DNA of 64,000 bases from Streptomyces coryli. GTDB taxonomy: Bacteria > Actinomycetota > Actinomycetes > Streptomycetales > Streptomycetaceae. The position numbers and the translations under genes are program-made. Below the pieces are notes generated by a model that was not told the origin of the DNA, searched no databases, and worked only from the letters and a program-made list of their open reading frames with translations. Location: contig NZ_JAAKZV010000002.1 of NCBI RefSeq assembly GCF_011044975.1, positions 1 to 64,000 of the forward strand, written 5' to 3'. How positions within the stretch are numbered: the stretch's first letter is position 1; each line of letters begins with the position of its first letter. This document shows, one piece after another, positions 1 to 64,000 of this stretch.

Positions 1-1680
1 CTCCTGGACCCCGACACCCGCATCGGCCTCGCGCCCCTCTCCCAGGTCGCCGGTGATCGGTTCGAGGCGATGGCGCTCACCGCCCAGGACGCCCAGCGCG
101 GCATCGTCCTCTCACCGGTACGGGTCCGGCTGACCCCGATCGTCGAGCAGATCCGGACGGCCCTCCGCGACGGGGCATTGCCACTGCGCGCCCTGGAACA
201 AGCGGTGCTGCCGAGCACGGCGGATCAGCGGCAGCAAGCCGCCCTGCGCCAATTCCTCGCCCACCTCGATGCCATCGGCATCCTCCAGGTGACCACACGA
301 CCGGAAGCGTCCACCCGCGCCTGGCACCCGGCCGCCGCCGCGCCGACAGCCGCGCCGGACACCACCGGCGGCGGATACCTCGACGTCTACCGACAGGTCC
401 TCGGCGCCCCGCCCACCGCCGATCTCCGGTTGCTGGGAGCCGCATTGACGCAGTCGATGCGCCTCCAGGCGATGATCCGGGCCGACGCCCAGCCCACCCC
501 GAGGGCCGGCGCCGGACTCTCCGCACAGGACCGGCCGCTCCTCGACATCGTGCGCGAGCACCTCGCCTCCCGCACACCCGCCTCCGGCGCCGCCACCCCC
601 TCCACGCACCCGGAACCGGTGGGCTGGCCCCGCGCCACCACGCCCGGCTCCGGCTACGCCCGCCTGCTGGACCACCTCGCCGAACGAACCGACGCCGGCC
701 GGACCATCGACCTCACCCCCGAACTGCTGGACCGCTTCGCCGCCCCGCCGGCGCACCTCCCCTGGCCGCTCGACTGCACCGTGCGCCCGCTGCCCGACGG
801 CTCCGGGGCCCTCGACATCGTCGCCCCCGCCGCGGTGCTGGACGCCCGGTTCGGCTCCGCGCTGCGCCGGCTGCACGGCGGCGCGCTGCCGTCGGCGGAC
901 GCGTACCGCTCCTGGCTGCGGCGGCTGGACGCGGACAGCGGCATACGTTCGGTGGAGCTGCTGTTCCCCGCCCTGTCCCGGTACGCGGCCAATGCCGTGC
1001 GGCGCCCGCTCTACCCGTCCGCCTGGACGGGCGACCCGGACCTGGGTGCGTACTGCGACGACGGTCCCGCGACCGGCGGCTTTCTGCCGCTGGGCGAGCT
1101 CACGGCCCGCGCCGGTGAGGACGGCCGCACCGTGATCAGCCACCGCGGCGAGCCGATCCGGCCCCTCTACCACTCGGCGCGCACCGCCCCGCCGCCCTGG
1201 GACGTCGTGGCCGGGCTGCTGCTCAGCGCGTCGCCGCAGAACCACGGGTGGGTGCGGCGGCTGCGGCACCCGCTGTGCGCGCTGCCGGAACACGACTACG
1301 TACCGCGCATCACCGTCGCCGGAGTCCTGGTGCTGTCGGCCGCCCAGTGGCGGGTGCCCGTACACCGGCTGCCGTCCCCGGACGCGGGCGGGCTCGACCA
1401 GGCGCGGCAACTCCTGCGCCTGCGCGACGAGCTGGGGCTGCCGCGCTTCGTCTTCGTCTCCGCCGCGCCGGGTGCGCGGGCGCCGTTGCCCTGTGACCTG
1501 GAGAGCCTGCAGGCGCTCGGGGTGCTGCGGCGGATGGCCGGCGGTGCGGCGAAGGACCACGCCGTGGTCATCGAGGAGATGGTGCCCGCGCCCGGCGAAC
1601 TCGGCGTTCGCGACCGGGCCGACCCCGCCGGATCGCCGGTGGCCGCCGAACTCATGCTCCGTATCCCGCCGGGCGGTTGA
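1..1680 (+). CDS. LanB-like lantibiotic dehydratase, glutamylation domain (5' end outside window)
   Basis: The reading frame is open from base 1, so the N-terminus is missing; the ATG at 70 is internal. The visible ~560 residues fit the C-terminal part of the Lant_dehydr_N (tRNA-Glu-dependent glutamylation) domain. Late family features are visible: YVPRITVAGVLVLSAAQWRV and RLRDELGLPRFVFV, then the acidic VVIEEMVP block. The family glutamylates Ser/Thr of the precursor in the cytoplasm. The protein stops right after this domain (…LMLRIPPGG) with no SpaB_C elimination domain, so it looks like a split LanB, as in thiopeptide and goadsporin systems. It is followed after 97 bp by the precursor gene. 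The family call is from motif pattern and context; the split nature is inferred. Confidence 0.78.
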   Translation, partial: LLDPDTRIGLAPLSQVAGDRFEAMALTAQDAQRGIVLSPVRVRLTPIVEQIRTALRDGALPLRALEQAVLPSTADQRQQAALRQFLAHLDAIGILQVTTRPEASTRAWHPAAAAPTAAPDTTGGGYLDVYRQVLGAPPTADLRLLGAALTQSMRLQAMIRADAQPTPRAGAGLSAQDRPLLDIVREHLASRTPASGAATPSTHPEPVGWPRATTPGSGYARLLDHLAERTDAGRTIDLTPELLDRFAAPPAHLPWPLDCTVRPLPDGSGALDIVAPAAVLDARFGSALRRLHGGALPSADAYRSWLRRLDADSGIRSVELLFPALSRYAANAVRRPLYPSAWTGDPDLGAYCDDGPATGGFLPLGELTARAGEDGRTVISHRGEPIRPLYHSARTAPPPWDVVAGLLLSASPQNHGWVRRLRHPLCALPEHDYVPRITVAGVLVLSAAQWRVPVHRLPSPDAGGLDQARQLLRLRDELGLPRFVFVSAAPGARAPLPCDLESLQALGVLRRMAGGAAKDHAVVIEEMVPAPGELGVRDRADPAGSPVAAELMLRIPPGG

Positions 1681-1777
1681 CGTCCCCGCCGGCCCGGCCC
1701 CGAGACCGGCGCCCCGATCCGTATCGGCGGCGTCGTGACCCCACCGAAGACGCATGACGCATAAGGAGGTGAACACG

Positions 1778-2005
1778 ATGACGAACGACATCATGTGGCC
1801 CGGCCAGGTTCAGCCGATCCTGCCGGAGAAGCCCGCGATCGGTCTGGACGACGTCGAGGGTCTCATCGAGCAGCTCGAGGGCCAGTTCGAGGAGTCCGAG
1901 ATGCTGACCATGGGCGCGGACGCCGGCACACAGGGATGCACCAACGCAGGCGGATGCACCGGTACCTGCCCCTGTGAAAACCCGATCCTCCCGAACCCTA
2001 GCTGA
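1778..2005 (+). CDS. RiPP (lanthipeptide-type) precursor peptide, 75 aa
   Basis: Start chosen at ATG 1778: a textbook Shine-Dalgarno AAGGAGGT (1763-1770) lies 7 nt upstream, whereas the in-frame ATG at 1754 has none. The product is 75 residues. An acidic, helix-prone leader (about residues 1-52, with IGLDDVEGLIEQLEGQFEES) precedes a core GCTNAGGCTGTCPCENPILP with Cys54, Cys60, Cys64 and Cys66 and four Thr, plus a C-terminal Ser. Cys and Thr/Ser spacing suits (methyl)lanthionine rings made by the flanking LanB and LanC. The sequence does not match a named lantibiotic family I recognise; it lacks the FxLD and FNLD leader motifs. The leader/core boundary is inferred. Two hairpins follow, which could boost precursor over enzyme expression. 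Confidence 0.82.
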   Translation: MTNDIMWPGQVQPILPEKPAIGLDDVEGLIEQLEGQFEESEMLTMGADAGTQGCTNAGGCTGTCPCENPILPNPS

Positions 2006-2011
2006 GGCGCG

Positions 2012-2029
2012 GCAGCACTGAGGTGCTGC
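2012..2029 (+). terminator. hairpin just after the precursor gene
   Basis: Perfect 7-bp stem GCAGCAC / GTGCTGC with tetraloop TGAG, starting 7 nt after the precursor stop. There is no T-run, so it may be an mRNA-stabilising or partial-termination hairpin. Confidence 0.5.
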
Positions 2030-2045
2030 TGATCCGCAGCACGGC

Positions 2046-2090
2046 GGGCCGCCGGGGTGCTTGCACCTGACCCACGGCACCCGGCGGCCC
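2046..2090 (+). terminator. strong GC hairpin between precursor and LanC genes
   Basis: GGGCCGCCGGG (2046-2056) pairs with CCCGGCGGCCC (2080-2090), extended by TGC/GCA after a one-base bulge. With the hairpin at 2012 it forms a tandem structure in the 147-bp gap. Likely an attenuating terminator that limits read-through into the cyclase and transporter genes. Confidence 0.55.
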
Positions 2091-2152
2091 GTCGCCGAAC
2101 TTCCCCTTCCCGCACCATCCCGGCCCGTAGGCCCGTAGAGAGGCTGCCCGGC

Positions 2153-3361
2153 ATGTCACCCGTCTCCGCCCAGCAGGCCGCGGCCCCCGCCGCGGTGTAC
2201 GACACCGCCCACCACGTCCTGACCGCCTTCGCGCGCGCCATCGGCGCGGACGAGCGCGGCGCGGAGTACAGCATCGACTTCGGCCCCGCCGTCCTCGCCG
2301 CCCTGGTCGGCCAGGACCACCCACACGCAGACTCCGGTCTTGGTCCACCGGCGGAACCGGGGCCGGAGGCCAGCGCGTTCGTCGCCTGGCTGCGCACCCT
2401 GCGGGAGGGCTGCACCCACCCGGGCCTCTTCGGCTGGGGCCTGGCCGGCTATCTGCAGGGCCTGAACACCGCCCGCCCGGTCTGGCCCGCGGTGGCGGGA
2501 CTCGCCGACGCGGCGCGGGCGGAGCTGAGCGACTGCGCGCACCGCTGGCGCCCGGACCGGATGGGCTGGCTCGACTACGACGTGGTGACCGGGCCCGCGG
2601 GTTCGCTCCTGGTGCTGGCTGCCGATCCCCGCAGCGCTCCCCGGGATCTGACCGCCACCACCGGCCATCTCACCCGGCTCTGCGACACGCCGGAACTGAC
2701 CGCGCTCCGCGTGGGCAGGTACCGCGGCGAGGACCTGCGCGGCTTCAACTACGGCCGTATCAACACCGGCATCGCCCACGGCGCCGCCGGCGTCGCGCTC
2801 GCCCTGGCAGCGGCCGCCCGCGCGACCGGCCTCACCGCCGACCTGGGCACGGCGCTCACACGGCTCGCGACCTGGCTGCGCGGTGAGAGCCGGATCGCGC
2901 CGGGCGGCCTGATCACCTGGCCGCACGCCGGCGGCGTGGCGGAGCTGCCGCGCGGTCCGCAGGCCTGGTGTTACGGCACCCCCGGGGTGGCCTGGGCGCT
3001 GTGGGAGACGGCGGGTGTGCTCGGCGACGCGGAGCTGGCCGACTTCGCGCTGGACGCGGCCGCTTCCGTCCTGCGCTGGTACGACTCCGGCGACACCGCC
3101 GCGCCGCTCGGCCTGACCCTGTGCCACGGGGCACCGGGGCTGGCGCTGCTCTGCGATGCCTTCGACCGGTACGCGGCACTGCCGGGTGCGGGTCCGCTGC
3201 GTGACCGTCTCGTATCCGAACTGCTCGGCCGGCAGGACGAGGTGATCGCCCTCGCCGACGAGGACACGACGCTGCTCAGCGGCGCGTCCGGCGCCTGCGC
3301 GGCGCTGCTGACGCTGTACGGCGGCGACCGGGGCTGGCTGTCGGCCTTCGGGCTGCGATGA
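2153..3361 (+). CDS. LanC-like lanthionine cyclase
   Basis: 402 aa from ATG 2153, preceded by GAGAGG about 8 nt upstream; a longer frame from GTG 2057 starts inside the hairpin and is unlikely. Family motifs are in order: NTGIAHGAAGVALALAAAA, WCYGTPGVAWAL, LCHGAPGLALL. The three zinc ligands expected for LanC are present at Cys273 and Cys324-His325. The enzyme would add Cys thiols to dehydrated Thr/Ser of the precursor encoded just upstream. The stop overlaps the ATG of the next gene (ATGA), so it is translationally coupled to the transporter. At about 400 aa it has the normal size for a stand-alone class I cyclase. Confidence 0.87.
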   Translation: MSPVSAQQAAAPAAVYDTAHHVLTAFARAIGADERGAEYSIDFGPAVLAALVGQDHPHADSGLGPPAEPGPEASAFVAWLRTLREGCTHPGLFGWGLAGYLQGLNTARPVWPAVAGLADAARAELSDCAHRWRPDRMGWLDYDVVTGPAGSLLVLAADPRSAPRDLTATTGHLTRLCDTPELTALRVGRYRGEDLRGFNYGRINTGIAHGAAGVALALAAAARATGLTADLGTALTRLATWLRGESRIAPGGLITWPHAGGVAELPRGPQAWCYGTPGVAWALWETAGVLGDAELADFALDAAASVLRWYDSGDTAAPLGLTLCHGAPGLALLCDAFDRYAALPGAGPLRDRLVSELLGRQDEVIALADEDTTLLSGASGACAALLTLYGGDRGWLSAFGLR

Positions 3362-5283
3362 GGCGGGGGTTGCGGGGGCTGGCTCGGGCGCGATCCTCCG
3401 GTAAATCCGCGGCCGGGGGGCCGGTTTCCGACGCCGCTCCGGTCACCGCCCTGCTGCGGCTGCTGCCGACCGCGTCGGCGCGGCTGACCGGTGGGCTCGC
3501 CGCCCTGGTGCTCCTCGACGCCGCGCTGGCGCCGGCGCTGACCGTCGCCATCGGCGCGCTCGCGGGGCGGTTGCCCGCGGCCGCGGGCGCGGGGCTCGAC
3601 TCGGCGGCGGGCCGGGGGGTGCTGACCGCGTTCGGCGTGCTCGCCCTGATCTACCTCGCGAACGTACTGATGGACCCGGTCATCGCCGGGACCTCGACCC
3701 GGCTCGCCCGCCGGCTCGCCGCCACCGTCTCCCGTATGACCATGCGCGGCACGCTGCGGCCTGCCGGGCAGGCGCCGCTGGACGGCCCCCGGGTCGCCGA
3801 CCTGCTGATGCTCGCGCAGGGGCGCGGCACCGGCCAGCTCCCGGTCGGCCTGGCGGTCACCGCGCTGCCCCGCCTCATCGCCGTGCGTCTGGCCGGGGTT
3901 TCGGCCGCCGGGCTGCTGCTGCTCTTCGCGTGGTGGGCGCCGATCCCGCTGGTCGTCGCGTGGGTGGTGATGGGGCGGCGGCAGGACCGGGCGACGCGGC
4001 GAGCGGCCGACAGTCATGCGGGCACGACGACGGAGCTGCGCCGCGCCGAGTACCTGCGCTCGCTCGCCCTGGAGGGCGCCGCTGCCAAGGAGATCCGCGT
4101 CTTCGGCCTGGGCGAGTGGCTCGTCGAGCACTTCACCCGAGCCTGGCTGACCGGCACCCGCGAACTGGCGGGCCGCCGCCGCGCCGACGTGGGCGACCTC
4201 GCCTGCCTGGCGGGCCTGATCGCGGCGCACGCGCTGGTCCTGGTCCCACTGACCGTGGCGGCAGCCCGCGGCGACCTCTCCGTCGCCCGTACGACCATCT
4301 GCCTCCAGGCCGTCCTCGGCACGGCCTCGCTGGGCTGGCTCGGCGACCTCCAGTGGACCATCACCCGCGCCGCCGCAGCCGCCCCGGCGGCACGGCGGCT
4401 CGCCGAACTGGGGCGGGGGGCGGGCGGCTCCGGGCTGTCTCCGTTGCCGGTCGGATCCGGCCTCTCGGCGGGTCCTGTCAAGGCCCCCGCGCTTGGCGGA
4501 GCCCCCGCCCACGCCATCCGCTTCGAAGCGGTCCGCTTCCGCTACCCCGACCGGCACGCCCCCACCCTCGACCGCCTCGACCTCACCGTCCCGGCGGGCA
4601 GTTCACTCGCCCTCGTAGGTGACAACGGTGCCGGCAAGACCACCGTCATCAAGCTCCTCGCCCGCCTCTACGACCCCGCCGCAGGCCGCATCACCACCGA
4701 CGGCACCGACCTGCGCGCCCTGCCCCCCGACAGCTGGCGCCGCCATATCGCCGTCGTCTTTCAGGACTTCCTCCGCTACGAGCTCTCCGCCCGCGACAAC
4801 ATCCGCTTCGGCGCCGTCGACGCCGCCCCCGACCGCCACGCCCTGGCCTCCGCCGCCCGCAGGGCCGGCGCCGACGCCGTCCTCGACGGCCTCCCGGACG
4901 GCTGGGACACCCCGCTCTCCCGCCGCTTCACCGGCGGCACCGACATCTCCGGCGGCCAGTGGCAGCGCATCGCCCTCGCCCGTGCGCTCTACGCGGTCGA
5001 ACACGGCGCCCGCATCCTCGTACTCGACGAGCCCACCGCACATCTCGACATCCGCGCCGAAGCCGAGCTCTACGAGCAATTCCTCGACCTCACCCGCGGC
5101 CTGACCACCATCCTCGTCTCGCACCGCTTCGCCACCGTCCGCCTGGCCGACCGCATCTGCTTCCTCGACGGCGGCCGGGTCGCCGAAGAAGGCACCCACG
5201 ACGAACTCCTCGCCGCCGGCGGCCGCTACGCCCGCTCCTTCAGCCTGCAGGCCGCCACGCTCACCGGAGAAGCTCATGCCTGA
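3358..5283 (+). CDS. ABC transporter, fused permease and ATPase (half-transporter 1)
   Basis: 641 aa. Hydrophobic membrane segments fill roughly residues 35-330. A nucleotide-binding domain follows: Walker A GDNGAGKTT, signature ISGGQWQRIALARAL, Walker B ILVLDEPTAHLD and the H-loop SHR. There is no N-terminal C39 peptidase, so it cannot cleave the leader itself. It overlaps LanC by 4 nt upstream and the second half-transporter by 8 nt downstream, so the two probably form a heterodimeric exporter or immunity pump for the modified peptide. Substrate is inferred from context only. Confidence 0.88.
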   Translation: MRRGLRGLARARSSGKSAAGGPVSDAAPVTALLRLLPTASARLTGGLAALVLLDAALAPALTVAIGALAGRLPAAAGAGLDSAAGRGVLTAFGVLALIYLANVLMDPVIAGTSTRLARRLAATVSRMTMRGTLRPAGQAPLDGPRVADLLMLAQGRGTGQLPVGLAVTALPRLIAVRLAGVSAAGLLLLFAWWAPIPLVVAWVVMGRRQDRATRRAADSHAGTTTELRRAEYLRSLALEGAAAKEIRVFGLGEWLVEHFTRAWLTGTRELAGRRRADVGDLACLAGLIAAHALVLVPLTVAAARGDLSVARTTICLQAVLGTASLGWLGDLQWTITRAAAAAPAARRLAELGRGAGGSGLSPLPVGSGLSAGPVKAPALGGAPAHAIRFEAVRFRYPDRHAPTLDRLDLTVPAGSSLALVGDNGAGKTTVIKLLARLYDPAAGRITTDGTDLRALPPDSWRRHIAVVFQDFLRYELSARDNIRFGAVDAAPDRHALASAARRAGADAVLDGLPDGWDTPLSRRFTGGTDISGGQWQRIALARALYAVEHGARILVLDEPTAHLDIRAEAELYEQFLDLTRGLTTILVSHRFATVRLADRICFLDGGRVAEEGTHDELLAAGGRYARSFSLQAATLTGEAHA

Positions 5284-7132
5284 CCCCAAGGGCCCCAAGT
5301 CCGGTGGCGCGCCCACCCTCCGCGACCAGGCCCGCGCCACCGCCCTCCTGATCACCACCGCCATCCGCGCCGACCCCCGCCGCGCCGTTCTCGTCCTGCT
5401 CCTCGCCCCGGCCGTAGGCGCCTGCACGGTCGGAGCCGCCCTCGCCATCCGCATGGCCACCGACGCCGCCGTACGACAGGACGCCGGCGCCGCCCTCCGC
5501 GCCGCGGCTCTCCTCCTCGCCGCAGTCGCCATCACGCACGCCGCCGGCACCTACGTCTCCCGCCTCCGCATCACCCTGCAGCAGCAGGTCGGCCTGCTCC
5601 TCGACCAGCGGCTGATGACCCTCACCACCGGCATCCCGAACCTCTCCCACCACGAACACCCCGCCCACCTCGACCGCATGGAACTCCTGCGCAACCAGCG
5701 CGGCCTGCTGGGCAGCGCGTTCGGCGCCCTGGTGGAGAACCTCCGCGCGGTGTGCGGCCTCGGCGCCGCCATCGCCGTACTGGCGAGCATCCACCCAGCC
5801 GCCACCGCCCTGCCGCTGTTCGCCCTGCCCGCCATCGCCGCGAGCCGCTCCGGCAGCCGCCGCATGGGCGAGGTGGACGAGCGTACGGCCGAGGCCGACC
5901 GGCTGCGCCGCAGCCTGTTCGCGCTGGCCTGCTCGCCCCAGGCGGCCGCGGAGATACGCGTCTACCGGACCGCCGCCGAGCTGCGCCGCCGCCACGACCA
6001 CCTCCAGGACGAGGTCGACCGCGCCCGCGACCGGGCCCAACTGCGCGTAACGGCCCGACTGGCCGCCGGCTGGCTGGTCTTCGGCGCCGGCTTCCTCGCC
6101 GCCGTCCTGCTCGCCGTCCGCTCCGTGGCCCGCGGCACCGGCACGCCGGGCGACGTGGTGCTGACGCTCATGACCGGCGCGCAGCTGCTCGGCACCGTAT
6201 CCGGCGTCATCGGCCTGGCCGGCTGGCTGCAGCAGGCGATGCGCGCGGCGGGGTACTTCCTGTGGCTGTCCGACCACGCCACGGCGCAGGAGCAGCAGCA
6301 ACCACCTGACCGCGCCGTACCACTGCCCACGCCCCGCCCCGGCCACGACCTCACCCTGCACCGGCTGTCCTTCACCTACCCGGGGACCGACCGCCCCGTC
6401 CTGAAGGACCTCTCCCTCCGCATCCCGCCGGGCACCACCCTGGCCCTCGTCGGCGAGAACGGCGCGGGCAAAACCACCCTCGCGAAGCTGCTCTGCCGCA
6501 TGTACGAGCCCACGTCCGGCACGCTGCGCTACGCAGGCAGGGACCTACGGTCCTGGCCCGCCGCCACCTGGCGCCAGGCCCTCACCGCCTGCTTCCAGGA
6601 CTTCCAGCGCTTCGAATTCACCCTGCGCACCGCGGTCGGCATCGGCGACCTGCCCCGCGCCGACGACGCCGACGCCGTCTCCGAGGGCCTGGCCCGCGGC
6701 GGCGGCGCGGACCTCCCCGCCGACCTCCCGCACGGCCTGGACACCCAGCTCGGCCCGGCCTTCCCAGGCGGTACGGACCTCTCCGCAGGACAGTGGCAGA
6801 AGGTCGCCCTCAGCCGGGCGCTGATGCGCCACGACCCCGCCCTCCTCGTCCTCGACGAGCCCGCCGCGGGCCTCGACCCGGCCTCGGAACACGCCCTGTT
6901 CACCCGCTACACGCAAGCCGCCCGCACCTCCCGCACACCCCCCATCACCGTACTGATCTCCCACCGCTTCACCACGGTCCGCATGGCCGACCTCATCGCG
7001 GTCCTGGACGCCGGCACCATCACCGAACTCGGCACCCACGAACAACTGCTGTCAGCCGGCGGCCGCTACGCGAACCTCTACGCCCTCGGCACCCGCGGCT
7101 ACGCGACAACCGACACCCCTCAGCCCCGGTAA
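5276..7132 (+). CDS. ABC transporter, fused permease and ATPase (half-transporter 2)
   Basis: 618 aa from ATG 5276, inside the 3' end of the preceding gene. Membrane domain about residues 20-340, then an ATPase with Walker A GENGAGKTT, signature LSAGQWQKVALSRAL, Walker B LLVLDEPAAGLDP and SHR switch His. No peptidase domain. It shares architecture but not close sequence with its neighbour, which fits a heterodimer. It is the last gene of the peptide cluster: the next gene (PPK2) is of unrelated function. Confidence 0.88.
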   Translation: MPDPKGPKSGGAPTLRDQARATALLITTAIRADPRRAVLVLLLAPAVGACTVGAALAIRMATDAAVRQDAGAALRAAALLLAAVAITHAAGTYVSRLRITLQQQVGLLLDQRLMTLTTGIPNLSHHEHPAHLDRMELLRNQRGLLGSAFGALVENLRAVCGLGAAIAVLASIHPAATALPLFALPAIAASRSGSRRMGEVDERTAEADRLRRSLFALACSPQAAAEIRVYRTAAELRRRHDHLQDEVDRARDRAQLRVTARLAAGWLVFGAGFLAAVLLAVRSVARGTGTPGDVVLTLMTGAQLLGTVSGVIGLAGWLQQAMRAAGYFLWLSDHATAQEQQQPPDRAVPLPTPRPGHDLTLHRLSFTYPGTDRPVLKDLSLRIPPGTTLALVGENGAGKTTLAKLLCRMYEPTSGTLRYAGRDLRSWPAATWRQALTACFQDFQRFEFTLRTAVGIGDLPRADDADAVSEGLARGGGADLPADLPHGLDTQLGPAFPGGTDLSAGQWQKVALSRALMRHDPALLVLDEPAAGLDPASEHALFTRYTQAARTSRTPPITVLISHRFTTVRMADLIAVLDAGTITELGTHEQLLSAGGRYANLYALGTRGYATTDTPQPR

Positions 7133-7191
7133 TTGCGATACGTCCCGAACTCCCAGGGCCGTTCCCCGCGCCCCGGCGGGACGATGGGCGC

Positions 7192-8028
7192 ATGCCGAGC
7201 GCCAAGAAGAAGGTGAAGGCGGACGGGCAGCCGGATGATCGGCTGCCTCGCCGCGTCTACGAGGCCGAGCTGCTGCGCCTGCAGGTGGAGCTGGTCAAGG
7301 TCCAGGAGTGGGTGCGGGCCGAGGGGTCCCGGCTGGTGGTGGTCTTCGAGGGGCGCGACGCGGCCGGCAAAGGCAGCACGATCAAGCGTGTCAGCGAGCA
7401 TCTGAATCCGCGGCTGGCCCGGATCGCCGCGCTGCCCGCCCCCACCGAGCGGGAGCGCACCCAGTGGTACTTCCAGCGCTATGCCGAACACCTCCCCGCC
7501 GCCGGTGAGATCGTCCTGTTCGACCGCAGCTGGTACAACCGGGCAGGCGTCGAGCACGTCATGGGCTTCTGCACCAAGGACGAGTACAGCCGCTTCCTGC
7601 ACCAGTGCCCGATCTTCGAGCGGCTGCTGGTGGAGGACGGCATCCTGCTGCGCAAGTACTGGTTCTCGGTCAGCGACGCGGTGCAGCAGCAGCGCTTCCA
7701 GACGCGTCTGGAGGATCCGACACGGCGGTGGAAGCTGTCGCCGATGGACCTCGAGTCGATCACCCGGTGGGAGGCCTACTCACGGGCCAAGGACGAGATG
7801 TTCGTGCATACCGACACCCCCGAGGCCCCGTGGTACGTCGTCGAGAGCGACGACAAGCGCAGCGCCCGCCTCAACATGATCGCCCACCTGCTGTCCACCC
7901 TCCCGTACTACGAAGTCAGCCCGCCCGTCCTCGACATGCCGCAGCGGCCTCCCGCCTCCGGCTACGAACGCCCGCCGAGGCACCTGCAGAACTACGTCCC
8001 CGACCACGCGCGCTCACTGCGCGCGTGA
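7192..8028 (+). CDS. ppk2: polyphosphate kinase 2 family protein
   Basis: 278 aa from ATG 7192. The core has Walker A GRDAAGKGSTIK, the lid region with RYAEHLPAAGE, Walker B EIVLFDRSWYNRAG, and the family's LEDPTRRWK and WYVVESDDKRSARLN blocks. PPK2 enzymes use polyphosphate to phosphorylate nucleoside (di)phosphates, or the reverse, in the cytoplasm. The 5' gap holds only a half-site of the GGGCC-N4-GGCCC repeat (GGGCCGTTC at 7156). It is the first gene after the peptide cluster and thematically belongs with the dormancy island. The direction (ATP or GTP preference) cannot be read from sequence. Confidence 0.92.
   Translation: MPSAKKKVKADGQPDDRLPRRVYEAELLRLQVELVKVQEWVRAEGSRLVVVFEGRDAAGKGSTIKRVSEHLNPRLARIAALPAPTERERTQWYFQRYAEHLPAAGEIVLFDRSWYNRAGVEHVMGFCTKDEYSRFLHQCPIFERLLVEDGILLRKYWFSVSDAVQQQRFQTRLEDPTRRWKLSPMDLESITRWEAYSRAKDEMFVHTDTPEAPWYVVESDDKRSARLNMIAHLLSTLPYYEVSPPVLDMPQRPPASGYERPPRHLQNYVPDHARSLRA
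8006..8026 (+). terminator. hairpin overlapping the ppk2 stop codon
   Basis: Perfect 8-bp stem ACGCGCGC / GCGCGCGT around loop TCACT, ending on the first base of the ppk2 TGA. It lies between convergent ppk2 and the HAD gene, only 11 bp apart, and could act as a terminator. Confidence 0.45.
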
Positions 8029-8039
8029 CGCCGCGCGCC

Positions 8040-8858
8040 TCAGGCGCTGCGCGACGGCGCCGGCTCGACGGCGGTCCGCGCCAGGAGCTCGCGTACGTTC
8101 CGTAGCACCAGGTGCGCCCCGGCGTGGACCAGCTTCTGCTCGAGCGCCGGTGACGGATACGCGGCGACTGCCACGACGAGACCCAGGCCGGCCCTTCTTG
8201 CCGCGGTCACCCCGGCCGGAGAGCCGAGGATCGCGGTCGTACGGGACCGGGCCACGCCCAGCCGCTCCACCGCCGCCAGCAGCAGGGGAGGGTCGGGTGG
8301 ACCGTGAAATAGGCGGGTCCCGAAGAACCGGATGTCGATCACCTCGTCGGCGAGGGCCCGCCCGCCGGCCCGGGAGAGCATGTCTGCGGTCCCGCGGGCG
8401 GGGGAGACGGCGGCCACACCGATCCCGTAGCTGCGCAGCTCCCGCACCAGGCGGAAGGCACCGGGCGCGGCCAGGACGCGGTAGCGGTCGACGTAGTCCG
8501 CGAACACGCGGTCCTCGAAGGCTTGCAGGGACCGGGCCGACGACCAGCCCGGAGGTTCCACGGCCTGCCCGGGCGGAAGGTGGATGCCGCGGGCGTCGAG
8601 GAAGCCGGCCACGCCGTCGGTGCTGGTGCGCCCGGCGAAGTGCCGCCAGTAGTCCGCCACCGGGTCGAAGGGGCGGAGTAGCGCGGGGGCCGGAGGGATG
8701 AACTCCTTGAAGAAGGTGTCGAATGTCCGCTTCCAGGCGGCGGCGTGCACATGGGCGGCGAAGGTGAGGACGCTGTCGGCGTCCAGGACCGCGCCGCGCA
8801 TCCCGTGCAGCCTCGGGATCAGGGCGCGACTGTCGACAAGTGCGTGCACTCTCCCCAC
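8040..8858 (-). CDS. HAD-superfamily protein, beta-phosphoglucomutase-like, with degraded catalytic motifs
   Basis: 272 aa from GTG 8858, supported by GAGGAGG six bases upstream. The fold order of a HAD hydrolase is visible: motif I LDADSVL (Asp-x-Asp kept), a helical cap, motif II VSPARG, and a region matching motifs III-IV. However, the usual GKPxPD of motif III reads FHGPPDPP (Lys absent) and the acidic pair of motif IV reads ILGSPAG (both acids replaced). The protein is therefore probably inactive or altered as a phosphatase or mutase. In M. tuberculosis OtsB1 (Rv2006) a HAD domain is joined to a GH65 domain; here a separate GH65 gene lies at 32576. Last gene of a 4-gene minus-strand operon. 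Confidence 0.72.
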   Translation of the reverse strand: MGRVHALVDSRALIPRLHGMRGAVLDADSVLTFAAHVHAAAWKRTFDTFFKEFIPPAPALLRPFDPVADYWRHFAGRTSTDGVAGFLDARGIHLPPGQAVEPPGWSSARSLQAFEDRVFADYVDRYRVLAAPGAFRLVRELRSYGIGVAAVSPARGTADMLSRAGGRALADEVIDIRFFGTRLFHGPPDPPLLLAAVERLGVARSRTTAILGSPAGVTAARRAGLGLVVAVAAYPSPALEQKLVHAGAHLVLRNVRELLARTAVEPAPSRSA

Positions 8859-8968
8859 GATGTCCTCCTCGGTCCGATGGGTGGGCGTCGGTGGTTCCAG
8901 TACAGGGACCCGTGCCAGGAGAGGGCCACGGCGGCGATCACAGCGGCGTCCAGCAGCACGCCGATCAT
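8819..8968 (-). CDS. small predicted membrane protein, 49 aa
   Basis: ATG 8968 overlaps the TGA of the DUF4389 gene (ATGA), suggesting translational coupling. The product is 49 aa with one hydrophobic stretch (IGVLLDAAVIAAVALSW) and a basic tail rich in Pro/Arg. Its last 40 bases overlap the start of the HAD gene in another frame. No family recognised. Gene reality rests on position and composition only. Confidence 0.4.
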   Translation of the reverse strand: MIGVLLDAAVIAAVALSWHGSLYWNHRRPPIGPRRTSWGECTHLSTVAP

Positions 8969-9651
8969 GGCCGTGCCTCCGGTGCGGAACTCACGGTGGA
9001 GGCGGGCTCCGTGCCGCCCAGGTCCAGCCGGAAGGGCGGGTATACGTCGGTCATCAGCGCTACGTACGCCGCCACCCGCAGCACCCACCGGTTCAGCCCC
9101 AGGATCAGCTCGAACATGCCGCCTGGGTAGCGGTCGCGGAACAGCAGCGAGATCCCGGCGAAGAACGCCAGCAGGCCGATCAGTCCGCCGCCCCACCATC
9201 CGGTGTACTGGAAGCCGCCGAGGAAGAGCCCGACGACGAGGTAGTGCGGAATGGCCAGCAGCCACCACTTCACCAGCACCAGGCCGCGGGAAAGCTGCTC
9301 CGGATACGCGATGTCGAGCCGGGCCGGATAGTCCGGCTCCGCACCCAGGCTGAAGGGCGGGTACCGGTCGGTGCCCAGGGCGCCGTACGTGTAGTACGCC
9401 ACCCGCCAGCTCCAGCGCAGCACGCCGAGGCTGAAGTCGAAGAGCGCCCGCGGATACCGGCCGGTGAACAGAATCGCGAAGAACGCGCCGACGCTGACTC
9501 CGAAGAAGGCGATCCACAGGAAGAACAGCACGACGTAGTGCGGAATGACGAGTATCCACTTCACCAGCCACAGCCAGCGCGAGAGCGGCTTTTCCAGCGC
9601 CGCCTCCACCCGGACCGGCCGCGGCGCACCCGCCGCAGAGATCGTAGTCAT
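8965..9651 (-). CDS. DUF4389 integral membrane protein
   Basis: 228 aa. Two tandem copies of one unit are visible: VKWILVIPHYVVLFFLW … RYPRALFDFSLGVLRW … DRYPPF, and VKWWLLAIPHYLVVGLF … RYPGGMFELILGLNRW … DVYPPF. Each has two hydrophobic segments, giving about four membrane spans. This duplicated pattern is typical of DUF4389 proteins, whose function is unknown. It sits 21 bp after the flavodoxin-domain gene and overlaps the small ORF that follows, in a probable operon whose promoter region carries a GGACC-N4-GGCCC repeat. Confidence 0.82.
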   Translation of the reverse strand: MTTISAAGAPRPVRVEAALEKPLSRWLWLVKWILVIPHYVVLFFLWIAFFGVSVGAFFAILFTGRYPRALFDFSLGVLRWSWRVAYYTYGALGTDRYPPFSLGAEPDYPARLDIAYPEQLSRGLVLVKWWLLAIPHYLVVGLFLGGFQYTGWWGGGLIGLLAFFAGISLLFRDRYPGGMFELILGLNRWVLRVAAYVALMTDVYPPFRLDLGGTEPASTVSSAPEARP

Positions 9652-9672
9652 GAGGTCAGCTCCTTTTCGTCA

Positions 9673-10185
9673 TCACGTCTGCGGAACGAGCTCCACGGCG
9701 ATCCCGGCGGCCCAGGAATCGATCGCGTCCCAGTCGCGGAAGTCCCCGTACCGGCCGCCCATCAGGCGAAACCCCACGCGGCCCGCGACAGGCAGGTGTT
9801 CGCGACGCAGGACGCCGGACAGCAGCCGGTGCCCGCGTACCGACGGCAGTGCCGTGAGCCCGGCGAGGATGACCGGCTCCTCCTGAGCGGCCATCCGCCG
9901 CCACGGACCGCGCAGGGCGGCCGGCATGCCGGCGCTGAACAGCCACACCGGGCGGGCGGCCAGCAGAGCGCGATTCCGGCGCAGGAATTCCTGTGCCGGG
10001 TCGAGCCAGGCCTGGCCGTGCACCGCGCTGCCGAGCACGAAGGCGGTGTACTCCTCGGCGTTCCCGACGGCCTCCAGCGGCCGTACGTCGCAGCGCAGTC
10101 CGGCCGTGAACAGGTCCGTGCCGATCCGCTCCGCGATCCCGCGGGTCGAGCCGTGCGCTGTCGCGTAACCCACCAGCACGTCCAT
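9673..10185 (-). CDS. flavodoxin-domain protein
   Basis: 170 aa from ATG 10185, with GGAGGT eight bases upstream; the GTG at 10194 falls inside that ribosome site. The N-terminus VLVGYATAHGSTRGIA is the FMN phosphate-binding loop, and VLGSAVHGQAWL and VWLFSAGM follow the HemG/flavodoxin pattern. A C-terminal GGRYGDFRDWDAID block is shared with the second flavodoxin-domain gene at 21978. Probably a soluble FMN electron carrier or oxidase; partner unknown. First gene of the operon running to the HAD gene. Confidence 0.8.
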   Translation of the reverse strand: MDVLVGYATAHGSTRGIAERIGTDLFTAGLRCDVRPLEAVGNAEEYTAFVLGSAVHGQAWLDPAQEFLRRNRALLAARPVWLFSAGMPAALRGPWRRMAAQEEPVILAGLTALPSVRGHRLLSGVLRREHLPVAGRVGFRLMGGRYGDFRDWDAIDSWAAGIAVELVPQT

Positions 10186-10271
10186 GGAGGTCACCTCCGG
10201 GTCGGAACCCTTATATGTCCAGCGAACGCCCGGTCCCGGCCGGGCAACAGGGTCTGCTCGTCCACGTCCGA

Positions 10272-10285
10272 GGACCGGTCGGCCC
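10272..10285. promoter_or_regulatory. candidate DevR-type operator upstream of the flavodoxin-DUF4389-HAD operon
   Basis: GGACC-GGTC-GGCCC, one mismatch from the window consensus GGGCC-N4-GGCCC, 87 bp upstream of the flavodoxin start. Confidence 0.5.
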
Positions 10286-10329
10286 CCGAGAAGCGGTAGC
10301 GAGTACGGCGCCCATGTGCCCAGCCCGCC

Positions 10330-11196
10330 TCAGGGCCGGTCGGGGCAGCCCGAGCCGGCCGGCTCCGGCACGATGAGCACCGGGCAGTGGGCGCGCGTCA
10401 GCAGTGCCTGCACGGCCGGGGTCAGCCGGCCGCGGGGCAGGCTCCGCCGGCGCCGGGCCGTAATGACGGCTACATGGCAGCCCACGGTGGCGTCGACCAG
10501 CGTGCGCGACGACACGGCCTGCGCCGCGTGCAGCCGCTCGTCCGCACGGGACCCCGTGCGCGACCGAGCGCCGGTGCCGGCGGCGGCTGCGGGCTCGGCA
10601 GGCGGCGTGGCCGGCTGGGGGGAGGGCGGATCGGGGAAAGCCGGCAGATACGCGGGGGAGTTGACGACCCGTAGTGCGCGACGGCCGCGGGTCATCTCCT
10701 GGAAGGCATACGTCGCAGCGCCCGCGTCGCCGTCGCTCTCCACCACCAGCAGCACCTCGCCGCCCGAAGCCCCCGCGGACCCCGGCGCCACCGGCGCCCG
10801 GCCTCCGCGTACGACGAGCAGCGGACCTTGTACGCGCCTGGCCAACCGCCTCCCGACCGAGCCGACAAGCAGCCCGGGGACGCCGCCGCGACCGCGGTTG
10901 CCGACGACGGTGAGCGCCGCGTCCCGCCCGCGCCGCAGCAGCGCCAGGACGGGGTCGACCTGCATGACCGACGCGATGATCTCCAGGGTGGGGCTGCGGC
11001 CGTGCACCCGGGCCACGGCGGAGGCCAGGACCGGCACCGCCTCCTCCGCGTCGTGGACCGCACAAACGATCTCCAGCGCGGCTCCGATGGCCAGCGCCTC
11101 CGCCGCGGCGCGGTCCAGCGCCCGCACTGCCCCGACCGAACCGTCGATACCGACGACGACCCGCAGACGCTCCACCGACCCCATCGACCCCACCAT
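10330..11196 (-). CDS. universal stress protein, two UspA domains (second one divergent)
   Basis: About 288 aa from ATG 11196; starts at 11223 and 11184 are also possible. Domain 1 opens with VVVGIDGSVGAVRALD and ends with the ATP-binding loop GNRGRGGVPGLLVGS. Domain 2 is interrupted by a Pro/Ala-rich linker (about residues 190-225) and lacks a clear glycine loop, ending AHCPVLIVPEP. Universal stress proteins of this tandem type bind ATP and are induced under hypoxia in actinobacteria. It is divergent from the DevS-type kinase gene, with two operator-like repeats in the shared 187-bp gap. Confidence 0.85.
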   Translation of the reverse strand: MVGSMGSVERLRVVVGIDGSVGAVRALDRAAAEALAIGAALEIVCAVHDAEEAVPVLASAVARVHGRSPTLEIIASVMQVDPVLALLRRGRDAALTVVGNRGRGGVPGLLVGSVGRRLARRVQGPLLVVRGGRAPVAPGSAGASGGEVLLVVESDGDAGAATYAFQEMTRGRRALRVVNSPAYLPAFPDPPSPQPATPPAEPAAAAGTGARSRTGSRADERLHAAQAVSSRTLVDATVGCHVAVITARRRRSLPRGRLTPAVQALLTRAHCPVLIVPEPAGSGCPDRP

Positions 11197-11256
11197 CCCG
11201 CTCCGTTGACCGCTGCTTTGCATCGAGGCTGCGTCCGCGACACCGGGGCGGGCGAG

Positions 11257-11270
11257 GGGCCGCCCGGCTC
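11257..11270. promoter_or_regulatory. candidate DevR-type operator, USP/devS divergent region, site 1
   Basis: GGGCC-GCCC-GGCTC, 61 bp from the USP start and 114 bp from the kinase start. Confidence 0.45.
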
Positions 11271-11298
11271 CGCGCGCAGCCGACCGGCCTGGCGTACG

Positions 11299-11312
11299 GG
11301 ACGGACCGGCCC
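11299..11312. promoter_or_regulatory. candidate DevR-type operator, USP/devS divergent region, site 2
   Basis: GGACG-GACC-GGCCC, 72 bp upstream of the kinase start; the left half is imperfect. Confidence 0.4.
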
Positions 11313-11383
11313 ACCCCGGCGGCCGTTACCTTTGAGTTCCAGCGCGTTAGAGGGCGCTCGTTCGCGGGCGGAGGGGATGGCCG

Positions 11384-13120
11384 ATGACGCATCGTGGGGT
11401 GGAGGGCGCCGGGCAAGTGCCGCGGCTGCAACTGGACGAGCTGCTGGATGAGTTGCAGGCGCGGATCGACGATATGCGGGGCACCAGGGACCGGCTGCAC
11501 AGCCTGCTCGACGCCGTGATGAGCGTTGGCCGCGACCTCGACCTCAGCCAAGTGCTCCAGCGGATCGTGGAAGCGGCGGTGCTGCTGGTCGACGCCGAGT
11601 ACGGGGCCCTGGGGGTGCTCGGCGAGGACCGGCAGCAGCTCTCCCAGTTCCTGCCGATCGGGATGGACGAGGAACAGATCACCGGGATCGGCGATCTCCC
11701 CTGCGGGCGCGGCATTCTGGGCGTGCTGATCAGGCACCCCGAGCCGCTGCGCCTGCGCGAGATCTCCGAGCACCCGGACTCTTACGGCTTTCCCGCCCAC
11801 CACCCGCCGATGCACTCCTTCCTCGGCGCCCCGGTCCGGGTGCGCGACGAGGTCTTCGGGAACATCTACCTGACGGAAAAGCGGGGCGCGAAGGAGTTCG
11901 ACGGCGAGGACCAGGCGGTGCTGGCCACCCTCGCCACCGCCGCCGGCGTGGCGATCGAGAATGCCCGCCTGTACGAGGAGTCGCGCTGGCGGCAGCGCTG
12001 GATGGCGGCGTCGGCGGAGGTGACCAACGCCCTGCTGTCCGGCGCGGACGAGACGGCCGTGCTCGAGCTGATCGTCGAACGGGCCCGGAATCAGCTCGGC
12101 GCGGACCTGGGCGCGGTCTCGCTCCCCAATGACGACGTGGCGGACCTCACCGTGGCGCTGTCGACCGGCACCGGAGCGGAGGCCTACCGGGGAAGCCTGC
12201 TGCCGGTCGACGGTTCGCTGGCCGGACGCGCGTACGACAGCGGCGCACCGGTGCTGAGCGACGACGTGCAGAGTGAACCGTCCCGCGCGGGCCGGGCGCT
12301 GTGGGAGACCGGTATGGCCGCGGCGGTCGCGGTGCCGATGGGCACCGAGGACGGGAAGCGCGGGGTGCTGCTGCTCGCCCGCGCTCCGGGCGAGCCGCCG
12401 TTCACGTCCGAGGAGACGGCGCGGCTGCAGGGCTTCGCCGGGCAGGCGGCGCTGGCGATGGAGCTGTCGGAGCGGCGCAAGGACGCGGAGCAGCTGGCGC
12501 TGTACGCGGACCGCGACCGGATCGCCCGCGATCTGCACGACCTGGCCATCCAGCGGCTGTTCGCGTCCGGGATGACGCTGCAGAGCGCGGTGCGGCTGCA
12601 GAAGACCGCGGAGGGCGAGGAGAAGCTGCTGCGGGTGGTGCGCGACCTCGACGAGACCATCAAGATCATTCGCTCGACCATCTTCGGGCTGCGGGTGCAT
12701 GAGCCGGGCCTCGCCGCGGGCGGGTTGCGGATGCGGATCCTGGAGGCGTGCGAGGCGGCGGCCGGCTCGCTGGGATTCTCCCCGGCGCTGCGTACGGAGG
12801 GGCTGCTGGACGTGAATGTCCCCCGGCACGTCGCCGGCCATGTGGTGGCGGTGCTGGGGGAGGCGCTGACGAACACCGCCCGGCATGCCCGCGCCACCTC
12901 CGCGGATGTGCGCGTGGTGGTCTCGGCCGACGAACTGACGCTGACCGTGACGGACAACGGCGTCGGCATCGCGCCGGGCGGCCGGCGCAGCGGGCTGGCC
13001 AACCTGGCCGAGCGTGCTCAAGAGTTGGGCGGGGAACTGGAAGTGGACACGTCGCCCGGCACCGGCACGCGGCTGGTGTGGCGGGTGCCGGTGGTCCAGG
13101 AGACCGGCACCCCGTCGTGA
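11384..13120 (+). CDS. devS: DevS/DosS-type heme GAF sensor histidine kinase (copy 1)
   Basis: 578 aa. GAF-A (about residues 50-200) carries HHPPM followed by FLGAPVRVRDEVFGN. His140 aligns by position and context with heme ligand His149 of M. tuberculosis DosS, so it likely senses O2/NO/CO or redox state. GAF-B spans about 215-365. A HisKA_3 domain has phospho-acceptor His385 in RDRIARDLHDLAIQRLF. The HATPase domain has EALTNTARHAR and DNGVGI. It is cytoplasmic, with no membrane segment. The likely partner is the DevR regulator encoded convergently 6 bp downstream. A paralogue with near-identical GAF-A lies at 41531. Confidence 0.93.
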   Translation: MTHRGVEGAGQVPRLQLDELLDELQARIDDMRGTRDRLHSLLDAVMSVGRDLDLSQVLQRIVEAAVLLVDAEYGALGVLGEDRQQLSQFLPIGMDEEQITGIGDLPCGRGILGVLIRHPEPLRLREISEHPDSYGFPAHHPPMHSFLGAPVRVRDEVFGNIYLTEKRGAKEFDGEDQAVLATLATAAGVAIENARLYEESRWRQRWMAASAEVTNALLSGADETAVLELIVERARNQLGADLGAVSLPNDDVADLTVALSTGTGAEAYRGSLLPVDGSLAGRAYDSGAPVLSDDVQSEPSRAGRALWETGMAAAVAVPMGTEDGKRGVLLLARAPGEPPFTSEETARLQGFAGQAALAMELSERRKDAEQLALYADRDRIARDLHDLAIQRLFASGMTLQSAVRLQKTAEGEEKLLRVVRDLDETIKIIRSTIFGLRVHEPGLAAGGLRMRILEACEAAAGSLGFSPALRTEGLLDVNVPRHVAGHVVAVLGEALTNTARHARATSADVRVVVSADELTLTVTDNGVGIAPGGRRSGLANLAERAQELGGELEVDTSPGTGTRLVWRVPVVQETGTPS

Positions 13121-13126
13121 CCGTGC

Positions 13127-13846
13127 TCAGTGGTATCGCTCCGTGCGTGCCCGCTCGTCGCCGGAGTGGTGCGGATCCGCCTGGGCGGCCAGCATCGCGG
13201 CCTGGATGCGGCGTTCGACGCCGAGTTTGGACAGCATGCGGGAGATGTGGTTCTTGACCGTCTTCTCCGACAGATAGAGCCGCTTGCCGATCTGCCGGTT
13301 GGTCATTCCTTCCCCGACGAAGACGAGGATCTCGCGTTCGCGCGGGCTGAGCGCGTCCAGCGCTTCGTTCGCCGGCTCCTGCTCGGTGGTGTCGCCGCCC
13401 CGCAGATTCTGCATCAGGCGGGCCGTGGTCGCCGGGTCGAGCATGGAGCTGCCGGCGGCCACGGTGCGTACCGCCGAGACCAGGTCGGTGCCCTGCACCT
13501 CCTTCAGTACGTATCCGGAGGCACCCGCCATGATCGCGTCGAGCAGGGCATCGTCATCGTCGAACGAGGTGAGCATCAGGCAGGCCAGGTCCGGCATCTG
13601 TGAGCGCAGCTCCCGGCAGACCGAGATGCCGTTGCCGTCCGGCAGCCGCACGTCGAGCACGGCGACGTCCGGGCGCAGCGCGGGCCCGCGGACCACCGCC
13701 TGGGCGGCGGTGCCGGCCTCGCCGACGACCGTGAGATCCGGCTCGCCGTCGAGCAGGTCCTGCAGGCCGCGGCGGACCACTTCGTGGTCGTCGAGGAGGA
13801 AGACCCGTATCGGGTTCTGGGGTGAGAACTGCCTTATTTCGGCCAT
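13127..13846 (-). CDS. devR: DevR/DosR-type LuxR-family response regulator
   Basis: 239 aa from ATG 13846, with GGAGG ten bases upstream; longer frames reach past the operator region and are not credible. Receiver domain residues ~12-130: acidic pair LLDDHEVV, phospho-acceptor Asp65 in [13 protein letters not shown], switch Thr in MLTSF, Lys in YVLKEV. LuxR-type helix-turn-helix ~165-225 with [21 protein letters not shown] and [19 protein letters not shown]. The only response regulator in the window, so probably the target of both DevS copies and the protein that binds the recurrent GGGCC-N4-GGCCC repeat. Two such repeats lie upstream of its own start, suggesting autoregulation. OsdR of S. 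coelicolor is the likely family counterpart. Confidence 0.92.
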
Positions 13847-13935
13847 ATGCGAGGTTCCTCCCTGATGGGTCCTGCCCCGGTGCCGTCCGCGTACCCGGCA
13901 CGTCGATGGTGCACCTACCCACCCGTCATCAGTGA

Positions 13936-13949
13936 GGGCCGAACGGATC
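13936..13949. promoter_or_regulatory. candidate DevR-type operator, devR/Rv1733c-like divergent region, site 1
   Basis: GGGCC-GAAC-GGATC, 90 bp upstream of devR. Confidence 0.5.
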
Positions 13950-13966
13950 TGCGGCACCGCTTTCTT

Positions 13967-13980
13967 GGGCCGATTCGCCC
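13967..13980. promoter_or_regulatory. candidate DevR-type operator, devR/Rv1733c-like divergent region, site 2
   Basis: GGGCC-GATT-CGCCC, 92 bp upstream of the Rv1733c-like gene. A third, weaker copy starts at 13989 (GGGCC-TTTG-CGGCT). Confidence 0.5.
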
Positions 13981-14071
13981 TGCCGTCAGGGCCTTTGCGG
14001 CTCTCGAAGGCCCTGGGAGCGCGTGACACGGTGCTGGGATGACCGATCCGTGACAGGCAGGGGGTACGGCG

Positions 14072-14674
14072 ATGAGCCCGAAGGTGACGCGGTTGCTGTG
14101 GCGCTGGCGGCCGAATCCGCTCAAGCGCCGTTCCGACCGCGTGGAGGCGTGGACCGTGCTGCTCACCGGTGTGCTGCTGATCGCCGGCGGCACCGCCGTG
14201 GGCGCGGCCACGGCCTCCTTGGCGCACGGCCGGTTGATCGAGCAGCAGCAGACCCGCCGGCCGACCCAGGCGGTGCTGCTGGAGGCAGCGAAGGCGGAGC
14301 CGGCCCCCGCCGCGGTCGCGGGAGTCGACGCGAGCGGCGGCCGGGGCGACCTGGTCCGGGTCGCGGTGCGCTGGACGGATGCCGGCGGCGTTACGCACCG
14401 TGGCACAGCGCCCGTGACCGCCGGCGGGGCGGTGGGCGAGCAGGCCCGGATCTGGACCGTGGACGACGGCCGGCGCGTCGTGCCCGCCCCGCCCACGTCC
14501 GGGCAGGCCATCGCCCAGGCGATCAGCTTCGGCGTGGTCGCGGCGCTGCTCTTCGGCGTCCTGATGCTGCTGATCCGGTTGAGCGTGCAGCACCGCATCA
14601 ATGAGCGACGGACACTCCTGTGGGAACGGGAGTGGGAGCGCGTCGGACCGCAGTGGAGCCGCAGGCGCACCTGA
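14072..14674 (+). CDS. Rv1733c-like membrane protein
   Basis: 200 aa. A basic N-terminus ([16 protein letters not shown]) leads into membrane helix 1 (about 27-50), then an extracytoplasmic domain with [15 protein letters not shown] and VWTV-like WTVDDG segments. Helix 2 follows (about 145-170) with a basic cytoplasmic tail. This layout matches the Rv1733c family, a conserved DosR-regulon antigen in mycobacteria of unknown function. It is divergent from devR and shares operator-like repeats with it; its 3' end stops 3 bp from convergent hypE. Confidence 0.87.
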
Positions 14675-14677
14675 GGA

Positions 14678-15702
14678 TCAGCAGATCCGGGGGAGTTGCT
14701 CCCCGAGCGGCATGTCGACCATGCGGCGGGCGCCGACCAGGGTGCGCATGACCACGCGGCCGGCCGGGGCGGCCTGGACCTCTCCGATGCGCACCGCGGC
14801 CGCCCCCTCGGGAAGCGAGCGAAGCTCCGTCAGCGCGGACTCCGCCGCGGTCGCGGAGACGCAGGCGAGGAAGCAGCCCTCGTTGGCGACGTGCAGCGGG
14901 TCGAGGCCGAGGATCTCGCAGGCGCCGGCGACCGGGGCGGGCACCGGCACGGCCGCCTCGTCGATCTCGACGGCGACCCGGGAATCGCGGGCGATCTCGT
15001 TGAGGGCTGCCGCCACGCCGCCGCGGGTGGGGTCGCGGAGGGTGTGGACGTGCGCGCCGATCGGGGCCAGGGCGCGTACGAGATGGTGCAGCGGCCGGGA
15101 GTCGGACGCGATGTCGCCCTCGAAGCCGAGCCCTTCGCGGGTGGAGAGCACGGCGGTTCCGTGCAGGCCGATGGGTCCTGACAGCAGCACGACATCGCCG
15201 GGATGCGCCGCGGCGGCCGAGGGGTGCAGGCCGCCGGTGCGATGGCCGATGCCGGTGGTGGTGATGAAGAGCTTGTCGGCGGCGCCGCGGCCGACGACCT
15301 TCGTGTCGCCGGTGATGACCGGCACCCCCGCCTCGCGGGCCGCCTTGCCGAAGGAGTCGAGGACGGCGCGGAGTTCGGCGGTCGGCAGGCCCTCCTCGAT
15401 GATCAGCGTCGCGGCGAGCGCGACCGGCTGCGCGCCGCGCATGGCGAGGTCGTTGACGGTGCCGTGGACGGCGAGGCTGCCGATGTCCCCGCCGGGGAAG
15501 AACAGCGGGCTGACGACGAAGGAGTCGGTGCTCATCAGCAGGTCGGGGTGGCCGGGCAGCAGCGCGGCGTCCTCCAGCGGTCCTTCCGGGCCGCCGAGCG
15601 CGGGCAGCACGAGGGCGTCGAGGAGCTCGGCGGTCAGCCGGCCGCCGGCGCCGTGGCCGAGCAGGATGCGGTCGGTCTCTTCGTACGGGACGGGGCAGGC
15701 GG

Positions 15703-15706
<4 letters not shown>
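14678..15706 (-). CDS. hypE: hydrogenase maturation protein HypE (carbamoyl dehydratase)
   Basis: 342 aa. HypE converts the carbamoyl group received from HypF into a thiocyanate on its own C-terminal cysteine and passes CN to iron on HypCD. The protein ends in the diagnostic PRIC. AIR-synthase-like motifs are present: LGHGAGGRL near the N-terminus, [25 protein letters not shown] and [15 protein letters not shown]. Length is normal (~340). Its start overlaps the hypD stop (ATGA). It closes the 11-gene minus-strand hydrogenase operon. Confidence 0.96.
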
Positions 15707-16796
<1,090 letters not shown>

Positions 16797-16800
<4 letters not shown>

Positions 16801-17468
16801 CGATCCGCGGCCTCCGGCGCGGCGGGGCGGGTGACGTCCCAGCGGATGTCCACGATCCCCTCGACGGACCGGGCGAGCCGGGACGCGACCGGTACGAGGG
16901 AGGTGTTGCGGACGTCGCCGGTGAAGGTGACGATGCCCTCCGCCACCCGGGCCTCGACCGGCGGCGGGTCGCCGGGGAAGAGGACCTCGACGACGTCGCG
17001 GCGTATCTCTTCGGCGAGGTCGTCGTCCGGACGCAGGAAGACCTTCAGCAGGTCGCTGCGGCTGATGATGCCGGCCAGCATGCCCTGGGCATCGATCACC
17101 GGCAGCCGCTTGACCCGCTTCAGCGCCATGGTGCGGGCGGCCTCGGCGAGGATGGCGTCGGCGTGGATGCAGATCGCGGGGGACGTCATCACCTCACCGG
17201 CGGTCACGCCGCCGGCCTTCACCAGGTCGTTCAGGCGCCGCAGTTGCTCGAACCGGGTCGGGTCGCCGTCGCGGAACTCCTCCTTGGGCAGCAGGTCGGC
17301 CTCGGAGACGACGCCGATGACCCGGCCCTCGCCGGCCACCACCGGTACGGCGCTGACCTTCCACTCCTCCAGGGTCCTGACGATCTCCTTGAACTGCGCG
17401 TCCTGCCCGACGGCGATGACGGTGTGGGTCATCACGTCGCTCACAGTGTGGAGGGCGGGCTCGGTCAT
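16797..17468 (-). CDS. CBS-pair plus BON domain protein (copy 1)
   Basis: 223 aa. CBS1 about residues 8-62 ([15 protein letters not shown] … GVVSEADLL), CBS2 about 88-145 ([15 protein letters not shown] … GIISRSDLL), then a BON domain about 150-215 ([14 protein letters not shown]-type strand, here [12 protein letters not shown]). CBS pairs bind adenine nucleotides and BON domains bind lipid or protein surfaces, so an energy-sensing role is plausible. Hrp1 (Rv2626c), a CBS protein, is a strong DosR target in M. tuberculosis. It sits between the hydrogenase large subunit and hypD in the same operon; a paralogue lies at 22516. Confidence 0.88.
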
Positions 17469-17478
17469 GGCGGACTCC

Positions 17479-18807
17479 TCAGGTGCGCTCGACCGTGAGG
17501 TCGAGGAAATGGGTGGAACAGGAGATGCACGGGTCGTGGTTGCGGATGGCGCGCTCGCACAGCGCGGTCAGGGCCGCGTCGCCCGGGTCGCCGGCGTCCA
17601 GTTCCCGCTGCACCAGGCGGCGCAGGTCGAGTTCGATGGCCGCCTGGTTCTGCGCGGTCGGGGGGACGAGGCGGGCGTCGGCGACGGTGCCGTCCGCGGT
17701 GAGCCGGTAGCGGTGGTAGAGCACGCCGCGGGGCGCCTCGGTGGCGCCGTGGCCGGTGCCCGCGCGTGGTGGTACGTCCAGGTGGGCCGCGGCGGGCGGC
17801 TCGTACGCCTCGATGATGCGCAGCGCCTCGTCCACGGCGTACAGCGTCTCCACGGCGCGCACCACGACCGAACGGAAGGGATTGCGGCAGGCCACCCCCT
17901 CCCACGGATCGCCAAGACCGGCCTCGAGTGCGGCGCGGCGGGCAAGCGGGGACAGCCAGCGGCCGCTGAGCGTGTAACGGGCGAGCGGCCCCGTCAGATA
18001 CGGCGAGCCGTCGATCGAGGCGTGCAGGGCGGTGGAGTGCGGGACTTGGTGCTCCACGACCTCGGCCGTGAAGGCGTGCACCGGGAACTGGCGCAGCCGC
18101 TCACCGGCGAGAAGGGTGGGGGTGCCGCCGTCGATGGCGTACCGGCCGGGCTCGGCCAGCGCCAGCAGCGGCACCTCGACCTCCGCCTCCGGAAAGTCGA
18201 AGCCGGCCACCCAGCGGACGGTCTCCCACGCGTCGTCACGGGCGTGCCGCAGCTGTTCGGCGAGCGGCCGCAGCTCGGCCCGCGTGGGCACCCGGTAGAA
18301 GCCGCCGAGGCGGACGTTGACCGGGTGGATGGCGCGGCCGCCGAGCAGTTCCATCAGGGCATTGCCGGCCTGCTTGAGCCGCAGCCCGCGCTCGACCACA
18401 TTCCGGTGCGAGCGGGCGAGTTCGATGGCGCTCGCGGCGCCCAGGAAGTCCGGGGCGTGCAGCAGATAGATGTGCAGGGCGTGGCTCTCGATCCACTCGC
18501 CGCAGTACAGCAGCCTGCGCAGCGCCGCCAGTTGCCCGCCGACCGTGACACCGCAGGCGTCCTCCAGCGCCGCGCAGGCGCTCATCTGGTACGCGACCGG
18601 GCAGATGCCGCACACCCGGGCGGTGATGTCCGGCGGCTCGGTGTGGGCCCGGCCGCGCAGGAACGCCTCGAAGAAGCGCGGCGGTTCATAGATCTGCAGC
18701 CGGGCCTCCTCGACCTTCTGCTCGTGGACGCGCAGGTGCAGCGCCCCCTCTCCCTCGACCCGGGCGAGGGAGCCGACGTGCAGGACGCGGGATCCGCGGT
18801 GGGTCAC
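17479..18807 (-). CDS. [NiFe]-hydrogenase large subunit, group 3b-like
   Basis: 442 aa from GTG 18807, which overlaps the small-subunit stop (GTGA); the longer upstream frame is antisense noise. The Ni-Fe ligands are Cys66 and Cys69 in the L1 motif [11 protein letters not shown] and Cys427 and Cys430 in the L2 motif DPCISCSTH. Cleavage after His433 would remove a 9-residue tail, fitting the maturation protease gene at 28670. In L1 the residue often His in other groups is Tyr. With the S, G and B subunits it should form a soluble NAD(P)-linked heterotetramer like the mycobacterial Mhy/Hyd3 and archaeal sulfhydrogenases. Confidence 0.93.
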
Positions 18808-19556
18808 GAGCCGGCCTCCTTCGCGAACGCGGTGGCGTTGAAGGTGCGCAGGAACCGCTCCGTATCGCGGTCGTCCATGCCGTCGCGGCGCAGCAGCGGG
18901 ATGAGCGCGGGCAGATTGACCGTCCCCGCCGGCCCGAAGCAGCCGTAGCAGCCGCGCCCGTACGCCGGGCAGATCGCGCCGCAGCCGGCGTGCGTGACCG
19001 GGCCGAGGCAGGGGGTGCCGTGGGCGACGGTGACGCACACGGTGCCGCGCTGCTTGCAGGCGAAGCACACGCTGTGGTCCGGGATCTGCGGCTTGCGCCC
19101 GGCCAGGAAGGCGGTGATCACTTCGAGCAGCTGGCCGCGGTCGATCGGGCAGCCGCGCAGCTCGAAGTCCACATCCACGTGCGCCGATACCGGCGTCGAG
19201 GTGGCGAGGGTGTCGATGTAGTCGGGGCGCGCATAGACCACGGAGCGGAATTCGGCGACGTCGGCGAAGTTGCGCAGCGCCTGGATGCCGCCCGCGGTCG
19301 CACACGCCCCGATGGTGACCAGGTGCTTCGACTCGGCGCGGATGCGCCGGATGCGCTCGGCGTCCGCGGCGGTGGTGACCGAGCCTTCGACCAGCGTGAG
19401 GTCGTACGGGCCCGGCCCGACCGCGCTCGACGCCTCCAGGAAGTGCGCGATGTCCACCTTGCCCGCCAGCGTGAGGAGTTCGTCCTCGCAGTCGAGCAGG
19501 GTGAGCTGGCAGCCGTCGCAGGAGGCCAGCTTGAAGACGGCGAGCTTCGGTGTCAT
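18804..19556 (-). CDS. [NiFe]-hydrogenase small subunit, group 3b-like
   Basis: 250 aa with no Tat signal, so cytoplasmic. The proximal cluster ligands start with SCDGCQ (Cys13, Cys16), then IGACATAGG and GTPCLG. A cysteine-rich C-terminus ([29 protein letters not shown]) supplies medial and distal [4Fe-4S] clusters. It relays electrons between the Ni-Fe site and the FAD subunit. It starts one base after the gamma-subunit stop and overlaps the large subunit by 4 nt. Confidence 0.94.
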
Positions 19557-19557
19557 G

Positions 19558-20376
19558 TCACAGCTCCCTTACGGCGAGCAGCGGTGCCACCCGGTCGTAA
19601 CCGGCGACCGGCCCGTCCCGGCACAGCAGCAGCGGCCCGAGCTGGCAGTGGCCGCAATGACCGGTGGCGCAGCGCATGTTGCGCTCCAGCGACACCCGGA
19701 TGCGGTCGGCCGGCACGCCCCGGTGCCGCAGGTCGCGCGCGGTGGCGCGGATCATCGCCTCGGGCCCGCAGACGAAAGCCGTGGTCTCCCCGGGCGCGAA
19801 GTCGGCCCGGTTCAGCAGCTGCGTGACCATCCCCACCGAGCCGAGCCAGCCGTGTCCCGGCCGGTCGACGGTGACGGCAACGTGCGCGGGCGCGGCGTCC
19901 GCGAGACAGCGCAGCTCATCGGCGTACAAGAGGTCGTCGGGTGTGCGGGCGCCGGCCAGGAGGTTCAGGCGCCGGTAGCGGCCGGCGCCGGCGAGCGCCG
20001 CGCGGATCAGCGGGCGCAGCGGCGCGAGGCCGATGCCGCCCGCGACCACGAGCACGTCGCCGCCGGCCGCCCGCTCCAGCTCCCACCCGGTGCCGAACGG
20101 CCCGCGCAGGCCCAGCTCCTGCCCCTCCGCGGCCGCGCACACGGCAGCGGACACCGCGCCCACCGCGCGCACCGTATGCGCCAGCCGGTGCCGGTGATCC
20201 AGGATGCCGCTCACCGACACCGGGATCTCCCCGACGCCGAAGGCGTAGATCATCGCGAACTGGCCGGGCCGGAACGGCGGCAGCGCCCGGGCCACCGGCT
20301 CCACGACCAGCGTCGTGGTGTCGGTGGTCTCCTGGCTGCGCCGCACCACCTGATACGGCACCGGCACCTCGGTCAT
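19558..20376 (-). CDS. hydrogenase gamma subunit, FAD/NAD(P)-binding ferredoxin reductase type
   Basis: 272 aa from ATG 20376, overlapping the previous stop (ATGA). The N-terminal FAD domain has [19 protein letters not shown]; the NAD(P) domain has [15 protein letters not shown] and [11 protein letters not shown]-terminal [2Fe-2S] motif [15 protein letters not shown] with a further Cys completes the DHOD-type electron-transfer fold. In sulfhydrogenase-type complexes this subunit exchanges electrons with NAD(P)H. The order here is B, CNB protein, G, S, L. Confidence 0.93.
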
Positions 20377-20834
20377 GATCCTGGCCCGCTGCCGTACGGT
20401 CCGTAGAGGTCGAGCAGCCGGGTGCGGGCGGAGACCAGCCGGTGGCCGATGATCTCGGCGACCCGGCGGGCCACCGCCCGCCCGAGCACCGGGTCGGCCT
20501 CGCACAGGGCCCGTATCACGGTGGCGTCGAACTCCAGCGCCCGCACCGGGCTCTGCGCTTCGGCGCCCAGGTGCCACTGGTAGGGCGGGAACAGCCAGGA
20601 CCAGCCGACCAGATCGCCGGAGCCGAGGGTCTCGATGGTGGCCGAGCGGCGGCCGGGGACGTGCAGGTCGAGGACGATGGAGCCGGTGCGGATGATCCAG
20701 AAGCGGTCGGCGCGCTGCCCTTCGCTGAAGATGCGGTCGCCGGCGCCGAAGCTCACTTCCTTCGCGGTGGTCAGCAGCCGGTCACGGCTCTGCGGATCGA
20801 GCGTGCCGAGCAGGCTGGTGGTTGTCTTGATCAT
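20373..20834 (-). CDS. cyclic nucleotide-binding-domain protein without DNA-binding domain
   Basis: 153 aa from ATG 20834 (ATGA overlap with the upstream beta subunit). A single Crp-like beta-roll is visible: [41 protein letters not shown], then a long helix. There is no helix-turn-helix, so it is not a transcription factor. It is tightly coupled on both sides within the hydrogenase genes and may be a regulatory subunit that ties the enzyme to a nucleotide or redox signal. The phosphate-binding Arg expected for cAMP is not obvious, so the ligand is unknown. Confidence 0.85.
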
Positions 20835-21961
20835 GATGTGGCCTCCTCGGCGAGTGCCGCGACTTCCTCGGTGATGTCGATGCCTACGGGGCACCAGACC
20901 AGGCACCGGCCGCAGCCCACACAGCCGGAGCTGCCGAACTGCTCGTGCCAGGTGCCGAGTTTGTGGGTGAGCCACTGCCGGTAGCGGCTGCGCGTCGAGG
21001 AGCGCACCGGGCCGCCGTGCAGCAGCGAGAAATCCAGGTCGAAGCAGGTGTCCCAGCTCTGCCACCGCTCGGCGTGGTCGCCGGTGAGGTCGGTGATCTC
21101 CTCGGTGGTGGTGCAGAAGCACGTGGGGCAGACCAGCGTGCAGTTGCCGCAGGACAGACAGCGGGCGGCGACGTCGTCCCAGCGCTCGGCGTCGAGGCTG
21201 TCGCCCATGAGGGCGCGCAGATCCATGGGCGGCATCGCGCGGCCCATGTGCTCGGCCGCCGCCGCGACGGTGGTACGGGCCGTGGTGACCGTCGCTTCGT
21301 CGGCTCGGTCGGTGCTCAGCTCGGCGAGTACCTCGGCACCCTCCGGGCTCCCGGCCCGGATCAGGAAGCGATGGCCGTCGTCGTCCAGCACCTCCGTGAG
21401 CGCGAGGTCGTAACCCGCCTCGACGCCAGGACCCGACCCCATCGACACGCAGAAGCAGGTGCCGCCCGGCTCGGTGCACTCGAGCGCGATCAGGAAGGCG
21501 CCGGAGCGCCGCGTCCGGTAGCCGTCATCGGCGAAATGGCCGCCGGCCAGCACGCGGTCCTGGATGGCGATCGCGCGCAGGTCGCACGGCCGGACGCCGA
21601 GGAACGCGTACGCGGGCTGCTCGGGCCGGTCAGGGACGATGGTCAACTGCCCGTCCGGGTCCCGGTCGGCGCTCCACTGCCTCTCGCGCGCGGGGTGCAG
21701 GAAGGTCTTCCACGACTGCGGACCGGCGCTGTGCGCGAAGCCGGCCTCGTCGTCCCTGCGGCGCAGCCGGTACCGGCCGGCCTCCAGCTCGGTGCCCCAG
21801 CCCCAGGGGAGCTGGTCGGCGGAGTCCAGCTCGGCGAGCACGATGGCGCCGTCGCGCACGGTGGGGCCGACGACGGTTCGGCCGCGGCCGGCCAGCACCC
21901 GCACGAGGGCGGCCAGACCGGCGCGGTCGAGGACCGCCGGTGTGGTGTCGTAGTCGGCCAT
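20831..21961 (-). CDS. hydrogenase beta subunit, 4Fe-4S dicluster type
   Basis: 376 aa from ATG 21961; the longer frame upstream is a shadow of the flavodoxin-domain gene. Two ferredoxin-like motifs sit near the C-terminus: [14 protein letters not shown] and [14 protein letters not shown], each suited to a [4Fe-4S] cluster. [16 protein letters not shown], typical of sulfhydrogenase beta/HydB proteins, is in the middle. It links the gamma flavoprotein to the small subunit. It ends overlapping the CNB-domain gene. Confidence 0.92.
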
Positions 21962-21977
21962 CGTTCCCCCTCCCTCG

Positions 21978-22490
21978 CTACCCGGCCGCCGGTTCGCGGG
22001 CGAGCTCCGCGGCGATGCGCCGCGCCCAGGCGCGGATCTGATCGCGGTCGCGGAAGTCCCCGCCCTTGCCGGACTTGACGAGCTGCCGCGCGACCCAGCC
22101 GCGGGCGGTCTCGTCCAACTTGCCGCCGAAGACGACGTGTTCCCGGGCGCCGAGCCGTTCGGCGAGACGTGTCGCCGTCGGCGGGGCGGGAGCGTCGCCC
22201 TCGGACGCCGTGGCGTCGAGCGGGCCGCTGCTGAACAGCCACACCGGCATCTCGGACAGCGCTGTCCGGTGCCGGCGGGCGAAGCGGACGGCGTCGCGCT
22301 GCCAGCGTCCGGCATATACACCGGCGCCGAGCACCACGGCGTCGTAGGGGCGCAGGTCGCGCACCTCGGCGGCCGGGCGGACCGCAGCCGTGGCGTCGCA
22401 TGCGTCGAGTTCCTGCCCGAGCCAGTCGGCGATCTCGGCGGTGGAGCCGAACTTGGTGCCGTAGGCGACGAGCACACGTGGGCTGTTCAT
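21978..22490 (-). CDS. flavodoxin-domain protein (copy 2)
   Basis: 170 aa from ATG 22490 (MNSPRVLVAYGTKFGSTAEI). The first strand and FMN loop YGTKFGSTAEIA are typical flavodoxin, followed by AVVLGAGVYAGRW and VWLFSSGPL. It shares the C-terminal GKGGDFRDRDQIRAW block with the gene at 9673. It lies 16 bp before the hydrogenase beta gene and 25 bp after a CBS-BON gene, so it may pass electrons to or from the hydrogenase. No direct evidence for a partner. Confidence 0.82.
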   Translation of the reverse strand: MNSPRVLVAYGTKFGSTAEIADWLGQELDACDATAAVRPAAEVRDLRPYDAVVLGAGVYAGRWQRDAVRFARRHRTALSEMPVWLFSSGPLDATASEGDAPAPPTATRLAERLGAREHVVFGGKLDETARGWVARQLVKSGKGGDFRDRDQIRAWARRIAAELAREPAAG

Positions 22491-22515
22491 CTCGGTTCTC
22501 CCTTCTGCGGGTGCT

Positions 22516-23247
22516 TCACGGCCTGTGCAGCATCCAGTCGCCGCCGACGCTTCGGTACGGCGGCTCGACGGGCGGGATGTGCGAGTCGTCAAGTCGATAG
22601 GTCATCTTGTTGACCACGCCGATGACGCCGTCGATCCGCTTTGCCAGCTGCTCGGCGATCTCCACCTCGCTCTGCCGCTCCAGCTCGCCCTCGAAGGTGA
22701 CGACGCCTTGGGCGACCGTGACGCGGACGAGCTGCGGGATGACCCACAGGGCGCGGACGAGGACCTCGTCGACGATCTCCTGGCGGATCTCCTCGTCCGG
22801 GCGGACGAAGACCTGCAGTAGGTCGCGGCGGGTGACGATGCCGATCAGCCGGCTCTCCTCGTCGACCACCGGCAGCCGTTCGACGCCGTGCTCGGTCATG
22901 GTGCGGGCTGCCTGGGTGACGGTGTCGCCGGGGCGCACGGTGATCGCGGGCTTGGACATCAGCTGCTCGGCGGTCTGCGCGCGCGCCTTGCCGTAAGCCC
23001 GGCGGGCACGACTGGTGATCCGCGGCAGCCGGCGGCGCGGCGGCGCGTACGGGTCCGGCTGCTCGGCCTGGCGCAGCATCAGGTCGGTCTCGGAGATCAC
23101 GCCGAGGACCTGCTCGTCGTCGTCCACCACCGGCAGTCCGCTGATGCCGTGGCTCTGCAGCAGCCGGGCCACCTCTTTGAAGGGGGTGGAGAGTTGGACA
23201 GTGACGACATCCGAGGTCATCACATTGCCGATCTTGCGGTGCTTCAT
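22516..23247 (-). CDS. CBS-pair plus BON domain protein (copy 2)
   Basis: 243 aa. CBS1 (IGNVMTSDVVTVQLSTPFKE … GVISETDLML), a basic linker (about residues 70-95, PPRRRLPRITSRARRAYGKA), CBS2 (AEQLMSKPAITVRPGDT … GIVTRRDLLQVF), then a BON domain (VTVAQGVVTFEGELE). It differs from copy 1 by the longer Arg-rich linker. Same operon as the hydrogenase, between the acyltransferase fusion and the flavodoxin-domain gene. Confidence 0.88.
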   Translation of the reverse strand: MKHRKIGNVMTSDVVTVQLSTPFKEVARLLQSHGISGLPVVDDDEQVLGVISETDLMLRQAEQPDPYAPPRRRLPRITSRARRAYGKARAQTAEQLMSKPAITVRPGDTVTQAARTMTEHGVERLPVVDEESRLIGIVTRRDLLQVFVRPDEEIRQEIVDEVLVRALWVIPQLVRVTVAQGVVTFEGELERQSEVEIAEQLAKRIDGVIGVVNKMTYRLDDSHIPPVEPPYRSVGGDWMLHRP

Positions 23248-23273
23248 GGCGGTGCTCCTTGTCAGCGTGGGTA

Positions 23274-25970
23274 TCAGCGCAGTCGGCGCAGGTACGGGTC
23301 GTGCCGGCGACGCGGCAGCACGCGGATGCGTACGTCCAGGGCGGCGATGCCGTCCGGCCGCGCCAGCAGCGGGTTGAAGTCGGCCTCGACGAGCTGCGGG
23401 AGGTCGCAGGCCAGTGCGGACAGGCGTAGCAGCAGCTGCTCGAGACCTTCGAGATCGACCGGCCCCGAGCCCCGGTAGCCGAACAGCAGCGGGGCACAGA
23501 GCGGCGTGGTGATCAGGTCGTGCACGTCGCGGTCGGTGAGCGGGGCCAGCCTGGCGGCGTGGTCGGCAAGCAGTTCGGTGGCGGTGCCGCCGAGGCCGAA
23601 GACGACCAGTGGCCCGAACACCTCGTCAGCGACCATGCCGGCGAACAGCTCGGTGCCGCGCCCTGCCATGGGCTGCACCAGTGCGCCCGTCATCGTGCCG
23701 GCGAAGCGCCGGGCGAGATCGCGATACGCGGTGCGTACCTGTTCGGGGCCCTGCAGGTCGAGGACGACCGCGCCCTGTTCGCTCTTGTGCACCAGGCCGG
23801 GCCAGTACGCCTTGAGCGCCACCCGCCCGCCCGGTCCGGTCAGCCGTGACGCCGCTTCGGCGGCGGCCTGTTCGGTGTCGGCCCAGAACGACGGCAGCTG
23901 GGGAATGCCGTAGCAGTCGAGGAGCTCGGCGCAGGTGCGGGGGTCCAGCCAGCCGCCGTCCGGCTGCCGTTCCAGGAAGGCGTCGACGACGGCGTGGGCC
24001 CTGGCGGGGTCGGTGCCGGCGACGTCCGGGACGGTGCCGGGCGGCTGGGCGAGCCAGCGCGCCCGGCCCGCCGCGTGCGCCAGCGCGCGGGCGGCGGACT
24101 GCGGGTCGGCATACGCGGGCACGGTGCCGCCCGCGGAGGGCAGCAGGCGGACGGATTCGGCCTGGTCGGGGAGGACCGCGACGACCGTTCGGGAGCGATG
24201 ATCCGGCGCTCGCAGGGAGAGTGCGCGTACCGGATCATCGCCGGTCGCCGCGGCCAGTGCGGTGGGGACGAGGACGACCAGCACCGCGTCCACCGCGCCG
24301 TGTTCGGCGAGCCGGTCGACACCGGCGCGCAGGGCGGCTTCGCCGACGGCTGCGGTGGTGTCGACGGGGTTGGCGGCGGTGGCGCCGGCGGGGAGCAGGG
24401 CGAGTACCTCGTCGGCCAGGATGGCCGGGAGTTCGGGCACGGTCAGACCGGCCTCGACGCAGGCGTCGGCGGCCAGCACCCCGGCCCCGCCCGCGTTGGA
24501 GACGACCGCGATCCGGCCGCCCTGGGGGAGGGGCCGGCTGTGCAACAGGGCAGCGGTGTCCAGCAGTTCGCCGACGGTGCGGGTGGCGATGACGCCGGCC
24601 TGGGTGAACAGGGCCTGCCGTGTCATGGTGCGGGTCGCGGCGGCCGCGGTGTGGGAGGCGGCGGCGCGCCGCCCGGCCGCGGAGCGCCCGGCGTCGACCG
24701 TGAGCACCGGCATCTTCCGGGCCACCCTGCGGGCGGTACGGGAGAAGGCCCGCGGGTTGCCGAAGGACTCCAGGTGCAGCAGCGCCAGGTCGGTGTGCCC
24801 GTCCGATTCCCACCACTGCAGCAGGTCGTTGCCGCTGACGTCGTACTTGTCGCCGAGCGATACGAACGACGACACCCCGATGCCGAGGCGCGTCATCCCG
24901 CCCAGCAGCGCGATCCCCACGCCGCCCGACTGCACGGCCACCCCGGCGGTGCCGGGCAGCGCCCGGTGCGCGGCGAAGGTGGCGTCCATGTGGACGGCCG
25001 TCTCGGCGTTGGCGATGCCGAGGCAGTTGGGGCCCACCAGGCGCATGCCGTGGCGGCGGCAGACGGTGAGCAGCTCCCGGCCGAGCTTGCCGTCGAGTCC
25101 GGCGGAGAGCACGACCAGGGCGCGTACCCCGGCCTGCCCGCACTGTTCGGCCGTTTCCGGTACGGCGGCGGCCGGCACGGCCAGCACCGCCAGGTCGGGT
25201 GCCTGCGGCAGCCGGTCCACCGACGGGTAGCAGGGGGTGTGCTCGATGGCGTGCACCTTCGGGTTGACCGCCGTCAGCCGTCCGGTGAAGCCGCCGCGGC
25301 GCAGATTGCGGAGCACCGCGCGGCCCACCGAGCCGGGGCTGCGGCCGGCGCCGACGACGGCGATGGAGCGCGGGCGCAGCAGCGGCCGCAGGCTCGCGGT
25401 GTCGGCGCTGCGGCCGCGCTCGTCGACCGCGGCGAGGTACTGCTCGTCCGGCTCCAGCCGTACCGTGCAGTGGACTTCACCGTGCTCGAAGTGACGGGCG
25501 GTGTGCAGGCCCAGGTCGGCGAAGACCTTCAGCACCTCGTGGTTGTCGCTCAGTGCGTCCGCGGTGAAAGCCGTGATGCCGTCGCCGCGGGCGGCGTGCA
25601 CCAGGTGCTCCAGCAGCAGGGTGCCGACGCCGCGGTGATGGAAGTCGTCGGCGACGGCGAGCGCGATCTCGGCCGCGGTCGGATCGGTGCCGGAGCGCTC
25701 GTACTCCGCGACGCCCACGATCGAGCCGTCGTAGTACGCGATCAGCGCGCGGAATCCCGGGCGCGGCGGCCGGCAGATGCGGTCGGCGTCCATCCGGCCG
25801 GAGCGGTGGCTGGGCGCGAAGAAGCGCAGCCGCAGATTGGCGTCGGACATCTCCTCGTACAGCCACAGCACCTGGTCGTGGTCCTCGGGTCCGGCCGGGC
25901 GGATCTCGACCGTCCTGCCGTCCGCCAGCAGCGCGTGTACGGGCTTGATCCGGCGCGCGGTCTCCGTCAT
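23274..25970 (-). CDS. GNAT acetyltransferase fused to NDP-forming acyl-CoA synthetase (Pat-like)
   Basis: 898 aa. GNAT domain about residues 20-170, with the acetyl-CoA loop DDFHHRGVGTLLLEHLV. Then a CoA-binding Rossmann domain from about 195 (SIAVVGAGRSPGSVGRAVL), succinyl-CoA-ligase-like domains (SNAGGAGVLAADAC), and an ATP-grasp domain in the last ~220 residues (VALKAYWPGLVHKSEQGAVVL). The GNAT-first order matches PatA-type lysine acetyltransferases of Streptomyces rather than the enterobacterial order. Such enzymes acetylate and silence acyl-CoA synthetases. It is the first gene of the hydrogenase operon, with an operator-like repeat 91 bp upstream. Confidence 0.9.
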   Translation of the reverse strand: MTETARRIKPVHALLADGRTVEIRPAGPEDHDQVLWLYEEMSDANLRLRFFAPSHRSGRMDADRICRPPRPGFRALIAYYDGSIVGVAEYERSGTDPTAAEIALAVADDFHHRGVGTLLLEHLVHAARGDGITAFTADALSDNHEVLKVFADLGLHTARHFEHGEVHCTVRLEPDEQYLAAVDERGRSADTASLRPLLRPRSIAVVGAGRSPGSVGRAVLRNLRRGGFTGRLTAVNPKVHAIEHTPCYPSVDRLPQAPDLAVLAVPAAAVPETAEQCGQAGVRALVVLSAGLDGKLGRELLTVCRRHGMRLVGPNCLGIANAETAVHMDATFAAHRALPGTAGVAVQSGGVGIALLGGMTRLGIGVSSFVSLGDKYDVSGNDLLQWWESDGHTDLALLHLESFGNPRAFSRTARRVARKMPVLTVDAGRSAAGRRAAASHTAAAATRTMTRQALFTQAGVIATRTVGELLDTAALLHSRPLPQGGRIAVVSNAGGAGVLAADACVEAGLTVPELPAILADEVLALLPAGATAANPVDTTAAVGEAALRAGVDRLAEHGAVDAVLVVLVPTALAAATGDDPVRALSLRAPDHRSRTVVAVLPDQAESVRLLPSAGGTVPAYADPQSAARALAHAAGRARWLAQPPGTVPDVAGTDPARAHAVVDAFLERQPDGGWLDPRTCAELLDCYGIPQLPSFWADTEQAAAEAASRLTGPGGRVALKAYWPGLVHKSEQGAVVLDLQGPEQVRTAYRDLARRFAGTMTGALVQPMAGRGTELFAGMVADEVFGPLVVFGLGGTATELLADHAARLAPLTDRDVHDLITTPLCAPLLFGYRGSGPVDLEGLEQLLLRLSALACDLPQLVEADFNPLLARPDGIAALDVRIRVLPRRRHDPYLRRLR

Positions 25971-26060
25971 GGCGATGTCCCCTCGGATACGTGTCTGTGT
26001 GCGTCTTTAGCGTCCGGCGCCGGGGGAAGCGCACGCAGGGGCTGGCCGGTGCCGGGGCGG

Positions 26061-26074
26061 GGGCCGGTCGGCCT
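26061..26074. promoter_or_regulatory. candidate DevR-type operator upstream of the hydrogenase operon
   Basis: GGGCC-GGTC-GGCCT, nearly perfect, 91 bp upstream of the Pat-like gene. A weaker copy (GGTCG-GTCG-GGCCC) spans 26085-26098. Confidence 0.55.
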
Positions 26075-26103
26075 GAACGCCGCGGGTCGGTCGGGCCCGG
26101 CCG

Positions 26104-26364
26104 TCAGCCGGGCAGCGGCTCGCCCAGCTCGCCCTCGACGGCGCCGGTCATGGCGCGCAGGACGGCCAGGGTGCGCTGCGCCTCGGCCTCGTCGACGACG
26201 GCGATCGCGAAGCCGACGTGCACGATGACGTACGCGCCGGGGCCGGCCTCCGGGGTGTAGGCGAGGCAGACCTCGCGGCGGATGCCGCCGAAGTCGACGG
26301 TGGCCATGAGCAGGCCGTTCTCCTCGCGGGTGGCGAGGACTTGGCCGGGGATGCCGAGGCACAT
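26104..26364 (-). CDS. hypC: hydrogenase maturation chaperone HypC
   Basis: 86 aa. The start is set at ATG 26364 so that Cys2 follows the initiator Met (MCLGIPGQV), as the family requires for iron binding; the GTG at 26373 would bury this Cys. AAGGGTG lies upstream. HypC joins HypD to carry the Fe(CN)2CO unit to the large subunit. It follows hypF with a gap of 5 bp and ends the STAS-protease-hypF-hypC unit. Confidence 0.95.
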   Translation of the reverse strand: MCLGIPGQVLATREENGLLMATVDFGGIRREVCLAYTPEAGPGAYVIVHVGFAIAVVDEAEAQRTLAVLRAMTGAVEGELGEPLPG

Positions 26365-26369
26365 GAGGG

Positions 26370-28673
26370 TCACCCTTCAGCGAGGAGGGCGGCGGCGACG
26401 GCCGCCTGCCCGTAGGCGATGCCGCCGTCGCCGACCGGCACCGCGCTGCCGGTCAGGACGGTGAGGCCCTGTTCGCGCAGGAGGCCGGTGAGCTCGGTGA
26501 GCAGGCGGAGGTTGGCGAAGCAGCCGCCGGACAGGCAGACGGTGCGCGGGGCACCGGTGGCGACGGCCCGCTCGACCAGGGCGGCGGTGGCGGTGGCCAG
26601 AGTGGTGTGGAAGGCGGCGGCGAGCCGGCCGACGGGTTCGGCGGCGGCCCGTTGTTCGAGCAGGGCGGTGAGCGTCGGCAGCGGGTCGTACACCCACAGG
26701 CCCCCGGTCCGCACCAGCCGCCACGGCAGCGGCTGGGCGGGCGTGCTGCCGGCGGCGGCTTCCAGCGCGACGGCGGCCTGGCCCTCGTACGACACCTCCG
26801 CTCCGAGGCCGAGGAGGGCGGCGGCGGCGTCGAAGAGGCGGCCCGCGCTGGAGGCGTGCGGGCAGTTGAGGCCGCGCTCGATCATGGTGCGGATCAACGG
26901 CTGCTCCGGGCCGGCGTCGAACAGGTGCGCCGGGGGCGGGTCGTGGCCGAGCGGCTCGGCGCCGTAGAGATAGCCGAGCGCCATCCGCGCCGGATGGCGG
27001 ACCGCGGCCGCGCCGCCGGGCAGCGGAGCGGTGGCGAGGCGGCCGACGCGGCGGTAGCCGGCCAGGTCCGCGACGAGGATCTCGCCGCCCCACAGGGTGC
27101 CGTCGTCCCCGTAGCCGAGGCCGTCGAAGGCGACGCCGGTGACCGGTCCCGCGATGCCGTGCTCGACGGCGCAGGCGGCGATGTGGGCGTGGTGGTGCTG
27201 GACGGGGATGCGGCGGTCGGCCGGGAACGCGCGGGCCCACTGGGTGGAGAGGTAGCCGGGGTGCAGGTCGTGGGCGACGACGCGCGGTTCGATGCCGGTC
27301 AGGCGGGTCAGGTGGGCGTAGTAGGTCTGCAGTGCCGCGTACGTGCCCGCGTCCTCGAGGTCCCCGCCGTGGGCGGACAGCACTGCCTGACGTCCGTGTG
27401 CGAGCGCGAAGGTGTGCTTCAACTGCGCACCGGCGGCGAGCAGTGGCTGCGCTGCCGGTACGGGCAGGGGGAGCGGCGCGGGTGCGTAGCCGCGGGCGCG
27501 GCGGACGGTGAGCAGGGTGGTGCCTGAGGTCTGTACGACGGAGTCGTCGTAGCGCGCCCGGATGGGCCGGTTGTGGGTGAGGAAGGCGTCGGCGGGCAGC
27601 GTCCGGTACGCCTCGGCGTCGTCGATGGCGATCGGCTCGTCGGTGACGTTGCCGCTGGTCACCACGAGCGGGCGGTCGAGCTCGGCGAGCAGCAGGTGAT
27701 GCAGGCCTGTTGTCGGCAGGAACAGCCCGATGCGGCCGGTGCCCGGATGCACGCCGGGCGCGACGGCGGCGCCGGCCACGGCGTCGAGCAGCACCACGGG
27801 CCGGGCGGGCGAGGCGAGCGCGTTCCACTCCGTACGGTCGAGCCGGGCCAGCCGCCGGGCGACGGACAGGTCCTTCACCATCACGGCGAACGGCTTGTCC
27901 GGGCGTCGCTTGCGCCGCCGTAACTCGGCTACGGCGGTGGCGTTATGGGCGTCGCACACGAGCTGATAGCCGCCGAGACCCTTGATCGCCACGATCCGGC
28001 CCTCGGCGATGGCGTCGATCGCCCCCCGCAGGGCGCGTTCGCCGGTGGCTGCCGGTTCGGCACCGCGCCGGTACGCCAATTGCGGCCCGCACGCCGGGCA
28101 GGCCAGCGGCTCGGCGTGGAAGCGCCGGTCGCCGGGGTCGCCGTACTCCACCGCGCACGGCGGGCACAGCGGGAAGCCGCGCATCGTGGTGCGCTCGCGG
28201 TCGTACGGCAGCTCCTCGATGACGGTGGCCCGCGGGCCGCAGTCGGTGCAGTTGACGAACGGATAGCGGAAGCGCCGGTCCGCCGGGTCGAACAACTCCC
28301 GCAGGCACGCGGCGCAGATCGCGGCGTCGGCCGGGATCTCCCGCGGCAGCGGGCTGCGGGCCGGCGGCGCGCTGTCGCGTACGACGAACCCGGCTCCGGC
28401 GGATGGTGTGTCGCCATTGAGCGGCCCCACCCGCACGTCCCGTACCGCGGCCAGCGGCGGTGCCTGCCCGCGCAGCCGCTCCACCAGTGCGTCCAGCGCG
28501 GCGGGCCGCCCGGCCGCGGCGACCTCCACGTGTCCGTCGACGTTGCGCACCCAGCCGTCGAGCCCGAGCCCGCTGGCCGTACGGTGCACGAAGGGCCGGA
28601 AGCCGACCCCCTGCACCGTGCCGAAGACCTCGATGCGCCGGGCCCGCCGGGATCCGGATTCGCGGCCGTTCAT
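26370..28673 (-). CDS. hypF: hydrogenase maturation carbamoyltransferase HypF
   Basis: 767 aa from ATG 28673, which overlaps the protease stop (ATGA). Domains in order: acylphosphatase (about 12-100; VFGTVQGVGFRPFVHR), two zinc fingers (CAACLRELF … CTDCGPR and CPPCAVEYG … CPACGPQ), YrdC-like (about 195-385; IVAIKGLGGYQLVCDAHN) and Kae1-like domain with VQHHHAHIAAC and FDGLGYGDDGTLWGGE. HypF makes carbamoyl-AMP from carbamoyl phosphate and loads it on HypE. Length is normal for the family. Confidence 0.96.
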   Translation of the reverse strand: MNGRESGSRRARRIEVFGTVQGVGFRPFVHRTASGLGLDGWVRNVDGHVEVAAAGRPAALDALVERLRGQAPPLAAVRDVRVGPLNGDTPSAGAGFVVRDSAPPARSPLPREIPADAAICAACLRELFDPADRRFRYPFVNCTDCGPRATVIEELPYDRERTTMRGFPLCPPCAVEYGDPGDRRFHAEPLACPACGPQLAYRRGAEPAATGERALRGAIDAIAEGRIVAIKGLGGYQLVCDAHNATAVAELRRRKRRPDKPFAVMVKDLSVARRLARLDRTEWNALASPARPVVLLDAVAGAAVAPGVHPGTGRIGLFLPTTGLHHLLLAELDRPLVVTSGNVTDEPIAIDDAEAYRTLPADAFLTHNRPIRARYDDSVVQTSGTTLLTVRRARGYAPAPLPLPVPAAQPLLAAGAQLKHTFALAHGRQAVLSAHGGDLEDAGTYAALQTYYAHLTRLTGIEPRVVAHDLHPGYLSTQWARAFPADRRIPVQHHHAHIAACAVEHGIAGPVTGVAFDGLGYGDDGTLWGGEILVADLAGYRRVGRLATAPLPGGAAAVRHPARMALGYLYGAEPLGHDPPPAHLFDAGPEQPLIRTMIERGLNCPHASSAGRLFDAAAALLGLGAEVSYEGQAAVALEAAAGSTPAQPLPWRLVRTGGLWVYDPLPTLTALLEQRAAAEPVGRLAAAFHTTLATATAALVERAVATGAPRTVCLSGGCFANLRLLTELTGLLREQGLTVLTGSAVPVGDGGIAYGQAAVAAALLAEG

Positions 28674-29161
28674 GGCTGGGCCTGCCGGGCGAGTTCGGCG
28701 GCGACCCGCTCCACGACCGGCGCCACCGCCGCTGCCACCGGCGCCGACAGGCCCGTGCCGAGCGCCCCGTCGGAGCCCTCGACGGCGAAGACGACCAGGC
28801 GAGCGGGTAAGCGGCCCAGCGCGCGGGCCAGTTCCACCGCCTCGCCCAGACCGAGACCGTGCGAGCCGGCGGCGCTCGGCACCGGTAACCCGGCCGTGTC
28901 CAGCTCCAGCCGGTGGATGCGACCTGGATGGGCGGGATGCGCGTGCGCGGCGTCCACGAGCACCGCCAGCTCCGCGTCCTGCCACAGGGTCAGCAGCCGC
29001 CCGGGCTCGCCGTCACTCAGCAGCAGCGCCGTCCCCGGAGGCAGCCGCCGTTGCACCGCGCCTTCCTGCAGCCGGCGGATGACGGCCCAGCCCACCCCGT
29101 CGTCCCGCCGGAAGTCGTTGCCGACCCCGATCACCACCAGCCGGGCGTCGGACGCCATCAC
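28670..29161 (-). CDS. hydrogenase maturation protease (HycI/HoxW type)
   Basis: 163 aa; GTG 29161 and ATG 29158 are both possible starts. VIGVGNDFRRDDGVGWAV carries the first metal-binding acid of the M52 family and LVDAAHAHPAHPG the second (Asp in VLVDAA). A His follows (SAAGSHGLGLGEAV). The enzyme binds nickel in the large subunit and removes its C-terminal tail, here predicted as nine residues after His433. It overlaps hypF by 4 nt. Confidence 0.9.
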   Translation of the reverse strand: MMASDARLVVIGVGNDFRRDDGVGWAVIRRLQEGAVQRRLPPGTALLLSDGEPGRLLTLWQDAELAVLVDAAHAHPAHPGRIHRLELDTAGLPVPSAAGSHGLGLGEAVELARALGRLPARLVVFAVEGSDGALGTGLSAPVAAAVAPVVERVAAELARQAQP

Positions 29162-29168
29162 CGCGGGC

Positions 29169-29537
29169 TCACGCCGCTGCCACGGGCACCGTGAGCGGCA
29201 CCTCGCTGAGCCGGCCGTGCACGTCGAAGGCCCGGGTGAGCCGGGTCGCGTGCAGCGTGCGCAGGATGCGCGGATCCGTGACCAGCAGGCTGGTCTTTAC
29301 GCCCCGCTCCAGCGCCCGCCGGCGGGTCCGGCAGAGCATCCCGAGGCCGGTGCAGTCGATGAAGGTCACCTGCCGCAGGTCCAGGACCAGGCGGGACGGT
29401 GCCTCGACGCGGATGGTGTCGAGGGCGGCGGTGAACGCGGGCACGGTGCGGATGTCGATCTCGCCGCGCAGTTCGGCGACGATGCAGGCGCAGGTGGTGA
29501 ACGCCCGTACGCGGGGCGGTGCGATGGCCACGGACAT
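29169..29537 (-). CDS. STAS-domain anti-sigma-factor antagonist
   Basis: 122 aa from ATG 29537, with AGGAG five bases upstream; the longer frame to 30299 is antisense to the GAPDH gene. STAS fold: VAELRGEIDIRT, LVLDLRQVTFIDCTGLGML, then a helical C-terminus. The phosphorylated Ser of SpoIIAA/RsbV-type proteins is Thr in DCTGLG. Such proteins sequester anti-sigma kinases. It opens the unit with the protease, hypF and hypC, and is divergent from GAPDH with an operator-like repeat between. Confidence 0.86.
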   Translation of the reverse strand: MSVAIAPPRVRAFTTCACIVAELRGEIDIRTVPAFTAALDTIRVEAPSRLVLDLRQVTFIDCTGLGMLCRTRRRALERGVKTSLLVTDPRILRTLHATRLTRAFDVHGRLSEVPLTVPVAAA

Positions 29538-29600
29538 GGTCGCTCCTGAGTCCTCTTGAGCCTGGTCCCCAGCAAACGGCGGCCCGGTGCCAGGGCAGTA

Positions 29601-29614
29601 GGGCCGAACGGCTC
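29601..29614. promoter_or_regulatory. candidate DevR-type operator between STAS and GAPDH genes
   Basis: GGGCC-GAAC-GGCTC, 64 bp from the STAS start and 104 bp from the gap start. A half-site GGGCC-GTTC starts at 29654. Confidence 0.55.
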
Positions 29615-29717
29615 CCGGCGGAGGCCGAAGCGCCCCGCCGCCCGCGGGTGGGCGGGCCGTTCGCGTACCCCCATGCGGCCCTATGGGCACCCGGCCCCTT
29701 CGGCGGAGGCTGACCGC

Positions 29718-30725
29718 ATGACCACACGCATAGGCATCAACGGCTTCGGCCGCATCGGCCGCAACTATCTGCGCGGCGCGCTCGCCCGTGACAACAAGCC
29801 GGTGGAGGTGGTCGCCGTCAACGACATCACCGCCACCGAGACCCTGGCGCACCTGCTGCAGTACGACTCCACCTACGGCCGGCTGGACCGGGACATCACT
29901 CACGACCCGGAGTCGATCACGGTCGACGGCCGCCGCATCGCCGTCACCTCCGAGCGCGACCCCGCCGCGCTGGACTGGTCCGCACACGGCGTGGACGTCG
30001 TCATCGAGTCCACCGGCCGCTTCCGCGCCCGCGACGACGCCGCGCTGCACCTGAAGTCCGGCGCCCGCAAGGTGCTCATCTCCGCGCCCGGCAAGAGCGC
30101 CGACGCCACCGTCGTGATGGGCGTCAACGAAGGCGACTACGACCCGCAGCAGCACCACGTCGTCTCCTGCGCCTCCTGCACCACCAACTGCGTGGTGCCG
30201 CTGGTGCACGTGCTGCACGAGCGGTTCGGCGTCGTCAAAGGCCTGATGACCACCATCCACGGCTACACCAACGACCAGGCCCTGCTCGACAGTCCGCACA
30301 AGGACCTGCGCCGGGCCCGCTCCGCCGCGGTGAGTATCATCCCCACCTCCACCGGCGCGGCCCGCGCCACCGGCCTCGTCATCCCCGCGCTCGACGGCGC
30401 CCTCGAAGGCCTGGCCGTACGGGTCCCGGTCGAGGACGGATCACTGACCGACCTCACCGTGATCCTCCGCACCCCGGCCACCGCCGAGGAGATCAACGCC
30501 GCCTACACCGAAGCCGCCGATGGCCCGCTCCGCGGCATTCTGCGCGCCTCCACCGCACCGCTCGTCTCCCGCGACATCGTCGGCGACCCGGCCTCCTGTG
30601 TGGTCGACCTGCCGCTGACCCAGGCGCAGGGCGAGCTGGTGAAGGTCTTCGGCTGGTACGACAACGAGTGGGGCTACAGCAACCGGCTCCTCGACCTCAC
30701 CGAATACGTCGCCGCCCGCTTCTGA
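29718..30725 (+). CDS. gap: glyceraldehyde-3-phosphate dehydrogenase, type I
   Basis: 335 aa. NAD-binding N-terminus RIGINGFGRIGRNYLRGAL, catalytic Cys in SCASCTTNC, catalytic His in IHGYTND, substrate-binding PTSTGAARA, and C-terminal WYDNEWGYSNRL are all intact. Glycolytic enzyme. Its place inside the stress island, away from pgk and tpi, suggests a condition-specific isozyme rather than the housekeeping copy. Only weak ribosome-site sequence (GGAGG at 29705) precedes the start. The frame is clear of internal stops and normal in length. Confidence 0.97.
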   Translation: MTTRIGINGFGRIGRNYLRGALARDNKPVEVVAVNDITATETLAHLLQYDSTYGRLDRDITHDPESITVDGRRIAVTSERDPAALDWSAHGVDVVIESTGRFRARDDAALHLKSGARKVLISAPGKSADATVVMGVNEGDYDPQQHHVVSCASCTTNCVVPLVHVLHERFGVVKGLMTTIHGYTNDQALLDSPHKDLRRARSAAVSIIPTSTGAARATGLVIPALDGALEGLAVRVPVEDGSLTDLTVILRTPATAEEINAAYTEAADGPLRGILRASTAPLVSRDIVGDPASCVVDLPLTQAQGELVKVFGWYDNEWGYSNRLLDLTEYVAARF

Positions 30726-30739
30726 GCATCATGCGCCCC

Positions 30740-30775
30740 GGGCCGAAGGGGCCCTGAGCGGGGGCCGATCGCCCC
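30740..30775. promoter_or_regulatory. two candidate DevR-type operators upstream of a USP gene
   Basis: GGGCC-GAAG-GGGCC (30740-30753) and GGGCC-GATC-GCCCC (30762-30775), the second 80 bp from the USP start. The first directly follows the gap stop and could also fold as a hairpin. Confidence 0.5.
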
Positions 30776-30854
30776 TTTGCCCGCCCTCCGCGCGGCGGGA
30801 CCGTGCCGGTACGAGGCCGGCTCGGTCTCGGTCGCACGGAAGGCGGTGGGGACC

Positions 30855-31727
30855 ATGGAATTGCCCCTGGTCGTAGGGGTGGACGGATCGCAGCTGAGTC
30901 TGCGCGCGGTGGACTGGGCGGCCGACGAGGCCGTCCGGCAGCAGGTGCCGCTGCGCCTGGTGCACGGGGCGCGGTGGGAGCACTACGAGTCCGCCGCGGC
31001 CGGAGCCAAGGAGCAGGCGGTGCCGGCCGGAGAGCGGGAAACCGCCGAGCGCATCATCGCCACGGCGGTGGAGCGCGCCGAGCTGCGCGCCCCCGACCTG
31101 AAGGTGTCGTTCGACGTACTGCCGGAGGATCCGGTCACCGCCCTGGTACACGCGGGGCGCAACGCGTTCGCGCTGGTGCTCGGTTCGCGCGGGCGCGGCG
31201 GGCTGGCCGGGATGCTGCTCGGCTCGGTGAGCCTGTCGGTCGCCGCCCGCGCCGACTGCCCGGTGATCGTCATCCGCGGCCCGGCACAGGGCCCGGACCA
31301 GCAACACCGCCGGATCGCCGTCGGCGTCGATGACGCCGACACCGGCTACGCCGCGCTGCGCTTCGCCCTCCGCGAGGCCGCCGCCCGGGACTGCCCGCTG
31401 GCGGCCGTACGGGCATGGCGTTGCCCCGTGACCGAGTACCTCGATCATCCACGGCTGCACCCGGACGCCTCCGACGTACACGAGGAACGGGCCAGGACCC
31501 TGCTCGACGCGGCGCTGCGGGCGACCACCACGGACCCGCAGGTCGAGGTCGACCGGCTGTGGGTGGAGGGAACCGCGCGGCGGGCGCTGCTGCATGCCGC
31601 GACGACCGCCGACCTCCTGGTGGTCGGGGCCCGACGGCGCCCCGGCCACGCCGGCCTCGGGCGCACCAACCACGCCTTGCTGCACCACGCTCCGTGCCCG
31701 GTGGCCGTCGTGCCGCAGCGACCGTAG
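30855..31727 (+). CDS. universal stress protein, two UspA domains
   Basis: 290 aa from ATG 30855. Domain 1: LVVGVDGSQLSLRAVDWA to the ATP loop GSRGRGGLAGMLLGSVS. Domain 2: IAVGVDDADTGYAALRFAL to GARRRPGHAGLGRTNHAL, where the loop is degraded. It ends PCPVAVVPQRP. A cytoplasmic ATP-binding stress protein of the Rv1996/Rv2623 type. Two operator-like repeats lie upstream. A complex hairpin follows, before the DoxX gene. Confidence 0.9.
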   Translation: MELPLVVGVDGSQLSLRAVDWAADEAVRQQVPLRLVHGARWEHYESAAAGAKEQAVPAGERETAERIIATAVERAELRAPDLKVSFDVLPEDPVTALVHAGRNAFALVLGSRGRGGLAGMLLGSVSLSVAARADCPVIVIRGPAQGPDQQHRRIAVGVDDADTGYAALRFALREAAARDCPLAAVRAWRCPVTEYLDHPRLHPDASDVHEERARTLLDAALRATTTDPQVEVDRLWVEGTARRALLHAATTADLLVVGARRRPGHAGLGRTNHALLHHAPCPVAVVPQRP

Positions 31728-31738
31728 CCGGGCCCGGC

Positions 31739-31790
31739 GGGCCGAACAGACCTCGCCAGAGGCGACGTTCGGCCCCCGGCCGGGGCCTTT
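31739..31790 (+). terminator. two overlapping, mutually exclusive hairpins between USP and DoxX genes
   Basis: Hairpin A: GGGCCGAAC (31739-31747) pairs with GTTCGGCCC (31767-31775), with an inner TCGCC-AGA-GGCGA stem. Hairpin B: GGCCCC (31771-31776) pairs with GGGGCC (31782-31787), followed by TTT. The right arm of A is the left arm of B, so only one can form. Could be a terminator or an attenuator; the arms also resemble operator half-sites. Confidence 0.45.
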
Positions 31791-31878
31791 CAGATCATCC
31801 TCGGCCGGACCGCAGGACGGGAGATTGAAGGCGCAAGAAGCGACACCGGGCACCACCTCAAGACAAGGAAGCGCAACC

Positions 31879-32499
31879 ATGGCAGTGCACCAGCAGCCCC
31901 GCCGGCACATCTCGTTCCACCTGCCGCAGCGGCACGCGGCGCGCACGACGAGCGAGTCCGGTGCCACCGCGGCCACCGCGACCTCGACGACGGCGTACGT
32001 CCTCGCCGGCCTCCGGCTCATCACCGGATTCGCCTTCCTGTGGGCCTTCCTGGACAAGACCTTCGGCTTCGGCTACGCCACCCCGGCGAACAACGCCTGG
32101 ATCGAAGGCGGTTCGCCGACCAAGGGCTTCCTCAGCGGTGTCGCGGCCGGCCCGATGGAGAGCACCTTCCACAGCTGGGCCGGCGACGGCTGGGCCGACT
32201 GGCTGTTCATGTTCGGCCTGCTCGGCATCGGCGTCGCCCTCGTCCTCGGCGTGGCGCTGCGGTTCGCCGCGGTCGCCGGGACGCTGATGATGGCCCTCAT
32301 GTGGATGGCGGAATGGCCACCGGCCAAGCACCTCTCCGACGGCTCACCGAGCATGTCGACGAACCCGGTCATCGAGTACCACGTGATCTACGCCGTAGTG
32401 ATCATCGCCCTCGCCGTCACGTACGCGGGCAACACCTGGGGCCTCGGCAAGGCCTGGGCGAAGCTGCCCTTCGTACGCGACCACCGCTGGCTGCTCTAG
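31879..32499 (+). CDS. DoxX-family membrane protein
   Basis: 206 aa. An unusually long hydrophilic N-terminus (about 38 residues, His/Arg-rich) precedes about four membrane helices: YVLAGLRLITGFAFLWAF, WLFMFGLLGIGVALVLGVAL, FAAVAGTLMMALMWMAEW and HVIYAVVIIALAV. The first helix with FLWAFLDKTFGFGY is the DoxX signature region. Family members are linked to thiosulfate, thiol and redox processes; the exact role is unknown. It starts 151 bp after the USP gene and is followed by a very strong hairpin. Confidence 0.85.
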   Translation: MAVHQQPRRHISFHLPQRHAARTTSESGATAATATSTTAYVLAGLRLITGFAFLWAFLDKTFGFGYATPANNAWIEGGSPTKGFLSGVAAGPMESTFHSWAGDGWADWLFMFGLLGIGVALVLGVALRFAAVAGTLMMALMWMAEWPPAKHLSDGSPSMSTNPVIEYHVIYAVVIIALAVTYAGNTWGLGKAWAKLPFVRDHRWLL

Positions 32500-32513
32500 C
32501 GGCCGCACATCCA

Positions 32514-32549
32514 GGACCGGGGCACCGCCGAGCGGCGGTGCCCCGGTCC
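32514..32549 (+). terminator. strong 16-bp hairpin after the DoxX gene
   Basis: Perfect 16-bp stem GGACCGGGGCACCGCC / GGCGGTGCCCCGGTCC with tetraloop GAGC, starting 14 nt after the DoxX stop and ending 26 nt before the GH65 start. The best terminator in the window by stem length. Confidence 0.75.
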
Positions 32550-32575
32550 GCACTGCCACGGCAAGGAGGGCAGCG

Positions 32576-34969
32576 ATGCCCGAGAACGGCTGGGAGTGGG
32601 CGTACGAGAGCTACGAACCGGCGCAGGAACGGCTGCGCGAGGCGCTGTGCACGCTGGGCAACGGCTACTTCGCCACCCGGGGCGCCGCGCCCGAGGCCGC
32701 CGCCGACGCGGTGCACTGCCCTGGCACCTATGCCGCCGGGGTCTACGACCGGCTGGCCTCGACCGTCGCGGGCCGCAAGGTCGAGAACGAGGACATGGTC
32801 AACCTGCCCAACTGGCTGCCGCTGCGGTTCCGTACCCGCGGCGCCGGTGAACGCGCGCCGGGACCGTGGCTGACCACCGCGGACGCCAACGTGGACGGCT
32901 ACGAGCAGCGACTGGACCTGCGCGGCGGAGTCCTCGCCCGGAGCGCGGAGTTCACGGACTCGGCCGGACGGCGGCTGCGACTGGCCGAGCAGCGCCTGGT
33001 GCACATGGGAGACCCGCATCTGGCCGCACTCCGGACCACGCTCACCCCGCTCGGCTGGTCCGGGACGGTGGAGATCGAATCGGGGCTCGACGGCACGGTG
33101 AGCAACTCCGGGGTGGAGCGCTACCGCGCCCTCGCGGGCCGCCACCTCACCCACGTCCACACCGGCACCGACGATCCGGACACGGTATGGCTGCGCTGTC
33201 GTACCACCGCCTCCGACATCCGCATCGCCATGGCGGCCCGCACCCGGATCACCGCCGGCGCCGTCGTCGGCAGCCGGAGTGCGGCATCGGACGCCCGGGT
33301 GAGCCGCCTCGTCACTGTCGTCGCCGAGGCGGGGCAGGCCGTCACCACCGAGAAGGTGGTGGCGCTGCACACGTCACGGGACCAGGCCATCAGCGACCCG
33401 CTGCGGGCCGCCCGTGAACGGGTCGGCCGGGCGCCGGGCTTCGCGGTGCTCCGCGCCTCCCATCAGGAGGCCTGGGCGCGGCTGTGGCAGCAGTGCGAGC
33501 TGGAGGTGCCGGGCGAGGCCGGGCGCATCCTGCGGCTGCACACCTTCCACGTGCTGCAGACGCTGTCGCCGCACACCGCCCGCCTGGACGCCGGGGTGCC
33601 GGCCCGCGGACTGCACGGCGAGGCGTACCGCGGCCACGTCTTCTGGGACGAGCTGTTCGTGCTGCCGTATCTCAATCTGCATCTGCCGGAGGTCTCCCGG
33701 GCGCTGCTCGACTACCGCCATCGCCGGCTGCCCGCCGCCCGCCTCGCGGCCGCCGCGGACGGGCACCGGGGAGCGAGGTATCCATGGCAGAGCGGCAGCG
33801 ACGGCCGCGAGGAGACGCAGACGCTGCACCTGAACCCCCGCTCCGGGCGCTGGCTGCCCGACCACAGCCGGCTGCAGCGCCACGTCGGCCTCGCGGTGGC
33901 GTACAACGTGTGGCAGTACGGTCAGGCCACCGGCGACCTGGCCTATCTGCACGGGCCCGGCGCGGAGATGCTGCTGGAGATCGCCCGCTATTTCGCGGAC
34001 CTGGCCACCTGGGACGCGGCCGCCGGACGCTACCGCATCCGCGGCGTCGTCGGCCCGGACGAATACCACGACGCCTACCCGGGCGCTGATCAGCCGGGCC
34101 TCGACGACAACGCGTACACGAACGTCATGTCCTCCTGGGTGCTGCACCGGGCCCTGGAGCTCACCGCCGCGCTGCCGGAGCTGCGCGAGCGGATGGGCCT
34201 GGACGATGCCGAGCTCGGCCGCTGGGACGAGGTGGCCTGCAAGCTCTACGTGCCATTCCACCGCGGTGTCATCAGCCAGTTCGACCGGTACGGCGATCTC
34301 GGTGAACTCGACTGGGACGGCTACCGCCGCCGCTACGGCGACATCCGCAGGCTGGACCGGATCCTGGAGGCCGAGGGCGACACGGTCAACCGCTATCAGG
34401 CCTCCAAACAGGCCGACGTCCTGATGCTCGGCTACCTCTTCTCGCCCGCCGAACTGGCCGGGATCTTCCGCCTGCTGGGCTACCGCGTCGACGATGCGAT
34501 GTGGCGGCGCACGGTGGATTACTACCTGGCCCGCACCAGCCACGGCTCCACGCTCTCCAGCCTCGTGCACGGCTGGGTGCTGGCCCGGGCCCGCAGAGCC
34601 GAGGCCTGGAAGTACTGCCTGGAGGCGCTCACCAGCGACATCGCGGACGTCCAGGGCGGCACCACCGCCGAGGGCATCCACCTCGGCGCCATGGCCGGCA
34701 CCCTCGACCTCGTCCAGCGCGGCCTGACCGGCCTGGAGACGCGCGACGACGCCCTGTGGCTGGACCCCGTACCCCTGCCGCAGCTGTCCCAGTACGGCCT
34801 GCGCGTCCGCTATCGCGGCCACCGGGGCATCGATCTGCGGCTGCGCGCCGGACAACTGCACGTGACGGTCCCGGACTCCAGCGCCCCCGCGCTGCCGGTC
34901 GTCCTGGCCGACCGCACCGTGACGGTGGAGCCGGGGGAGTCGTGCGTACTGCACCTGCCGGGCGCCTGA
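32576..34969 (+). CDS. glycoside hydrolase family 65 (disaccharide phosphorylase type)
   Basis: 797 aa. N-terminal beta-sandwich domain (about 1-270), then the (alpha/alpha)6 barrel: GHVFWDELFVLPYLNL, RYPWQSGSDGREET and RIRGVVGPDEYHDAY, whose Glu is the expected general acid. HGSTLSSLVHGWVLAR and ADVQGGTTAEGIHLGAMAGT form the phosphate-binding region. Members cleave maltose, trehalose or kojibiose with phosphate; the substrate cannot be assigned. Its mycobacterial relative is part of OtsB1 (Rv2006), a DosR target fused to a HAD domain; here the HAD protein is separate (8040). Ribosome site AAGGAGGGC lies just before the ATG. A hairpin separates it from DoxX. Confidence 0.93.
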   Translation: MPENGWEWAYESYEPAQERLREALCTLGNGYFATRGAAPEAAADAVHCPGTYAAGVYDRLASTVAGRKVENEDMVNLPNWLPLRFRTRGAGERAPGPWLTTADANVDGYEQRLDLRGGVLARSAEFTDSAGRRLRLAEQRLVHMGDPHLAALRTTLTPLGWSGTVEIESGLDGTVSNSGVERYRALAGRHLTHVHTGTDDPDTVWLRCRTTASDIRIAMAARTRITAGAVVGSRSAASDARVSRLVTVVAEAGQAVTTEKVVALHTSRDQAISDPLRAARERVGRAPGFAVLRASHQEAWARLWQQCELEVPGEAGRILRLHTFHVLQTLSPHTARLDAGVPARGLHGEAYRGHVFWDELFVLPYLNLHLPEVSRALLDYRHRRLPAARLAAAADGHRGARYPWQSGSDGREETQTLHLNPRSGRWLPDHSRLQRHVGLAVAYNVWQYGQATGDLAYLHGPGAEMLLEIARYFADLATWDAAAGRYRIRGVVGPDEYHDAYPGADQPGLDDNAYTNVMSSWVLHRALELTAALPELRERMGLDDAELGRWDEVACKLYVPFHRGVISQFDRYGDLGELDWDGYRRRYGDIRRLDRILEAEGDTVNRYQASKQADVLMLGYLFSPAELAGIFRLLGYRVDDAMWRRTVDYYLARTSHGSTLSSLVHGWVLARARRAEAWKYCLEALTSDIADVQGGTTAEGIHLGAMAGTLDLVQRGLTGLETRDDALWLDPVPLPQLSQYGLRVRYRGHRGIDLRLRAGQLHVTVPDSSAPALPVVLADRTVTVEPGESCVLHLPGA

Positions 34970-34983
34970 GGGCCGTCCGGCCC
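34970..34983. promoter_or_regulatory. candidate DevR-type operator upstream of USP-PPDK operon
   Basis: Exact consensus GGGCC-GTCC-GGCCC starting one base after the GH65 stop codon, 115 bp from the USP start. Its position means it could instead be a short terminator hairpin. Confidence 0.5.
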
Positions 34984-35097
34984 CGCACGCCGGGCCACCG
35001 GGGCCGGTGGCACGCCCCGGGCGGCCCCTGCCTTCGCCGTGGTCGCCGGGCGACGCTGCAGGTGGAAGGTACACGGTCTGCCAGAGGAGGGGTCATC

Positions 35098-35982
35098 ATG
35101 CTGCGACCCGTCGTCGCCGGAATCGACGGTTCCCGCGAAAGCCTCGCGGCCGCCGACTGGGCGGCACGCGAAGCCCAACGCCGGGGAACGCCGCTGTCCG
35201 TCATCCACTCGTGGGAGTGGCCGCCGCGCGGCGTGCCGAACTTCGACGACAGCGACACCCAGCGCTTCCGCGCCGAGCGCATCCTGCGCAACGCGGAGCA
35301 GGAACTGCGCAAGCGTTATCCCGAGCTGGCGATCGAGGCCAGGATGACGCCCGACCCCCCGGTGCCAGGTCTCCTGGACATCGCCGAGGACGCCGAGCTG
35401 CTCGTCCTGGGATCCCGTGGCCTCAGCGGCTTCGCCGGTTTCCTGGTCGGCTCGGTCGGGCTGGCCACCGTCTCCCGCGCCACCTGCCCGGTCGTGCTCG
35501 TACGGGCGGAGGAACGGCGCGCGGACGAGCATCTGCCGGACGCCGAAGGGCGGCCGTCCACCGCGACGCCGCACAGCAAGGTGGTCCTGGGCATCGATGT
35601 CACCCATCCGTGCGAAGAGATCCTGGAGTTCGCCTTCGACGCCGCCGCCCGGCGCTCCGCGCCGCTGCAGGCCGTGCACGTGTGGCGGGCACCGCTGCCG
35701 TACGCCGCCGTCGATGCCGGCCCTGAGACCCTCGCCGAGGCCGAGCGTGCCCTGACGGTGGCGCTGCACCCGTGGCAGGAGAAGTTCCCGGGCGTCCAGG
35801 TCTTCGAGGACGCCGTGACCGGCGGCACCGGCAGCCGGCTGCTGGAGGTGGCCTCCGGCGCCTCGCTGCTCGTCGTCGGCCGGCGGCTGCACCGCCCCGC
35901 CTTCGCCCCGCGCCTCGGCGTGGTCACGCATGCCGTCCTGCACCACGCGCTGTGCCCCGTCGCCGTCGTCCCGCACGCCTGA
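35098..35982 (+). CDS. universal stress protein, two UspA domains
   Basis: 294 aa from ATG 35098, with GAGGAGGGG upstream. Domain 1 VVAGIDGSRESLAAADWAA to GSRGLSGFAGFLVGSVG; domain 2 VVLGIDVTHPCEEILEFAF to VGRRLHRPAFAPRLGVVTH, lacking the full glycine loop. It ends LCPVAVVPHA. It is 16 bp upstream of the pyruvate phosphate dikinase gene, so the two are probably co-transcribed and co-regulated. Confidence 0.9.
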   Translation: MLRPVVAGIDGSRESLAAADWAAREAQRRGTPLSVIHSWEWPPRGVPNFDDSDTQRFRAERILRNAEQELRKRYPELAIEARMTPDPPVPGLLDIAEDAELLVLGSRGLSGFAGFLVGSVGLATVSRATCPVVLVRAEERRADEHLPDAEGRPSTATPHSKVVLGIDVTHPCEEILEFAFDAAARRSAPLQAVHVWRAPLPYAAVDAGPETLAEAERALTVALHPWQEKFPGVQVFEDAVTGGTGSRLLEVASGASLLVVGRRLHRPAFAPRLGVVTHAVLHHALCPVAVVPHA

Positions 35983-35998
35983 GGAAGAGGAACCCCAC

Positions 35999-38716
35999 AT
36001 GGCCAAGAACGTCTACGACTTCACCGAGGGCGGCCGCGAGATGGCCGGTCTCCTCGGCGGCAAGGGCGCAGGGCTCGCGGAGATGACGAAGATGGGCCTG
36101 CCCGTCCCGCCCGGCTTCACCGTCACCACCGAGGCCTGCCGCCACTACCTCCGCACCGGCACCGAACCCGGGGGCCTGCGCCGGGAGATCGAGAAGCACC
36201 TCGCCGCCCTGGAGCACACGGCCGGCCGCCGCCTCGGCGATGTCCACGAGCCGCTGCTGCTGTCGGTCCGCTCCGGCGGCCGCAATTCCATGCCCGGCAT
36301 GATGGAGACGGTCCTCGACATCGGCCTCACCGACGCCACCGTCCGCGGCCTCGCCGAGACGGCCCGCCAGGAGCGCTTCGCCTACGACTCGTACCGCCGG
36401 CTGCTGCAGATGTACGGCACCACGGTGCTGGGCCTCGACCGCGGGCTCTTCGACGGCGCGCTGCACCGGATGAAGGCCGACCGTGGCCTCACCGACGACG
36501 CCGGCCTCGACGCGGCCGACCTCACCGGCCTGGTCGAGGTCTACAAGGCGCTGATCCGCTCGGCCACCGGAGCGGACTTCCCGCAGGACCCGCGCGAGCA
36601 GCTCTACGAGGCCATCCGCGCCGTCTTCCGCTCCTGGAACTCCGAGCGCGCCCGCCTCTACCGCCGCCGCGAGCACATCCCCGACGACCTCGGCACCGCC
36701 GTGAACATCCAGATGATGGTCTTCGGCAACTACGGCCCCGACTCCGGTACGGGCGTCGCCTTCACCCGTGACCCGGCCACCGGACAGCGCGGCGTGTACG
36801 GCGACTACCTGAGCGGCGCGCAGGGCGAGGACGTCGTGTCCGGCGTCCGCAACGCCGTGCCGCTCACCGAGCTGCGGCATCTCGATCCCGCCTCCTACCG
36901 TGCCCTGGGCGACTTCACGGGGCTGCTGGAGACCCACTACCGGGACCTGTGCGACATCGAGTTCACCATCGAGCGCGGCCGGCTGTGGCTGCTGCAGACC
37001 CGCGTCGGCAAGCGCACCGCGGAGGCCGCCTTCCGGATCGCCGCGCAACTCGTCGACGAAGGCCTGATCGACGAGGACGAGGCGCTCGCCCGCGTCACCG
37101 GCGAGCAGCTCGGCCGGCTGCTGTTCCCGCGCTTCGCCGCCACCGGCGACCGCCCGCCGCTGGCCCGCGGCATCCCCGCCTCGCCGGGCGCCGCCACCGG
37201 CGCCGCCGTGTTCGACTCCGCGGAGGCGGTACGGCGCGCCGCGGCGGGGGAGAAGGTCGTGCTCGTACGCCGCGAGACCACGCCGGACGACCTGCCCGGG
37301 ATGGTCGCCGCGCAGGCGGTGCTCACCAGCCGCGGCGGGAAGACCAGTCATGCGGCCGTCGTGGCCCGCGGGATGGGCAAGGTGTGCGTGTGCGGGGCCG
37401 AACAGCTCAAGGTCGAGCCGGCGTTGCGCCGGTTCACCACCTCGGAGGGGACGGTCATCACCGAGGGCTCGGTCATCTCCGTCGACGGCACCAACGGCAC
37501 CGTCCACGTGGGCGCCCTGCCGCTGGAGGACTCACCCGTCGCCGCCTACTTCGAGCACGGCACCGGCGACGGCGACCTCGTCAAGGCCGTCGACCGCATC
37601 CTGCGCCGCGCCGACGAGGTCCGCCGGATGGAGGTCCGCGCCAACGCCGACACCCCGCAGGACGCCGCCAGGGCCCGCCGCTTCGGTGCCCAGGGCATCG
37701 GCCTGTGCCGCACGGAGCACATGTTCCTCGGTGAACGCCGCCGCCTGGTCGAGGCGATGATCCTGGCCCGTACGGACCCCGAGCGGCGCGCCGCCCTGGA
37801 CGCCCTGCTGCCGCTGCAACGCGCCGACTTCACGGGCATCCTCGAGGCGATGGACGGCCTGCCCGTCACCATCCGGCTGCTCGATCCGCCGCTGCACGAA
37901 TTCCTGCCCGACCGCACCGAGTTGACCGCCGCCCTCGCGGCGGCGGAAGCCCGCGGCGAGACCCCGGACCCGCACGCGACCGCGCTGCTGGCCGCCGTGA
38001 ACCGCATGCACGAGGCCAACCCGATGCTCGGCCTGCGCGGCGTCCGGCTGGCGCTGGTCGCGCCCGGGCTGATCGCCATGCAGGTACGGGCCATCGCCGA
38101 AGCCGTCGCGGAACGCCACGCGGCGGGCGGCGACCCGCGACCCGAGATCATGGTGCCGCTGGTCGCGTCCGAACTCGAACTGCACCTGGTCAAGACCGAG
38201 ATCAAGCGGGTGCTCGCCGAGGTCGCCGCGGAGACCGGTGCCGTCACCGGCTGCCCGATCGGCACGATGATCGAGCTGCCCCGGGCGGCCCTGACCGCCG
38301 GCCGGATCGCCGAGGAGGCGGAGTTCTTCTCGTACGGCACGAACGACCTCACCCAGACGGTGTGGGGCTTCTCCCGGGACGACGTCGAGGCGGCCTTCTT
38401 CCCCGCGTACCTGGAGAAGGGGATCTTCGACACCTCCCCGTTCGAGACGCTCGACACCCAGGGCGTGGGCCGCATGATCGAGATCGCCACCGCAGAGGGC
38501 CGCGCGGTCCGCCCGGACCTGGAGACCGGCGTCTGCGGCGAACACGGCGGCGACCCGGCCTCGGTCCGCTTCTTCCACCACGCTGGCCTCGACTACGTGT
38601 CCTGCTCACCGTTCCGCGTCCCGGTCGCCCGGCTGGAAGCCGCCCGGGCCTCGGTGATGGTCATCCAGGCCGCGCCGGCAGGCCGGTTCTCCGGTGGCGT
38701 TCCCGGCCAGGGCTGA
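35999..38716 (+). CDS. ppdK: pyruvate, phosphate dikinase
   Basis: 905 aa from ATG 35999, with GAGGAAGAGG upstream. N-terminal ATP-grasp domain opens LGGKGAGLAEMTKMGLPVP. The swivelling domain has the phospho-His in GGKTSHAAVVARGMGK (His451). The C-terminal PEP/pyruvate barrel has GIGLCRTEHMF, FGTNDLTQ-type SYGTNDLTQTVWG and catalytic Cys846 in GVCGEHGGDP. It interconverts pyruvate + ATP + Pi and PEP + AMP + PPi. Under hypoxia it could give a PPi-linked glycolytic or gluconeogenic bypass. The last 124 bp overlap the 3' end of an opposite-strand gene. Confidence 0.97.
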   Translation: MAKNVYDFTEGGREMAGLLGGKGAGLAEMTKMGLPVPPGFTVTTEACRHYLRTGTEPGGLRREIEKHLAALEHTAGRRLGDVHEPLLLSVRSGGRNSMPGMMETVLDIGLTDATVRGLAETARQERFAYDSYRRLLQMYGTTVLGLDRGLFDGALHRMKADRGLTDDAGLDAADLTGLVEVYKALIRSATGADFPQDPREQLYEAIRAVFRSWNSERARLYRRREHIPDDLGTAVNIQMMVFGNYGPDSGTGVAFTRDPATGQRGVYGDYLSGAQGEDVVSGVRNAVPLTELRHLDPASYRALGDFTGLLETHYRDLCDIEFTIERGRLWLLQTRVGKRTAEAAFRIAAQLVDEGLIDEDEALARVTGEQLGRLLFPRFAATGDRPPLARGIPASPGAATGAAVFDSAEAVRRAAAGEKVVLVRRETTPDDLPGMVAAQAVLTSRGGKTSHAAVVARGMGKVCVCGAEQLKVEPALRRFTTSEGTVITEGSVISVDGTNGTVHVGALPLEDSPVAAYFEHGTGDGDLVKAVDRILRRADEVRRMEVRANADTPQDAARARRFGAQGIGLCRTEHMFLGERRRLVEAMILARTDPERRAALDALLPLQRADFTGILEAMDGLPVTIRLLDPPLHEFLPDRTELTAALAAAEARGETPDPHATALLAAVNRMHEANPMLGLRGVRLALVAPGLIAMQVRAIAEAVAERHAAGGDPRPEIMVPLVASELELHLVKTEIKRVLAEVAAETGAVTGCPIGTMIELPRAALTAGRIAEEAEFFSYGTNDLTQTVWGFSRDDVEAAFFPAYLEKGIFDTSPFETLDTQGVGRMIEIATAEGRAVRPDLETGVCGEHGGDPASVRFFHHAGLDYVSCSPFRVPVARLEAARASVMVIQAAPAGRFSGGVPGQG

Positions 38717-39138
38717 AGACAACGCACCCGCATATGGCCGTCCGGCGAGCGGTGCACTTCGAGTCGGTCGCGGGTCTCCGCCGTACTGCTGTCGCTGTGC
38801 ACATCGGGGTCCGGCCGCCAGACCGGCGGCCGGGCCGCCTCGTCATCCTCGTAGTCCGTAATGGACAGGCAGATGCCCCGGGCGCCGATGACCACCGATA
38901 CCCGGTGCTGGTCGGCCTCGCTGTGCCGGGCCAGATACCGGCCCGCCACGCGGACCGCGTCCGCGGCACGGTTCGCGATGGTCCGCGGAAGGCCCTGGGT
39001 GGTCAGGACCCCGCGCGTCGCCTCGGCGGCATCGAGATGACCTCGCTCGGTCCGGTCAACGCGGAGCGTGCAGTCCACCATCGGCGCCCCGTTCGCCGCA
39101 GGCGGGTAATTCGTCAGGGAAACCTGCTGCTGCACCAT
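38593..39138 (-). CDS. hypothetical protein, 181 aa, antisense overlap with ppdK 3' end
   Basis: ATG 39138 to stop 38593. No family recognised. The N-terminal half (MVDCTLRVDRTERGHLDAAE … NRAADAVRVAGRYLARH) has an alternating strand-helix look, followed by HRVSVVIGARGICLSITDYE, an acidic stretch with Asp/Ser, and a C-terminus covered by ppdK on the other strand. No competing frame fills 38717-39138, which favours a real gene. The true stop could be reached only through the overlap, so convergent transcription with ppdK would produce antisense RNA. Confidence 0.55.
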   Translation of the reverse strand: MVQQQVSLTNYPPAANGAPMVDCTLRVDRTERGHLDAAEATRGVLTTQGLPRTIANRAADAVRVAGRYLARHSEADQHRVSVVIGARGICLSITDYEDDEAARPPVWRPDPDVHSDSSTAETRDRLEVHRSPDGHMRVRCLQPWPGTPPENRPAGAAWMTITEARAASSRATGTRNGEQDT

Positions 39139-39251
39139 GGAAACCGCCTCCCGGGGACGACAGGACCAATCAACTGCCGGCCGGGGGCTGGGGCCACACC
39201 GAACGAATCTACTCCGTGGGTCTGGCACACGACACTCGTGGTTTGAGACGT

Positions 39252-40235
39252 TCACGTGTCGATCTGGAGAACCTCGTGCACGGGGCGGCGCGGGGTGGCC
39301 GGTCCCGGGGGCCCGTAGCCCAGGCGGAGCAGGATCTGGACGTGTCCCATGGCCGAGGTGGGGTCGCGGACCAGCTCGCGCAGGTCGGGCCATTCCAGGG
39401 CATGCGAGGTGATCGCGGTCGCCAGGTCCGCCAGCGTGGCCAGCAGCAGGACCCGTTCCATCGCCTGGCCCGCGCGCAGCCAGTCGGCACGGCCGTCGTG
39501 AGCGGTGCCGAGCAGCGCAATATGGGGGACGCCCTCGAAGGCCGCCGAACCGCGGTCGGCGCCCGGCCGGCGGCCGGCGAAGTCCCGTACCGGCGCGGCC
39601 CCGTCGCGTTTGCGCGGACCGAAGGCGTACTCGGGGATGCCGTCCGGTGAGGACGCGTCGCCGAGGCGGGTCCAGCGGGCGACGTCCTCGAAGCGGCTGG
39701 GGTCGAGGGAGTCGCGGCCTTCGGCGTCGGCCACGAGGTCGAGCAGGTGCGCAGCGTGCCAGGGGTCCGGGAAGGCCAGCTCGGCTCCCTCGGCACGGGC
39801 GGCACCGGACAGCCTGTCCCGCAGCTCGGCGGGGATGTCCTGGTCGGCGAACGGGCGGCGGCTGGTGTGCCGTTGCGGGATGGCCGGGTAGAGCGCGGCA
39901 AGGCCGGGGGAGGGGCGGTCCGTTGCGGCCAGGCGCACGGTGGCGAGCAACTGCGGGTCGTCCGGGTCGGGCAGCAGCGCGGTCTGCGGGTGCCGGCCCG
40001 CGTGCGCGGCGGCGACGCGGAGGTTGAACAGGGCGGCGCCACACCCCAGATGCAGGGCCCGGTCGTCCGGATCGGCCCGCGGCATGGACCGGTCGGGATC
40101 GGGGCGCAGCTCGAGGGTGCAGGTGGCCGCCGCGTAACGGAAGCGCCAGGGCTGCGCGTTGTGCATGGACGGGGCGGCCGTCGCGGCTTCGACGAGCGCC
40201 GTGACGGCCGAGGCGGTGGGGGAGTGCTCGGACAT
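39252..40235 (-). CDS. Acg-type nitroreductase family protein
   Basis: 327 aa from ATG 40235; the longer frame to 41549 is a shadow. The N-terminal FMN-binding segment VEAATAAPSMHNAQPWRF, QRHTSRRPFAD and a late RLGYGPPGPATPRRPV segment match the Acg/Rv3131 family of split nitroreductase-fold proteins. In M. tuberculosis Rv2032 (acg) and Rv3131 are among the strongest DosR targets. Some members bind FMN without reductase activity, so catalysis is not assured. It follows a USP gene by 26 bp on the same strand. Confidence 0.86.
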   Translation of the reverse strand: MSEHSPTASAVTALVEAATAAPSMHNAQPWRFRYAAATCTLELRPDPDRSMPRADPDDRALHLGCGAALFNLRVAAAHAGRHPQTALLPDPDDPQLLATVRLAATDRPSPGLAALYPAIPQRHTSRRPFADQDIPAELRDRLSGAARAEGAELAFPDPWHAAHLLDLVADAEGRDSLDPSRFEDVARWTRLGDASSPDGIPEYAFGPRKRDGAAPVRDFAGRRPGADRGSAAFEGVPHIALLGTAHDGRADWLRAGQAMERVLLLATLADLATAITSHALEWPDLRELVRDPTSAMGHVQILLRLGYGPPGPATPRRPVHEVLQIDT

Positions 40236-40261
40236 GGTCGGCCCCTCCTGCGCGTATCCGG

Positions 40262-41179
40262 TTACGCCGACGGAATCAGCACCACCGGGCAGTGCGCGTG
40301 ATGCAGCACCGCGTGGCTGACCGGGCCGAGATGCAGGCCGGCGCGGTGCGGGTTGCGGTGGGCGGTGAGCACGATCACGTCCGCCTTCTTGCTGGCCTCG
40401 ACCAGGGCGGCGGACGGCGAGCCGCAGATGTCGTCCGTCACCACCCGCACGTCCGGGTAGGCGTCGCGATGCGAGGAGACCGCGTAGCGCGGCACCGCCT
40501 GGGAGGCGCGGCGTACGGCCTCGTCCTCCGCGTCCCGCTGGAGCGGGCCGCCGGGCGGTACGAGATGGGGGGTCGGCTTCAGCGGCGGGAACTGCCAGGC
40601 GTGCAGGACGTGCAGGGCGGCGTTGCGGTGCTGAGCCTCCTCGAAGCCGAAGCGCACCGCCGCCTCGTCCGTGTTCGACTGCACGCCGACCAGGACCGTC
40701 CCGCGGGGACGGTCGCGGAGGCCGTCGTCGCCGCGTACGACCATGAGCGGGCTCTCGCTGCGCGCGGCGACGCGCTGGCTGACCGAGCCGAGCAGCAGTC
40801 CGGCGAAGCCGCCGTGCCCACGGGTGCCGACGACGGTGAGACCGGCGGTGCGGCTGCACTGCACCAGAGACTTGGCGGCGTCCTCGATGGTCACCGACGC
40901 GACGACCGTGAGTCCCGGGGACAGTTTGCGGGCCTGTTCCGCGGCCTGGTCGACCATGTCGCGGGTGGCGCGATAGCGGGTCCGGTAGCCCTCGGCGGAC
41001 AGGCCCTCGCCGGCGGGGGCGGGCGGAGTCCACGGGTCGCCGCACAGGATCTCCAGTCCGGTGCGGCGGCGTACGGCTTCGTCCACCGCATACTCCAGGG
41101 CGCGATCGGCTGGTTTGGAGCCGTCGTAGCCGAGGACGACGCGGCCGTGCAGGGGCGGGGGTTGAGGCGTCGCTGCCAT
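40262..41179 (-). CDS. universal stress protein, two UspA domains
   Basis: 305 aa from ATG 41179. Domain 1 RVVLGYDGSKPADRALEYA to the intact ATP loop GTRGHGGFAGLLLGSVSQRV; domain 2 VLVGVQSNTDEAAVRFGF to LHLGPVSHAVLHHAHCPVVL. It is closely related to the USP at 50033 (both open PPLHGRVVLGYDGS), pointing to duplication. Operon with the nitroreductase gene. A perfect operator-like repeat lies 112 bp upstream. Confidence 0.9.
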   Translation of the reverse strand: MAATPQPPPLHGRVVLGYDGSKPADRALEYAVDEAVRRRTGLEILCGDPWTPPAPAGEGLSAEGYRTRYRATRDMVDQAAEQARKLSPGLTVVASVTIEDAAKSLVQCSRTAGLTVVGTRGHGGFAGLLLGSVSQRVAARSESPLMVVRGDDGLRDRPRGTVLVGVQSNTDEAAVRFGFEEAQHRNAALHVLHAWQFPPLKPTPHLVPPGGPLQRDAEDEAVRRASQAVPRYAVSSHRDAYPDVRVVTDDICGSPSAALVEASKKADVIVLTAHRNPHRAGLHLGPVSHAVLHHAHCPVVLIPSA

Positions 41180-41530
41180 GGTGGGCTCCTTCGGTCCGGC
41201 GTCGCTCTTCACCTCCACCCTGCGACCGCCGGCTGCCCTGGACATGGGGCTGTCCGGGGCCGCGACGGGCGCCGACCGGACAGGCACCGGGGGCCGTCCG
41301 GCCCTGTCCCGCGCAAACCTGCTGCGGTCTGATGGAGGCAGAGCCAGGGGCCACACCACCAGGCGCGGAGAAGCGGGTCGCCCGTACCGCGCACCGCGCA
41401 ATCCGGGTCCGCGAGAAGCGGGCAGGCCCCTGGCTCGAATACGTGCCGGCCGGCCGCAGCCGAAGGCCCATGACGCTCGCCGAGCCGGGTACCCGCCGCA
41501 CGACCGACGCAGCTGGCGAAGAGGTGACCG
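41180..41530. other. 351-bp divergent intergenic region, no convincing gene
   Basis: Lies between the USP (minus) and devS copy 2 (plus). It holds one exact GGGCC-N4-GGCCC repeat at 41291 and an imperfect one, GGGCT-GTCC-GGGGC, at 41247. The ATG at 41332 opens a frame of low-complexity Arg/Ala composition without a ribosome site and overlapping devS; I do not call it. Nothing else seen. Confidence 0.6.
41291..41304. promoter_or_regulatory. candidate DevR-type operator, USP/devS copy 2 divergent region
   Basis: Exact consensus GGGCC-GTCC-GGCCC, not adjacent to any stop codon, 112 bp upstream of the USP start and 227 bp from devS copy 2. Confidence 0.6.
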
Positions 41531-43282
41531 ATGCCGCCGGACAGCGCACGCGGCGCGAGGCGGGAGCCCCGCCTCCCCCTGGACGAGCTGGTCGACGAGC
41601 TTCAGGTGCGGCTCGACGAAGTGCGCGGCGCCCATGGCCGGCTGCACCATCTGCTCGAGGCCGTGATGTCGGTCGGCCGCGACCTGGAACTGCCGCAGGT
41701 GCTGCGGCGGATCGTCGAAGCCGCCGTGGAGCTCGTCGACGCCGAGTACGGTGCGCTGGGTGTGATCGGCGAGTCCCATGAGGAGAAGCAGCTTCTCTCG
41801 CACTTTCTGCCGGTCGGGATAGGCCGGGAGCAGATCGCGGCCATCGGGGACCATCCGTGCGGGCGCGGCATCCTCGGCGTGCTGATCCGCCACCCCGAGC
41901 CGCTGCGCCTGCGCGAGCTGTCCGAACACCCCGGGTCGTACGGCTTCCCGCCCCACCACCCGCCGATGCGCTCCTTCCTCGGCGCCCCCATCCGGGTGCG
42001 CGACGAGGTGTTCGGCAACCTCTACCTCACCGAGAAGCGAGGCGCGAAGGAGTTCGACCGCGAGGACGAGTCGGTCCTCAGCACCCTCGCCACCGCCGCC
42101 GGTGTGGCGATCGAGAACGCCCGGCTGTACGAGGAGTCGCGGTGGCGGCAGCGCTGGATGGCCGCCTCGGCCGAGGTGACGAGCATGCTGCTGTCCGGCG
42201 CCGAGCAGCAGGAAGTGCTGGCGCTGATCGTGGACCGGGCCAAGGGCCAGCTCGGCGCGGACCTGGGCGCGATCTCGGTACCGGAGAACGACCGGCAGCT
42301 GCGGGTGGCGCTGGCCGCGGGAGCGGGCGCCGAGGTCTATCAGAGCCACGCCATCCCGCTCACCGGGACCCTCACCGGGCTGGCCTTCACCCGCGGCGAA
42401 CTGGAGCGCAGCGACGACGTGCAGAGCGACGCGCGCACCCTCGGCAGCGTGCTGCGCGAGGTGGGGATGGGGGCCATGGTGGCGGTGCCGATCGGCACCG
42501 AAGCGGGGCGGCGCGGCGTGCTCATGCTCGCCCGGCTGCCGGACAAACCGGCATTCACCCACGAGGAGACGGCTCCCCTGCAGGGCTTCGCGGCTCAGGC
42601 AGGGCTGGCGCTGGAGCTGGCCGACCGGCGCCGGGACGCGGAGCAGATCGCCGTGTACGAGGACCGCGACCGCATCGCCCGCGATCTGCACGACCTGGCG
42701 ATTCAGCGGCTCTTCGCCACGGGCATGACGCTGCAGAGCGCGCTCCGGCTGCAGTCCTCGGCGGCGGGAGAGGAGAAGCTGCTGCGCGCGGTGCGCGACC
42801 TCGACGACACCATCAAGATCGTCCGTACCACGATCTTCGGGCTGCGGGCCCATGACGCCGGCACCGCCTCGGACGGACTCCGCGTACGCGTGATGCGGCA
42901 GATCGAAGGCGCCACGGAATCCCTGGGCTTCAGTCCCGCGCTGCGCACCGAGGGCCTGCTGGACGTGAACGTGCCGCGGCACGTCGCCGACCACGCCGTC
43001 GCCGTGCTGGGCGAAGCCCTGACGAATGCCGCCCGGCACGCGCAGGCCGATGCGGTCGACGTCCACGTCGTGTGCGGCGCCGAGGACCTGTCCCTGACCG
43101 TCAGTGACAACGGCGTCGGCATGCCGGCCGACGGCCGCCGCAGCGGCCTGGCGAACCTGGAGCACCGCGCCCGCGAACTGGGCGGCGCACTGGACGTCGA
43201 CGCCCCACCGGGCGGCGGCACCCGCTTGACCTGGCGCGTACCGCTGCGCCCGGACTCCGCAGGGCCCAACGGCCCCGGATAG
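41531..43282 (+). CDS. devS: DevS/DosS-type heme GAF sensor histidine kinase (copy 2)
   Basis: 583 aa from ATG 41531, with GAGGTGA upstream. Same layout as copy 1: GAF-A with HHPPM (His143 the predicted heme ligand) and RVRDEVFGNLYLTEK, GAF-B, HisKA_3 with RDRIARDLHDLAIQRLF, HATPase with EALTNAARHAQ and DNGVGM. Most sequence differences from copy 1 fall in GAF-B. No regulator gene is adjacent, so it probably signals to the DevR encoded at 13127, as DosS and DosT share DosR in mycobacteria. Confidence 0.93.
   Translation: MPPDSARGARREPRLPLDELVDELQVRLDEVRGAHGRLHHLLEAVMSVGRDLELPQVLRRIVEAAVELVDAEYGALGVIGESHEEKQLLSHFLPVGIGREQIAAIGDHPCGRGILGVLIRHPEPLRLRELSEHPGSYGFPPHHPPMRSFLGAPIRVRDEVFGNLYLTEKRGAKEFDREDESVLSTLATAAGVAIENARLYEESRWRQRWMAASAEVTSMLLSGAEQQEVLALIVDRAKGQLGADLGAISVPENDRQLRVALAAGAGAEVYQSHAIPLTGTLTGLAFTRGELERSDDVQSDARTLGSVLREVGMGAMVAVPIGTEAGRRGVLMLARLPDKPAFTHEETAPLQGFAAQAGLALELADRRRDAEQIAVYEDRDRIARDLHDLAIQRLFATGMTLQSALRLQSSAAGEEKLLRAVRDLDDTIKIVRTTIFGLRAHDAGTASDGLRVRVMRQIEGATESLGFSPALRTEGLLDVNVPRHVADHAVAVLGEALTNAARHAQADAVDVHVVCGAEDLSLTVSDNGVGMPADGRRSGLANLEHRARELGGALDVDAPPGGGTRLTWRVPLRPDSAGPNGPG
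43262..43275. promoter_or_regulatory. candidate DevR-type operator at the devS copy 2 / Stealth gene border
   Basis: Exact consensus GGGCC-CAAC-GGCCC lying inside the last codons of devS copy 2, 81 bp upstream of the Stealth-type gene. A half-site GTCC-GGCCC follows at 43289. Confidence 0.5.
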
Positions 43283-43355
43283 CGCCCTGTCCGGCCCTGC
43301 GGCCGCCCGCCTCCGCCGTGCGACGTTGAGGGCACAGCGTCAGAGGGGAGCGGCG

Positions 43356-45110
43356 ATGAGCAGGGGCGTGGCCGAGTCAGCGGCCAATCCGGAGTCCTCC
43401 GCGGCGGTCGCCGCCTACCGCCGCATGCTGCCGGTCGCGCTGCGCCGAGTGCTGGCGTCGCGATACGCACCGCAGACCAGGGCGAAGGCCAAGCGGCAAC
43501 TGGCGGCGCTGGCGGAGACCCGGCGGCGAGCGCGCGTGCAGGGGGCGCTGCTGTCCGAGCGGCTGCGGGCCCTGTCCCAGGCGCCGGACCGTACCGTGGT
43601 GCTCGCCGCCGGGCGGGCGCGGATCGCGCTGGTGGACCCGCAGCTGACGCCCGTACGCGCCCGCAGAGCCGGCCTCCAATCGGTCACCGGGGCGCTGGCG
43701 GAGGCCGGCGTCGACCATTTCTGCCTGCGCGGCCGCGAGCGCGGCCGCAGCGTCGTCGCCGTGGCGGACGACGACCGGGGAAAGGCCTGCGCGGCGCTCC
43801 GCGAGCTGTGTGCCTCAGAGCCGGGCTACGTCACCGCGCCCGGCCGGCCGGCGGGCCGGCATCTGGCTCCCGCCGATGACCCGCGCATCTGGCGCCGGAT
43901 CGCGGAGAGCAGCGGCCGGGGCCTGCGCCTGACCTGGTTTCGCACCGAGCCGACCGGCCGGCTGATACTGGCGGAACGGTACGGCTGCGAGGTGCAGTTC
44001 TGGCCGGGAGCGGACGGGCAGCTGCTCGCCCCGCGCCCCAACGGCGTCACCGCCGCCGTCGACGCCGCCGCCCCGCCGGTCACCGTCGAGGATGCGACCA
44101 GCTGGGGATACGGGCCGGTGCGGGTGCGTACGCGGGCCGAGTTCGCGCATCCGCTGCCGCAGGACATCGCCTTCCCCATCGATGCCGTCTACACGTGGGT
44201 CGACGGCGACGACCCGGCCTGGCTGCGACGCCGCGCGGCCTACGCCGGGCAGACCGGACCGGCCTACCACGACGAGGCCGCCAACCCCGCCCGCTACGCC
44301 GACCACGACGAACTGCGCTACTCACTGCGCTCGCTGGCCGCCCACGCGCCGTGGATCCGCAGGGTCTACCTGGTCACTGACGACCAGGTCCCGCCCTGGC
44401 TCGACACCACCCACCCCGGGCTGTGCGTGATCTCCCACCGGGACATCTTCGACGACTCGCGCGCGCTGCCCACCTTCAACTCCCACGCCATCGAGAGCCG
44501 GCTGCACCACATCGACGGACTCGCCGAGCACTTCCTGTACTTCAACGACGACGTCTTCCTCGGCCGCGAGACGGTGCCGCAGGACTTCTTCCTCGCCGGC
44601 GGGCTGACCAAGTTCTTCCCGTCGCCTGCGCTGGTGCCGTTCGGGCCTCCCGACCCGGACGACACACCCGTATCGGCGGCCGCGAAGAACAACCGGCTGC
44701 TGATCGAGCGCTGCTTCGGCACCACGCCGGTGCACAAGTTCAAGCACACCCCGCACCCGCTGCGGCGGAGCGTCCTCACCGAGATCGAGGCACGGTTCCG
44801 CGCGGAGCACCGGGCCACCGGCGGGCACCGCTTCCGCAGTCAGGACGACATCGCCGTCGCCTCCTCGCTGCACCACTACTACGCCTTCCACACCGGCCGC
44901 GCCACGCCCGCCCGCATCCGCTACGCCTACCTCGACCTGTCCGAGCCGAATGTCGAACGCCGCCTGTGGCAGCTCCTGGCCACCCGCGACCGCACCGCCT
45001 TCTGCGTCAACGACACCGTGTCGCAGGCGGCCGACAGCCAGGGCCAGACCGTGCTGCTGCGGCCGTTCCTGCAGGCGTACTTCCCGGTGCCGAGTCCGTA
45101 CGAACGGTGA
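43356..45110 (+). CDS. Stealth-family sugar-phosphotransferase
   Basis: 584 aa from ATG 43356, with GAGGGGAG upstream. A basic, helical N-terminal region (about 1-90) precedes the conserved Stealth regions: CR1 FPIDAVYTWVDGDDPAW, CR2 YADHDELRYSLRSLAAHAPW with VYLVTDDQVPPWL, CR3 NSHAIESRLHHIDGLAEHFL with YFNDDVFLG, and CR4 FRSQDDIAVASSL. The Asp-rich motifs fit transfer of hexose-1-phosphate to a glycan (CpsY, GNPT relatives). It probably decorates a cell-surface polymer. No glycan operon is next to it. An operator-like repeat precedes it. Confidence 0.9.
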   Translation: MSRGVAESAANPESSAAVAAYRRMLPVALRRVLASRYAPQTRAKAKRQLAALAETRRRARVQGALLSERLRALSQAPDRTVVLAAGRARIALVDPQLTPVRARRAGLQSVTGALAEAGVDHFCLRGRERGRSVVAVADDDRGKACAALRELCASEPGYVTAPGRPAGRHLAPADDPRIWRRIAESSGRGLRLTWFRTEPTGRLILAERYGCEVQFWPGADGQLLAPRPNGVTAAVDAAAPPVTVEDATSWGYGPVRVRTRAEFAHPLPQDIAFPIDAVYTWVDGDDPAWLRRRAAYAGQTGPAYHDEAANPARYADHDELRYSLRSLAAHAPWIRRVYLVTDDQVPPWLDTTHPGLCVISHRDIFDDSRALPTFNSHAIESRLHHIDGLAEHFLYFNDDVFLGRETVPQDFFLAGGLTKFFPSPALVPFGPPDPDDTPVSAAAKNNRLLIERCFGTTPVHKFKHTPHPLRRSVLTEIEARFRAEHRATGGHRFRSQDDIAVASSLHHYYAFHTGRATPARIRYAYLDLSEPNVERRLWQLLATRDRTAFCVNDTVSQAADSQGQTVLLRPFLQAYFPVPSPYER

Positions 45111-45118
45111 ACACGGAA

Positions 45119-45148
45119 GGGCCGGAGGCGCCGTAACGCCTCCGGCCC
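45119..45148. terminator. bidirectional terminator between Stealth and hsp20 genes
   Basis: Perfect 12-bp stem GGGCCGGAGGCG / CGCCTCCGGCCC with a 6-base loop CCGTAA, centred between convergent stop codons at 45110 and 45155. Confidence 0.8.
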
Positions 45149-45154
45149 GGCCGC

Positions 45155-45589
45155 TCACTCGGTGGAGACCTTGATCGTGCGGGTCTCGGTCTTCTTCTCC
45201 GGGACCGGGACCGTGATGGTCAGGACCCCGGCCTTGTAGTCCGCGGTGGCCTCGTCACCCGCGGCGCCGGCGGGCAGCCGGAGGGAGCGGGCGAACGTGC
45301 CGTAGCGGAACTCGGTGTGGTGCTTGCCCTCGGTCGTCTCGGCGCGCTCGGCGCGGATGATCAGAAGGTCGCCTTCCACGCTGATCTCGAGGTCCTTCGC
45401 CGGGTCGATGCCCGGCAGCTCGGCGCTGATGACGTAGGCGCCGTCGGTGAGTTCGTCCTCGATACGGATGCCATGGATGCCCGGCGCCGGGCGCATCCCC
45501 GGTATCGCCGGGAAACCCGACTCCAGCCAGTCGATCAGTTCGGGCAGCGGCATGGGCCAGCCGTGTCGCCGCGCGGGCATTGCGTTCAT
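45155..45589 (-). CDS. Hsp20/alpha-crystallin small heat-shock protein
   Basis: 144 aa from ATG 45589, with AGGAGGT upstream. The alpha-crystallin domain spans about 38-135: IRIEDELTDGAYVISAELPG, a DLEISVEGDLLIIRAER strand pair, and the late GVLTITVPVPE motif. A short hydrophobic N-terminal arm (ELIDWLESGFPAIPG) is the usual oligomerisation region. An ATP-independent chaperone. Its relative HspX/Acr (Rv2031c) is the hallmark of the DosR response. Two operator-like repeats lie 78 and 130 bp upstream. Confidence 0.94.
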   Translation of the reverse strand: MNAMPARRHGWPMPLPELIDWLESGFPAIPGMRPAPGIHGIRIEDELTDGAYVISAELPGIDPAKDLEISVEGDLLIIRAERAETTEGKHHTEFRYGTFARSLRLPAGAAGDEATADYKAGVLTITVPVPEKKTETRTIKVSTE

Positions 45590-45666
45590 CGCACCTCCTG
45601 CGGTGGATCCCACATTGCGTGCTGCGGCCGCACTTCCAGCATCCATCGACTGCCGCCCGGGGAGCA

Positions 45667-45680
45667 GGGCCGGACGGGCC
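45667..45680. promoter_or_regulatory. candidate DevR-type operator upstream of hsp20, site 1
   Basis: GGGCC-GGAC-GGGCC, 78 bp upstream of hsp20; right half imperfect. Confidence 0.45.
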
Positions 45681-45718
45681 CGGGGACCGGGCCCATGGGA
45701 TCCCGAGAGCGCGGCGAG

Positions 45719-45732
45719 GGTCCGGACGGCCG
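45719..45732. promoter_or_regulatory. candidate DevR-type operator upstream of hsp20, site 2
   Basis: GGTCC-GGAC-GGCCG, 130 bp upstream of hsp20 and 108 bp upstream of the small plus-strand ORFs. Confidence 0.45.
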
Positions 45733-45839
45733 GGAGGGTTTTGGCTGGACGCCGGGTGGCACCCGGGGCAGGAGGTTCCCCGCCGGCGCCGCCCGGGCTG
45801 ATGGGGCGGCGCCGGCACCCGCGTACGGGGAGGACGGCC

Positions 45840-45902
45840 ATGAAGACGCAGGGCGAGTGGTCCTGGGAGGGCGTTGCCGAGCCGATGGGTGCACCCCGAT
45901 GA
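45840..45902 (+). CDS. 20-aa leader-like peptide
   Basis: ATG 45840 has a strong ribosome site GGGGAGGA six bases upstream and reads MKTQGEWSWEGVAEPMGAPR before TGA. The stop overlaps the ATGATG start of the next small ORF, which itself has no good ribosome site. It may be a coupling leader or a genuine tiny protein. Too short to assign. Confidence 0.4.
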   Translation: MKTQGEWSWEGVAEPMGAPR

Positions 45903-46036
45903 TGCTGCTCGCCGTCCTCGCCCCGCTCGCCATGCTCGGCGTGCTCCTCGCCCTGGCCGCCTGGGAGGACTGGCTGCTGCCGACCCGGAACCCGTCCGCG
46001 GACGAAGCGACGGGCTGGCACCCGGAGACGCGCTGA
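45899..46036 (+). CDS. small membrane protein, 45 aa
   Basis: Starts at the ATGATG overlapping the preceding 20-codon ORF. A single hydrophobic helix (MMLLAVLAPLAMLGVLLALAA, about residues 1-21) is followed by a polar tail with WEDWLLPTRNP. Divergent from hsp20, sharing a gap with operator-like repeats. No family recognised. Translation probably depends on the upstream mini-ORF. Confidence 0.5.
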   Translation: MMLLAVLAPLAMLGVLLALAAWEDWLLPTRNPSADEATGWHPETR

Positions 46037-46138
46037 CCGAGCGGGCCGGCGGGGCGCCGTTGGCCGGCACGGCGAGTCCGTACCGCTGACAGCGGCGCTT
46101 GACCTGCGCCCGGCGTCCCTCGCCCCTACGGTCGGGCC

Positions 46139-47779
46139 ATGAGGTCTCAGACCCGGCGGCCGCCCGGCCGCCCGCGCCGCACCCTCCCGGTCGCGGCCTT
46201 CGCGGCCGCCGTATCGCTCCTGGTCACCTCGTGCGGCGGTGCCGGCCAGGCCGCCCCGCGGGCAGGCGGCGACGCCACCGAGGCGCCGCGCGAGAGCCTG
46301 GCCCGCTTCTATACCCAGGAGCTGATCTGGCGGTCCTGCGCCCCCGGCGACTGGGGCGGTTCGACGCCGGCGCCGTCCGCCGAGGCGGGTGGGTTCGAAT
46401 GCGCCAAGCTCACCGTGCCGCTGGACTACGCCGATCCGTCCGGCCCGACGATCGAGGTCGCTCTGAACCGGCTGCCCGCCACGGACGAGTCGCGCCGCAT
46501 CGGCGCGCTGTTCACCAACCCCGGCGGCCCGGGCGGCTCGGGCATCGACTTCGCCTTTGACGCGAAGGGCTTCTTCACCGAGCGGGTGCGCGAGCGGTAC
46601 GACATCGTCGGCATGGATCCGCGCGGTATCGGCGAGTCCAGCCCGGTCGAGTGCCTGCTGGGCGACCCGTTCTTCAAGGCCGACGACGCGGGTCATACGG
46701 AGCGCCGGGCCGAGCTCTTCGCCGCCGGCTGTGCGAAGAAGTCCGGCAAGGTGCTGCCGCACGTCGGCACCGACAACACCGCCCGCGACCTGGACGTGGC
46801 CCGGGCGGCGCTGCACCAGGACAAGCTCCATTACTACGGCATCTCGTACGGCACGCTGCTCGGCCAGTTCTACGCCCAGCAGTTTCCGAAGAAGACCGGC
46901 CGCATGGTGCTCGACTCCGTCGTCGACCCGACGCACTGGCCGGGGGACGCCACCTCCGACGCCAACGGGTACGAGAACGGACTCACGGTGATGGTGCAGA
47001 CCTGCGTCGACGGCGGGCGCTGCCCCATGGGCGACACCCGCGCCGCGGTGATGGCCAAGCTCGACGACCTGCTGGCCAAGCTGGACAAGAAAGAACTGCC
47101 GGCGGGTGACGGACCGGACGTGAGCAAGTTCGAGGTGCTCTCGCTGCTGCAGGGGGCCACGTACAACGAGGGCGCCTGGCCGCAGGTGTACAAGGCGCTG
47201 GCGGCGGCGTTCAAGGGCGACGGCAAGGGTTTCCGCGCCGCGGTCTACGGGCCGGAGGACGACGCGGAAGACGGAGCGGAAGGCGCCGCCGGCGGCAAGT
47301 CGGAGGAGTTCGCGCTGTCCGGCAGTTACGAGGCCGTCGCCTGCCTGCACCTGGCGGCCGAGGACCGCACCACGGCTGCGGCCCGCGAGGCCGGGCAGGA
47401 GGCCCGTAAGGTCGCGCCGCACTTCAGCGAAGGCGTCGAGGCCCAGCGGATGGCCTGCGCCGACTGGCCCGCCCCCTCGCTGCCCGCGGCCGACCGCGCC
47501 GTGCGCGCCAGGGGCACTCCGCCGATCCTGCTGGTCAACAACACGTACGACGGTGCCACCTCGGTGGCCTGGGCCCGCGGCGTGCACGGCCAGCTGGAGG
47601 ACTCGATGCTCGCCACCAACACCTCCGGCGGCCACGGCTTCTACCCGATGGGCGACTGCACCCACAAGGTCGTCGACGACTTCCTCCTCAATCGCACCCG
47701 CCCCGAGCCGGGCAAGGTCTGCCACGACCGCAACAAGGCCCTCATCCCGTCCCCGACGCCCACCCCCAAGGCGCGCTGA
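46139..47779 (+). CDS. secreted alpha/beta-hydrolase lipoprotein, tripeptidyl-aminopeptidase type
   Basis: 546 aa. Signal peptide with an Arg-rich N-region, hydrophobic core AAFAAAVSLLVTSC and a lipobox Cys about residue 32. The hydrolase core has FTNPGGPGGSG (oxyanion region), MDPRGIGESSPV, nucleophile elbow YYGISYGTLLG and a C-terminal TAP-like domain with PPILLVNNTYDGATSV and GGHGFYP (catalytic Asp and His). Relatives such as SlpD/SlpE and Tap remove tripeptides or esters outside the cell. A charged insert (about 380-392, EDDAEDGAEG) is specific to this protein. Confidence 0.9.
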   Translation: MRSQTRRPPGRPRRTLPVAAFAAAVSLLVTSCGGAGQAAPRAGGDATEAPRESLARFYTQELIWRSCAPGDWGGSTPAPSAEAGGFECAKLTVPLDYADPSGPTIEVALNRLPATDESRRIGALFTNPGGPGGSGIDFAFDAKGFFTERVRERYDIVGMDPRGIGESSPVECLLGDPFFKADDAGHTERRAELFAAGCAKKSGKVLPHVGTDNTARDLDVARAALHQDKLHYYGISYGTLLGQFYAQQFPKKTGRMVLDSVVDPTHWPGDATSDANGYENGLTVMVQTCVDGGRCPMGDTRAAVMAKLDDLLAKLDKKELPAGDGPDVSKFEVLSLLQGATYNEGAWPQVYKALAAAFKGDGKGFRAAVYGPEDDAEDGAEGAAGGKSEEFALSGSYEAVACLHLAAEDRTTAAAREAGQEARKVAPHFSEGVEAQRMACADWPAPSLPAADRAVRARGTPPILLVNNTYDGATSVAWARGVHGQLEDSMLATNTSGGHGFYPMGDCTHKVVDDFLLNRTRPEPGKVCHDRNKALIPSPTPTPKAR

Positions 47780-47848
47780 CGACGGTCCGGTTGGCCGCCC
47801 AAGGGCGTAGGCGAACAGCGCCGGAGGCTCGCGTACGTGCACGACGGG

Positions 47849-49192
47849 CTAGCAGCGGGGTGCGGGCTTGGCGTAGCCGGTGTTGTTGCCGTTGGTGACG
47901 TAGTAGTCGGAGACGTAGTGGCCGTTGCTCAGCTTGTTCCAGACCTTGGTGGTGCCCACCGTGCTCCCCGCGCGCTGGCAGACGACCCAGGCCAGGGCGC
48001 CGTTGGGGGACTTTCCGGCGACGGCGTAGGAGGTGCCGGGGCCGGTGCGCTCGGTGAGGCCGTCCGCCGCGCTGATCTGCCATGGATAGGTGCAGCGCGG
48101 CAGCGGGGCGCTGTAGCCGGTCTTCGAGGGCGTGCTGACGTAATAGTCCGTCACGTACGTGCCGTCGGAGAGCTTGTCCCACACCGAGGTAGTGCCGGTC
48201 TTCGACCCGGCCGCCTGGCACACCACGCTCAGCGTCGCGCCCGGAGCGTGGCTTCGTACGGTGCCGTACGAGGTCGAGGGACCGGAGCGGGCGTTGAGTG
48301 CGGTCGTGCTCGTCACCTTGTACGCGTGCGCGACCGTGGCCACCGGCGCGTCGAGGAGATCATTGTCGATGTTGAGGGTGACGCCGCCGTACGTCTCGTT
48401 GTGGCCGCCCTGGTACTGCTTGGCACGCTGGTGGACGCCCCACTTGGAGTCGGAGATGTTCGTCCAGCCCTTCAGCGAGGCCACGCCGTCGTAGCGGGCG
48501 ATCCACAGCGCGTCGGGGCGCGCGTAGGCGGTGGAGGTGTAGACGTCGGAGAGGTTCTTGGCGCCGTTCATGAGGTTCATGTAGACGCCGGAGAGATAGC
48601 CGGTGGCGTGCAGCCGCTTCGTCCAGCCGGACAGATACGACAGCACCGCCGTGCGGCAGGCGGTGTCGGTCGCGTCGTAGAACTCGATGTCGTTGTAGAG
48701 CGCACTGCCGGGCAGCATGCCGCGGGCCTTGGCCCCCGCGACGGCCTCGTCCGCGGCAGCGCTGCCCTGGCCGGTCGCGGTGGCCGGCGTGAGGGAGATC
48801 TTGTCGTCGGTGGGCTTTGCGCCGCACGGCGGCTGCAGGCCCTTGTGTATCGGAAGCAGCCGCCACCGCAGCTTGCTGACCTCGCTCACCCAGGAAGCGG
48901 TGAGCTCCGGCTGGGCACAGGTACGGTTCACGCCGCTGATGTAGACCCCCACGGCCCGGTACGGGGACGCGTCCCACGCACGGATCGCGGACAGCGGCGG
49001 AGCGGTGCAGGTGTCGAAGGCCTTGCCGGTATAGAGCGTGGCCGTGGCGCCCGCCGGATAGCTGATGGACGTGGTGGGCTCCGCCGCGGCGGGTGGAGCG
49101 AGGGCGATGGGCGCGGCGAGGCCGCACACGGCCGCGATGACCGCGGCTACGGTTCTGCCGCGGCGGTGGTGCACATGACGCAGGAATGACAT
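47849..49192 (-). CDS. secreted DUF1906 (glycoside-hydrolase-like) protein with two SH3-like repeats
   Basis: 447 aa from ATG 49192, with GAGGGGGA upstream; the longer frame adds an implausible N-terminus. Signal peptide ends near AAAEPTT (about 38). The DUF1906/Rv2525c-like domain (about 50-275) has RAVGVYISG, LPIHKGLQPPCG, YNDIEFYDA and GWTNISDSKWGVHQRAKQY. Two bacterial SH3-type repeats follow, each with LNARSGPSTSY or LTERTGPGTSY and ending in Y-V-S-D-Y-Y-V. Probably acts on or binds the cell wall; catalytic activity in this family is unproven. Confidence 0.87.
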   Translation of the reverse strand: MSFLRHVHHRRGRTVAAVIAAVCGLAAPIALAPPAAAEPTTSISYPAGATATLYTGKAFDTCTAPPLSAIRAWDASPYRAVGVYISGVNRTCAQPELTASWVSEVSKLRWRLLPIHKGLQPPCGAKPTDDKISLTPATATGQGSAAADEAVAGAKARGMLPGSALYNDIEFYDATDTACRTAVLSYLSGWTKRLHATGYLSGVYMNLMNGAKNLSDVYTSTAYARPDALWIARYDGVASLKGWTNISDSKWGVHQRAKQYQGGHNETYGGVTLNIDNDLLDAPVATVAHAYKVTSTTALNARSGPSTSYGTVRSHAPGATLSVVCQAAGSKTGTTSVWDKLSDGTYVTDYYVSTPSKTGYSAPLPRCTYPWQISAADGLTERTGPGTSYAVAGKSPNGALAWVVCQRAGSTVGTTKVWNKLSNGHYVSDYYVTNGNNTGYAKPAPRC

Positions 49193-49283
49193 GGGGTCCC
49201 CCTCGGATCGCGTACGCGCCGGCTCTCGCCACCGTCGTACCGCCAAGGCGCAGGTGCCCAGCGGCCGTTGGACCTGTGGTGAG

Positions 49284-49297
49284 GGGCTGATCGGCCC
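49284..49297. promoter_or_regulatory. candidate DevR-type operator upstream of DUF1906 gene
   Basis: GGGCT-GATC-GGCCC, 92 bp upstream. An imperfect inverted copy (CGGCC-GTTG-GACCT) lies at 49262-49275. Confidence 0.5.
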
Positions 49298-49405
49298 TTG
49301 GCCTGGGACACGTCCGGCTTGCGGATGATGAAACGGCTTCGGCGGGGCGGCGCATGCCCTCAGGAACCGATCGCCGCCGCCGGCCGGCCCCGGCGGCGTC
49401 CCCCG

Positions 49406-49900
49406 TCAGGTGGGGCCGGATTGGTCGCCGGTCTCATCGGTGCCGCGCTCGAGCCGCATGCCGGTGACGACCTCCGGCCGGATGCGTACCGCCAGGTCCA
49501 ACTCGCGGTCGGTCCAGGGGTGTACCAGCCCGCGGAGGCGGGCGAGCTCGGCCGCGCCGGTGATGAGCCGGGCATAGCCGGTGACCACCACGCTCCAGCC
49601 CAGATGGGTATCGGGATCGAGGTCATCGGCCTCGTATGCGATCACGACACCGTCCGCGCCGGCCGCCTCGCTCTGGAGGGTCAGCGCGGAGCCCCGGTTC
49701 ATGCGGATGAAGATCTCACCGGCAACGAGTGCGTGGTTGACGGGCCGGATGGCGGGCAGCGCGTCCTGGGTGAAGACGATCCTGCCCAGGGTGACGCTGC
49801 CCAGCAGACGCAGCGCTTCCTCGCGGCTCAGCTGTACTGTCCGGACCCGGCCGGGACGTGTCCTGTCCACACCGTTGAATCCGGTCGTGTGGTGTGGCAT
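49406..49900 (-). CDS. pyridoxamine 5'-phosphate oxidase-fold flavin/F420-binding protein
   Basis: 164 aa. Split-barrel fold of the PPOX class: EEALRLLGSVTLGRIVFTQDALPAIRPVNHA at the start (first strand pair), then VVIAYEADDLDPDTHLGWSVVVTGYARLI, the typical mid-barrel segment. Such proteins bind FMN, F420 or heme. A DosR-regulon relative, Rv0080, has this fold. An operator-like repeat lies 66 bp upstream. The true substrate is unknown. Confidence 0.85.
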   Translation of the reverse strand: MPHHTTGFNGVDRTRPGRVRTVQLSREEALRLLGSVTLGRIVFTQDALPAIRPVNHALVAGEIFIRMNRGSALTLQSEAAGADGVVIAYEADDLDPDTHLGWSVVVTGYARLITGAAELARLRGLVHPWTDRELDLAVRIRPEVVTGMRLERGTDETGDQSGPT

Positions 49901-49965
49901 CTCAACCCTCTCGGCTACCTGAATCGGCTACCGCCAGTAGATGCCTGCCGGCGGCGTGCGTATCT

Positions 49966-49979
49966 GGGCTGAAGGACCC
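49966..49979. promoter_or_regulatory. candidate DevR-type operator upstream of PPOX-fold gene
   Basis: GGGCT-GAAG-GACCC, the two halves exactly complementary after one T/A change, 66 bp upstream. Confidence 0.55.
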
Positions 49980-50032
49980 TTTCCGGAACCATCCGGTCCC
50001 CGGCCGGCAGCGGCACCGGGCAGCGGCCGGGA

Positions 50033-50941
50033 TCACGGCGCGGGCACCAGCAGCACAGGGCAGTGCGCGTGCTGGAGTGCCGCGTGGGTGACCGGGCCCA
50101 GATGGGCGCCCAGGCGGCGCGGATTGCGGCGGGCGGTGAGCACCAGGAGATCGGCCGTCCGGCTCGCTTCGACGAGGGCCGCGGAAGCGCTCCCGCACTC
50201 GTGTCCGGCCGTCACCGGCACATCCCGGAATTCCTCCCGGAGCGGCGCTACGGCGTACCTGGCCAGGCTCTCCCCGGTCCGCCGCGCGGAGACGTCGGCG
50301 TCCCGTATGCGCTCGGCTTCCATCCGGGTGAGTGCAGTGGCCATCGGCGGATACCGCCAGGCGTGCAGCGCGTGCAGCCGTGCCTTCCGCCGCCGCGCGT
50401 CCTCGAAGGCGTGGCGCAGCGCGGGCTCTTCACTGCCGGCCTGGACGCCGACAAGGACGGTGCCCTGCGAGCGCTCACGCGGCTCCCCGTCACCGCGTAC
50501 GACCAGGACCGGCCCGTCGGCGCGGGCAGCCAGGCGCAGGCTTACGGAGCCGAGCAGCAGACCGGCGAAGCCGCCGTGCCCACGGGTGCCGACGACCGTC
50601 AGCGACGCGCTGCGGCCGCAGCGCAGGAGGGCCTGAACCGCGTCCTCGGCGGTGACGGACGGCACCACGATCAGGCCGGGAGCGAGCTTGCCTGCCTTCT
50701 CCGCGGCGTGCTCGACCAGGTCGCGGGTCGCGCGGTAGCGGGACCGGTGATCCTCGGCCGTCAGGCCCTCGCCGGGAGGGGCGGGCGACGGCCACGGATC
50801 GCCGCAGAGTATCTCCAGGCCGGCGCCGCGGCGGACGGCTTCGTCCACCGCGTACTCGAGCGCGAGCTCGGCGGAACCTGATCCGTCGTAGCCGAGGACG
50901 ACTCGGCCGTGCAGCGGGGGCACATCAGGTGAATTGACCAT
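50033..50941 (-). CDS. universal stress protein, two UspA domains
   Basis: 302 aa from ATG 50941. Domain 1 RVVLGYDGSGSAELALEYA to GTRGHGGFAGLLLGSVSLRL (intact ATP loop); domain 2 VLVGVQAGSEEPALRHAF to LGPVTHAALQHAHCPVLLV. Strong resemblance to the USP at 40262. It starts 14 bp after the DsrE-type gene, so it is the last gene of the sulfide oxidoreductase operon. Confidence 0.9.
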   Translation of the reverse strand: MVNSPDVPPLHGRVVLGYDGSGSAELALEYAVDEAVRRGAGLEILCGDPWPSPAPPGEGLTAEDHRSRYRATRDLVEHAAEKAGKLAPGLIVVPSVTAEDAVQALLRCGRSASLTVVGTRGHGGFAGLLLGSVSLRLAARADGPVLVVRGDGEPRERSQGTVLVGVQAGSEEPALRHAFEDARRRKARLHALHAWRYPPMATALTRMEAERIRDADVSARRTGESLARYAVAPLREEFRDVPVTAGHECGSASAALVEASRTADLLVLTARRNPRRLGAHLGPVTHAALQHAHCPVLLVPAP

Positions 50942-50955
50942 GGCAGGACTCCGGT

Positions 50956-51432
50956 TCAGGTGTAGATGATCTGGCTGCCGACGGCGCGGGCGTAGAACTC
51001 GCCGACGGTGATGATGTCCGCGACGCAGTCGATGAGGTCGTCCTTGCCGAGGCCGAAGAGGTCGGTGGAGGCCTTGCAGGCGTAGATTCCCGCCCCGGTG
51101 TCGGCGATCATTTCCACGAACTCGGGGATGGAGGGGAAGTCGAACTGCTCCATCTTCCACTCCATGTACCGGGTCATCGCCGCGGACATCCCGGGCAGGC
51201 CGCCGAGGGCCGTGGGCAGATGCAGGCCGGGATTGCCGACGGTGGCGAGCCGGATCTGCTCCTGGCGGCGGCGGGTGATCGCATCGAGGCCGAAGAAGGT
51301 GAAGAAGAGATCGGCCTCGATGCCTTCCGCACGGGCTCCGTTGGCCAGGATCAGCGGCGGATAGATGCCGTCCAGGGACCCCTTGGAGACGATGACCGAG
51401 ACTTTTTCGAGGGTGGCGGGCGCGGTGGACAT
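50956..51432 (-). CDS. DsrE/DsrF-like family protein
   Basis: 158 aa. Opens VSVIVSKGSLDGIYPPLILAN and continues EADLFFTFFGLDAIT, the DsrE-fold strand-helix pattern; a central Cys in AGIYACKASTDLFGL matches the active Cys of DsrE2-type proteins. These carry persulfide sulfur between partners in the cytoplasm. It stands 15 bp after the TusE/DsrC-like gene. Role in sulfur relay inferred from the neighbours. Confidence 0.87.
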   Translation of the reverse strand: MSTAPATLEKVSVIVSKGSLDGIYPPLILANGARAEGIEADLFFTFFGLDAITRRRQEQIRLATVGNPGLHLPTALGGLPGMSAAMTRYMEWKMEQFDFPSIPEFVEMIADTGAGIYACKASTDLFGLGKDDLIDCVADIITVGEFYARAVGSQIIYT

Positions 51433-51447
51433 GGCGGCAGCTCCTCC

Positions 51448-51765
51448 TCAGATACAGCTGTGCGGCTTGGGGATTCCGGCGATCTTCGCGGCGACCTTGG
51501 CCGGGCCCTTGGGGAAGAGCCGGTAGAGCTCCTTCACCGGCACTCCGGAGATCTTCGCGAGCGCGCGTACGGCCGGGCCGCTGCCTTTGGCGTGGTACTC
51601 CGCGCGCATGACCTTGATGACCTGCCAGTGGTCGGCGGTGAGTTCGGTGATGCCTTCGGCGGCCGCCAGGTACGGCGCCATCTCCTCGGTCCACCGCTCC
51701 GGCTCGGTGAAGTAGCCGTCCTCGTCGAGGACGACGCTGTGGCCTGCGTAGATGTGAATGGGCAT
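51448..51765 (-). CDS. TusE/DsrC-like sulfur-relay protein
   Basis: 105 aa. VVLDEDGYFTEPERWTEEMA and ITELTADHWQVIKVMRAEY are the usual DsrC/TusE blocks. The C-terminal arm ends GIPKPHSCI, keeping the penultimate Cys that accepts sulfur. The second, upstream Cys of true dissimilatory DsrC is absent, so it is closer to the TusE type. It lies between the sulfide oxidoreductase and DsrE-like genes with gaps of 4 and 15 bp. Confidence 0.9.
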   Translation of the reverse strand: MPIHIYAGHSVVLDEDGYFTEPERWTEEMAPYLAAAEGITELTADHWQVIKVMRAEYHAKGSGPAVRALAKISGVPVKELYRLFPKGPAKVAAKIAGIPKPHSCI

Positions 51766-51769
51766 GGTG

Positions 51770-53026
51770 TTACGGCCTCCTCGGTTGGGTGGGTTCAGCC
51801 TTGCCCCGGCGCGGCATACGTGCGGTGATGCCGGGCAGCTCGCGACCGGGAAGCACGCGGTGCCAGTACAGCCACGCAAAGGCGCGCTTGCCGAGGTGGC
51901 TCAGTCGGGACTCCTTCAGCAGCGGCAGCCCCAGCGGACCCGGATAGTGGCCGGGCAGCGGTTCGGTGTCGTAGTTGAAGTCGATGAGCAGACCCTTGCC
52001 GAAACCGGTTTCGACGAAGCAGTTGGCGTGGCCGTCGAAGGAGCCGTCCAGCGGCTGCCCGGCGAGGAAGCGGCGGATGTTGCGGACCACGGCCTCGCCC
52101 TCGAAGTGGGCGACCGAGCCGGCCTTGGAGGTGGGGACGTCGGTGGCGTCGCCGATCGCGAAGATCTCGGGGGCGGCCTTCGCCTGCAGCGTGTGCCGGT
52201 CGACCTGGACGAAGCCGAGCTCGTCACCGAGGCCGGGGGAGCGGTCCACGTACGCCGCGCCGCCGTGCGCCGGGACGACCACGGCGAGGTCGAAGCGTTC
52301 CTCGCGGCCGTCGTAGGAGATGAGCCTGCCGCCGGCGCCGTCCACCTCGCCGGTGGCGAAGTCGGTGACCAGCTCGATGTGCTTGTCCGCCAGCAGCCCC
52401 GCGAGTGCCTTCGCGGCCACCGGCCGGGTGAAGGCGGCGTCCAGAGGCGTGACGTAGGTGATCCGGACGCGGTCGCGGAGGTGCCGGCCGCGGAAGTACG
52501 CGTCGGCGAGGAAGCAGAACTCCAGCGGGGCGACCGGGCACTTGACCGGAAGGTCGACGGGATTCACGACGATCCGGCCGCCCTCGAAGCGCTCCAGGGC
52601 CTGCCGGAGGCCGGCCGCGCCTTCGGGCGTGTAGAAGGTGAACACCCGCTCCTGCGGGCCCGCTTCGGTCAGGCCCTCGGTGGCAGCGGGCAGCAGCCGG
52701 GCGCCCGACGCGATCACCAGCACGTCGTAGTGCAGGATCGTGCCGTCGGCGAAGTACACGGTGCGGGTGTCGGTGTCGACCCGGGTGGCTTCCTGCCGCC
52801 GGTAGTCGATACCGGCCCGCAGCTGTCCGGCCCGCGGCCGGACCAGATCCTCGATCTGCGCCATCCCGAACGGAACGAACAGCAGACCTGGCTGGTAGAG
52901 GTGGTCGTCATCCCGGTCGACGACGACGATCTGCGCCTCGTGCCAGCCGTACGCGCGCCGCAGCCGGTTGGCCATCAGAGTGCCACCGGTGCCGCCGCCG
53001 AGTATCACGATGCGATTCCGCTTCAT
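51770..53026 (-). CDS. FAD-dependent sulfide:quinone oxidoreductase-like protein
   Basis: 418 aa from ATG 53026. FAD site RIVILGGGTGGTLMANRL, second FAD segment VLVIASGARLLP and IFAIGDATDVPTSKAGSVAHFE. The pair Cys-x7-Cys in PVKCPVAPLEFCF and a later Cys in GHANCFVETG are candidates for the redox cysteines of sulfide oxidation. SQR enzymes oxidise sulfide at the membrane and pass electrons to quinone. With TusE- and DsrE-like partners downstream it suggests a persulfide-handling module. An operator-like repeat lies 82 bp upstream. Confidence 0.86.
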   Translation of the reverse strand: MKRNRIVILGGGTGGTLMANRLRRAYGWHEAQIVVVDRDDDHLYQPGLLFVPFGMAQIEDLVRPRAGQLRAGIDYRRQEATRVDTDTRTVYFADGTILHYDVLVIASGARLLPAATEGLTEAGPQERVFTFYTPEGAAGLRQALERFEGGRIVVNPVDLPVKCPVAPLEFCFLADAYFRGRHLRDRVRITYVTPLDAAFTRPVAAKALAGLLADKHIELVTDFATGEVDGAGGRLISYDGREERFDLAVVVPAHGGAAYVDRSPGLGDELGFVQVDRHTLQAKAAPEIFAIGDATDVPTSKAGSVAHFEGEAVVRNIRRFLAGQPLDGSFDGHANCFVETGFGKGLLIDFNYDTEPLPGHYPGPLGLPLLKESRLSHLGKRAFAWLYWHRVLPGRELPGITARMPRRGKAEPTQPRRP

Positions 53027-53107
53027 GCCCCCACCCTGCGTCCGGCGGAGACCCGGGCACCGGGGCCGCCCGGGCCGGACCACGCCACCGAACGGCGGCC
53101 TTGCACG

Positions 53108-53121
53108 GAGCCGAACGGCCC
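53108..53121. promoter_or_regulatory. candidate DevR-type operator upstream of the sulfide oxidoreductase operon
   Basis: GAGCC-GAAC-GGCCC, one mismatch, 82 bp upstream of the start. Confidence 0.55.
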
Positions 53122-53141
53122 TCGTCACGAGCGCGGCGCCG

Positions 53142-53161
53142 GGCCCTGTGATCACCGGGCC
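53142..53161. repeat. 20-bp near-perfect palindrome
   Basis: GGCCC-T-GTGATCAC-C-GGGCC: perfect apart from one mismatched pair. It covers the stop codon of the DUF3048 gene and lies 116 bp upstream of the sulfide oxidoreductase start. Could be a terminator for the former or a protein-binding site. Confidence 0.5.
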
Positions 53162-54153
53162 GCGAGCACGACCCAGACGGGGCCGGGGGCGAAGTTCAGC
53201 GCGGCACCGTCGCCGGTGGTGAAGGACGTGCCGGCCGCCTCCGACGGCCGCGACCACCGGGCGTCGAAGGCCCGGCCGTCGCGCAGCACCACGGCATCCC
53301 CCGAGCCGACCGTTTCGCTGTACGGCGATACGTTGCCGCCCCGGTCGTGGAAGCGCGACGGATGAACGGTGACGCGCTGGATGACAACCGTCGCGGCGTC
53401 GAGCCGGCCGGCATCGGTGGTACGGGCCCGGTCACCGTCCATGGAGACGAGCCACCGGTGCTGCGACGCCGACCACGTGAAGGTGTAGCGCGCGGCCGGG
53501 AAGCGGACCGTGCGGGCGTCGACGCGTTTCCCGCCGTCCGGCGCGGGGCCGAAGCGGAAGCCGATGGCGCGGGCGTGGGTGGCGGACGGGGCGGAGGCAA
53601 GACCGGGTGCCGGGCGCAGATACAGGTTGTGCGGCGCGCCGCGGCCAGTGCCCCGGTGGTACGCGGACGGGGCACTGCCGGTCGTCACGGGGTACAGGGG
53701 CGCGGCGCTCAGGAGCGGCTGCAGCCTGGACTGCGCACCGGAGTAGGCGAGCGCGGGGCGGCCGAACTGCCGCAGCAGCTCCAGATCGGACTCCCGGGCG
53801 CTGCGCACCGGGCCGGCCACGGGCGGCAGATGGGAGGAGAAGACCGCGAGCAGGCGGGTGAGCCCGGCTTCGACCTGTTCGACGTAGACGATGTCGGCGG
53901 AGCCGATGCCTGTCTGCGGCCGGGCGGCGCCCACGTTGTCGATCTTCACAGCGAGCACCGGCCCGGCGCGGCCCGGCAGGCCGGTGAACGGCGAGATTCC
54001 CGACGGCTGCGGAGAGCGCGCAGGCGAGGGAGGAGCTTGCACAACGCGGCCGCTGCCGCCGGGCTCCGCACCCCACAGCACGGCGATGACGACGGCAATG
54101 ACCACGGCCAGGACGGAGGCAAGGACCGTGGTACGTCGTTTCCCGGACATCAT
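53152..54153 (-). CDS. DUF3048-family membrane-anchored extracellular protein
   Basis: 333 aa from ATG 54153 (GAGG upstream; 54150 and 54159 also possible). N-terminal signal anchor TTVLASVLAVVIAVVIAVLWG, a Pro/Ser linker, then the DUF3048 core: PVLAVKIDNVGAARPQTGI, ADIVYVEQVEAGLTRLLAVF, PVRSARESDLELLRQFGRP and YSGAQSRLQPLL. Related to B. subtilis YerB; the function is unknown but an extracytoplasmic cell-envelope role is likely. Divergent from the small gene upstream of htpX. Confidence 0.88.
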   Translation of the reverse strand: MMSGKRRTTVLASVLAVVIAVVIAVLWGAEPGGSGRVVQAPPSPARSPQPSGISPFTGLPGRAGPVLAVKIDNVGAARPQTGIGSADIVYVEQVEAGLTRLLAVFSSHLPPVAGPVRSARESDLELLRQFGRPALAYSGAQSRLQPLLSAAPLYPVTTGSAPSAYHRGTGRGAPHNLYLRPAPGLASAPSATHARAIGFRFGPAPDGGKRVDARTVRFPAARYTFTWSASQHRWLVSMDGDRARTTDAGRLDAATVVIQRVTVHPSRFHDRGGNVSPYSETVGSGDAVVLRDGRAFDARWSRPSEAAGTSFTTGDGAALNFAPGPVWVVLAAR

Positions 54154-54225
54154 TCCCACCTCGCGACCTTGGACTTCGCCGGAGCCGGCAATGCCACCGT
54201 GGAACGTTCAAAGGCTGGGCGGGCA

Positions 54226-54261
54226 GGGCGGAGCGGCCCTCGGCAGAGGGTCTTCCGGCCC
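54226..54261. promoter_or_regulatory. two candidate DevR-type operators between DUF3048 and htpX units
   Basis: GGGCG-GAGC-GGCCC (54226-54239) and GGGTC-TTCC-GGCCC (54248-54261), 73-130 bp from the starts on either side. Confidence 0.5.
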
Positions 54262-54355
54262 GCCCCAGCTGCCCCTTCGGCAGCAGCTCCCCAGGGCTGG
54301 GTGATGTTCGCTGGAGGTGAAGCCGACAGCCGGCTCTCCGAAGGAGGCGAGGACG

Positions 54356-54553
54356 GTGCTGACATCCCTCACACCGGAGTTCTTCGAACGCTTCGCGCTG
54401 CTGTTCACCGCGACGCTCGTGCTGGTCTTCATGGCTACCACGGCCGCCGACGCGCTCGTCGTGCGGCTGCAGCGCAACCGGGCCGCCCGACGGCAGGTCA
54501 CCCCTCCGCAGGGCCCCGCGCCGCAACCGCGCATACCCGCGGGCCGGTTCTGA
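54356..54553 (+). CDS. small single-span membrane protein, 65 aa
   Basis: Start GTG 54356, chosen because AAGGAGG sits 8 nt upstream; the GTG at 54317 has only a weak site. One membrane helix (about residues 8-32, FERFALLFTATLVLVFMATTAAD) and a basic, Pro-rich cytoplasmic tail. It lies 27 bp before htpX and is probably part of that unit. No family recognised. Confidence 0.6.
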   Translation: MLTSLTPEFFERFALLFTATLVLVFMATTAADALVVRLQRNRAARRQVTPPQGPAPQPRIPAGRF

Positions 54554-54580
54554 GACGCCGAAGTGGAAGAGGCGGGTCCG

Positions 54581-55489
54581 ATGCGCAGCCGCTTCCCGTC
54601 CGACCGGCAGCTGAACGCCCGCATGGGGCTGACGCTGTTCCTGCTCGGACTCGTGTACGTCGTGTTCATCGCGGCGCTCGTCGCGCTGCTGCGCTCGTGG
54701 GTGCTCGCGGTGGTGCTCGCGGGCGGGTTCCTGGCCGTGCAGTACTGGTTCGCCGACCGGATTGCGCTGTTCGCACTGCGCGGCCGGCCGGTGACCCGCG
54801 AGGAGCAGCCCCAGCTGTACGGCGTGATCGACCGGCTCTGCGCCCAGGCCGACATGCCGGTGCCGCGGGTGGCGATCGCCGACATGGATCTGCCGAACGC
54901 CTTCGCCACCGGCCGTAATCCGACGCACACCGTGGTCTGCGTGACCACCGGATTGCAGCGGCGCCTGGAGCCGGAGGAACTGGAGGGCGTGCTCGCGCAT
55001 GAGCTGTCCCATGTCGCGCACCGCGACGTCGCCGTGATCACCATTGCGTCGTTCCTCGGCGTCCTCGCCGGCCTGGTCGCCCGTTTCGCGTTCTACTCCC
55101 AGCTCTTCCGCGACCGGCGGGACCAGAACACCGCGGTCGCCCTTGCCGCCGTCATGGCCGTGTCGGCGCTCGTATACGCGCTGAGCTTCCTGCTCATCCG
55201 GGCGCTGTCGCGCTACCGCGAGCTCGCCGCCGATCGCGCGGGGGCGCTCCTCACCGGCCGGCCCTCCGCCCTCGCCTCCGCGCTGACGAAGATCAGCGGC
55301 GACATGGCCCGCATCCCCACCGGCGACCTGCGCACCGCCCGCGCCTTCAATGCCTTCTTCTTCACCCCGGCGCTGCGCGCCGACGGCGGTCTGTCGCGCC
55401 TGCTGTCCACTCACCCGCCCCTGGATCGCCGCCTGGCCCAACTGGAGCGCATCTCCGCGGAGCTGGCCGGCCGCAGGGCCGGGAGCTGA
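54581..55489 (+). CDS. htpX: M48-family membrane zinc protease HtpX
   Basis: 302 aa from ATG 54581, with GAGGCGGG upstream; GTG 54563 would add six residues. Two N-terminal helices (LTLFLLGLVYVVFIAALVAL, WVLAVVLAGGFLAVQYW), the zinc motif LAHELSHVAHRD, two more helices, and the third ligand Glu in SRYRELAADRAGA. HtpX degrades damaged membrane proteins at the cytoplasmic face. It is followed 5 bp later by pspAB, a pairing seen in actinobacterial Psp loci. Confidence 0.95.
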   Translation: MRSRFPSDRQLNARMGLTLFLLGLVYVVFIAALVALLRSWVLAVVLAGGFLAVQYWFADRIALFALRGRPVTREEQPQLYGVIDRLCAQADMPVPRVAIADMDLPNAFATGRNPTHTVVCVTTGLQRRLEPEELEGVLAHELSHVAHRDVAVITIASFLGVLAGLVARFAFYSQLFRDRRDQNTAVALAAVMAVSALVYALSFLLIRALSRYRELAADRAGALLTGRPSALASALTKISGDMARIPTGDLRTARAFNAFFFTPALRADGGLSRLLSTHPPLDRRLAQLERISAELAGRRAGS

Positions 55490-55494
55490 TCCCC

Positions 55495-56073
55495 GTGCGA
55501 CTGCTGGACATCCTGCTCGGCCGCAGTCGGCCCGCCGCGCCCGACCTGGACCGGCTCTTCGCCCTGCCCGCCGCCGCCATCGCCATGGAGGCGACCGCCG
55601 GGTTCCGACCCACCGGCCTCGGCTCGGTGTGCTTCGCCCCCGTCGAGGGCGCCGCCTTCGAGGAGGCGGAGCTGGAGATCCGCGCGCTGCTGGCCGGGGA
55701 CGCCGCGCGGCTGGGGGGTCAGGTGGAGGTCTCCAGGGACGCGTACGGCTACGCCTGGCTGCTTTCCCGGCGCAGCCCGGCCGATCTGCCCGGCCTCGTC
55801 GGCGACCTGCACACGGTCAACTCCGTCCTGGAGGCCGCCGGCTTCGGCCCGCAACTGCTCTGCTCACTGGTCGGCTTCAGCGACCACCGGGACCGCCGGC
55901 TCGCCCTGATCTATCTCTACAAGCGCGGCGCCTTCTACCCCTTCGCGCCGCTGCCGGGCGAGCGCCGCGACAACACCCTTGAGCTCCAGGTGAAAGCGGC
56001 CGTGGCGGAAGACCTGCCGATCGAGCAGGAGCTGACCCGCTGGTTTCCGGTCTGGGGAGCCCCGGGACTCTGA
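55495..56073 (+). CDS. pspAB: PspA-associated protein PspAB
   Basis: 192 aa from GTG 55495. N-terminus RLLDILLGRSRPAAPDLDRLFALPAAA, then ATAGFRPTGLGSVCFAPVEG and the C-terminal RRDNTLELQVKAAVAEDLPIE block typical of the PspAB family. Its molecular role is unknown, but it co-occurs with PspA, PspAA and HtpX in envelope-stress loci. No pspA gene is in the window. Convergent with a USP gene 23 bp away. Confidence 0.85.
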   Translation: MRLLDILLGRSRPAAPDLDRLFALPAAAIAMEATAGFRPTGLGSVCFAPVEGAAFEEAELEIRALLAGDAARLGGQVEVSRDAYGYAWLLSRRSPADLPGLVGDLHTVNSVLEAAGFGPQLLCSLVGFSDHRDRRLALIYLYKRGAFYPFAPLPGERRDNTLELQVKAAVAEDLPIEQELTRWFPVWGAPGL

Positions 56074-56096
56074 TGCGCCGCCCCCGGCGATGCAGG

Positions 56097-56939
56097 TCAG
56101 CCGGGCACGACCGCCACGGGGCACTGTGCGCGGCGCAGCACGACCCTGAGTGTCGGCCCGAGCACGGGCGGTTCGGTCCCCGAACCACGGCCGAGTACGA
56201 GCAGTTCCGCCTCCGTCGATGCCTGCAGCAGTGCTGACCATGCCGTGCCCGGAACGGGCTCGGCCCTGACGGTCAGGGCGTCTTGGGCCCGGGCGCCGAA
56301 TACCCCTTTGATGACTTCGTGGGCGCGCGCGATGCCCTCGGCCCACCCGTCTCCCGGCGAGCCCGGTGCCGGGTACGCCGGAACCAGGGCCGGTTCCCAC
56401 GCATGAACGGCGCCCAGTTCGGCGTGCCGCAGCTCGGCCGCGCGGATCGCGAAGTCCACTGCCGCCGTGCTCGGTTCCGTACCGGCGATGCCCACGGCGA
56501 CGCGCGGCACCCCGAAGCGGTGCCCGGGCGGCTCGTCCCGTACGACCACGACCGGTCCGCGAGCACCGGCGACGGCCTGCCGCGCCGTGGAGCCGAGCAG
56601 CAGACCGGGGTCATGGCTGTTCCCTCGGGCACCGACCGCGAGGATGCTGCCCTGCGTCGCCGCGTCGATAAGGGTGCTTGCTACGGGCCCGGGGAGCACA
56701 TCGGAGGTGATATCGACGAGGCTGCGGCGCGCGTGGGCAACCTGCGCCGCCCCTTCGAGCAGCTGCCGGCCCGCTGCCCGCGCCACGCTGCCGCGACCGG
56801 GGGGCACGTGCACGAGGTGCAGCCGCCACGTCCTGCGGTATGCCTCGTCGACGCCCCATTCGACCGCCCGTATGCCGGCCGCTGATCCGTCGACCCCCAC
56901 GACTACCGGCAGCTTGTCCCGCACTGGCACCTCCAACAT
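56097..56939 (-). CDS. universal stress protein, two UspA domains
   Basis: 280 aa. Domain 1 VVVGVDGSAAGIRAVEWGVD to GARGNSHDPGLLLGSTARQ, where the first part of the glycine loop is altered; domain 2 VAVGIAGTEPSTAAVDFAI to GRGSGTEPPVLGPTLRVVL. It ends QCPVAVVPG. It begins 6 bp after the copper ATPase stop, yet an exact operator-like repeat lies inside the 3' end of that gene, 47 bp upstream, so it may have its own promoter. Confidence 0.88.
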   Translation of the reverse strand: MLEVPVRDKLPVVVGVDGSAAGIRAVEWGVDEAYRRTWRLHLVHVPPGRGSVARAAGRQLLEGAAQVAHARRSLVDITSDVLPGPVASTLIDAATQGSILAVGARGNSHDPGLLLGSTARQAVAGARGPVVVVRDEPPGHRFGVPRVAVGIAGTEPSTAAVDFAIRAAELRHAELGAVHAWEPALVPAYPAPGSPGDGWAEGIARAHEVIKGVFGARAQDALTVRAEPVPGTAWSALLQASTEAELLVLGRGSGTEPPVLGPTLRVVLRRAQCPVAVVPG

Positions 56940-56945
56940 GGTGAG

Positions 56946-59507
56946 TCACGGCCTCCAGGATCGATCCTTCGGGCGGACCCGGGCAGGGCCGTTGGGCCCG
57001 CCTCCTGGCGCCGGCCGGCCCTCCGTCAGCCGGCTGACCTGGCGGCGGCGCAGCCGTGAGGCATTGGCGACGACCGACAGCGAGGACAGGGCCATGGCCG
57101 CCGCGGCAAGCATCGGACTGAGGCGCAGACCCCAGAGCGGGTAAAGAACTCCGGCCGCTACCGGGATACCTACGGCGTTGTAGACGAGGGCGAAGAACAG
57201 GTTCTGCTTGATGTTGCGCATGGTGGCGCGGGAGAGGCGGACGGCGGTGGCCACGCCGGTCAGCGAGCCGGAGATCAGGGTGATGTCCGCGGCCTCGATG
57301 GCCACGTCGGTGCCGGTGCCGATCGCCATGCCGACGTCGGCGGCGGCGAGTGCGGGCGCATCATTGATGCCGTCGCCGACCATGCCGACCCGGCGGCCTT
57401 CGTCCTGCAGGCGGCGGATCTCGTCTGCTTTGTGCTCGGGCAGCACCCCGGCGCGTACGTGCGCCACTCCGACCTGAGCGGCTATCGCGGTGGCGGTCCG
57501 CTCGCTGTCGCCGGTGAGGATGACCGTCTCGAGGCCAAGCCGGTGGAGGCCGGCGATGGCCTGGGCGGAGTCGGCCTTGACGGTGTCGGCCACGGCCAGG
57601 ACGCCGGCAGGCCGGCCGGCGACCGCGGCCAGGATCGGGGTCTTGCCCTGTGCGGCCAGTCGGTCCGCGGTGGGGATGAGGTGGGTGGCGTCGACTCCGG
57701 CGTCGGCGAGGAGCCGGGCGGTGCCGACGAGCACCTCGCGGCCGTCGACGGTGGCTGCCACTCCTTTGCCGGTGACGGAGTCGAAGGCCGTGGCGGTGGG
57801 AACAACCAGGCCGCGTTCGCGGGCCGCGTCGGTGACGGCGTTGGCGAGGGGGTGCTCGCTGTCGGCCTCGGCGGCCGAGACGAGGGCCAGCAGCCCGTCG
57901 CCGGTGCCGTCTTCGGCTCGTACGTCGGTCAGGACAGGCTTGCCGGCGGTGACCGTGCCGGTCTTGTCGAGGACGATCGTGTCCAGCTTGTGCGCGGTCT
58001 CCAGAGCCTCGGCGGAGCGGATGAGGATGCCGGCCCGGGCACCTTTGCCCGTGCCGACCATGACCGACAGCGGGGTGGCCAGTCCGAGCGCGCAGGGGCA
58101 GGCGATGATCAGCACAGCGACTGCCGAGACCAGCGCCAGGGTCAGGGCGGGCGCAGGCCCGGCGGCGTACCAGAGGGTGAACGTGGCGATGGCGACCCCG
58201 ATGACCACCGGGACGAAGTAGCCCGAGATGGCGTCGGCGAGGCGTTGGATCGGGGCCTTGGAGGCCTGCGCCTGCCGTACCAGCCGGATGATCTGCGCGA
58301 GCATGGTGTCGGCGCCGACCTTGGCCGCGCGTACGTGCAGTGAGCCGGTGGTGTTCACGGTGGCACCGATGACGGTGTCGCCGGCGCGCTTGGTCACCGG
58401 CATCGGCTCTCCGGTGACCATCGATTCGTCGACCGCGGAGGAGCCGGAGAGCACCTCGGCGTCCACCGGGACCTTCTCGCCCGGCCGTACGACAACCTCG
58501 TCATCCACCACCACCTCGGCCACCGGGATTTCGGCCTCGGCACCGTCACGCAGCACCCGCGCGGTACGTGGCTGCAGGCCCAGCAGGGCGCGGATGGCCT
58601 CACCGGTGCCGGCCTTGGCACGGGCCTCCAGCAGCCGGCCGAGCACGATCAGGGTGAGGATGACGCCGACTGCCTCGAAATACACCTCGCGCACGTCATC
58701 CGGCAGCAGGCCGGGTGCGAGCGTCACCAGCAGGCTGTAGCCGTATGCGGCCGATGTACCCAGAGTGATCAGGGAGTTCATATCGGCACCGCGGTGGCGC
58801 AGGGTCAGCCAGCCGGTGCGGTGGATCGGCCACCCGGTGTAGAGCATCACCGGGGTGATCAGGACCAGTTGCAGCCAGTGGCTCAGCATCCAGCCCGGCA
58901 CCCAGCGGGCACCGAACAACTCGTGCGCCATGACGGCGACCAGCACCGGCAAGGTGAGCACGGCACCGACCGCCACCCGGCGACCCAGGTCGGCGAGTTC
59001 GGCGCGGCGCTCGGCGGCATCCGCCGACTCTGCCTCGGCGGCGGGGACGTCAGCCTCACCGCCCGCGGCTCGTTCGACTCCGGCCGAGCCTGACGGCGTC
59101 GTCGTCGACGGTGGGCTGCCTGCGCTGTCCTCGGCCCGATCGACGACGAGGGTGCCACGGATCATGTTCATCCCACACGCGAACCCGAACGACCCGGCCT
59201 GCTCCGGCCGCAAGCGCACGGTGGTGCTCTGGAAGGCCGGCAGATCGGCGCCGATATGCAGATCAGGGAAGACGACCCGATTCGTGCATGCACCGGACTC
59301 CTGCCGATTGAAGACCAACTCGACCGGGACACCCTGCCGCACCCGGATCACATCCGGGCTGTAGCCACCGCGTACGGCCACCTCCACCCGCTGCACACCG
59401 CCCTCCAGGCGGGCGCCGAAGGCGCGGCGCGGACCGAGAAAGTACCACCCGATGGCGGCGATCAGCAGGGCGGACAGTGCCGTCACCACGATCTCGGAGA
59501 TGTTCAT
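56946..59507 (-). CDS. copA: copper-transporting P1B-type ATPase with N-terminal cupredoxin domain
   Basis: 853 aa from ATG 59507, with GGGGAGG upstream. Instead of an HMA domain, the N-terminus has a membrane anchor (about 5-24) and a cupredoxin-like domain (about 38-125) with possible ligands Cys74, His84, Cys111 and Met113/115. The ATPase core follows: actuator TGE (365-367), metal-site Cys470-Pro-Cys472 in IACPCALG, phosphorylation Asp514 in DKTGT, and [10 protein letters not shown]. It exports Cu(I). A CsoR-like palindrome overlaps the promoter region. The residue motif [16 protein letters not shown] is typical of the CopA branch. Confidence 0.95.
56986..56999. promoter_or_regulatory. 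candidate DevR-type operator inside the copA 3' end
   Basis: Exact consensus GGGCC-GTTG-GGCCC within the coding sequence of copA, 47 bp upstream of the USP start at 56939. Confidence 0.55.
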
Positions 59508-59556
59508 GGGAGACCTCCCCTTGCTCGATTGGGTGCACCTCCCACGATCCGCTTGT

Positions 59557-59573
59557 ATACCCCCTCCGGGTAT
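59557..59573. promoter_or_regulatory. CsoR-type copper operator upstream of copA
   Basis: ATACCC-CCTCC-GGGTAT, a 17-bp perfect palindrome with a 5-base centre, 50 bp upstream of copA. The pattern matches the pseudo-palindromes bound by actinobacterial CsoR/RicR repressors. No csoR gene is in the window. Confidence 0.75.
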
Positions 59574-59587
59574 GGTCCGTTCGGATC
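59574..59587. promoter_or_regulatory. candidate DevR-type operator between copA and SHOCT gene
   Basis: GGTCC-GTTC-GGATC, directly abutting the CsoR-like palindrome; 67 bp from copA and 129 bp from the SHOCT gene. Confidence 0.45.
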
Positions 59588-59715
59588 CGGAGTGCTGCCC
59601 TCATCGGCCCAAGGCATGGGGATGGCCCGGGGCCAGACTGAAAGCGTGGTGGCGGCAAGCCGGATGCCCGGCACCCGCGCCGGGACGCTCCGCCGCCATG
59701 AGGAGAGTGACCGCC

Positions 59716-59988
59716 ATGTATTGGCACGACCACGATATGAGCGGATGGGGCTGGTTCGCGATGTCGACCGGCACGATCCTGTTCTGGGCACTGCTCATCA
59801 CCTGCGGCGTCCTGCTCTACCGCGCCCTGAACCGGGCCGACGGCCCCGGGCCCTCCACCACCCTGCCGTCCCGCCACACCGCGGAACAGCTGCTCGCCGA
59901 ACGCTTCGCCCGTGGAGAGGTCGACGAGGACGAATACCACCGCCGTCTGGCGGTGCTTCGCGGCGGCCCGCAACTGAACAAGACCTGA
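59716..59988 (+). CDS. SHOCT-domain small membrane protein
   Basis: 90 aa from ATG 59716, with AGGAGAG 8 nt upstream. A His-rich start (MYWHDHDMSGWGW) that could bind metal, one membrane helix (about 15-38), then a C-terminal SHOCT motif (about 55-82, AEQLLAERFARGEVDEDEYH). Genes of this type are common next to copper and heavy-metal ATPases; it is divergent from copA and shares its control region. Function unproven. Confidence 0.85.
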   Translation: MYWHDHDMSGWGWFAMSTGTILFWALLITCGVLLYRALNRADGPGPSTTLPSRHTAEQLLAERFARGEVDEDEYHRRLAVLRGGPQLNKT

Positions 59989-60022
59989 TAGCCCGGCACC
60001 ACGCAGGCAAGTGAGGCTTGCT

Positions 60023-60247
60023 ATGAACTCACGACAGCACAACTACGGCCTGTACGCCCTCGTGCCGGCCATCGCCGTACTCGGCGCCCTCGTTCTGGGC
60101 GTGCCGGCCGGCGCGCTGGTGATCCTGGTGATCGCGCTCGTCTGCCCGCTGATGATGCTGTTCATGATGAGTGGCATGCACGGCGACGCGCCGACGGTCC
60201 GGCGCGACAAGCACGGGCGGCCGCCGAGCGATACCCGTCGAGGCTGA
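60023..60247 (+). CDS. small membrane protein, DUF2933-like
   Basis: 74 aa from ATG 60023. Two closely spaced hydrophobic segments (ALVPAIAVLGALVLGVPAGA and LVILVIALVCPLMMLFMM) lead into a Met/His cluster MMSGMHGDA, which could bind copper. The layout resembles DUF2933 proteins that accompany copper-resistance genes. It follows the SHOCT gene by 34 bp and is probably co-transcribed. Assignment is by pattern only. Confidence 0.65.
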   Translation: MNSRQHNYGLYALVPAIAVLGALVLGVPAGALVILVIALVCPLMMLFMMSGMHGDAPTVRRDKHGRPPSDTRRG

Positions 60248-60261
60248 GGCCCAGCGAGAGC

Positions 60262-60299
60262 TCGAGCCGACCTTGCAGACAGCTGGACAGGTAGCTCGA
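60262..60299. terminator. candidate bidirectional terminator
   Basis: TCGAGC (60262-60267) pairs with GCTCGA (60294-60299), and inside it ACCT pairs with AGGT. It lies between convergent stop codons at 60247 and 60301. Confidence 0.45.
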
Positions 60300-60300
60300 T

Positions 60301-61251
60301 TCAGATAGGGAGCCACTGTTTGACAAGGGGCTCGTTGTCCCCGATCCAGTTCTCCACCGCGCCGGATTTGTGGTCCGCGCCGCCGGCGTCCTGGATCGCG
60401 GCTTCCAGGCCCTGCAGCTGATCCGGCGTTACGCGGAAGTTCCGCAGCCACTCCAGGGCTTCGTTGTCGCGGCGGCCGTGGAACTTCCGGGAGACGATCG
60501 TGTGCAGCTTGTCGGGGTCGCCGAAAGCATCGGCGGGGTCGTCGAGGTAGCGGATGTCGTACTTGGAGAACGCCCAGTGGGGGCGCCACATGCTCACCAG
60601 GACAGGGCGCTTCGCGGCGTAGGCGGTGTCCAGGGCCTCCAGCATGGTGCCGGTGTCCTTGGCCTTCTGGCGGTATCTGCCGGTCAGGCCGTACTCCGGG
60701 ATCACCGACTTGTTGACGGTCCTGGTCAGACCCGCGGTCGGCTCGATGCCGACGATCGTCCCGTCGAAGTAGTGGGCGTACTCCGGCAGATCGACCAGTG
60801 ACTCGACCTCATCCACGTAGTCGGGCACGGCCAGGCCCAGATCGCCGGGCTCGTACCAGGGGCCGAGATCCACCACCGAGCCGCCGTACTGCGCCCATTG
60901 CTCGGTATGGACGCTCGGCAGCCAGGCGTCCATGAAGACGTCGAACTGGCCCTCGGCCACCCCGCGGAAGAGGTCGGGAACGGCGTCCTTCTGTACGGCC
61001 TTGACCCGATACCCCTTGGACTCCAGCAGCTGCTTCCACAGCTCGGTGACCGCGATGTCCTCGTCCCAGGCTACGTAGCCGATGGTGATGGTCCCCTGGC
61101 CCTTCTTGGCTGCAGCCTTCGCCAGACCCGGCTCCCCGCCAGTGCCGGTACCGCAGCCAGCCAGGCCGACGGGCGCCAACGCCCCCGCGGCCAGGACTCC
61201 CAGGAACCCGCGCCGCTCCAACCCATGTGCTCTGTCTCCCCCGGTGGACAT
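60301..61251 (-). CDS. Tat-type lipoprotein, glycine betaine/choline ABC substrate-binding protein (OpuAC-like)
   Basis: 316 aa. Twin-arginine signal ERRGFLGVLAAG followed by lipobox LAGC (Cys33), so folded before export and lipid-anchored. The binding domain begins ITIGYVAWDEDIAVTELWKQLL and has FDVFMDAWLPSVHTE, GIEPTAGLT and VLVSMWRPHWAFSKY, whose Trp residues would cage a quaternary amine, as in OpuAC/ProX. No permease or ATPase gene is adjacent. A TAGGCT -10 element places the transcription start on the A of the ATG, so the mRNA may be leaderless. Confidence 0.9.
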   Translation of the reverse strand: MSTGGDRAHGLERRGFLGVLAAGALAPVGLAGCGTGTGGEPGLAKAAAKKGQGTITIGYVAWDEDIAVTELWKQLLESKGYRVKAVQKDAVPDLFRGVAEGQFDVFMDAWLPSVHTEQWAQYGGSVVDLGPWYEPGDLGLAVPDYVDEVESLVDLPEYAHYFDGTIVGIEPTAGLTRTVNKSVIPEYGLTGRYRQKAKDTGTMLEALDTAYAAKRPVLVSMWRPHWAFSKYDIRYLDDPADAFGDPDKLHTIVSRKFHGRRDNEALEWLRNFRVTPDQLQGLEAAIQDAGGADHKSGAVENWIGDNEPLVKQWLPI

Positions 61252-61257
61252 TCCGTC

Positions 61258-61263
61258 AGCCTA
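61258..61263 (-). promoter_or_regulatory. -10 promoter element TAGGCT of the OpuAC-like gene
   Basis: Read on the minus strand, TAGGCT is followed by exactly six bases and then the ATG at 61251, which predicts initiation at the start codon. No good -35 hexamer is visible. Confidence 0.5.
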
Positions 61264-61359
61264 GTTGCCTTAGGGAACAAAGCACTAGGGTTCCCAACAG
61301 CGGTACGGGGCAGGGCGTTTGACGGGAGCTGCTGTCGGGCGACAAGGGGGAGGACCGGT

Positions 61360-62790
61360 GTGGTGACACCGACGGGAACGGGGGGCGCGTCCGGACCGGG
61401 CGCATCCGTGCACGTGTCCGCACCGAGGGGGGTGGCCGCGCAGGCTGTCCCGGCACAGCGGCGCGGGAGGGCGCGAGCAGCGGCCTCCGTGGTGCTGGGA
61501 ATTGTCGGGACGGGTTCCCCACCGGCCCGGTTACGGCTGGCGGGGCTGATCATGACACTGGTGACGGTGCTCTTCGGAGTACTGCTGGCCACGGCGGTGT
61601 ACGAGCGCCAGACGGCGGCCCGGAATGTGGCGGAGCAGTCCGCGCCGCTCAGCGCGGACGCGGCGGAGATCTACCGCTCGCTGGCGGACGCGGACGCCAC
61701 GGCGGCGGCGGGCTTCCTGCGGGGCAGCAAGGAGTCCCACGCCGACCGCGTCGCCTATGAGGCGAATATCCGCACCGCCTCCCGGCTGCTCGCCAAGGCG
61801 GCGGCCCGTACCGGGGATTCCTTCGCCGCGCAGCGGCAGATCACCATCCTGAACAACGAACTCCCCGGCTACACCGGCCTGGTGGAAGCGGCACGCTCCG
61901 CCAACCGCGAGAACAAGCCGGTCGGCAATTCCTATCTGCGATACGCCTCGGAGCAGATGCGCTCCACCATGCTCCCGGCGGCCGAGGACATGTACCACGC
62001 GGAGACCCGCCGGATGGCCGCGATCCGCGCCGACGCCACCGAGCCTCCCTGGGCGGCCTACGGCGCCGGGCTGCTCGTCCTGGCGGTGATCGGCTTCTAC
62101 TCCTACCGGCTCTACGTGGCCACCAACCGGATACTCAACCTGGGCCTGGTGGCGGCGGCCGGGGCGGTGCTGGCCTCCTTGGTCTGGCTGACGGCAGGCC
62201 ATGCCACGGCCCGCTCCTCGCTGGCGGACTCCGACGCCCACGGCTCGGCCTCGGTGCAGCTGCTGACCCAGTCCCGGATCGCCGGCCTGAAGGCCCGCGG
62301 TAACGAGAACATGGCCCTGGTGGCACGCGGGGAGGGCGCCGCCTATTCCCAGGAGTTCGACTACTGGGCGGGCGCGATGGACGACAAGGACAAGGGCCAG
62401 CGGCTGATGCAGCGCTCCGAGGGACAGGCCGAGGACGAGGCCGGGCGGAAGCTGGTGGCGGACGCCTGGGCGGAGCTGAAGGACTGGAAGCAGCTGCACA
62501 ACCAGGCCCGGAAGCAGGACGACCGCGGCGACTACGACGCCGCCCTGGCCCACACCATCGGCGGGAAGGCCGACGGCGAGACCGTCACGGACACCACCGA
62601 GCGCAGCTTCGCCGCCATGGACCGCAAGCTGGCCGCGGCGGTGGAGCACGAGCAGGAGCAGTTCCAGGAGCAGGCCGAGAGCGGGCGCGGCGCACTCACC
62701 GGACTGCCCGTCGGCGGCGCGGTGCTGTGCCTGCTGGGCGCGGCGGGCGCGGTCCTGGGCATCGGCAAGCGGCTGTCGGAGTACCGGTGA
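61360..62790 (+). CDS. GlnX-like membrane sensor protein
   Basis: 476 aa from GTG 61360 (GGGAGG six bases upstream; 61363 also possible). Low-complexity cytoplasmic start, then membrane helix 1 (about 65-87, LAGLIMTLVTVLFGVLLAT), a helical extracytoplasmic domain with SLADADATAAAGFL, helices 2 and 3 (about 230-290), a second extracytoplasmic domain, and a last helix near the C-terminus. Paired with the following amino-acid-binding protein, it matches GlnX of the mycobacterial GlnX-GlnH-PknG system, which senses extracellular Asp/Glu. No pknG is visible to the right. Confidence 0.75.
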   Translation: MVTPTGTGGASGPGASVHVSAPRGVAAQAVPAQRRGRARAAASVVLGIVGTGSPPARLRLAGLIMTLVTVLFGVLLATAVYERQTAARNVAEQSAPLSADAAEIYRSLADADATAAAGFLRGSKESHADRVAYEANIRTASRLLAKAAARTGDSFAAQRQITILNNELPGYTGLVEAARSANRENKPVGNSYLRYASEQMRSTMLPAAEDMYHAETRRMAAIRADATEPPWAAYGAGLLVLAVIGFYSYRLYVATNRILNLGLVAAAGAVLASLVWLTAGHATARSSLADSDAHGSASVQLLTQSRIAGLKARGNENMALVARGEGAAYSQEFDYWAGAMDDKDKGQRLMQRSEGQAEDEAGRKLVADAWAELKDWKQLHNQARKQDDRGDYDAALAHTIGGKADGETVTDTTERSFAAMDRKLAAAVEHEQEQFQEQAESGRGALTGLPVGGAVLCLLGAAGAVLGIGKRLSEYR

Positions 62791-62828
62791 CCGCCGGGGG
62801 CCGCGGCAGGACGAGGGAGGGGACGGCA

Positions 62829-63881
62829 GTGGGGAACGCAGGCGCAGAGTCCGGCGGTTCGGTACGGGACGCCGCATCGCCGCGCGTCCGGCGCCGCGTG
62901 GCCGGGGGCTGGGCCGCGGTCTGGCTGGCCGCCGCCGCGCTGGTGGCGGTGCCCACGATCAGCGGCGCCGTATCGCAGCAGGCGTCGACGGCGGGAGCGC
63001 GGTCCGCGGAGCAGGCACCGGCGGGGCCGCCGGAACAGGCCCCGCGGCAGCAACCGTCCGCCGGGGGAGAGTGCGACACCAAGGTGAGCCCGGACCCGAA
63101 GAGCGGCAGCCGTAACGGAGCCGCCGTCAAGAAGATCAAGGACCGCGGCAAACTGATCGCCGGGGTGGCGCAGAACAGCTACCTGTGGAGCCACCGCAAC
63201 GCCAAGGGCGATCTGGAGGGCTTCGACATCGACCTGGTCGAGCAGCTGGCCGACGCCCTGCTCGGCGACCGCGGAGCGGTCGAGTTCCGCACGGTCCCGG
63301 TCGATCGCCGCCAACAGGCCCTGGAGGAAGGCGAGGTGGATGTGCTGGTGCAGGCCATGCCGATCACCTGCCGGGCCCTCAAGGGCACCCCGGAGGAACC
63401 GGCCGTGGACTTCTCCAGCCCCTACTTCGAGACCGGCCAGCGCGTGCTGGTCCCCGAGAACTCCGGCATCACCGGCTTCAACCGCACCCTGAAGGGCAAG
63501 ACGGTGTGCACCGCCTACGGCTCCACCGGCTACGAGCTGCTGAGCGGCGACGGCCAGGAGAAGTACGGCGCCTGGATGCGAGGCCGGTCCAACGCCCAGG
63601 ACTGCCTGATGCTGCTTCAGCTCTCCCGCGTGGACGCGGTCCTGACCGACAGCGGTCTCGCCGCGGGCCTGGCCGCCCAGGAGGACGGCTCCCGGCTGGT
63701 CGGCCCGCAGATCGGCAAGGACTCTTACGGCGTCGCGGTCAAGCACGGCGCGGACGACCTGCTGCGGGTGGTCAACGCCACCCTGGAGAAGGCCGGCGAG
63801 AGCGCCTGGCAGCAGAGCTACGACGAGTGGCTGAAGACCTGGCTGGGCCCGGCCGAGCCCCCGGCTCCGCAGTACGGCTGA
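62829..63881 (+). CDS. GlnH-like extracellular amino-acid-binding protein
   Basis: 350 aa from GTG 62829, chosen for AGGGAGGGG six bases upstream; GTG 62787, overlapping the previous stop, would add 14 residues. An N-terminal hydrophobic anchor (GWAAVWLAAAALVAVPTISGA) and Pro/Gln linker precede a type II solute-binding fold: LIAGVAQNSYLWSHRNAKG, GFDIDLVEQLADAL, QRQALEEGEVDVL-like segment, VDFSSPYFETGQRVLV and YGVAVKHGADDLLRVVNA. Two internal Cys (TVCTAYGS, QDCLML) may form a disulfide. Likely the ligand-binding partner of the GlnX-like protein. Confidence 0.85.
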   Translation: MGNAGAESGGSVRDAASPRVRRRVAGGWAAVWLAAAALVAVPTISGAVSQQASTAGARSAEQAPAGPPEQAPRQQPSAGGECDTKVSPDPKSGSRNGAAVKKIKDRGKLIAGVAQNSYLWSHRNAKGDLEGFDIDLVEQLADALLGDRGAVEFRTVPVDRRQQALEEGEVDVLVQAMPITCRALKGTPEEPAVDFSSPYFETGQRVLVPENSGITGFNRTLKGKTVCTAYGSTGYELLSGDGQEKYGAWMRGRSNAQDCLMLLQLSRVDAVLTDSGLAAGLAAQEDGSRLVGPQIGKDSYGVAVKHGADDLLRVVNATLEKAGESAWQQSYDEWLKTWLGPAEPPAPQYG

Positions 63882-64000
63882 GGCCGTGACGGGCGGGGCT
63901 CATGCTCCGTCTCCGTCATTGCCATGACCTTGACAACATTCTAGGGTGTGCGGGAATACATCGTTGTAATGATGATCCGTGGCGCCGAATGCCGCGGACA
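63882..64000. other. right-edge intergenic sequence, relatively A+T-rich
   Basis: No gene found. From about 63925 the A+T content is visibly higher than elsewhere, with TTGACA at 63932 and TAGAAT on the opposite strand, both promoter-like but without a matching partner hexamer at the right spacing. Probably a promoter region for a gene beyond the window. Confidence 0.4.

Follow-up and report, generated by a model that had tools for sequence, protein, structure and literature searches.

OsdR-type boxes, some of them paired, at the promoters of a candidate dormancy island in Streptomyces coryli, including those of a [NiFe] hydrogenase-like operon and a sulfide oxidation cassette

Introduction

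A preliminary description of a Streptomyces coryli locus reported the inverted repeat GGGCC-N4-GGCCC upstream of 18 units and read it as a DosR-type operator served by a single DevR. Are these repeats regulatory sites, and if so, which regulator would use them and how? We analysed the whole 64-kb stretch of DNA, hereafter the window. The motif is not new: it matches the known OsdR operator. For OsdR (SCO0204) of S. coelicolor, Urem 2016 gives the consensus AGGGCCGATCGGCCCT with gel shifts, and predicted sites lie at -50 to -158 of usp, ppdK, nitroreductase, PPOX and osdR genes (PMC5069765, available text); this match supports the DosR-type reading. Added here are a pairing of boxes at 20-24 bp, a register with a -10-like element, and the presence of boxes at a [NiFe] operon and an SQR-DsrC-DsrE cassette.

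OsdR-type sites are concentrated in the promoter zones of the island

The four exact copies previously listed (34970, 41291, 43262 and 56986) are present, and the window has no others. Shuffled windows contained 0.94 on average, and 0 of 100 shuffles reached four. Two copies sit within the 3' ends of coding sequences, namely those at 43262 (kinase gene 41531-43282) and 56986 (ATPase gene 56946-59507). With up to two mismatches the core is widespread, occurring at 246 places of the window, 60 of them intergenic.

A scoring matrix was built from 26 published S. coelicolor OsdR sites, which are mostly predicted and are independent of the window, and a score of at least 10 was taken as the site threshold. 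The window has 21 such sites, the operators matching the published 16-bp consensus; within the island, 17 fall in promoter zones and 3 outside them, a density ratio of about 83-fold (Table 1). None of 490 scrambled matrices attained 17 promoter-zone sites, and dinucleotide shuffles of the zones gave a mean of 0.34 (maximum 2). When the core with at most one mismatch was counted instead, the zones held 20 sites against a shuffled mean of 2.7 (maximum 11, n = 200). Coding DNA outside the zones stood at chance level (3 sites at the matrix threshold versus 2.4), so the excess upstream of genes that had been proposed was found, and an equal density in coding DNA was not. Because the gap upstream of usp 56097 measures just 6 bp, its promoter was added to the zones manually and is part of these counts; if it is left out, the matrix comparison becomes 15 versus 0.29.

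Genome-wide, the stricter core GGGCCGNNCGGCCC showed no excess over its reversed control in either of two relatives (29 versus 40; 48 versus 50), and a general excess of the motif was thus not borne out. The signal is therefore local and positional, and the palindrome alone is not diagnostic.

Fourteen of the 18 units named earlier have a site scoring at least 10, counting the nitroreductase, which we infer to be served by box 41291 through the usp 40262 unit. The rest of the list held less well: USP 10330 and devS 11384 share a weak site, the PPOX promoter is weak (5.1), and the copper/SHOCT promoter (59573), at 2.6, is not supported. Sites were also found at three starts absent from that list, usp 30846, 31879 and usp 56097. 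In the matrix scan, no promoter of PPK2, of the lanthipeptide cluster or of the 60301-63881 genes scores above 3.4, in agreement with the preliminary description, which saw no comparable site before the peptide cluster or the glnX/glnH pair; ahead of lanC, the core at 2121 with its single mismatch reaches just 2.3. Individual sites scoring 5-8 may be of chance origin.

Table 1. Boxes, regulators and selected units of the window, in order of position
Feature	Position	Strand	Score	Context
OsdR box	10271-10286		14.6	-94 of flavodoxin 9673-10185 (-)
Weak box	11298-11313		7.0 (below 10)	Between usp 10330-11184 (-) and devS1 (+), common to both
DevS/DosT-type kinase 1 (devS1)	11384-13120	+		Two GAF, HisKA_3, HATPase
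DevR/OsdR-type response regulator, NarL/LuxR family, 239 aa	13127-13846	-		Convergent with devS1, 6 bp apart
OsdR box	13935-13950		11.8	-97 of devR; A...T at +32
OsdR box	13966-13981		10.8	31 bp from 13935; -98 of Rv1733c-family gene 14072
Pat-like acetyltransferase (23274-25970) and [NiFe] unit	14678-25970	-		One apparent transcription unit; after Pat: CBS-BON, flavodoxin, Fe-S beta subunit, cNMP protein, FAD/NAD subunit, small and large [NiFe] subunits, CBS-BON, HypD, HypE-like
OsdR box	26060-26075		12.1	-98 of Pat; A...T at +54; weak partners at 26083 (5.4) and 26038 (2.1)
STAS - HycI-type protease - HypF - HypC unit	26104-29537	-		
OsdR box	29600-29615		13.7	Between STAS/hyp (-) and gap (+); partner 7.5 at 29621
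OsdR box	30739-30754		9.5	22 bp upstream of 30761
OsdR box	30761-30776		14.4	-77 of usp 30846; A...T at +31
OsdR box	31738-31753		10.7	23 bp upstream of 31761
OsdR box	31761-31776		12.0	-110 of gene 31879 (no family found; GH65 gene next); A...T at +53
OsdR box	34969-34984		17.9	Exact copy inside; -121 of usp 35098 - ppdK
OsdR box	41290-41305		17.9	Exact copy inside; -119 of usp 40262 - nitroreductase (-); 233 bp from devS2
DevS/DosT-type kinase 2 (devS2)	41531-43282	+		70% identical to kinase 1
OsdR box	43261-43276		16.5	Exact copy inside; -87 of Stealth gene 43356; partner 4.0 at +22; A...T at +54
OsdR box	45666-45681		14.2	-85 of hsp20; ATGCTGG at +31
OsdR box	49283-49298		16.5	-99 of Rv2525c-like gene 47849-49192 (DUF1906 in the preliminary description); ACGGTGG at +55, one base beyond the counted positions
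Type III SQR - DsrC-like - DsrE-like - usp unit	50033-53026	-		
OsdR box	53107-53122		13.7	-89 of SQR
OsdR box	54225-54240		11.8	Between DUF3048 (-) and 54356/htpX (+); ACGGTGG at +32 towards DUF3048
Partner box	54247-54262		6.7	22 bp from 54225
OsdR box	56985-57000		15.0	Exact copy inside; -54 of usp 56097-56939 (-); within ATPase gene 3' end; ATCCTGG at +31
Partner box	57007-57022		11.7	22 bp from 56985

Many boxes are paired and keep fixed distances to a -10-like element

Both in the window and in 130 loci of relatives, boxes pair at 20-24 bp. The 572 non-redundant sites of these loci gave 111 such pairs, where a background of 2.07 per position predicts about 10 for the five offsets together. 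Twelve scrambled matrices (77-291 sites each) gave 0-6, counts that are somewhat lowered since scrambled matrices yield fewer sites than the real one. For pairing and register, repeated contexts were dropped via shared 16-mers; residual relatedness remains, and counts are therefore given rather than P values.

In relatives, and at some promoters of the window, the element AnnnTGG is found repeatedly at 31-32 or 52-54 bp from the centre of a box, which would put the boxes near -42 and -64. At the 349 sites of relatives scoring at least 12, it was counted 65 times at +31/32 and 53 times at +52-54, versus 2.0 per position, and just 114 of these sites have it in either register. With 21 scrambled matrices at a threshold of 10 (105-288 sites each), 0-6 were counted at +31/32, lowered somewhat, as for pairing, by the smaller number of sites. 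Partner boxes (score of at least 2) fall on the predicted side: in relatives, 37% of the sites in the proximal register have a partner upstream and 3% have one downstream, whereas for the distal register the shares are 57% downstream and 15% upstream; sites in neither register have one in 20% on each side. A tandem of a strong and a weak box, the proximal one adjoining the -35 region, is thereby seen statistically for part of the sites. An unbiased search near the boxes found the tandem box again first; after partnered orientations were dropped, it returned A...TGG with the A at +31/32, with a log-likelihood of 285 versus 101-132 in four other stretches.

In the window, 8 of the 17 boxed gene starts have A...T within the five positions that the relatives define, and 9 do not; 32 shifted settings gave a mean of 1.2 and a maximum of 4. 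The fuller AnnnTGG stands at 3 of the 17 starts, versus 0.09 (maximum 1) at shifted settings. The classical -10 hexamer TANNNT was found at 0 of the 17 promoters, and in relatives it is only slightly over-represented at +30 to +33 (8 versus about 1 expected, at 0.27 per position). A third register at +76/77, suggested by usp 40262 and SQR, was dropped, the relatives having no peak there.

Boxes precede a [NiFe] hydrogenase-like operon and an SQR cassette

The best NCBIfam matches of the hydrogenase subunits are ShyA (alpha), HydB/ShyB (beta) and ShyD (delta), and for the gamma subunit related reductases take the top places, ahead of ShyC (fourth) and HydG (fifth). The large subunit has both nickel-ligand Cys pairs, RVCGICP and DPCISC. 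Four Hyd/Shy-like subunits, alpha to delta, are accordingly present together with the nickel ligands. Scores missed the curated Hyd/Shy equivalog cut-offs (ShyA, 260.6 bits versus 700; other subunits also under the cut-off), and the operon is therefore not filed as ShyA or HydA itself; by its sequence it resembles a sulfhydrogenase-type (group 3b-like) [NiFe] hydrogenase.

This operon and the SQR-DsrC-DsrE cassette are boxed in the window and in some relatives. A box scoring at least 10 precedes the hydrogenase unit in 16 of 50 loci and is not universal; scrambled matrices gave a mean of 1.25 (maximum 11, n = 295). The 50 loci represent 50 of the 52 genomes with a match, four of them being cut by contig ends; the partial matches in G113 and G023 and a second copy in G145 were left out. 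For the unit start, up to three candidate genes were compared and the best one was used; this choice favours a match, but it was equally open to the scrambled matrices.

The candidate regulator and the two kinases

DevR, proposed earlier as the candidate regulator, is indeed the sole response regulator among the window genes scanned. Its best solved relative is M. tuberculosis DevR (structure 3c3w, E 6e-75); the EKTVKN stretch of the recognition helix is kept, and D65 aligns with D54 of the M. tuberculosis protein. The likely phospho-acceptors are H385 in kinase 1 and H387 in kinase 2. In an alignment to the DevS GAF domain 2w3d, both kinases keep the His of HPPM and the Tyr of YLT, which we take to be the heme ligand and the distal Tyr of the DevS heme pocket. 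The kinase genes have weak boxes only (for devS2, 5.1 at the best upstream site). The devR gene is itself boxed, and A...T lies in register there, which is what autoregulation would predict.

Proposed mechanism and alternative explanations

We consider it very probable that the window's own DevR/OsdR regulator uses the repeats as its operators, by a two-box mechanism. One or both of the DevS-like GAF kinases would sense low oxygen or redox stress and phosphorylate DevR. DevR~P would then occupy the strong box and bind cooperatively to a weaker one at a distance of two helical turns, the two lying near -42 and -64. The -42 box would adjoin the -35 region, and DevR~P bound there may recruit RNA polymerase to a -10-like element of poor quality, A-11nnnT-7GG.

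Might the boxes instead serve another NarL-type regulator, a DevR paralogue, or several paralogues, with the window's DevR one of several users? Some relatives do have two devR-type genes (L003 and L062 in Streptomyces flavotricini, L009 and L018 in S. hyaluromycini), paralogues are possible elsewhere in the S. coryli genome, the scope here being the 64-kb window, and OsdK is stated to pair with SCO3818 as well (PMC5069765, available text). However, devR lies inside the boxed island and itself carries an in-register box, and we judge this alternative improbable. Even then only the user would differ and not the kind of site, because the box would be common to all paralogues of this type.

Far less credible are two readings in which the repeats are not protein sites at all. 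In DNA of 73% GC, palindromes arise by chance, and the many two-mismatch cores and the genome-wide counts that do not surpass the reversed control would suit such an origin; yet zone enrichment, pairing and the -10 register are at or near background in composition-matched scrambles or shuffles, and for the sites scoring at least 10 as a set, these three features refute chance. RNA hairpins, either terminators of upstream genes or leader structures, would account for the boxes at 34969, 43261 and 56985, which come directly after a stop codon or within a 3' end, but the boxes at 13935, 29600 and 54225 lie in divergent gaps with no upstream 3' end, and boxes favour a set distance to the downstream -10-like element. 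They also fit the consensus tested by gel shift (PMC5069765, available text), and hairpins seem to us very unlikely, as does chance.

Comparison with known systems

We lean, by a narrow measure, towards a broader reading in which streptomycete OsdR promoters share a two-box grammar (-42 and -64, either box being strong) with GAnnnTGG, and the regulon has recruited H2 and sulfide/persulfide modules. If true, the streptomycete hypoxic program would shed electrons by H2 and sulfur chemistry besides nitrate, and a hydrogenase and a sulfide oxidation cassette would be placed under the dormancy regulator in Streptomyces relatives. With the motif identified as a known operator, much of the regulon in an uncharacterised actinobacterium can be read from sequence. 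As a search rule, the series box, 21-22 bp, box, 31-32 bp, AnnnTGG promises to be far more specific than the palindrome, and the register yields direct start-point predictions. In the main texts of the open papers searched, we found neither an OsdR register or spacing nor the two-box grammar described, and the words hydrogenase, tandem and spacing are absent from the main text of PMC5069765.

In such a grammar, two helical turns would separate the boxes, and the -10-like element would be a minimal one without the usual first T. The modules would be Pat-[NiFe] hydrogenase for hydrogen and SQR-DsrC-DsrE for sulfide/persulfide.

The targets of DevR/DosR in M. tuberculosis include usp, hsp20-type and Rv1733c genes; to our knowledge, hydrogenase, Stealth and Pat genes are outside that regulon. 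Its core, as cited in the preliminary description, is GGGAC...GTCCC, whereas that of S. coryli is GGGCC...GGCCC. As in S. coryli, a NarL-type regulator is found with DevS/DosT-type kinases, here DevS and DosT, and strong boxes have adjacent weak ones; binding in M. tuberculosis is cooperative, and the promoter-proximal box overlaps -35 (PMC3029386 and PMC4973870, available text).

The S. coelicolor OsdR regulon is alike in consensus, target genes and local clustering around the regulator, but osdR and osdK form an operon there, whereas devR and devS1 of S. coryli are convergent (PMC5069765, available text). Unlike that regulon, S. coryli has a second linked kinase and the two boxed metabolic units. 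In S. lividans, gap3, ppdK, usp, PPOX, nitroreductase and the sensor SCO0211 rise with osdR, a group shared with S. coryli including the second two-component sensor; it has nitrate reductase, and no hydrogenase operon was seen there (PMC6302529, available text).

A group 3b hydrogenase, Hyh, is present in M. smegmatis, and the S. coryli operon differs from it in carrying Pat, CBS-BON and a cNMP-binding gene. Hyh is DosR-controlled and is said to mediate fermentation in hypoxia (PMC13098282, available text), so that both hydrogenases may be under a DosR-type regulator, in S. coryli as judged from the boxes alone.

Predicted OsdR operators in the promoters of the dormancy island

Genes were called by codon usage, with two genes added by eye and a 45-codon ORF at 45899 dropped, and were named by Pfam in nearly all cases and by NCBIfam in some. 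The window was scanned with a symmetric 16-bp matrix, independent of the window, that was built from 26 sequences in Table 1 of PMC5069765; the heading of that table describes predicted OsdR sites, part of which were examined by gel shift. Twenty-one sites scoring at least 10 were found in the window: 17 in the island promoter zones (3,235 bp), three in the rest of the island (47,466 bp) and one outside it. Dinucleotide shuffling gave a mean of 0.34 zone sites (maximum 2, n = 200 shuffles), and none of 490 permuted-column matrices reached 17 (mean 0.39, maximum 9). These counts include one manually entered zone, that of usp 56097; when it is left out, 15 sites stand against 0.29. Island coding DNA stood at chance (3 sites, at 20089, 42484 and 44633, versus a shuffle mean of 2.4). 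The fourth coding-sequence site away from starts, at 6539, lies inside a transporter gene beyond the island. The stricter palindrome core alone showed no excess over the reversed control in two whole related genomes.

The preliminary description had placed a GGGCC-N4-GGCCC repeat before most units of the 50-kb island. Its four exact copies (34970, 41291, 43262 and 56986) were recovered, with no others in the window, and 17 starts in 14 regions have a site scoring at least 10. The broader statement was too generous for usp 10330/devS1 and PPOX, whose sites are weak, and failed for the copper/SHOCT promoter, where the best score is 2.6 and there is no box. The exact box at 56986 precedes usp (56097-59507(-) region), and overlaps the gene for the cupredoxin/E1-E2 ATPase, within its 3' end.

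Sites upstream of island units and starts (score with the OsdR matrix)
Unit or start	Upstream site	Coordinates
Flavodoxin	≥10	
devR	≥10	13127-13846(-)
Rv1733c-family gene	≥10	
Pat-hydrogenase	≥10	14678-25970(-)
STAS-hyp	≥10	
gap	≥10	
usp 30846	≥10	
31879	≥10	
usp 35098-ppdK	≥10	
usp 40262-nitroreductase	≥10	
Stealth	≥10	
hsp20	≥10	
Rv2525c-like gene (DUF1906)	≥10	
SQR cassette	≥10	50033-53026(-)
DUF3048	≥10	
54356, htpX side	≥10	
usp 56097	≥10	
usp 10330/devS1	weak, 5-7	devS1, 11384-13120
ORF starting near 39140	weak, 5-7	
PPOX	weak, 5-7	
devS2	weak, 5-7	41531-43282
Copper-type ATPase/SHOCT	low, ≤2.6	
GH65	low, ≤2.6	
46139 hydrolase	low, ≤2.6	

At 38593-39138(-), a 181-aa ORF that matched no Pfam family overlaps the 3' end of ppdK, and its upstream site reaches only 6.3. 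Outside the island, promoter scores in the matrix scan were at most 3.4, including those of lanthipeptide and solute-binding genes. Lanthipeptide-type genes (Lant_dehydr_N, LanC-like and two ABC transporters) occupy 70-7132(+), followed by PPK2 at 7192; by box score, all of these fall outside the regulon.

Regulator and kinases

The text of PMC5069765 gives the consensus AGGGCCGATCGGCCCT for OsdR, the S. coelicolor DevR orthologue, and reports gel shifts with mutated probes and OsdR sites mapped around osdR. The earlier guess that DevR reads the repeat agrees with these data, as the matrix from published sites matches the island promoters and the window regulator is of the OsdR/DevR type. The island sites are real, are placed like functional operators and are of a known kind, namely predicted OsdR/DevR operators.

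The window DevR is 70-79% identical to the DevRs of the 80 relatives listed. The kinases DevS1 and DevS2 share 70% identity; each retains the probable phospho-acceptor His, as well as the His and Tyr aligned with the DevS heme pocket. Two kinases and one response regulator, convergent with the first kinase, parallel the DevS/DosT pair of M. tuberculosis. In S. coelicolor, osdR and osdK are described as an operon (PMC5069765), whereas devR and devS1 are convergent here with a 6-bp gap. The S. lividans osdR co-expression group, as presented in PMC6302529, has gap3, ppdK, usp, PPOX, nitroreductase and a second sensor, in agreement with several boxed units. Relative to the published accounts found, the promoter grammar is new, and so are the hydrogenase and sulfide modules.

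Box pairing and a promoter-like element

Five pairs in the window are spaced 21-23 bp apart (30739/30761, 31738/31761, 54225/54247, 56985/57007 and 29600/29621), and one in the devR region is spaced 31 bp; some sites, including 34969 and 41290, have no partner scoring at least 2 within 40 bp. Across 130 related loci (80 around devR and 50 around hydrogenase genes), 572 non-redundant sites had 111 partners at 20-24 bp, versus 2.07 per position elsewhere and 0-6 with 12 scrambled matrices. A second, smaller rise (19) was seen at 31-34 bp.

An unbiased search downstream of unpaired box sides returned an A at +31/32 from the box centre, a T four bases further and then GG. Around 349 sites scoring at least 12 in relatives, AnnnTGG was counted 65 times at +31/32 and reached 53 at +52-54, versus 2.0 per position; the devR loci show it, and so do the hydrogenase loci, while 235 of the 349 sites had it in neither register. 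Partners (score at least 2) lay upstream of 37% and downstream of 3% of the +31/32 sites, downstream of 57% and upstream of 15% of the +52-54 sites, and upstream of 20% and downstream of 20% of sites in neither register. Eight of the 17 boxed starts in the window fit the five positions, versus a mean of 1.2 (maximum 4) at 32 shifted settings. The simplest reading of both registers would be boxes near -42 and -64, either of which may be the strong one, before a -10 element pared down to A-11 and T-7 plus GG, in a deduced numbering. This putative geometry equals that reported in words for M. tuberculosis in PMC3029386, whose text has closely packed sites and a proximal box overlapping the -35.

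Hydrogenase and sulfide modules

The hydrogenase unit encodes four subunits resembling those of sulfhydrogenases, with both nickel Cys pairs present; scores were well below the curated cut-offs of named members. The large subunit has a homologue in 52 of 200 family genomes, and a box scoring at least 10 precedes the unit in 16 of 50 loci (scrambled mean 1.25, maximum 11). In M. smegmatis, according to PMC13098282, the hydrogenase Hyh, which mediates hypoxic fermentation, is modulated through DosR. Within the operon, a cNMP-binding-domain protein (20373-20834(-)) gives a weak match to the profile for family 2B encapsulin shells (27.8 bits, cut-off 400), over the same stretch as its cNMP-binding domain.

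The SQR cassette comprises a type III sulfide:quinone reductase (SQR), a DsrC-like and a DsrE-like protein. The DsrC-like protein (105 aa) has a single Cys, adjoining its C-terminus (HSCI); searches returned homologues in 2 of 200 family genomes at E≤1e-12 and, at class level with E≤1e-15, in 34 of 394 genomes. All three genes occur together in 25 of 28 loci (L167-L194). A box was present in 1 of 26 distant cassette loci (L181). Among the close copies elsewhere (L167, L168 and L195-L199), six of seven carry a box of the OsdR type, placed 40-173 bp ahead of SQR, L196 being the exception, and in L198 SQR is reduced to a remnant.
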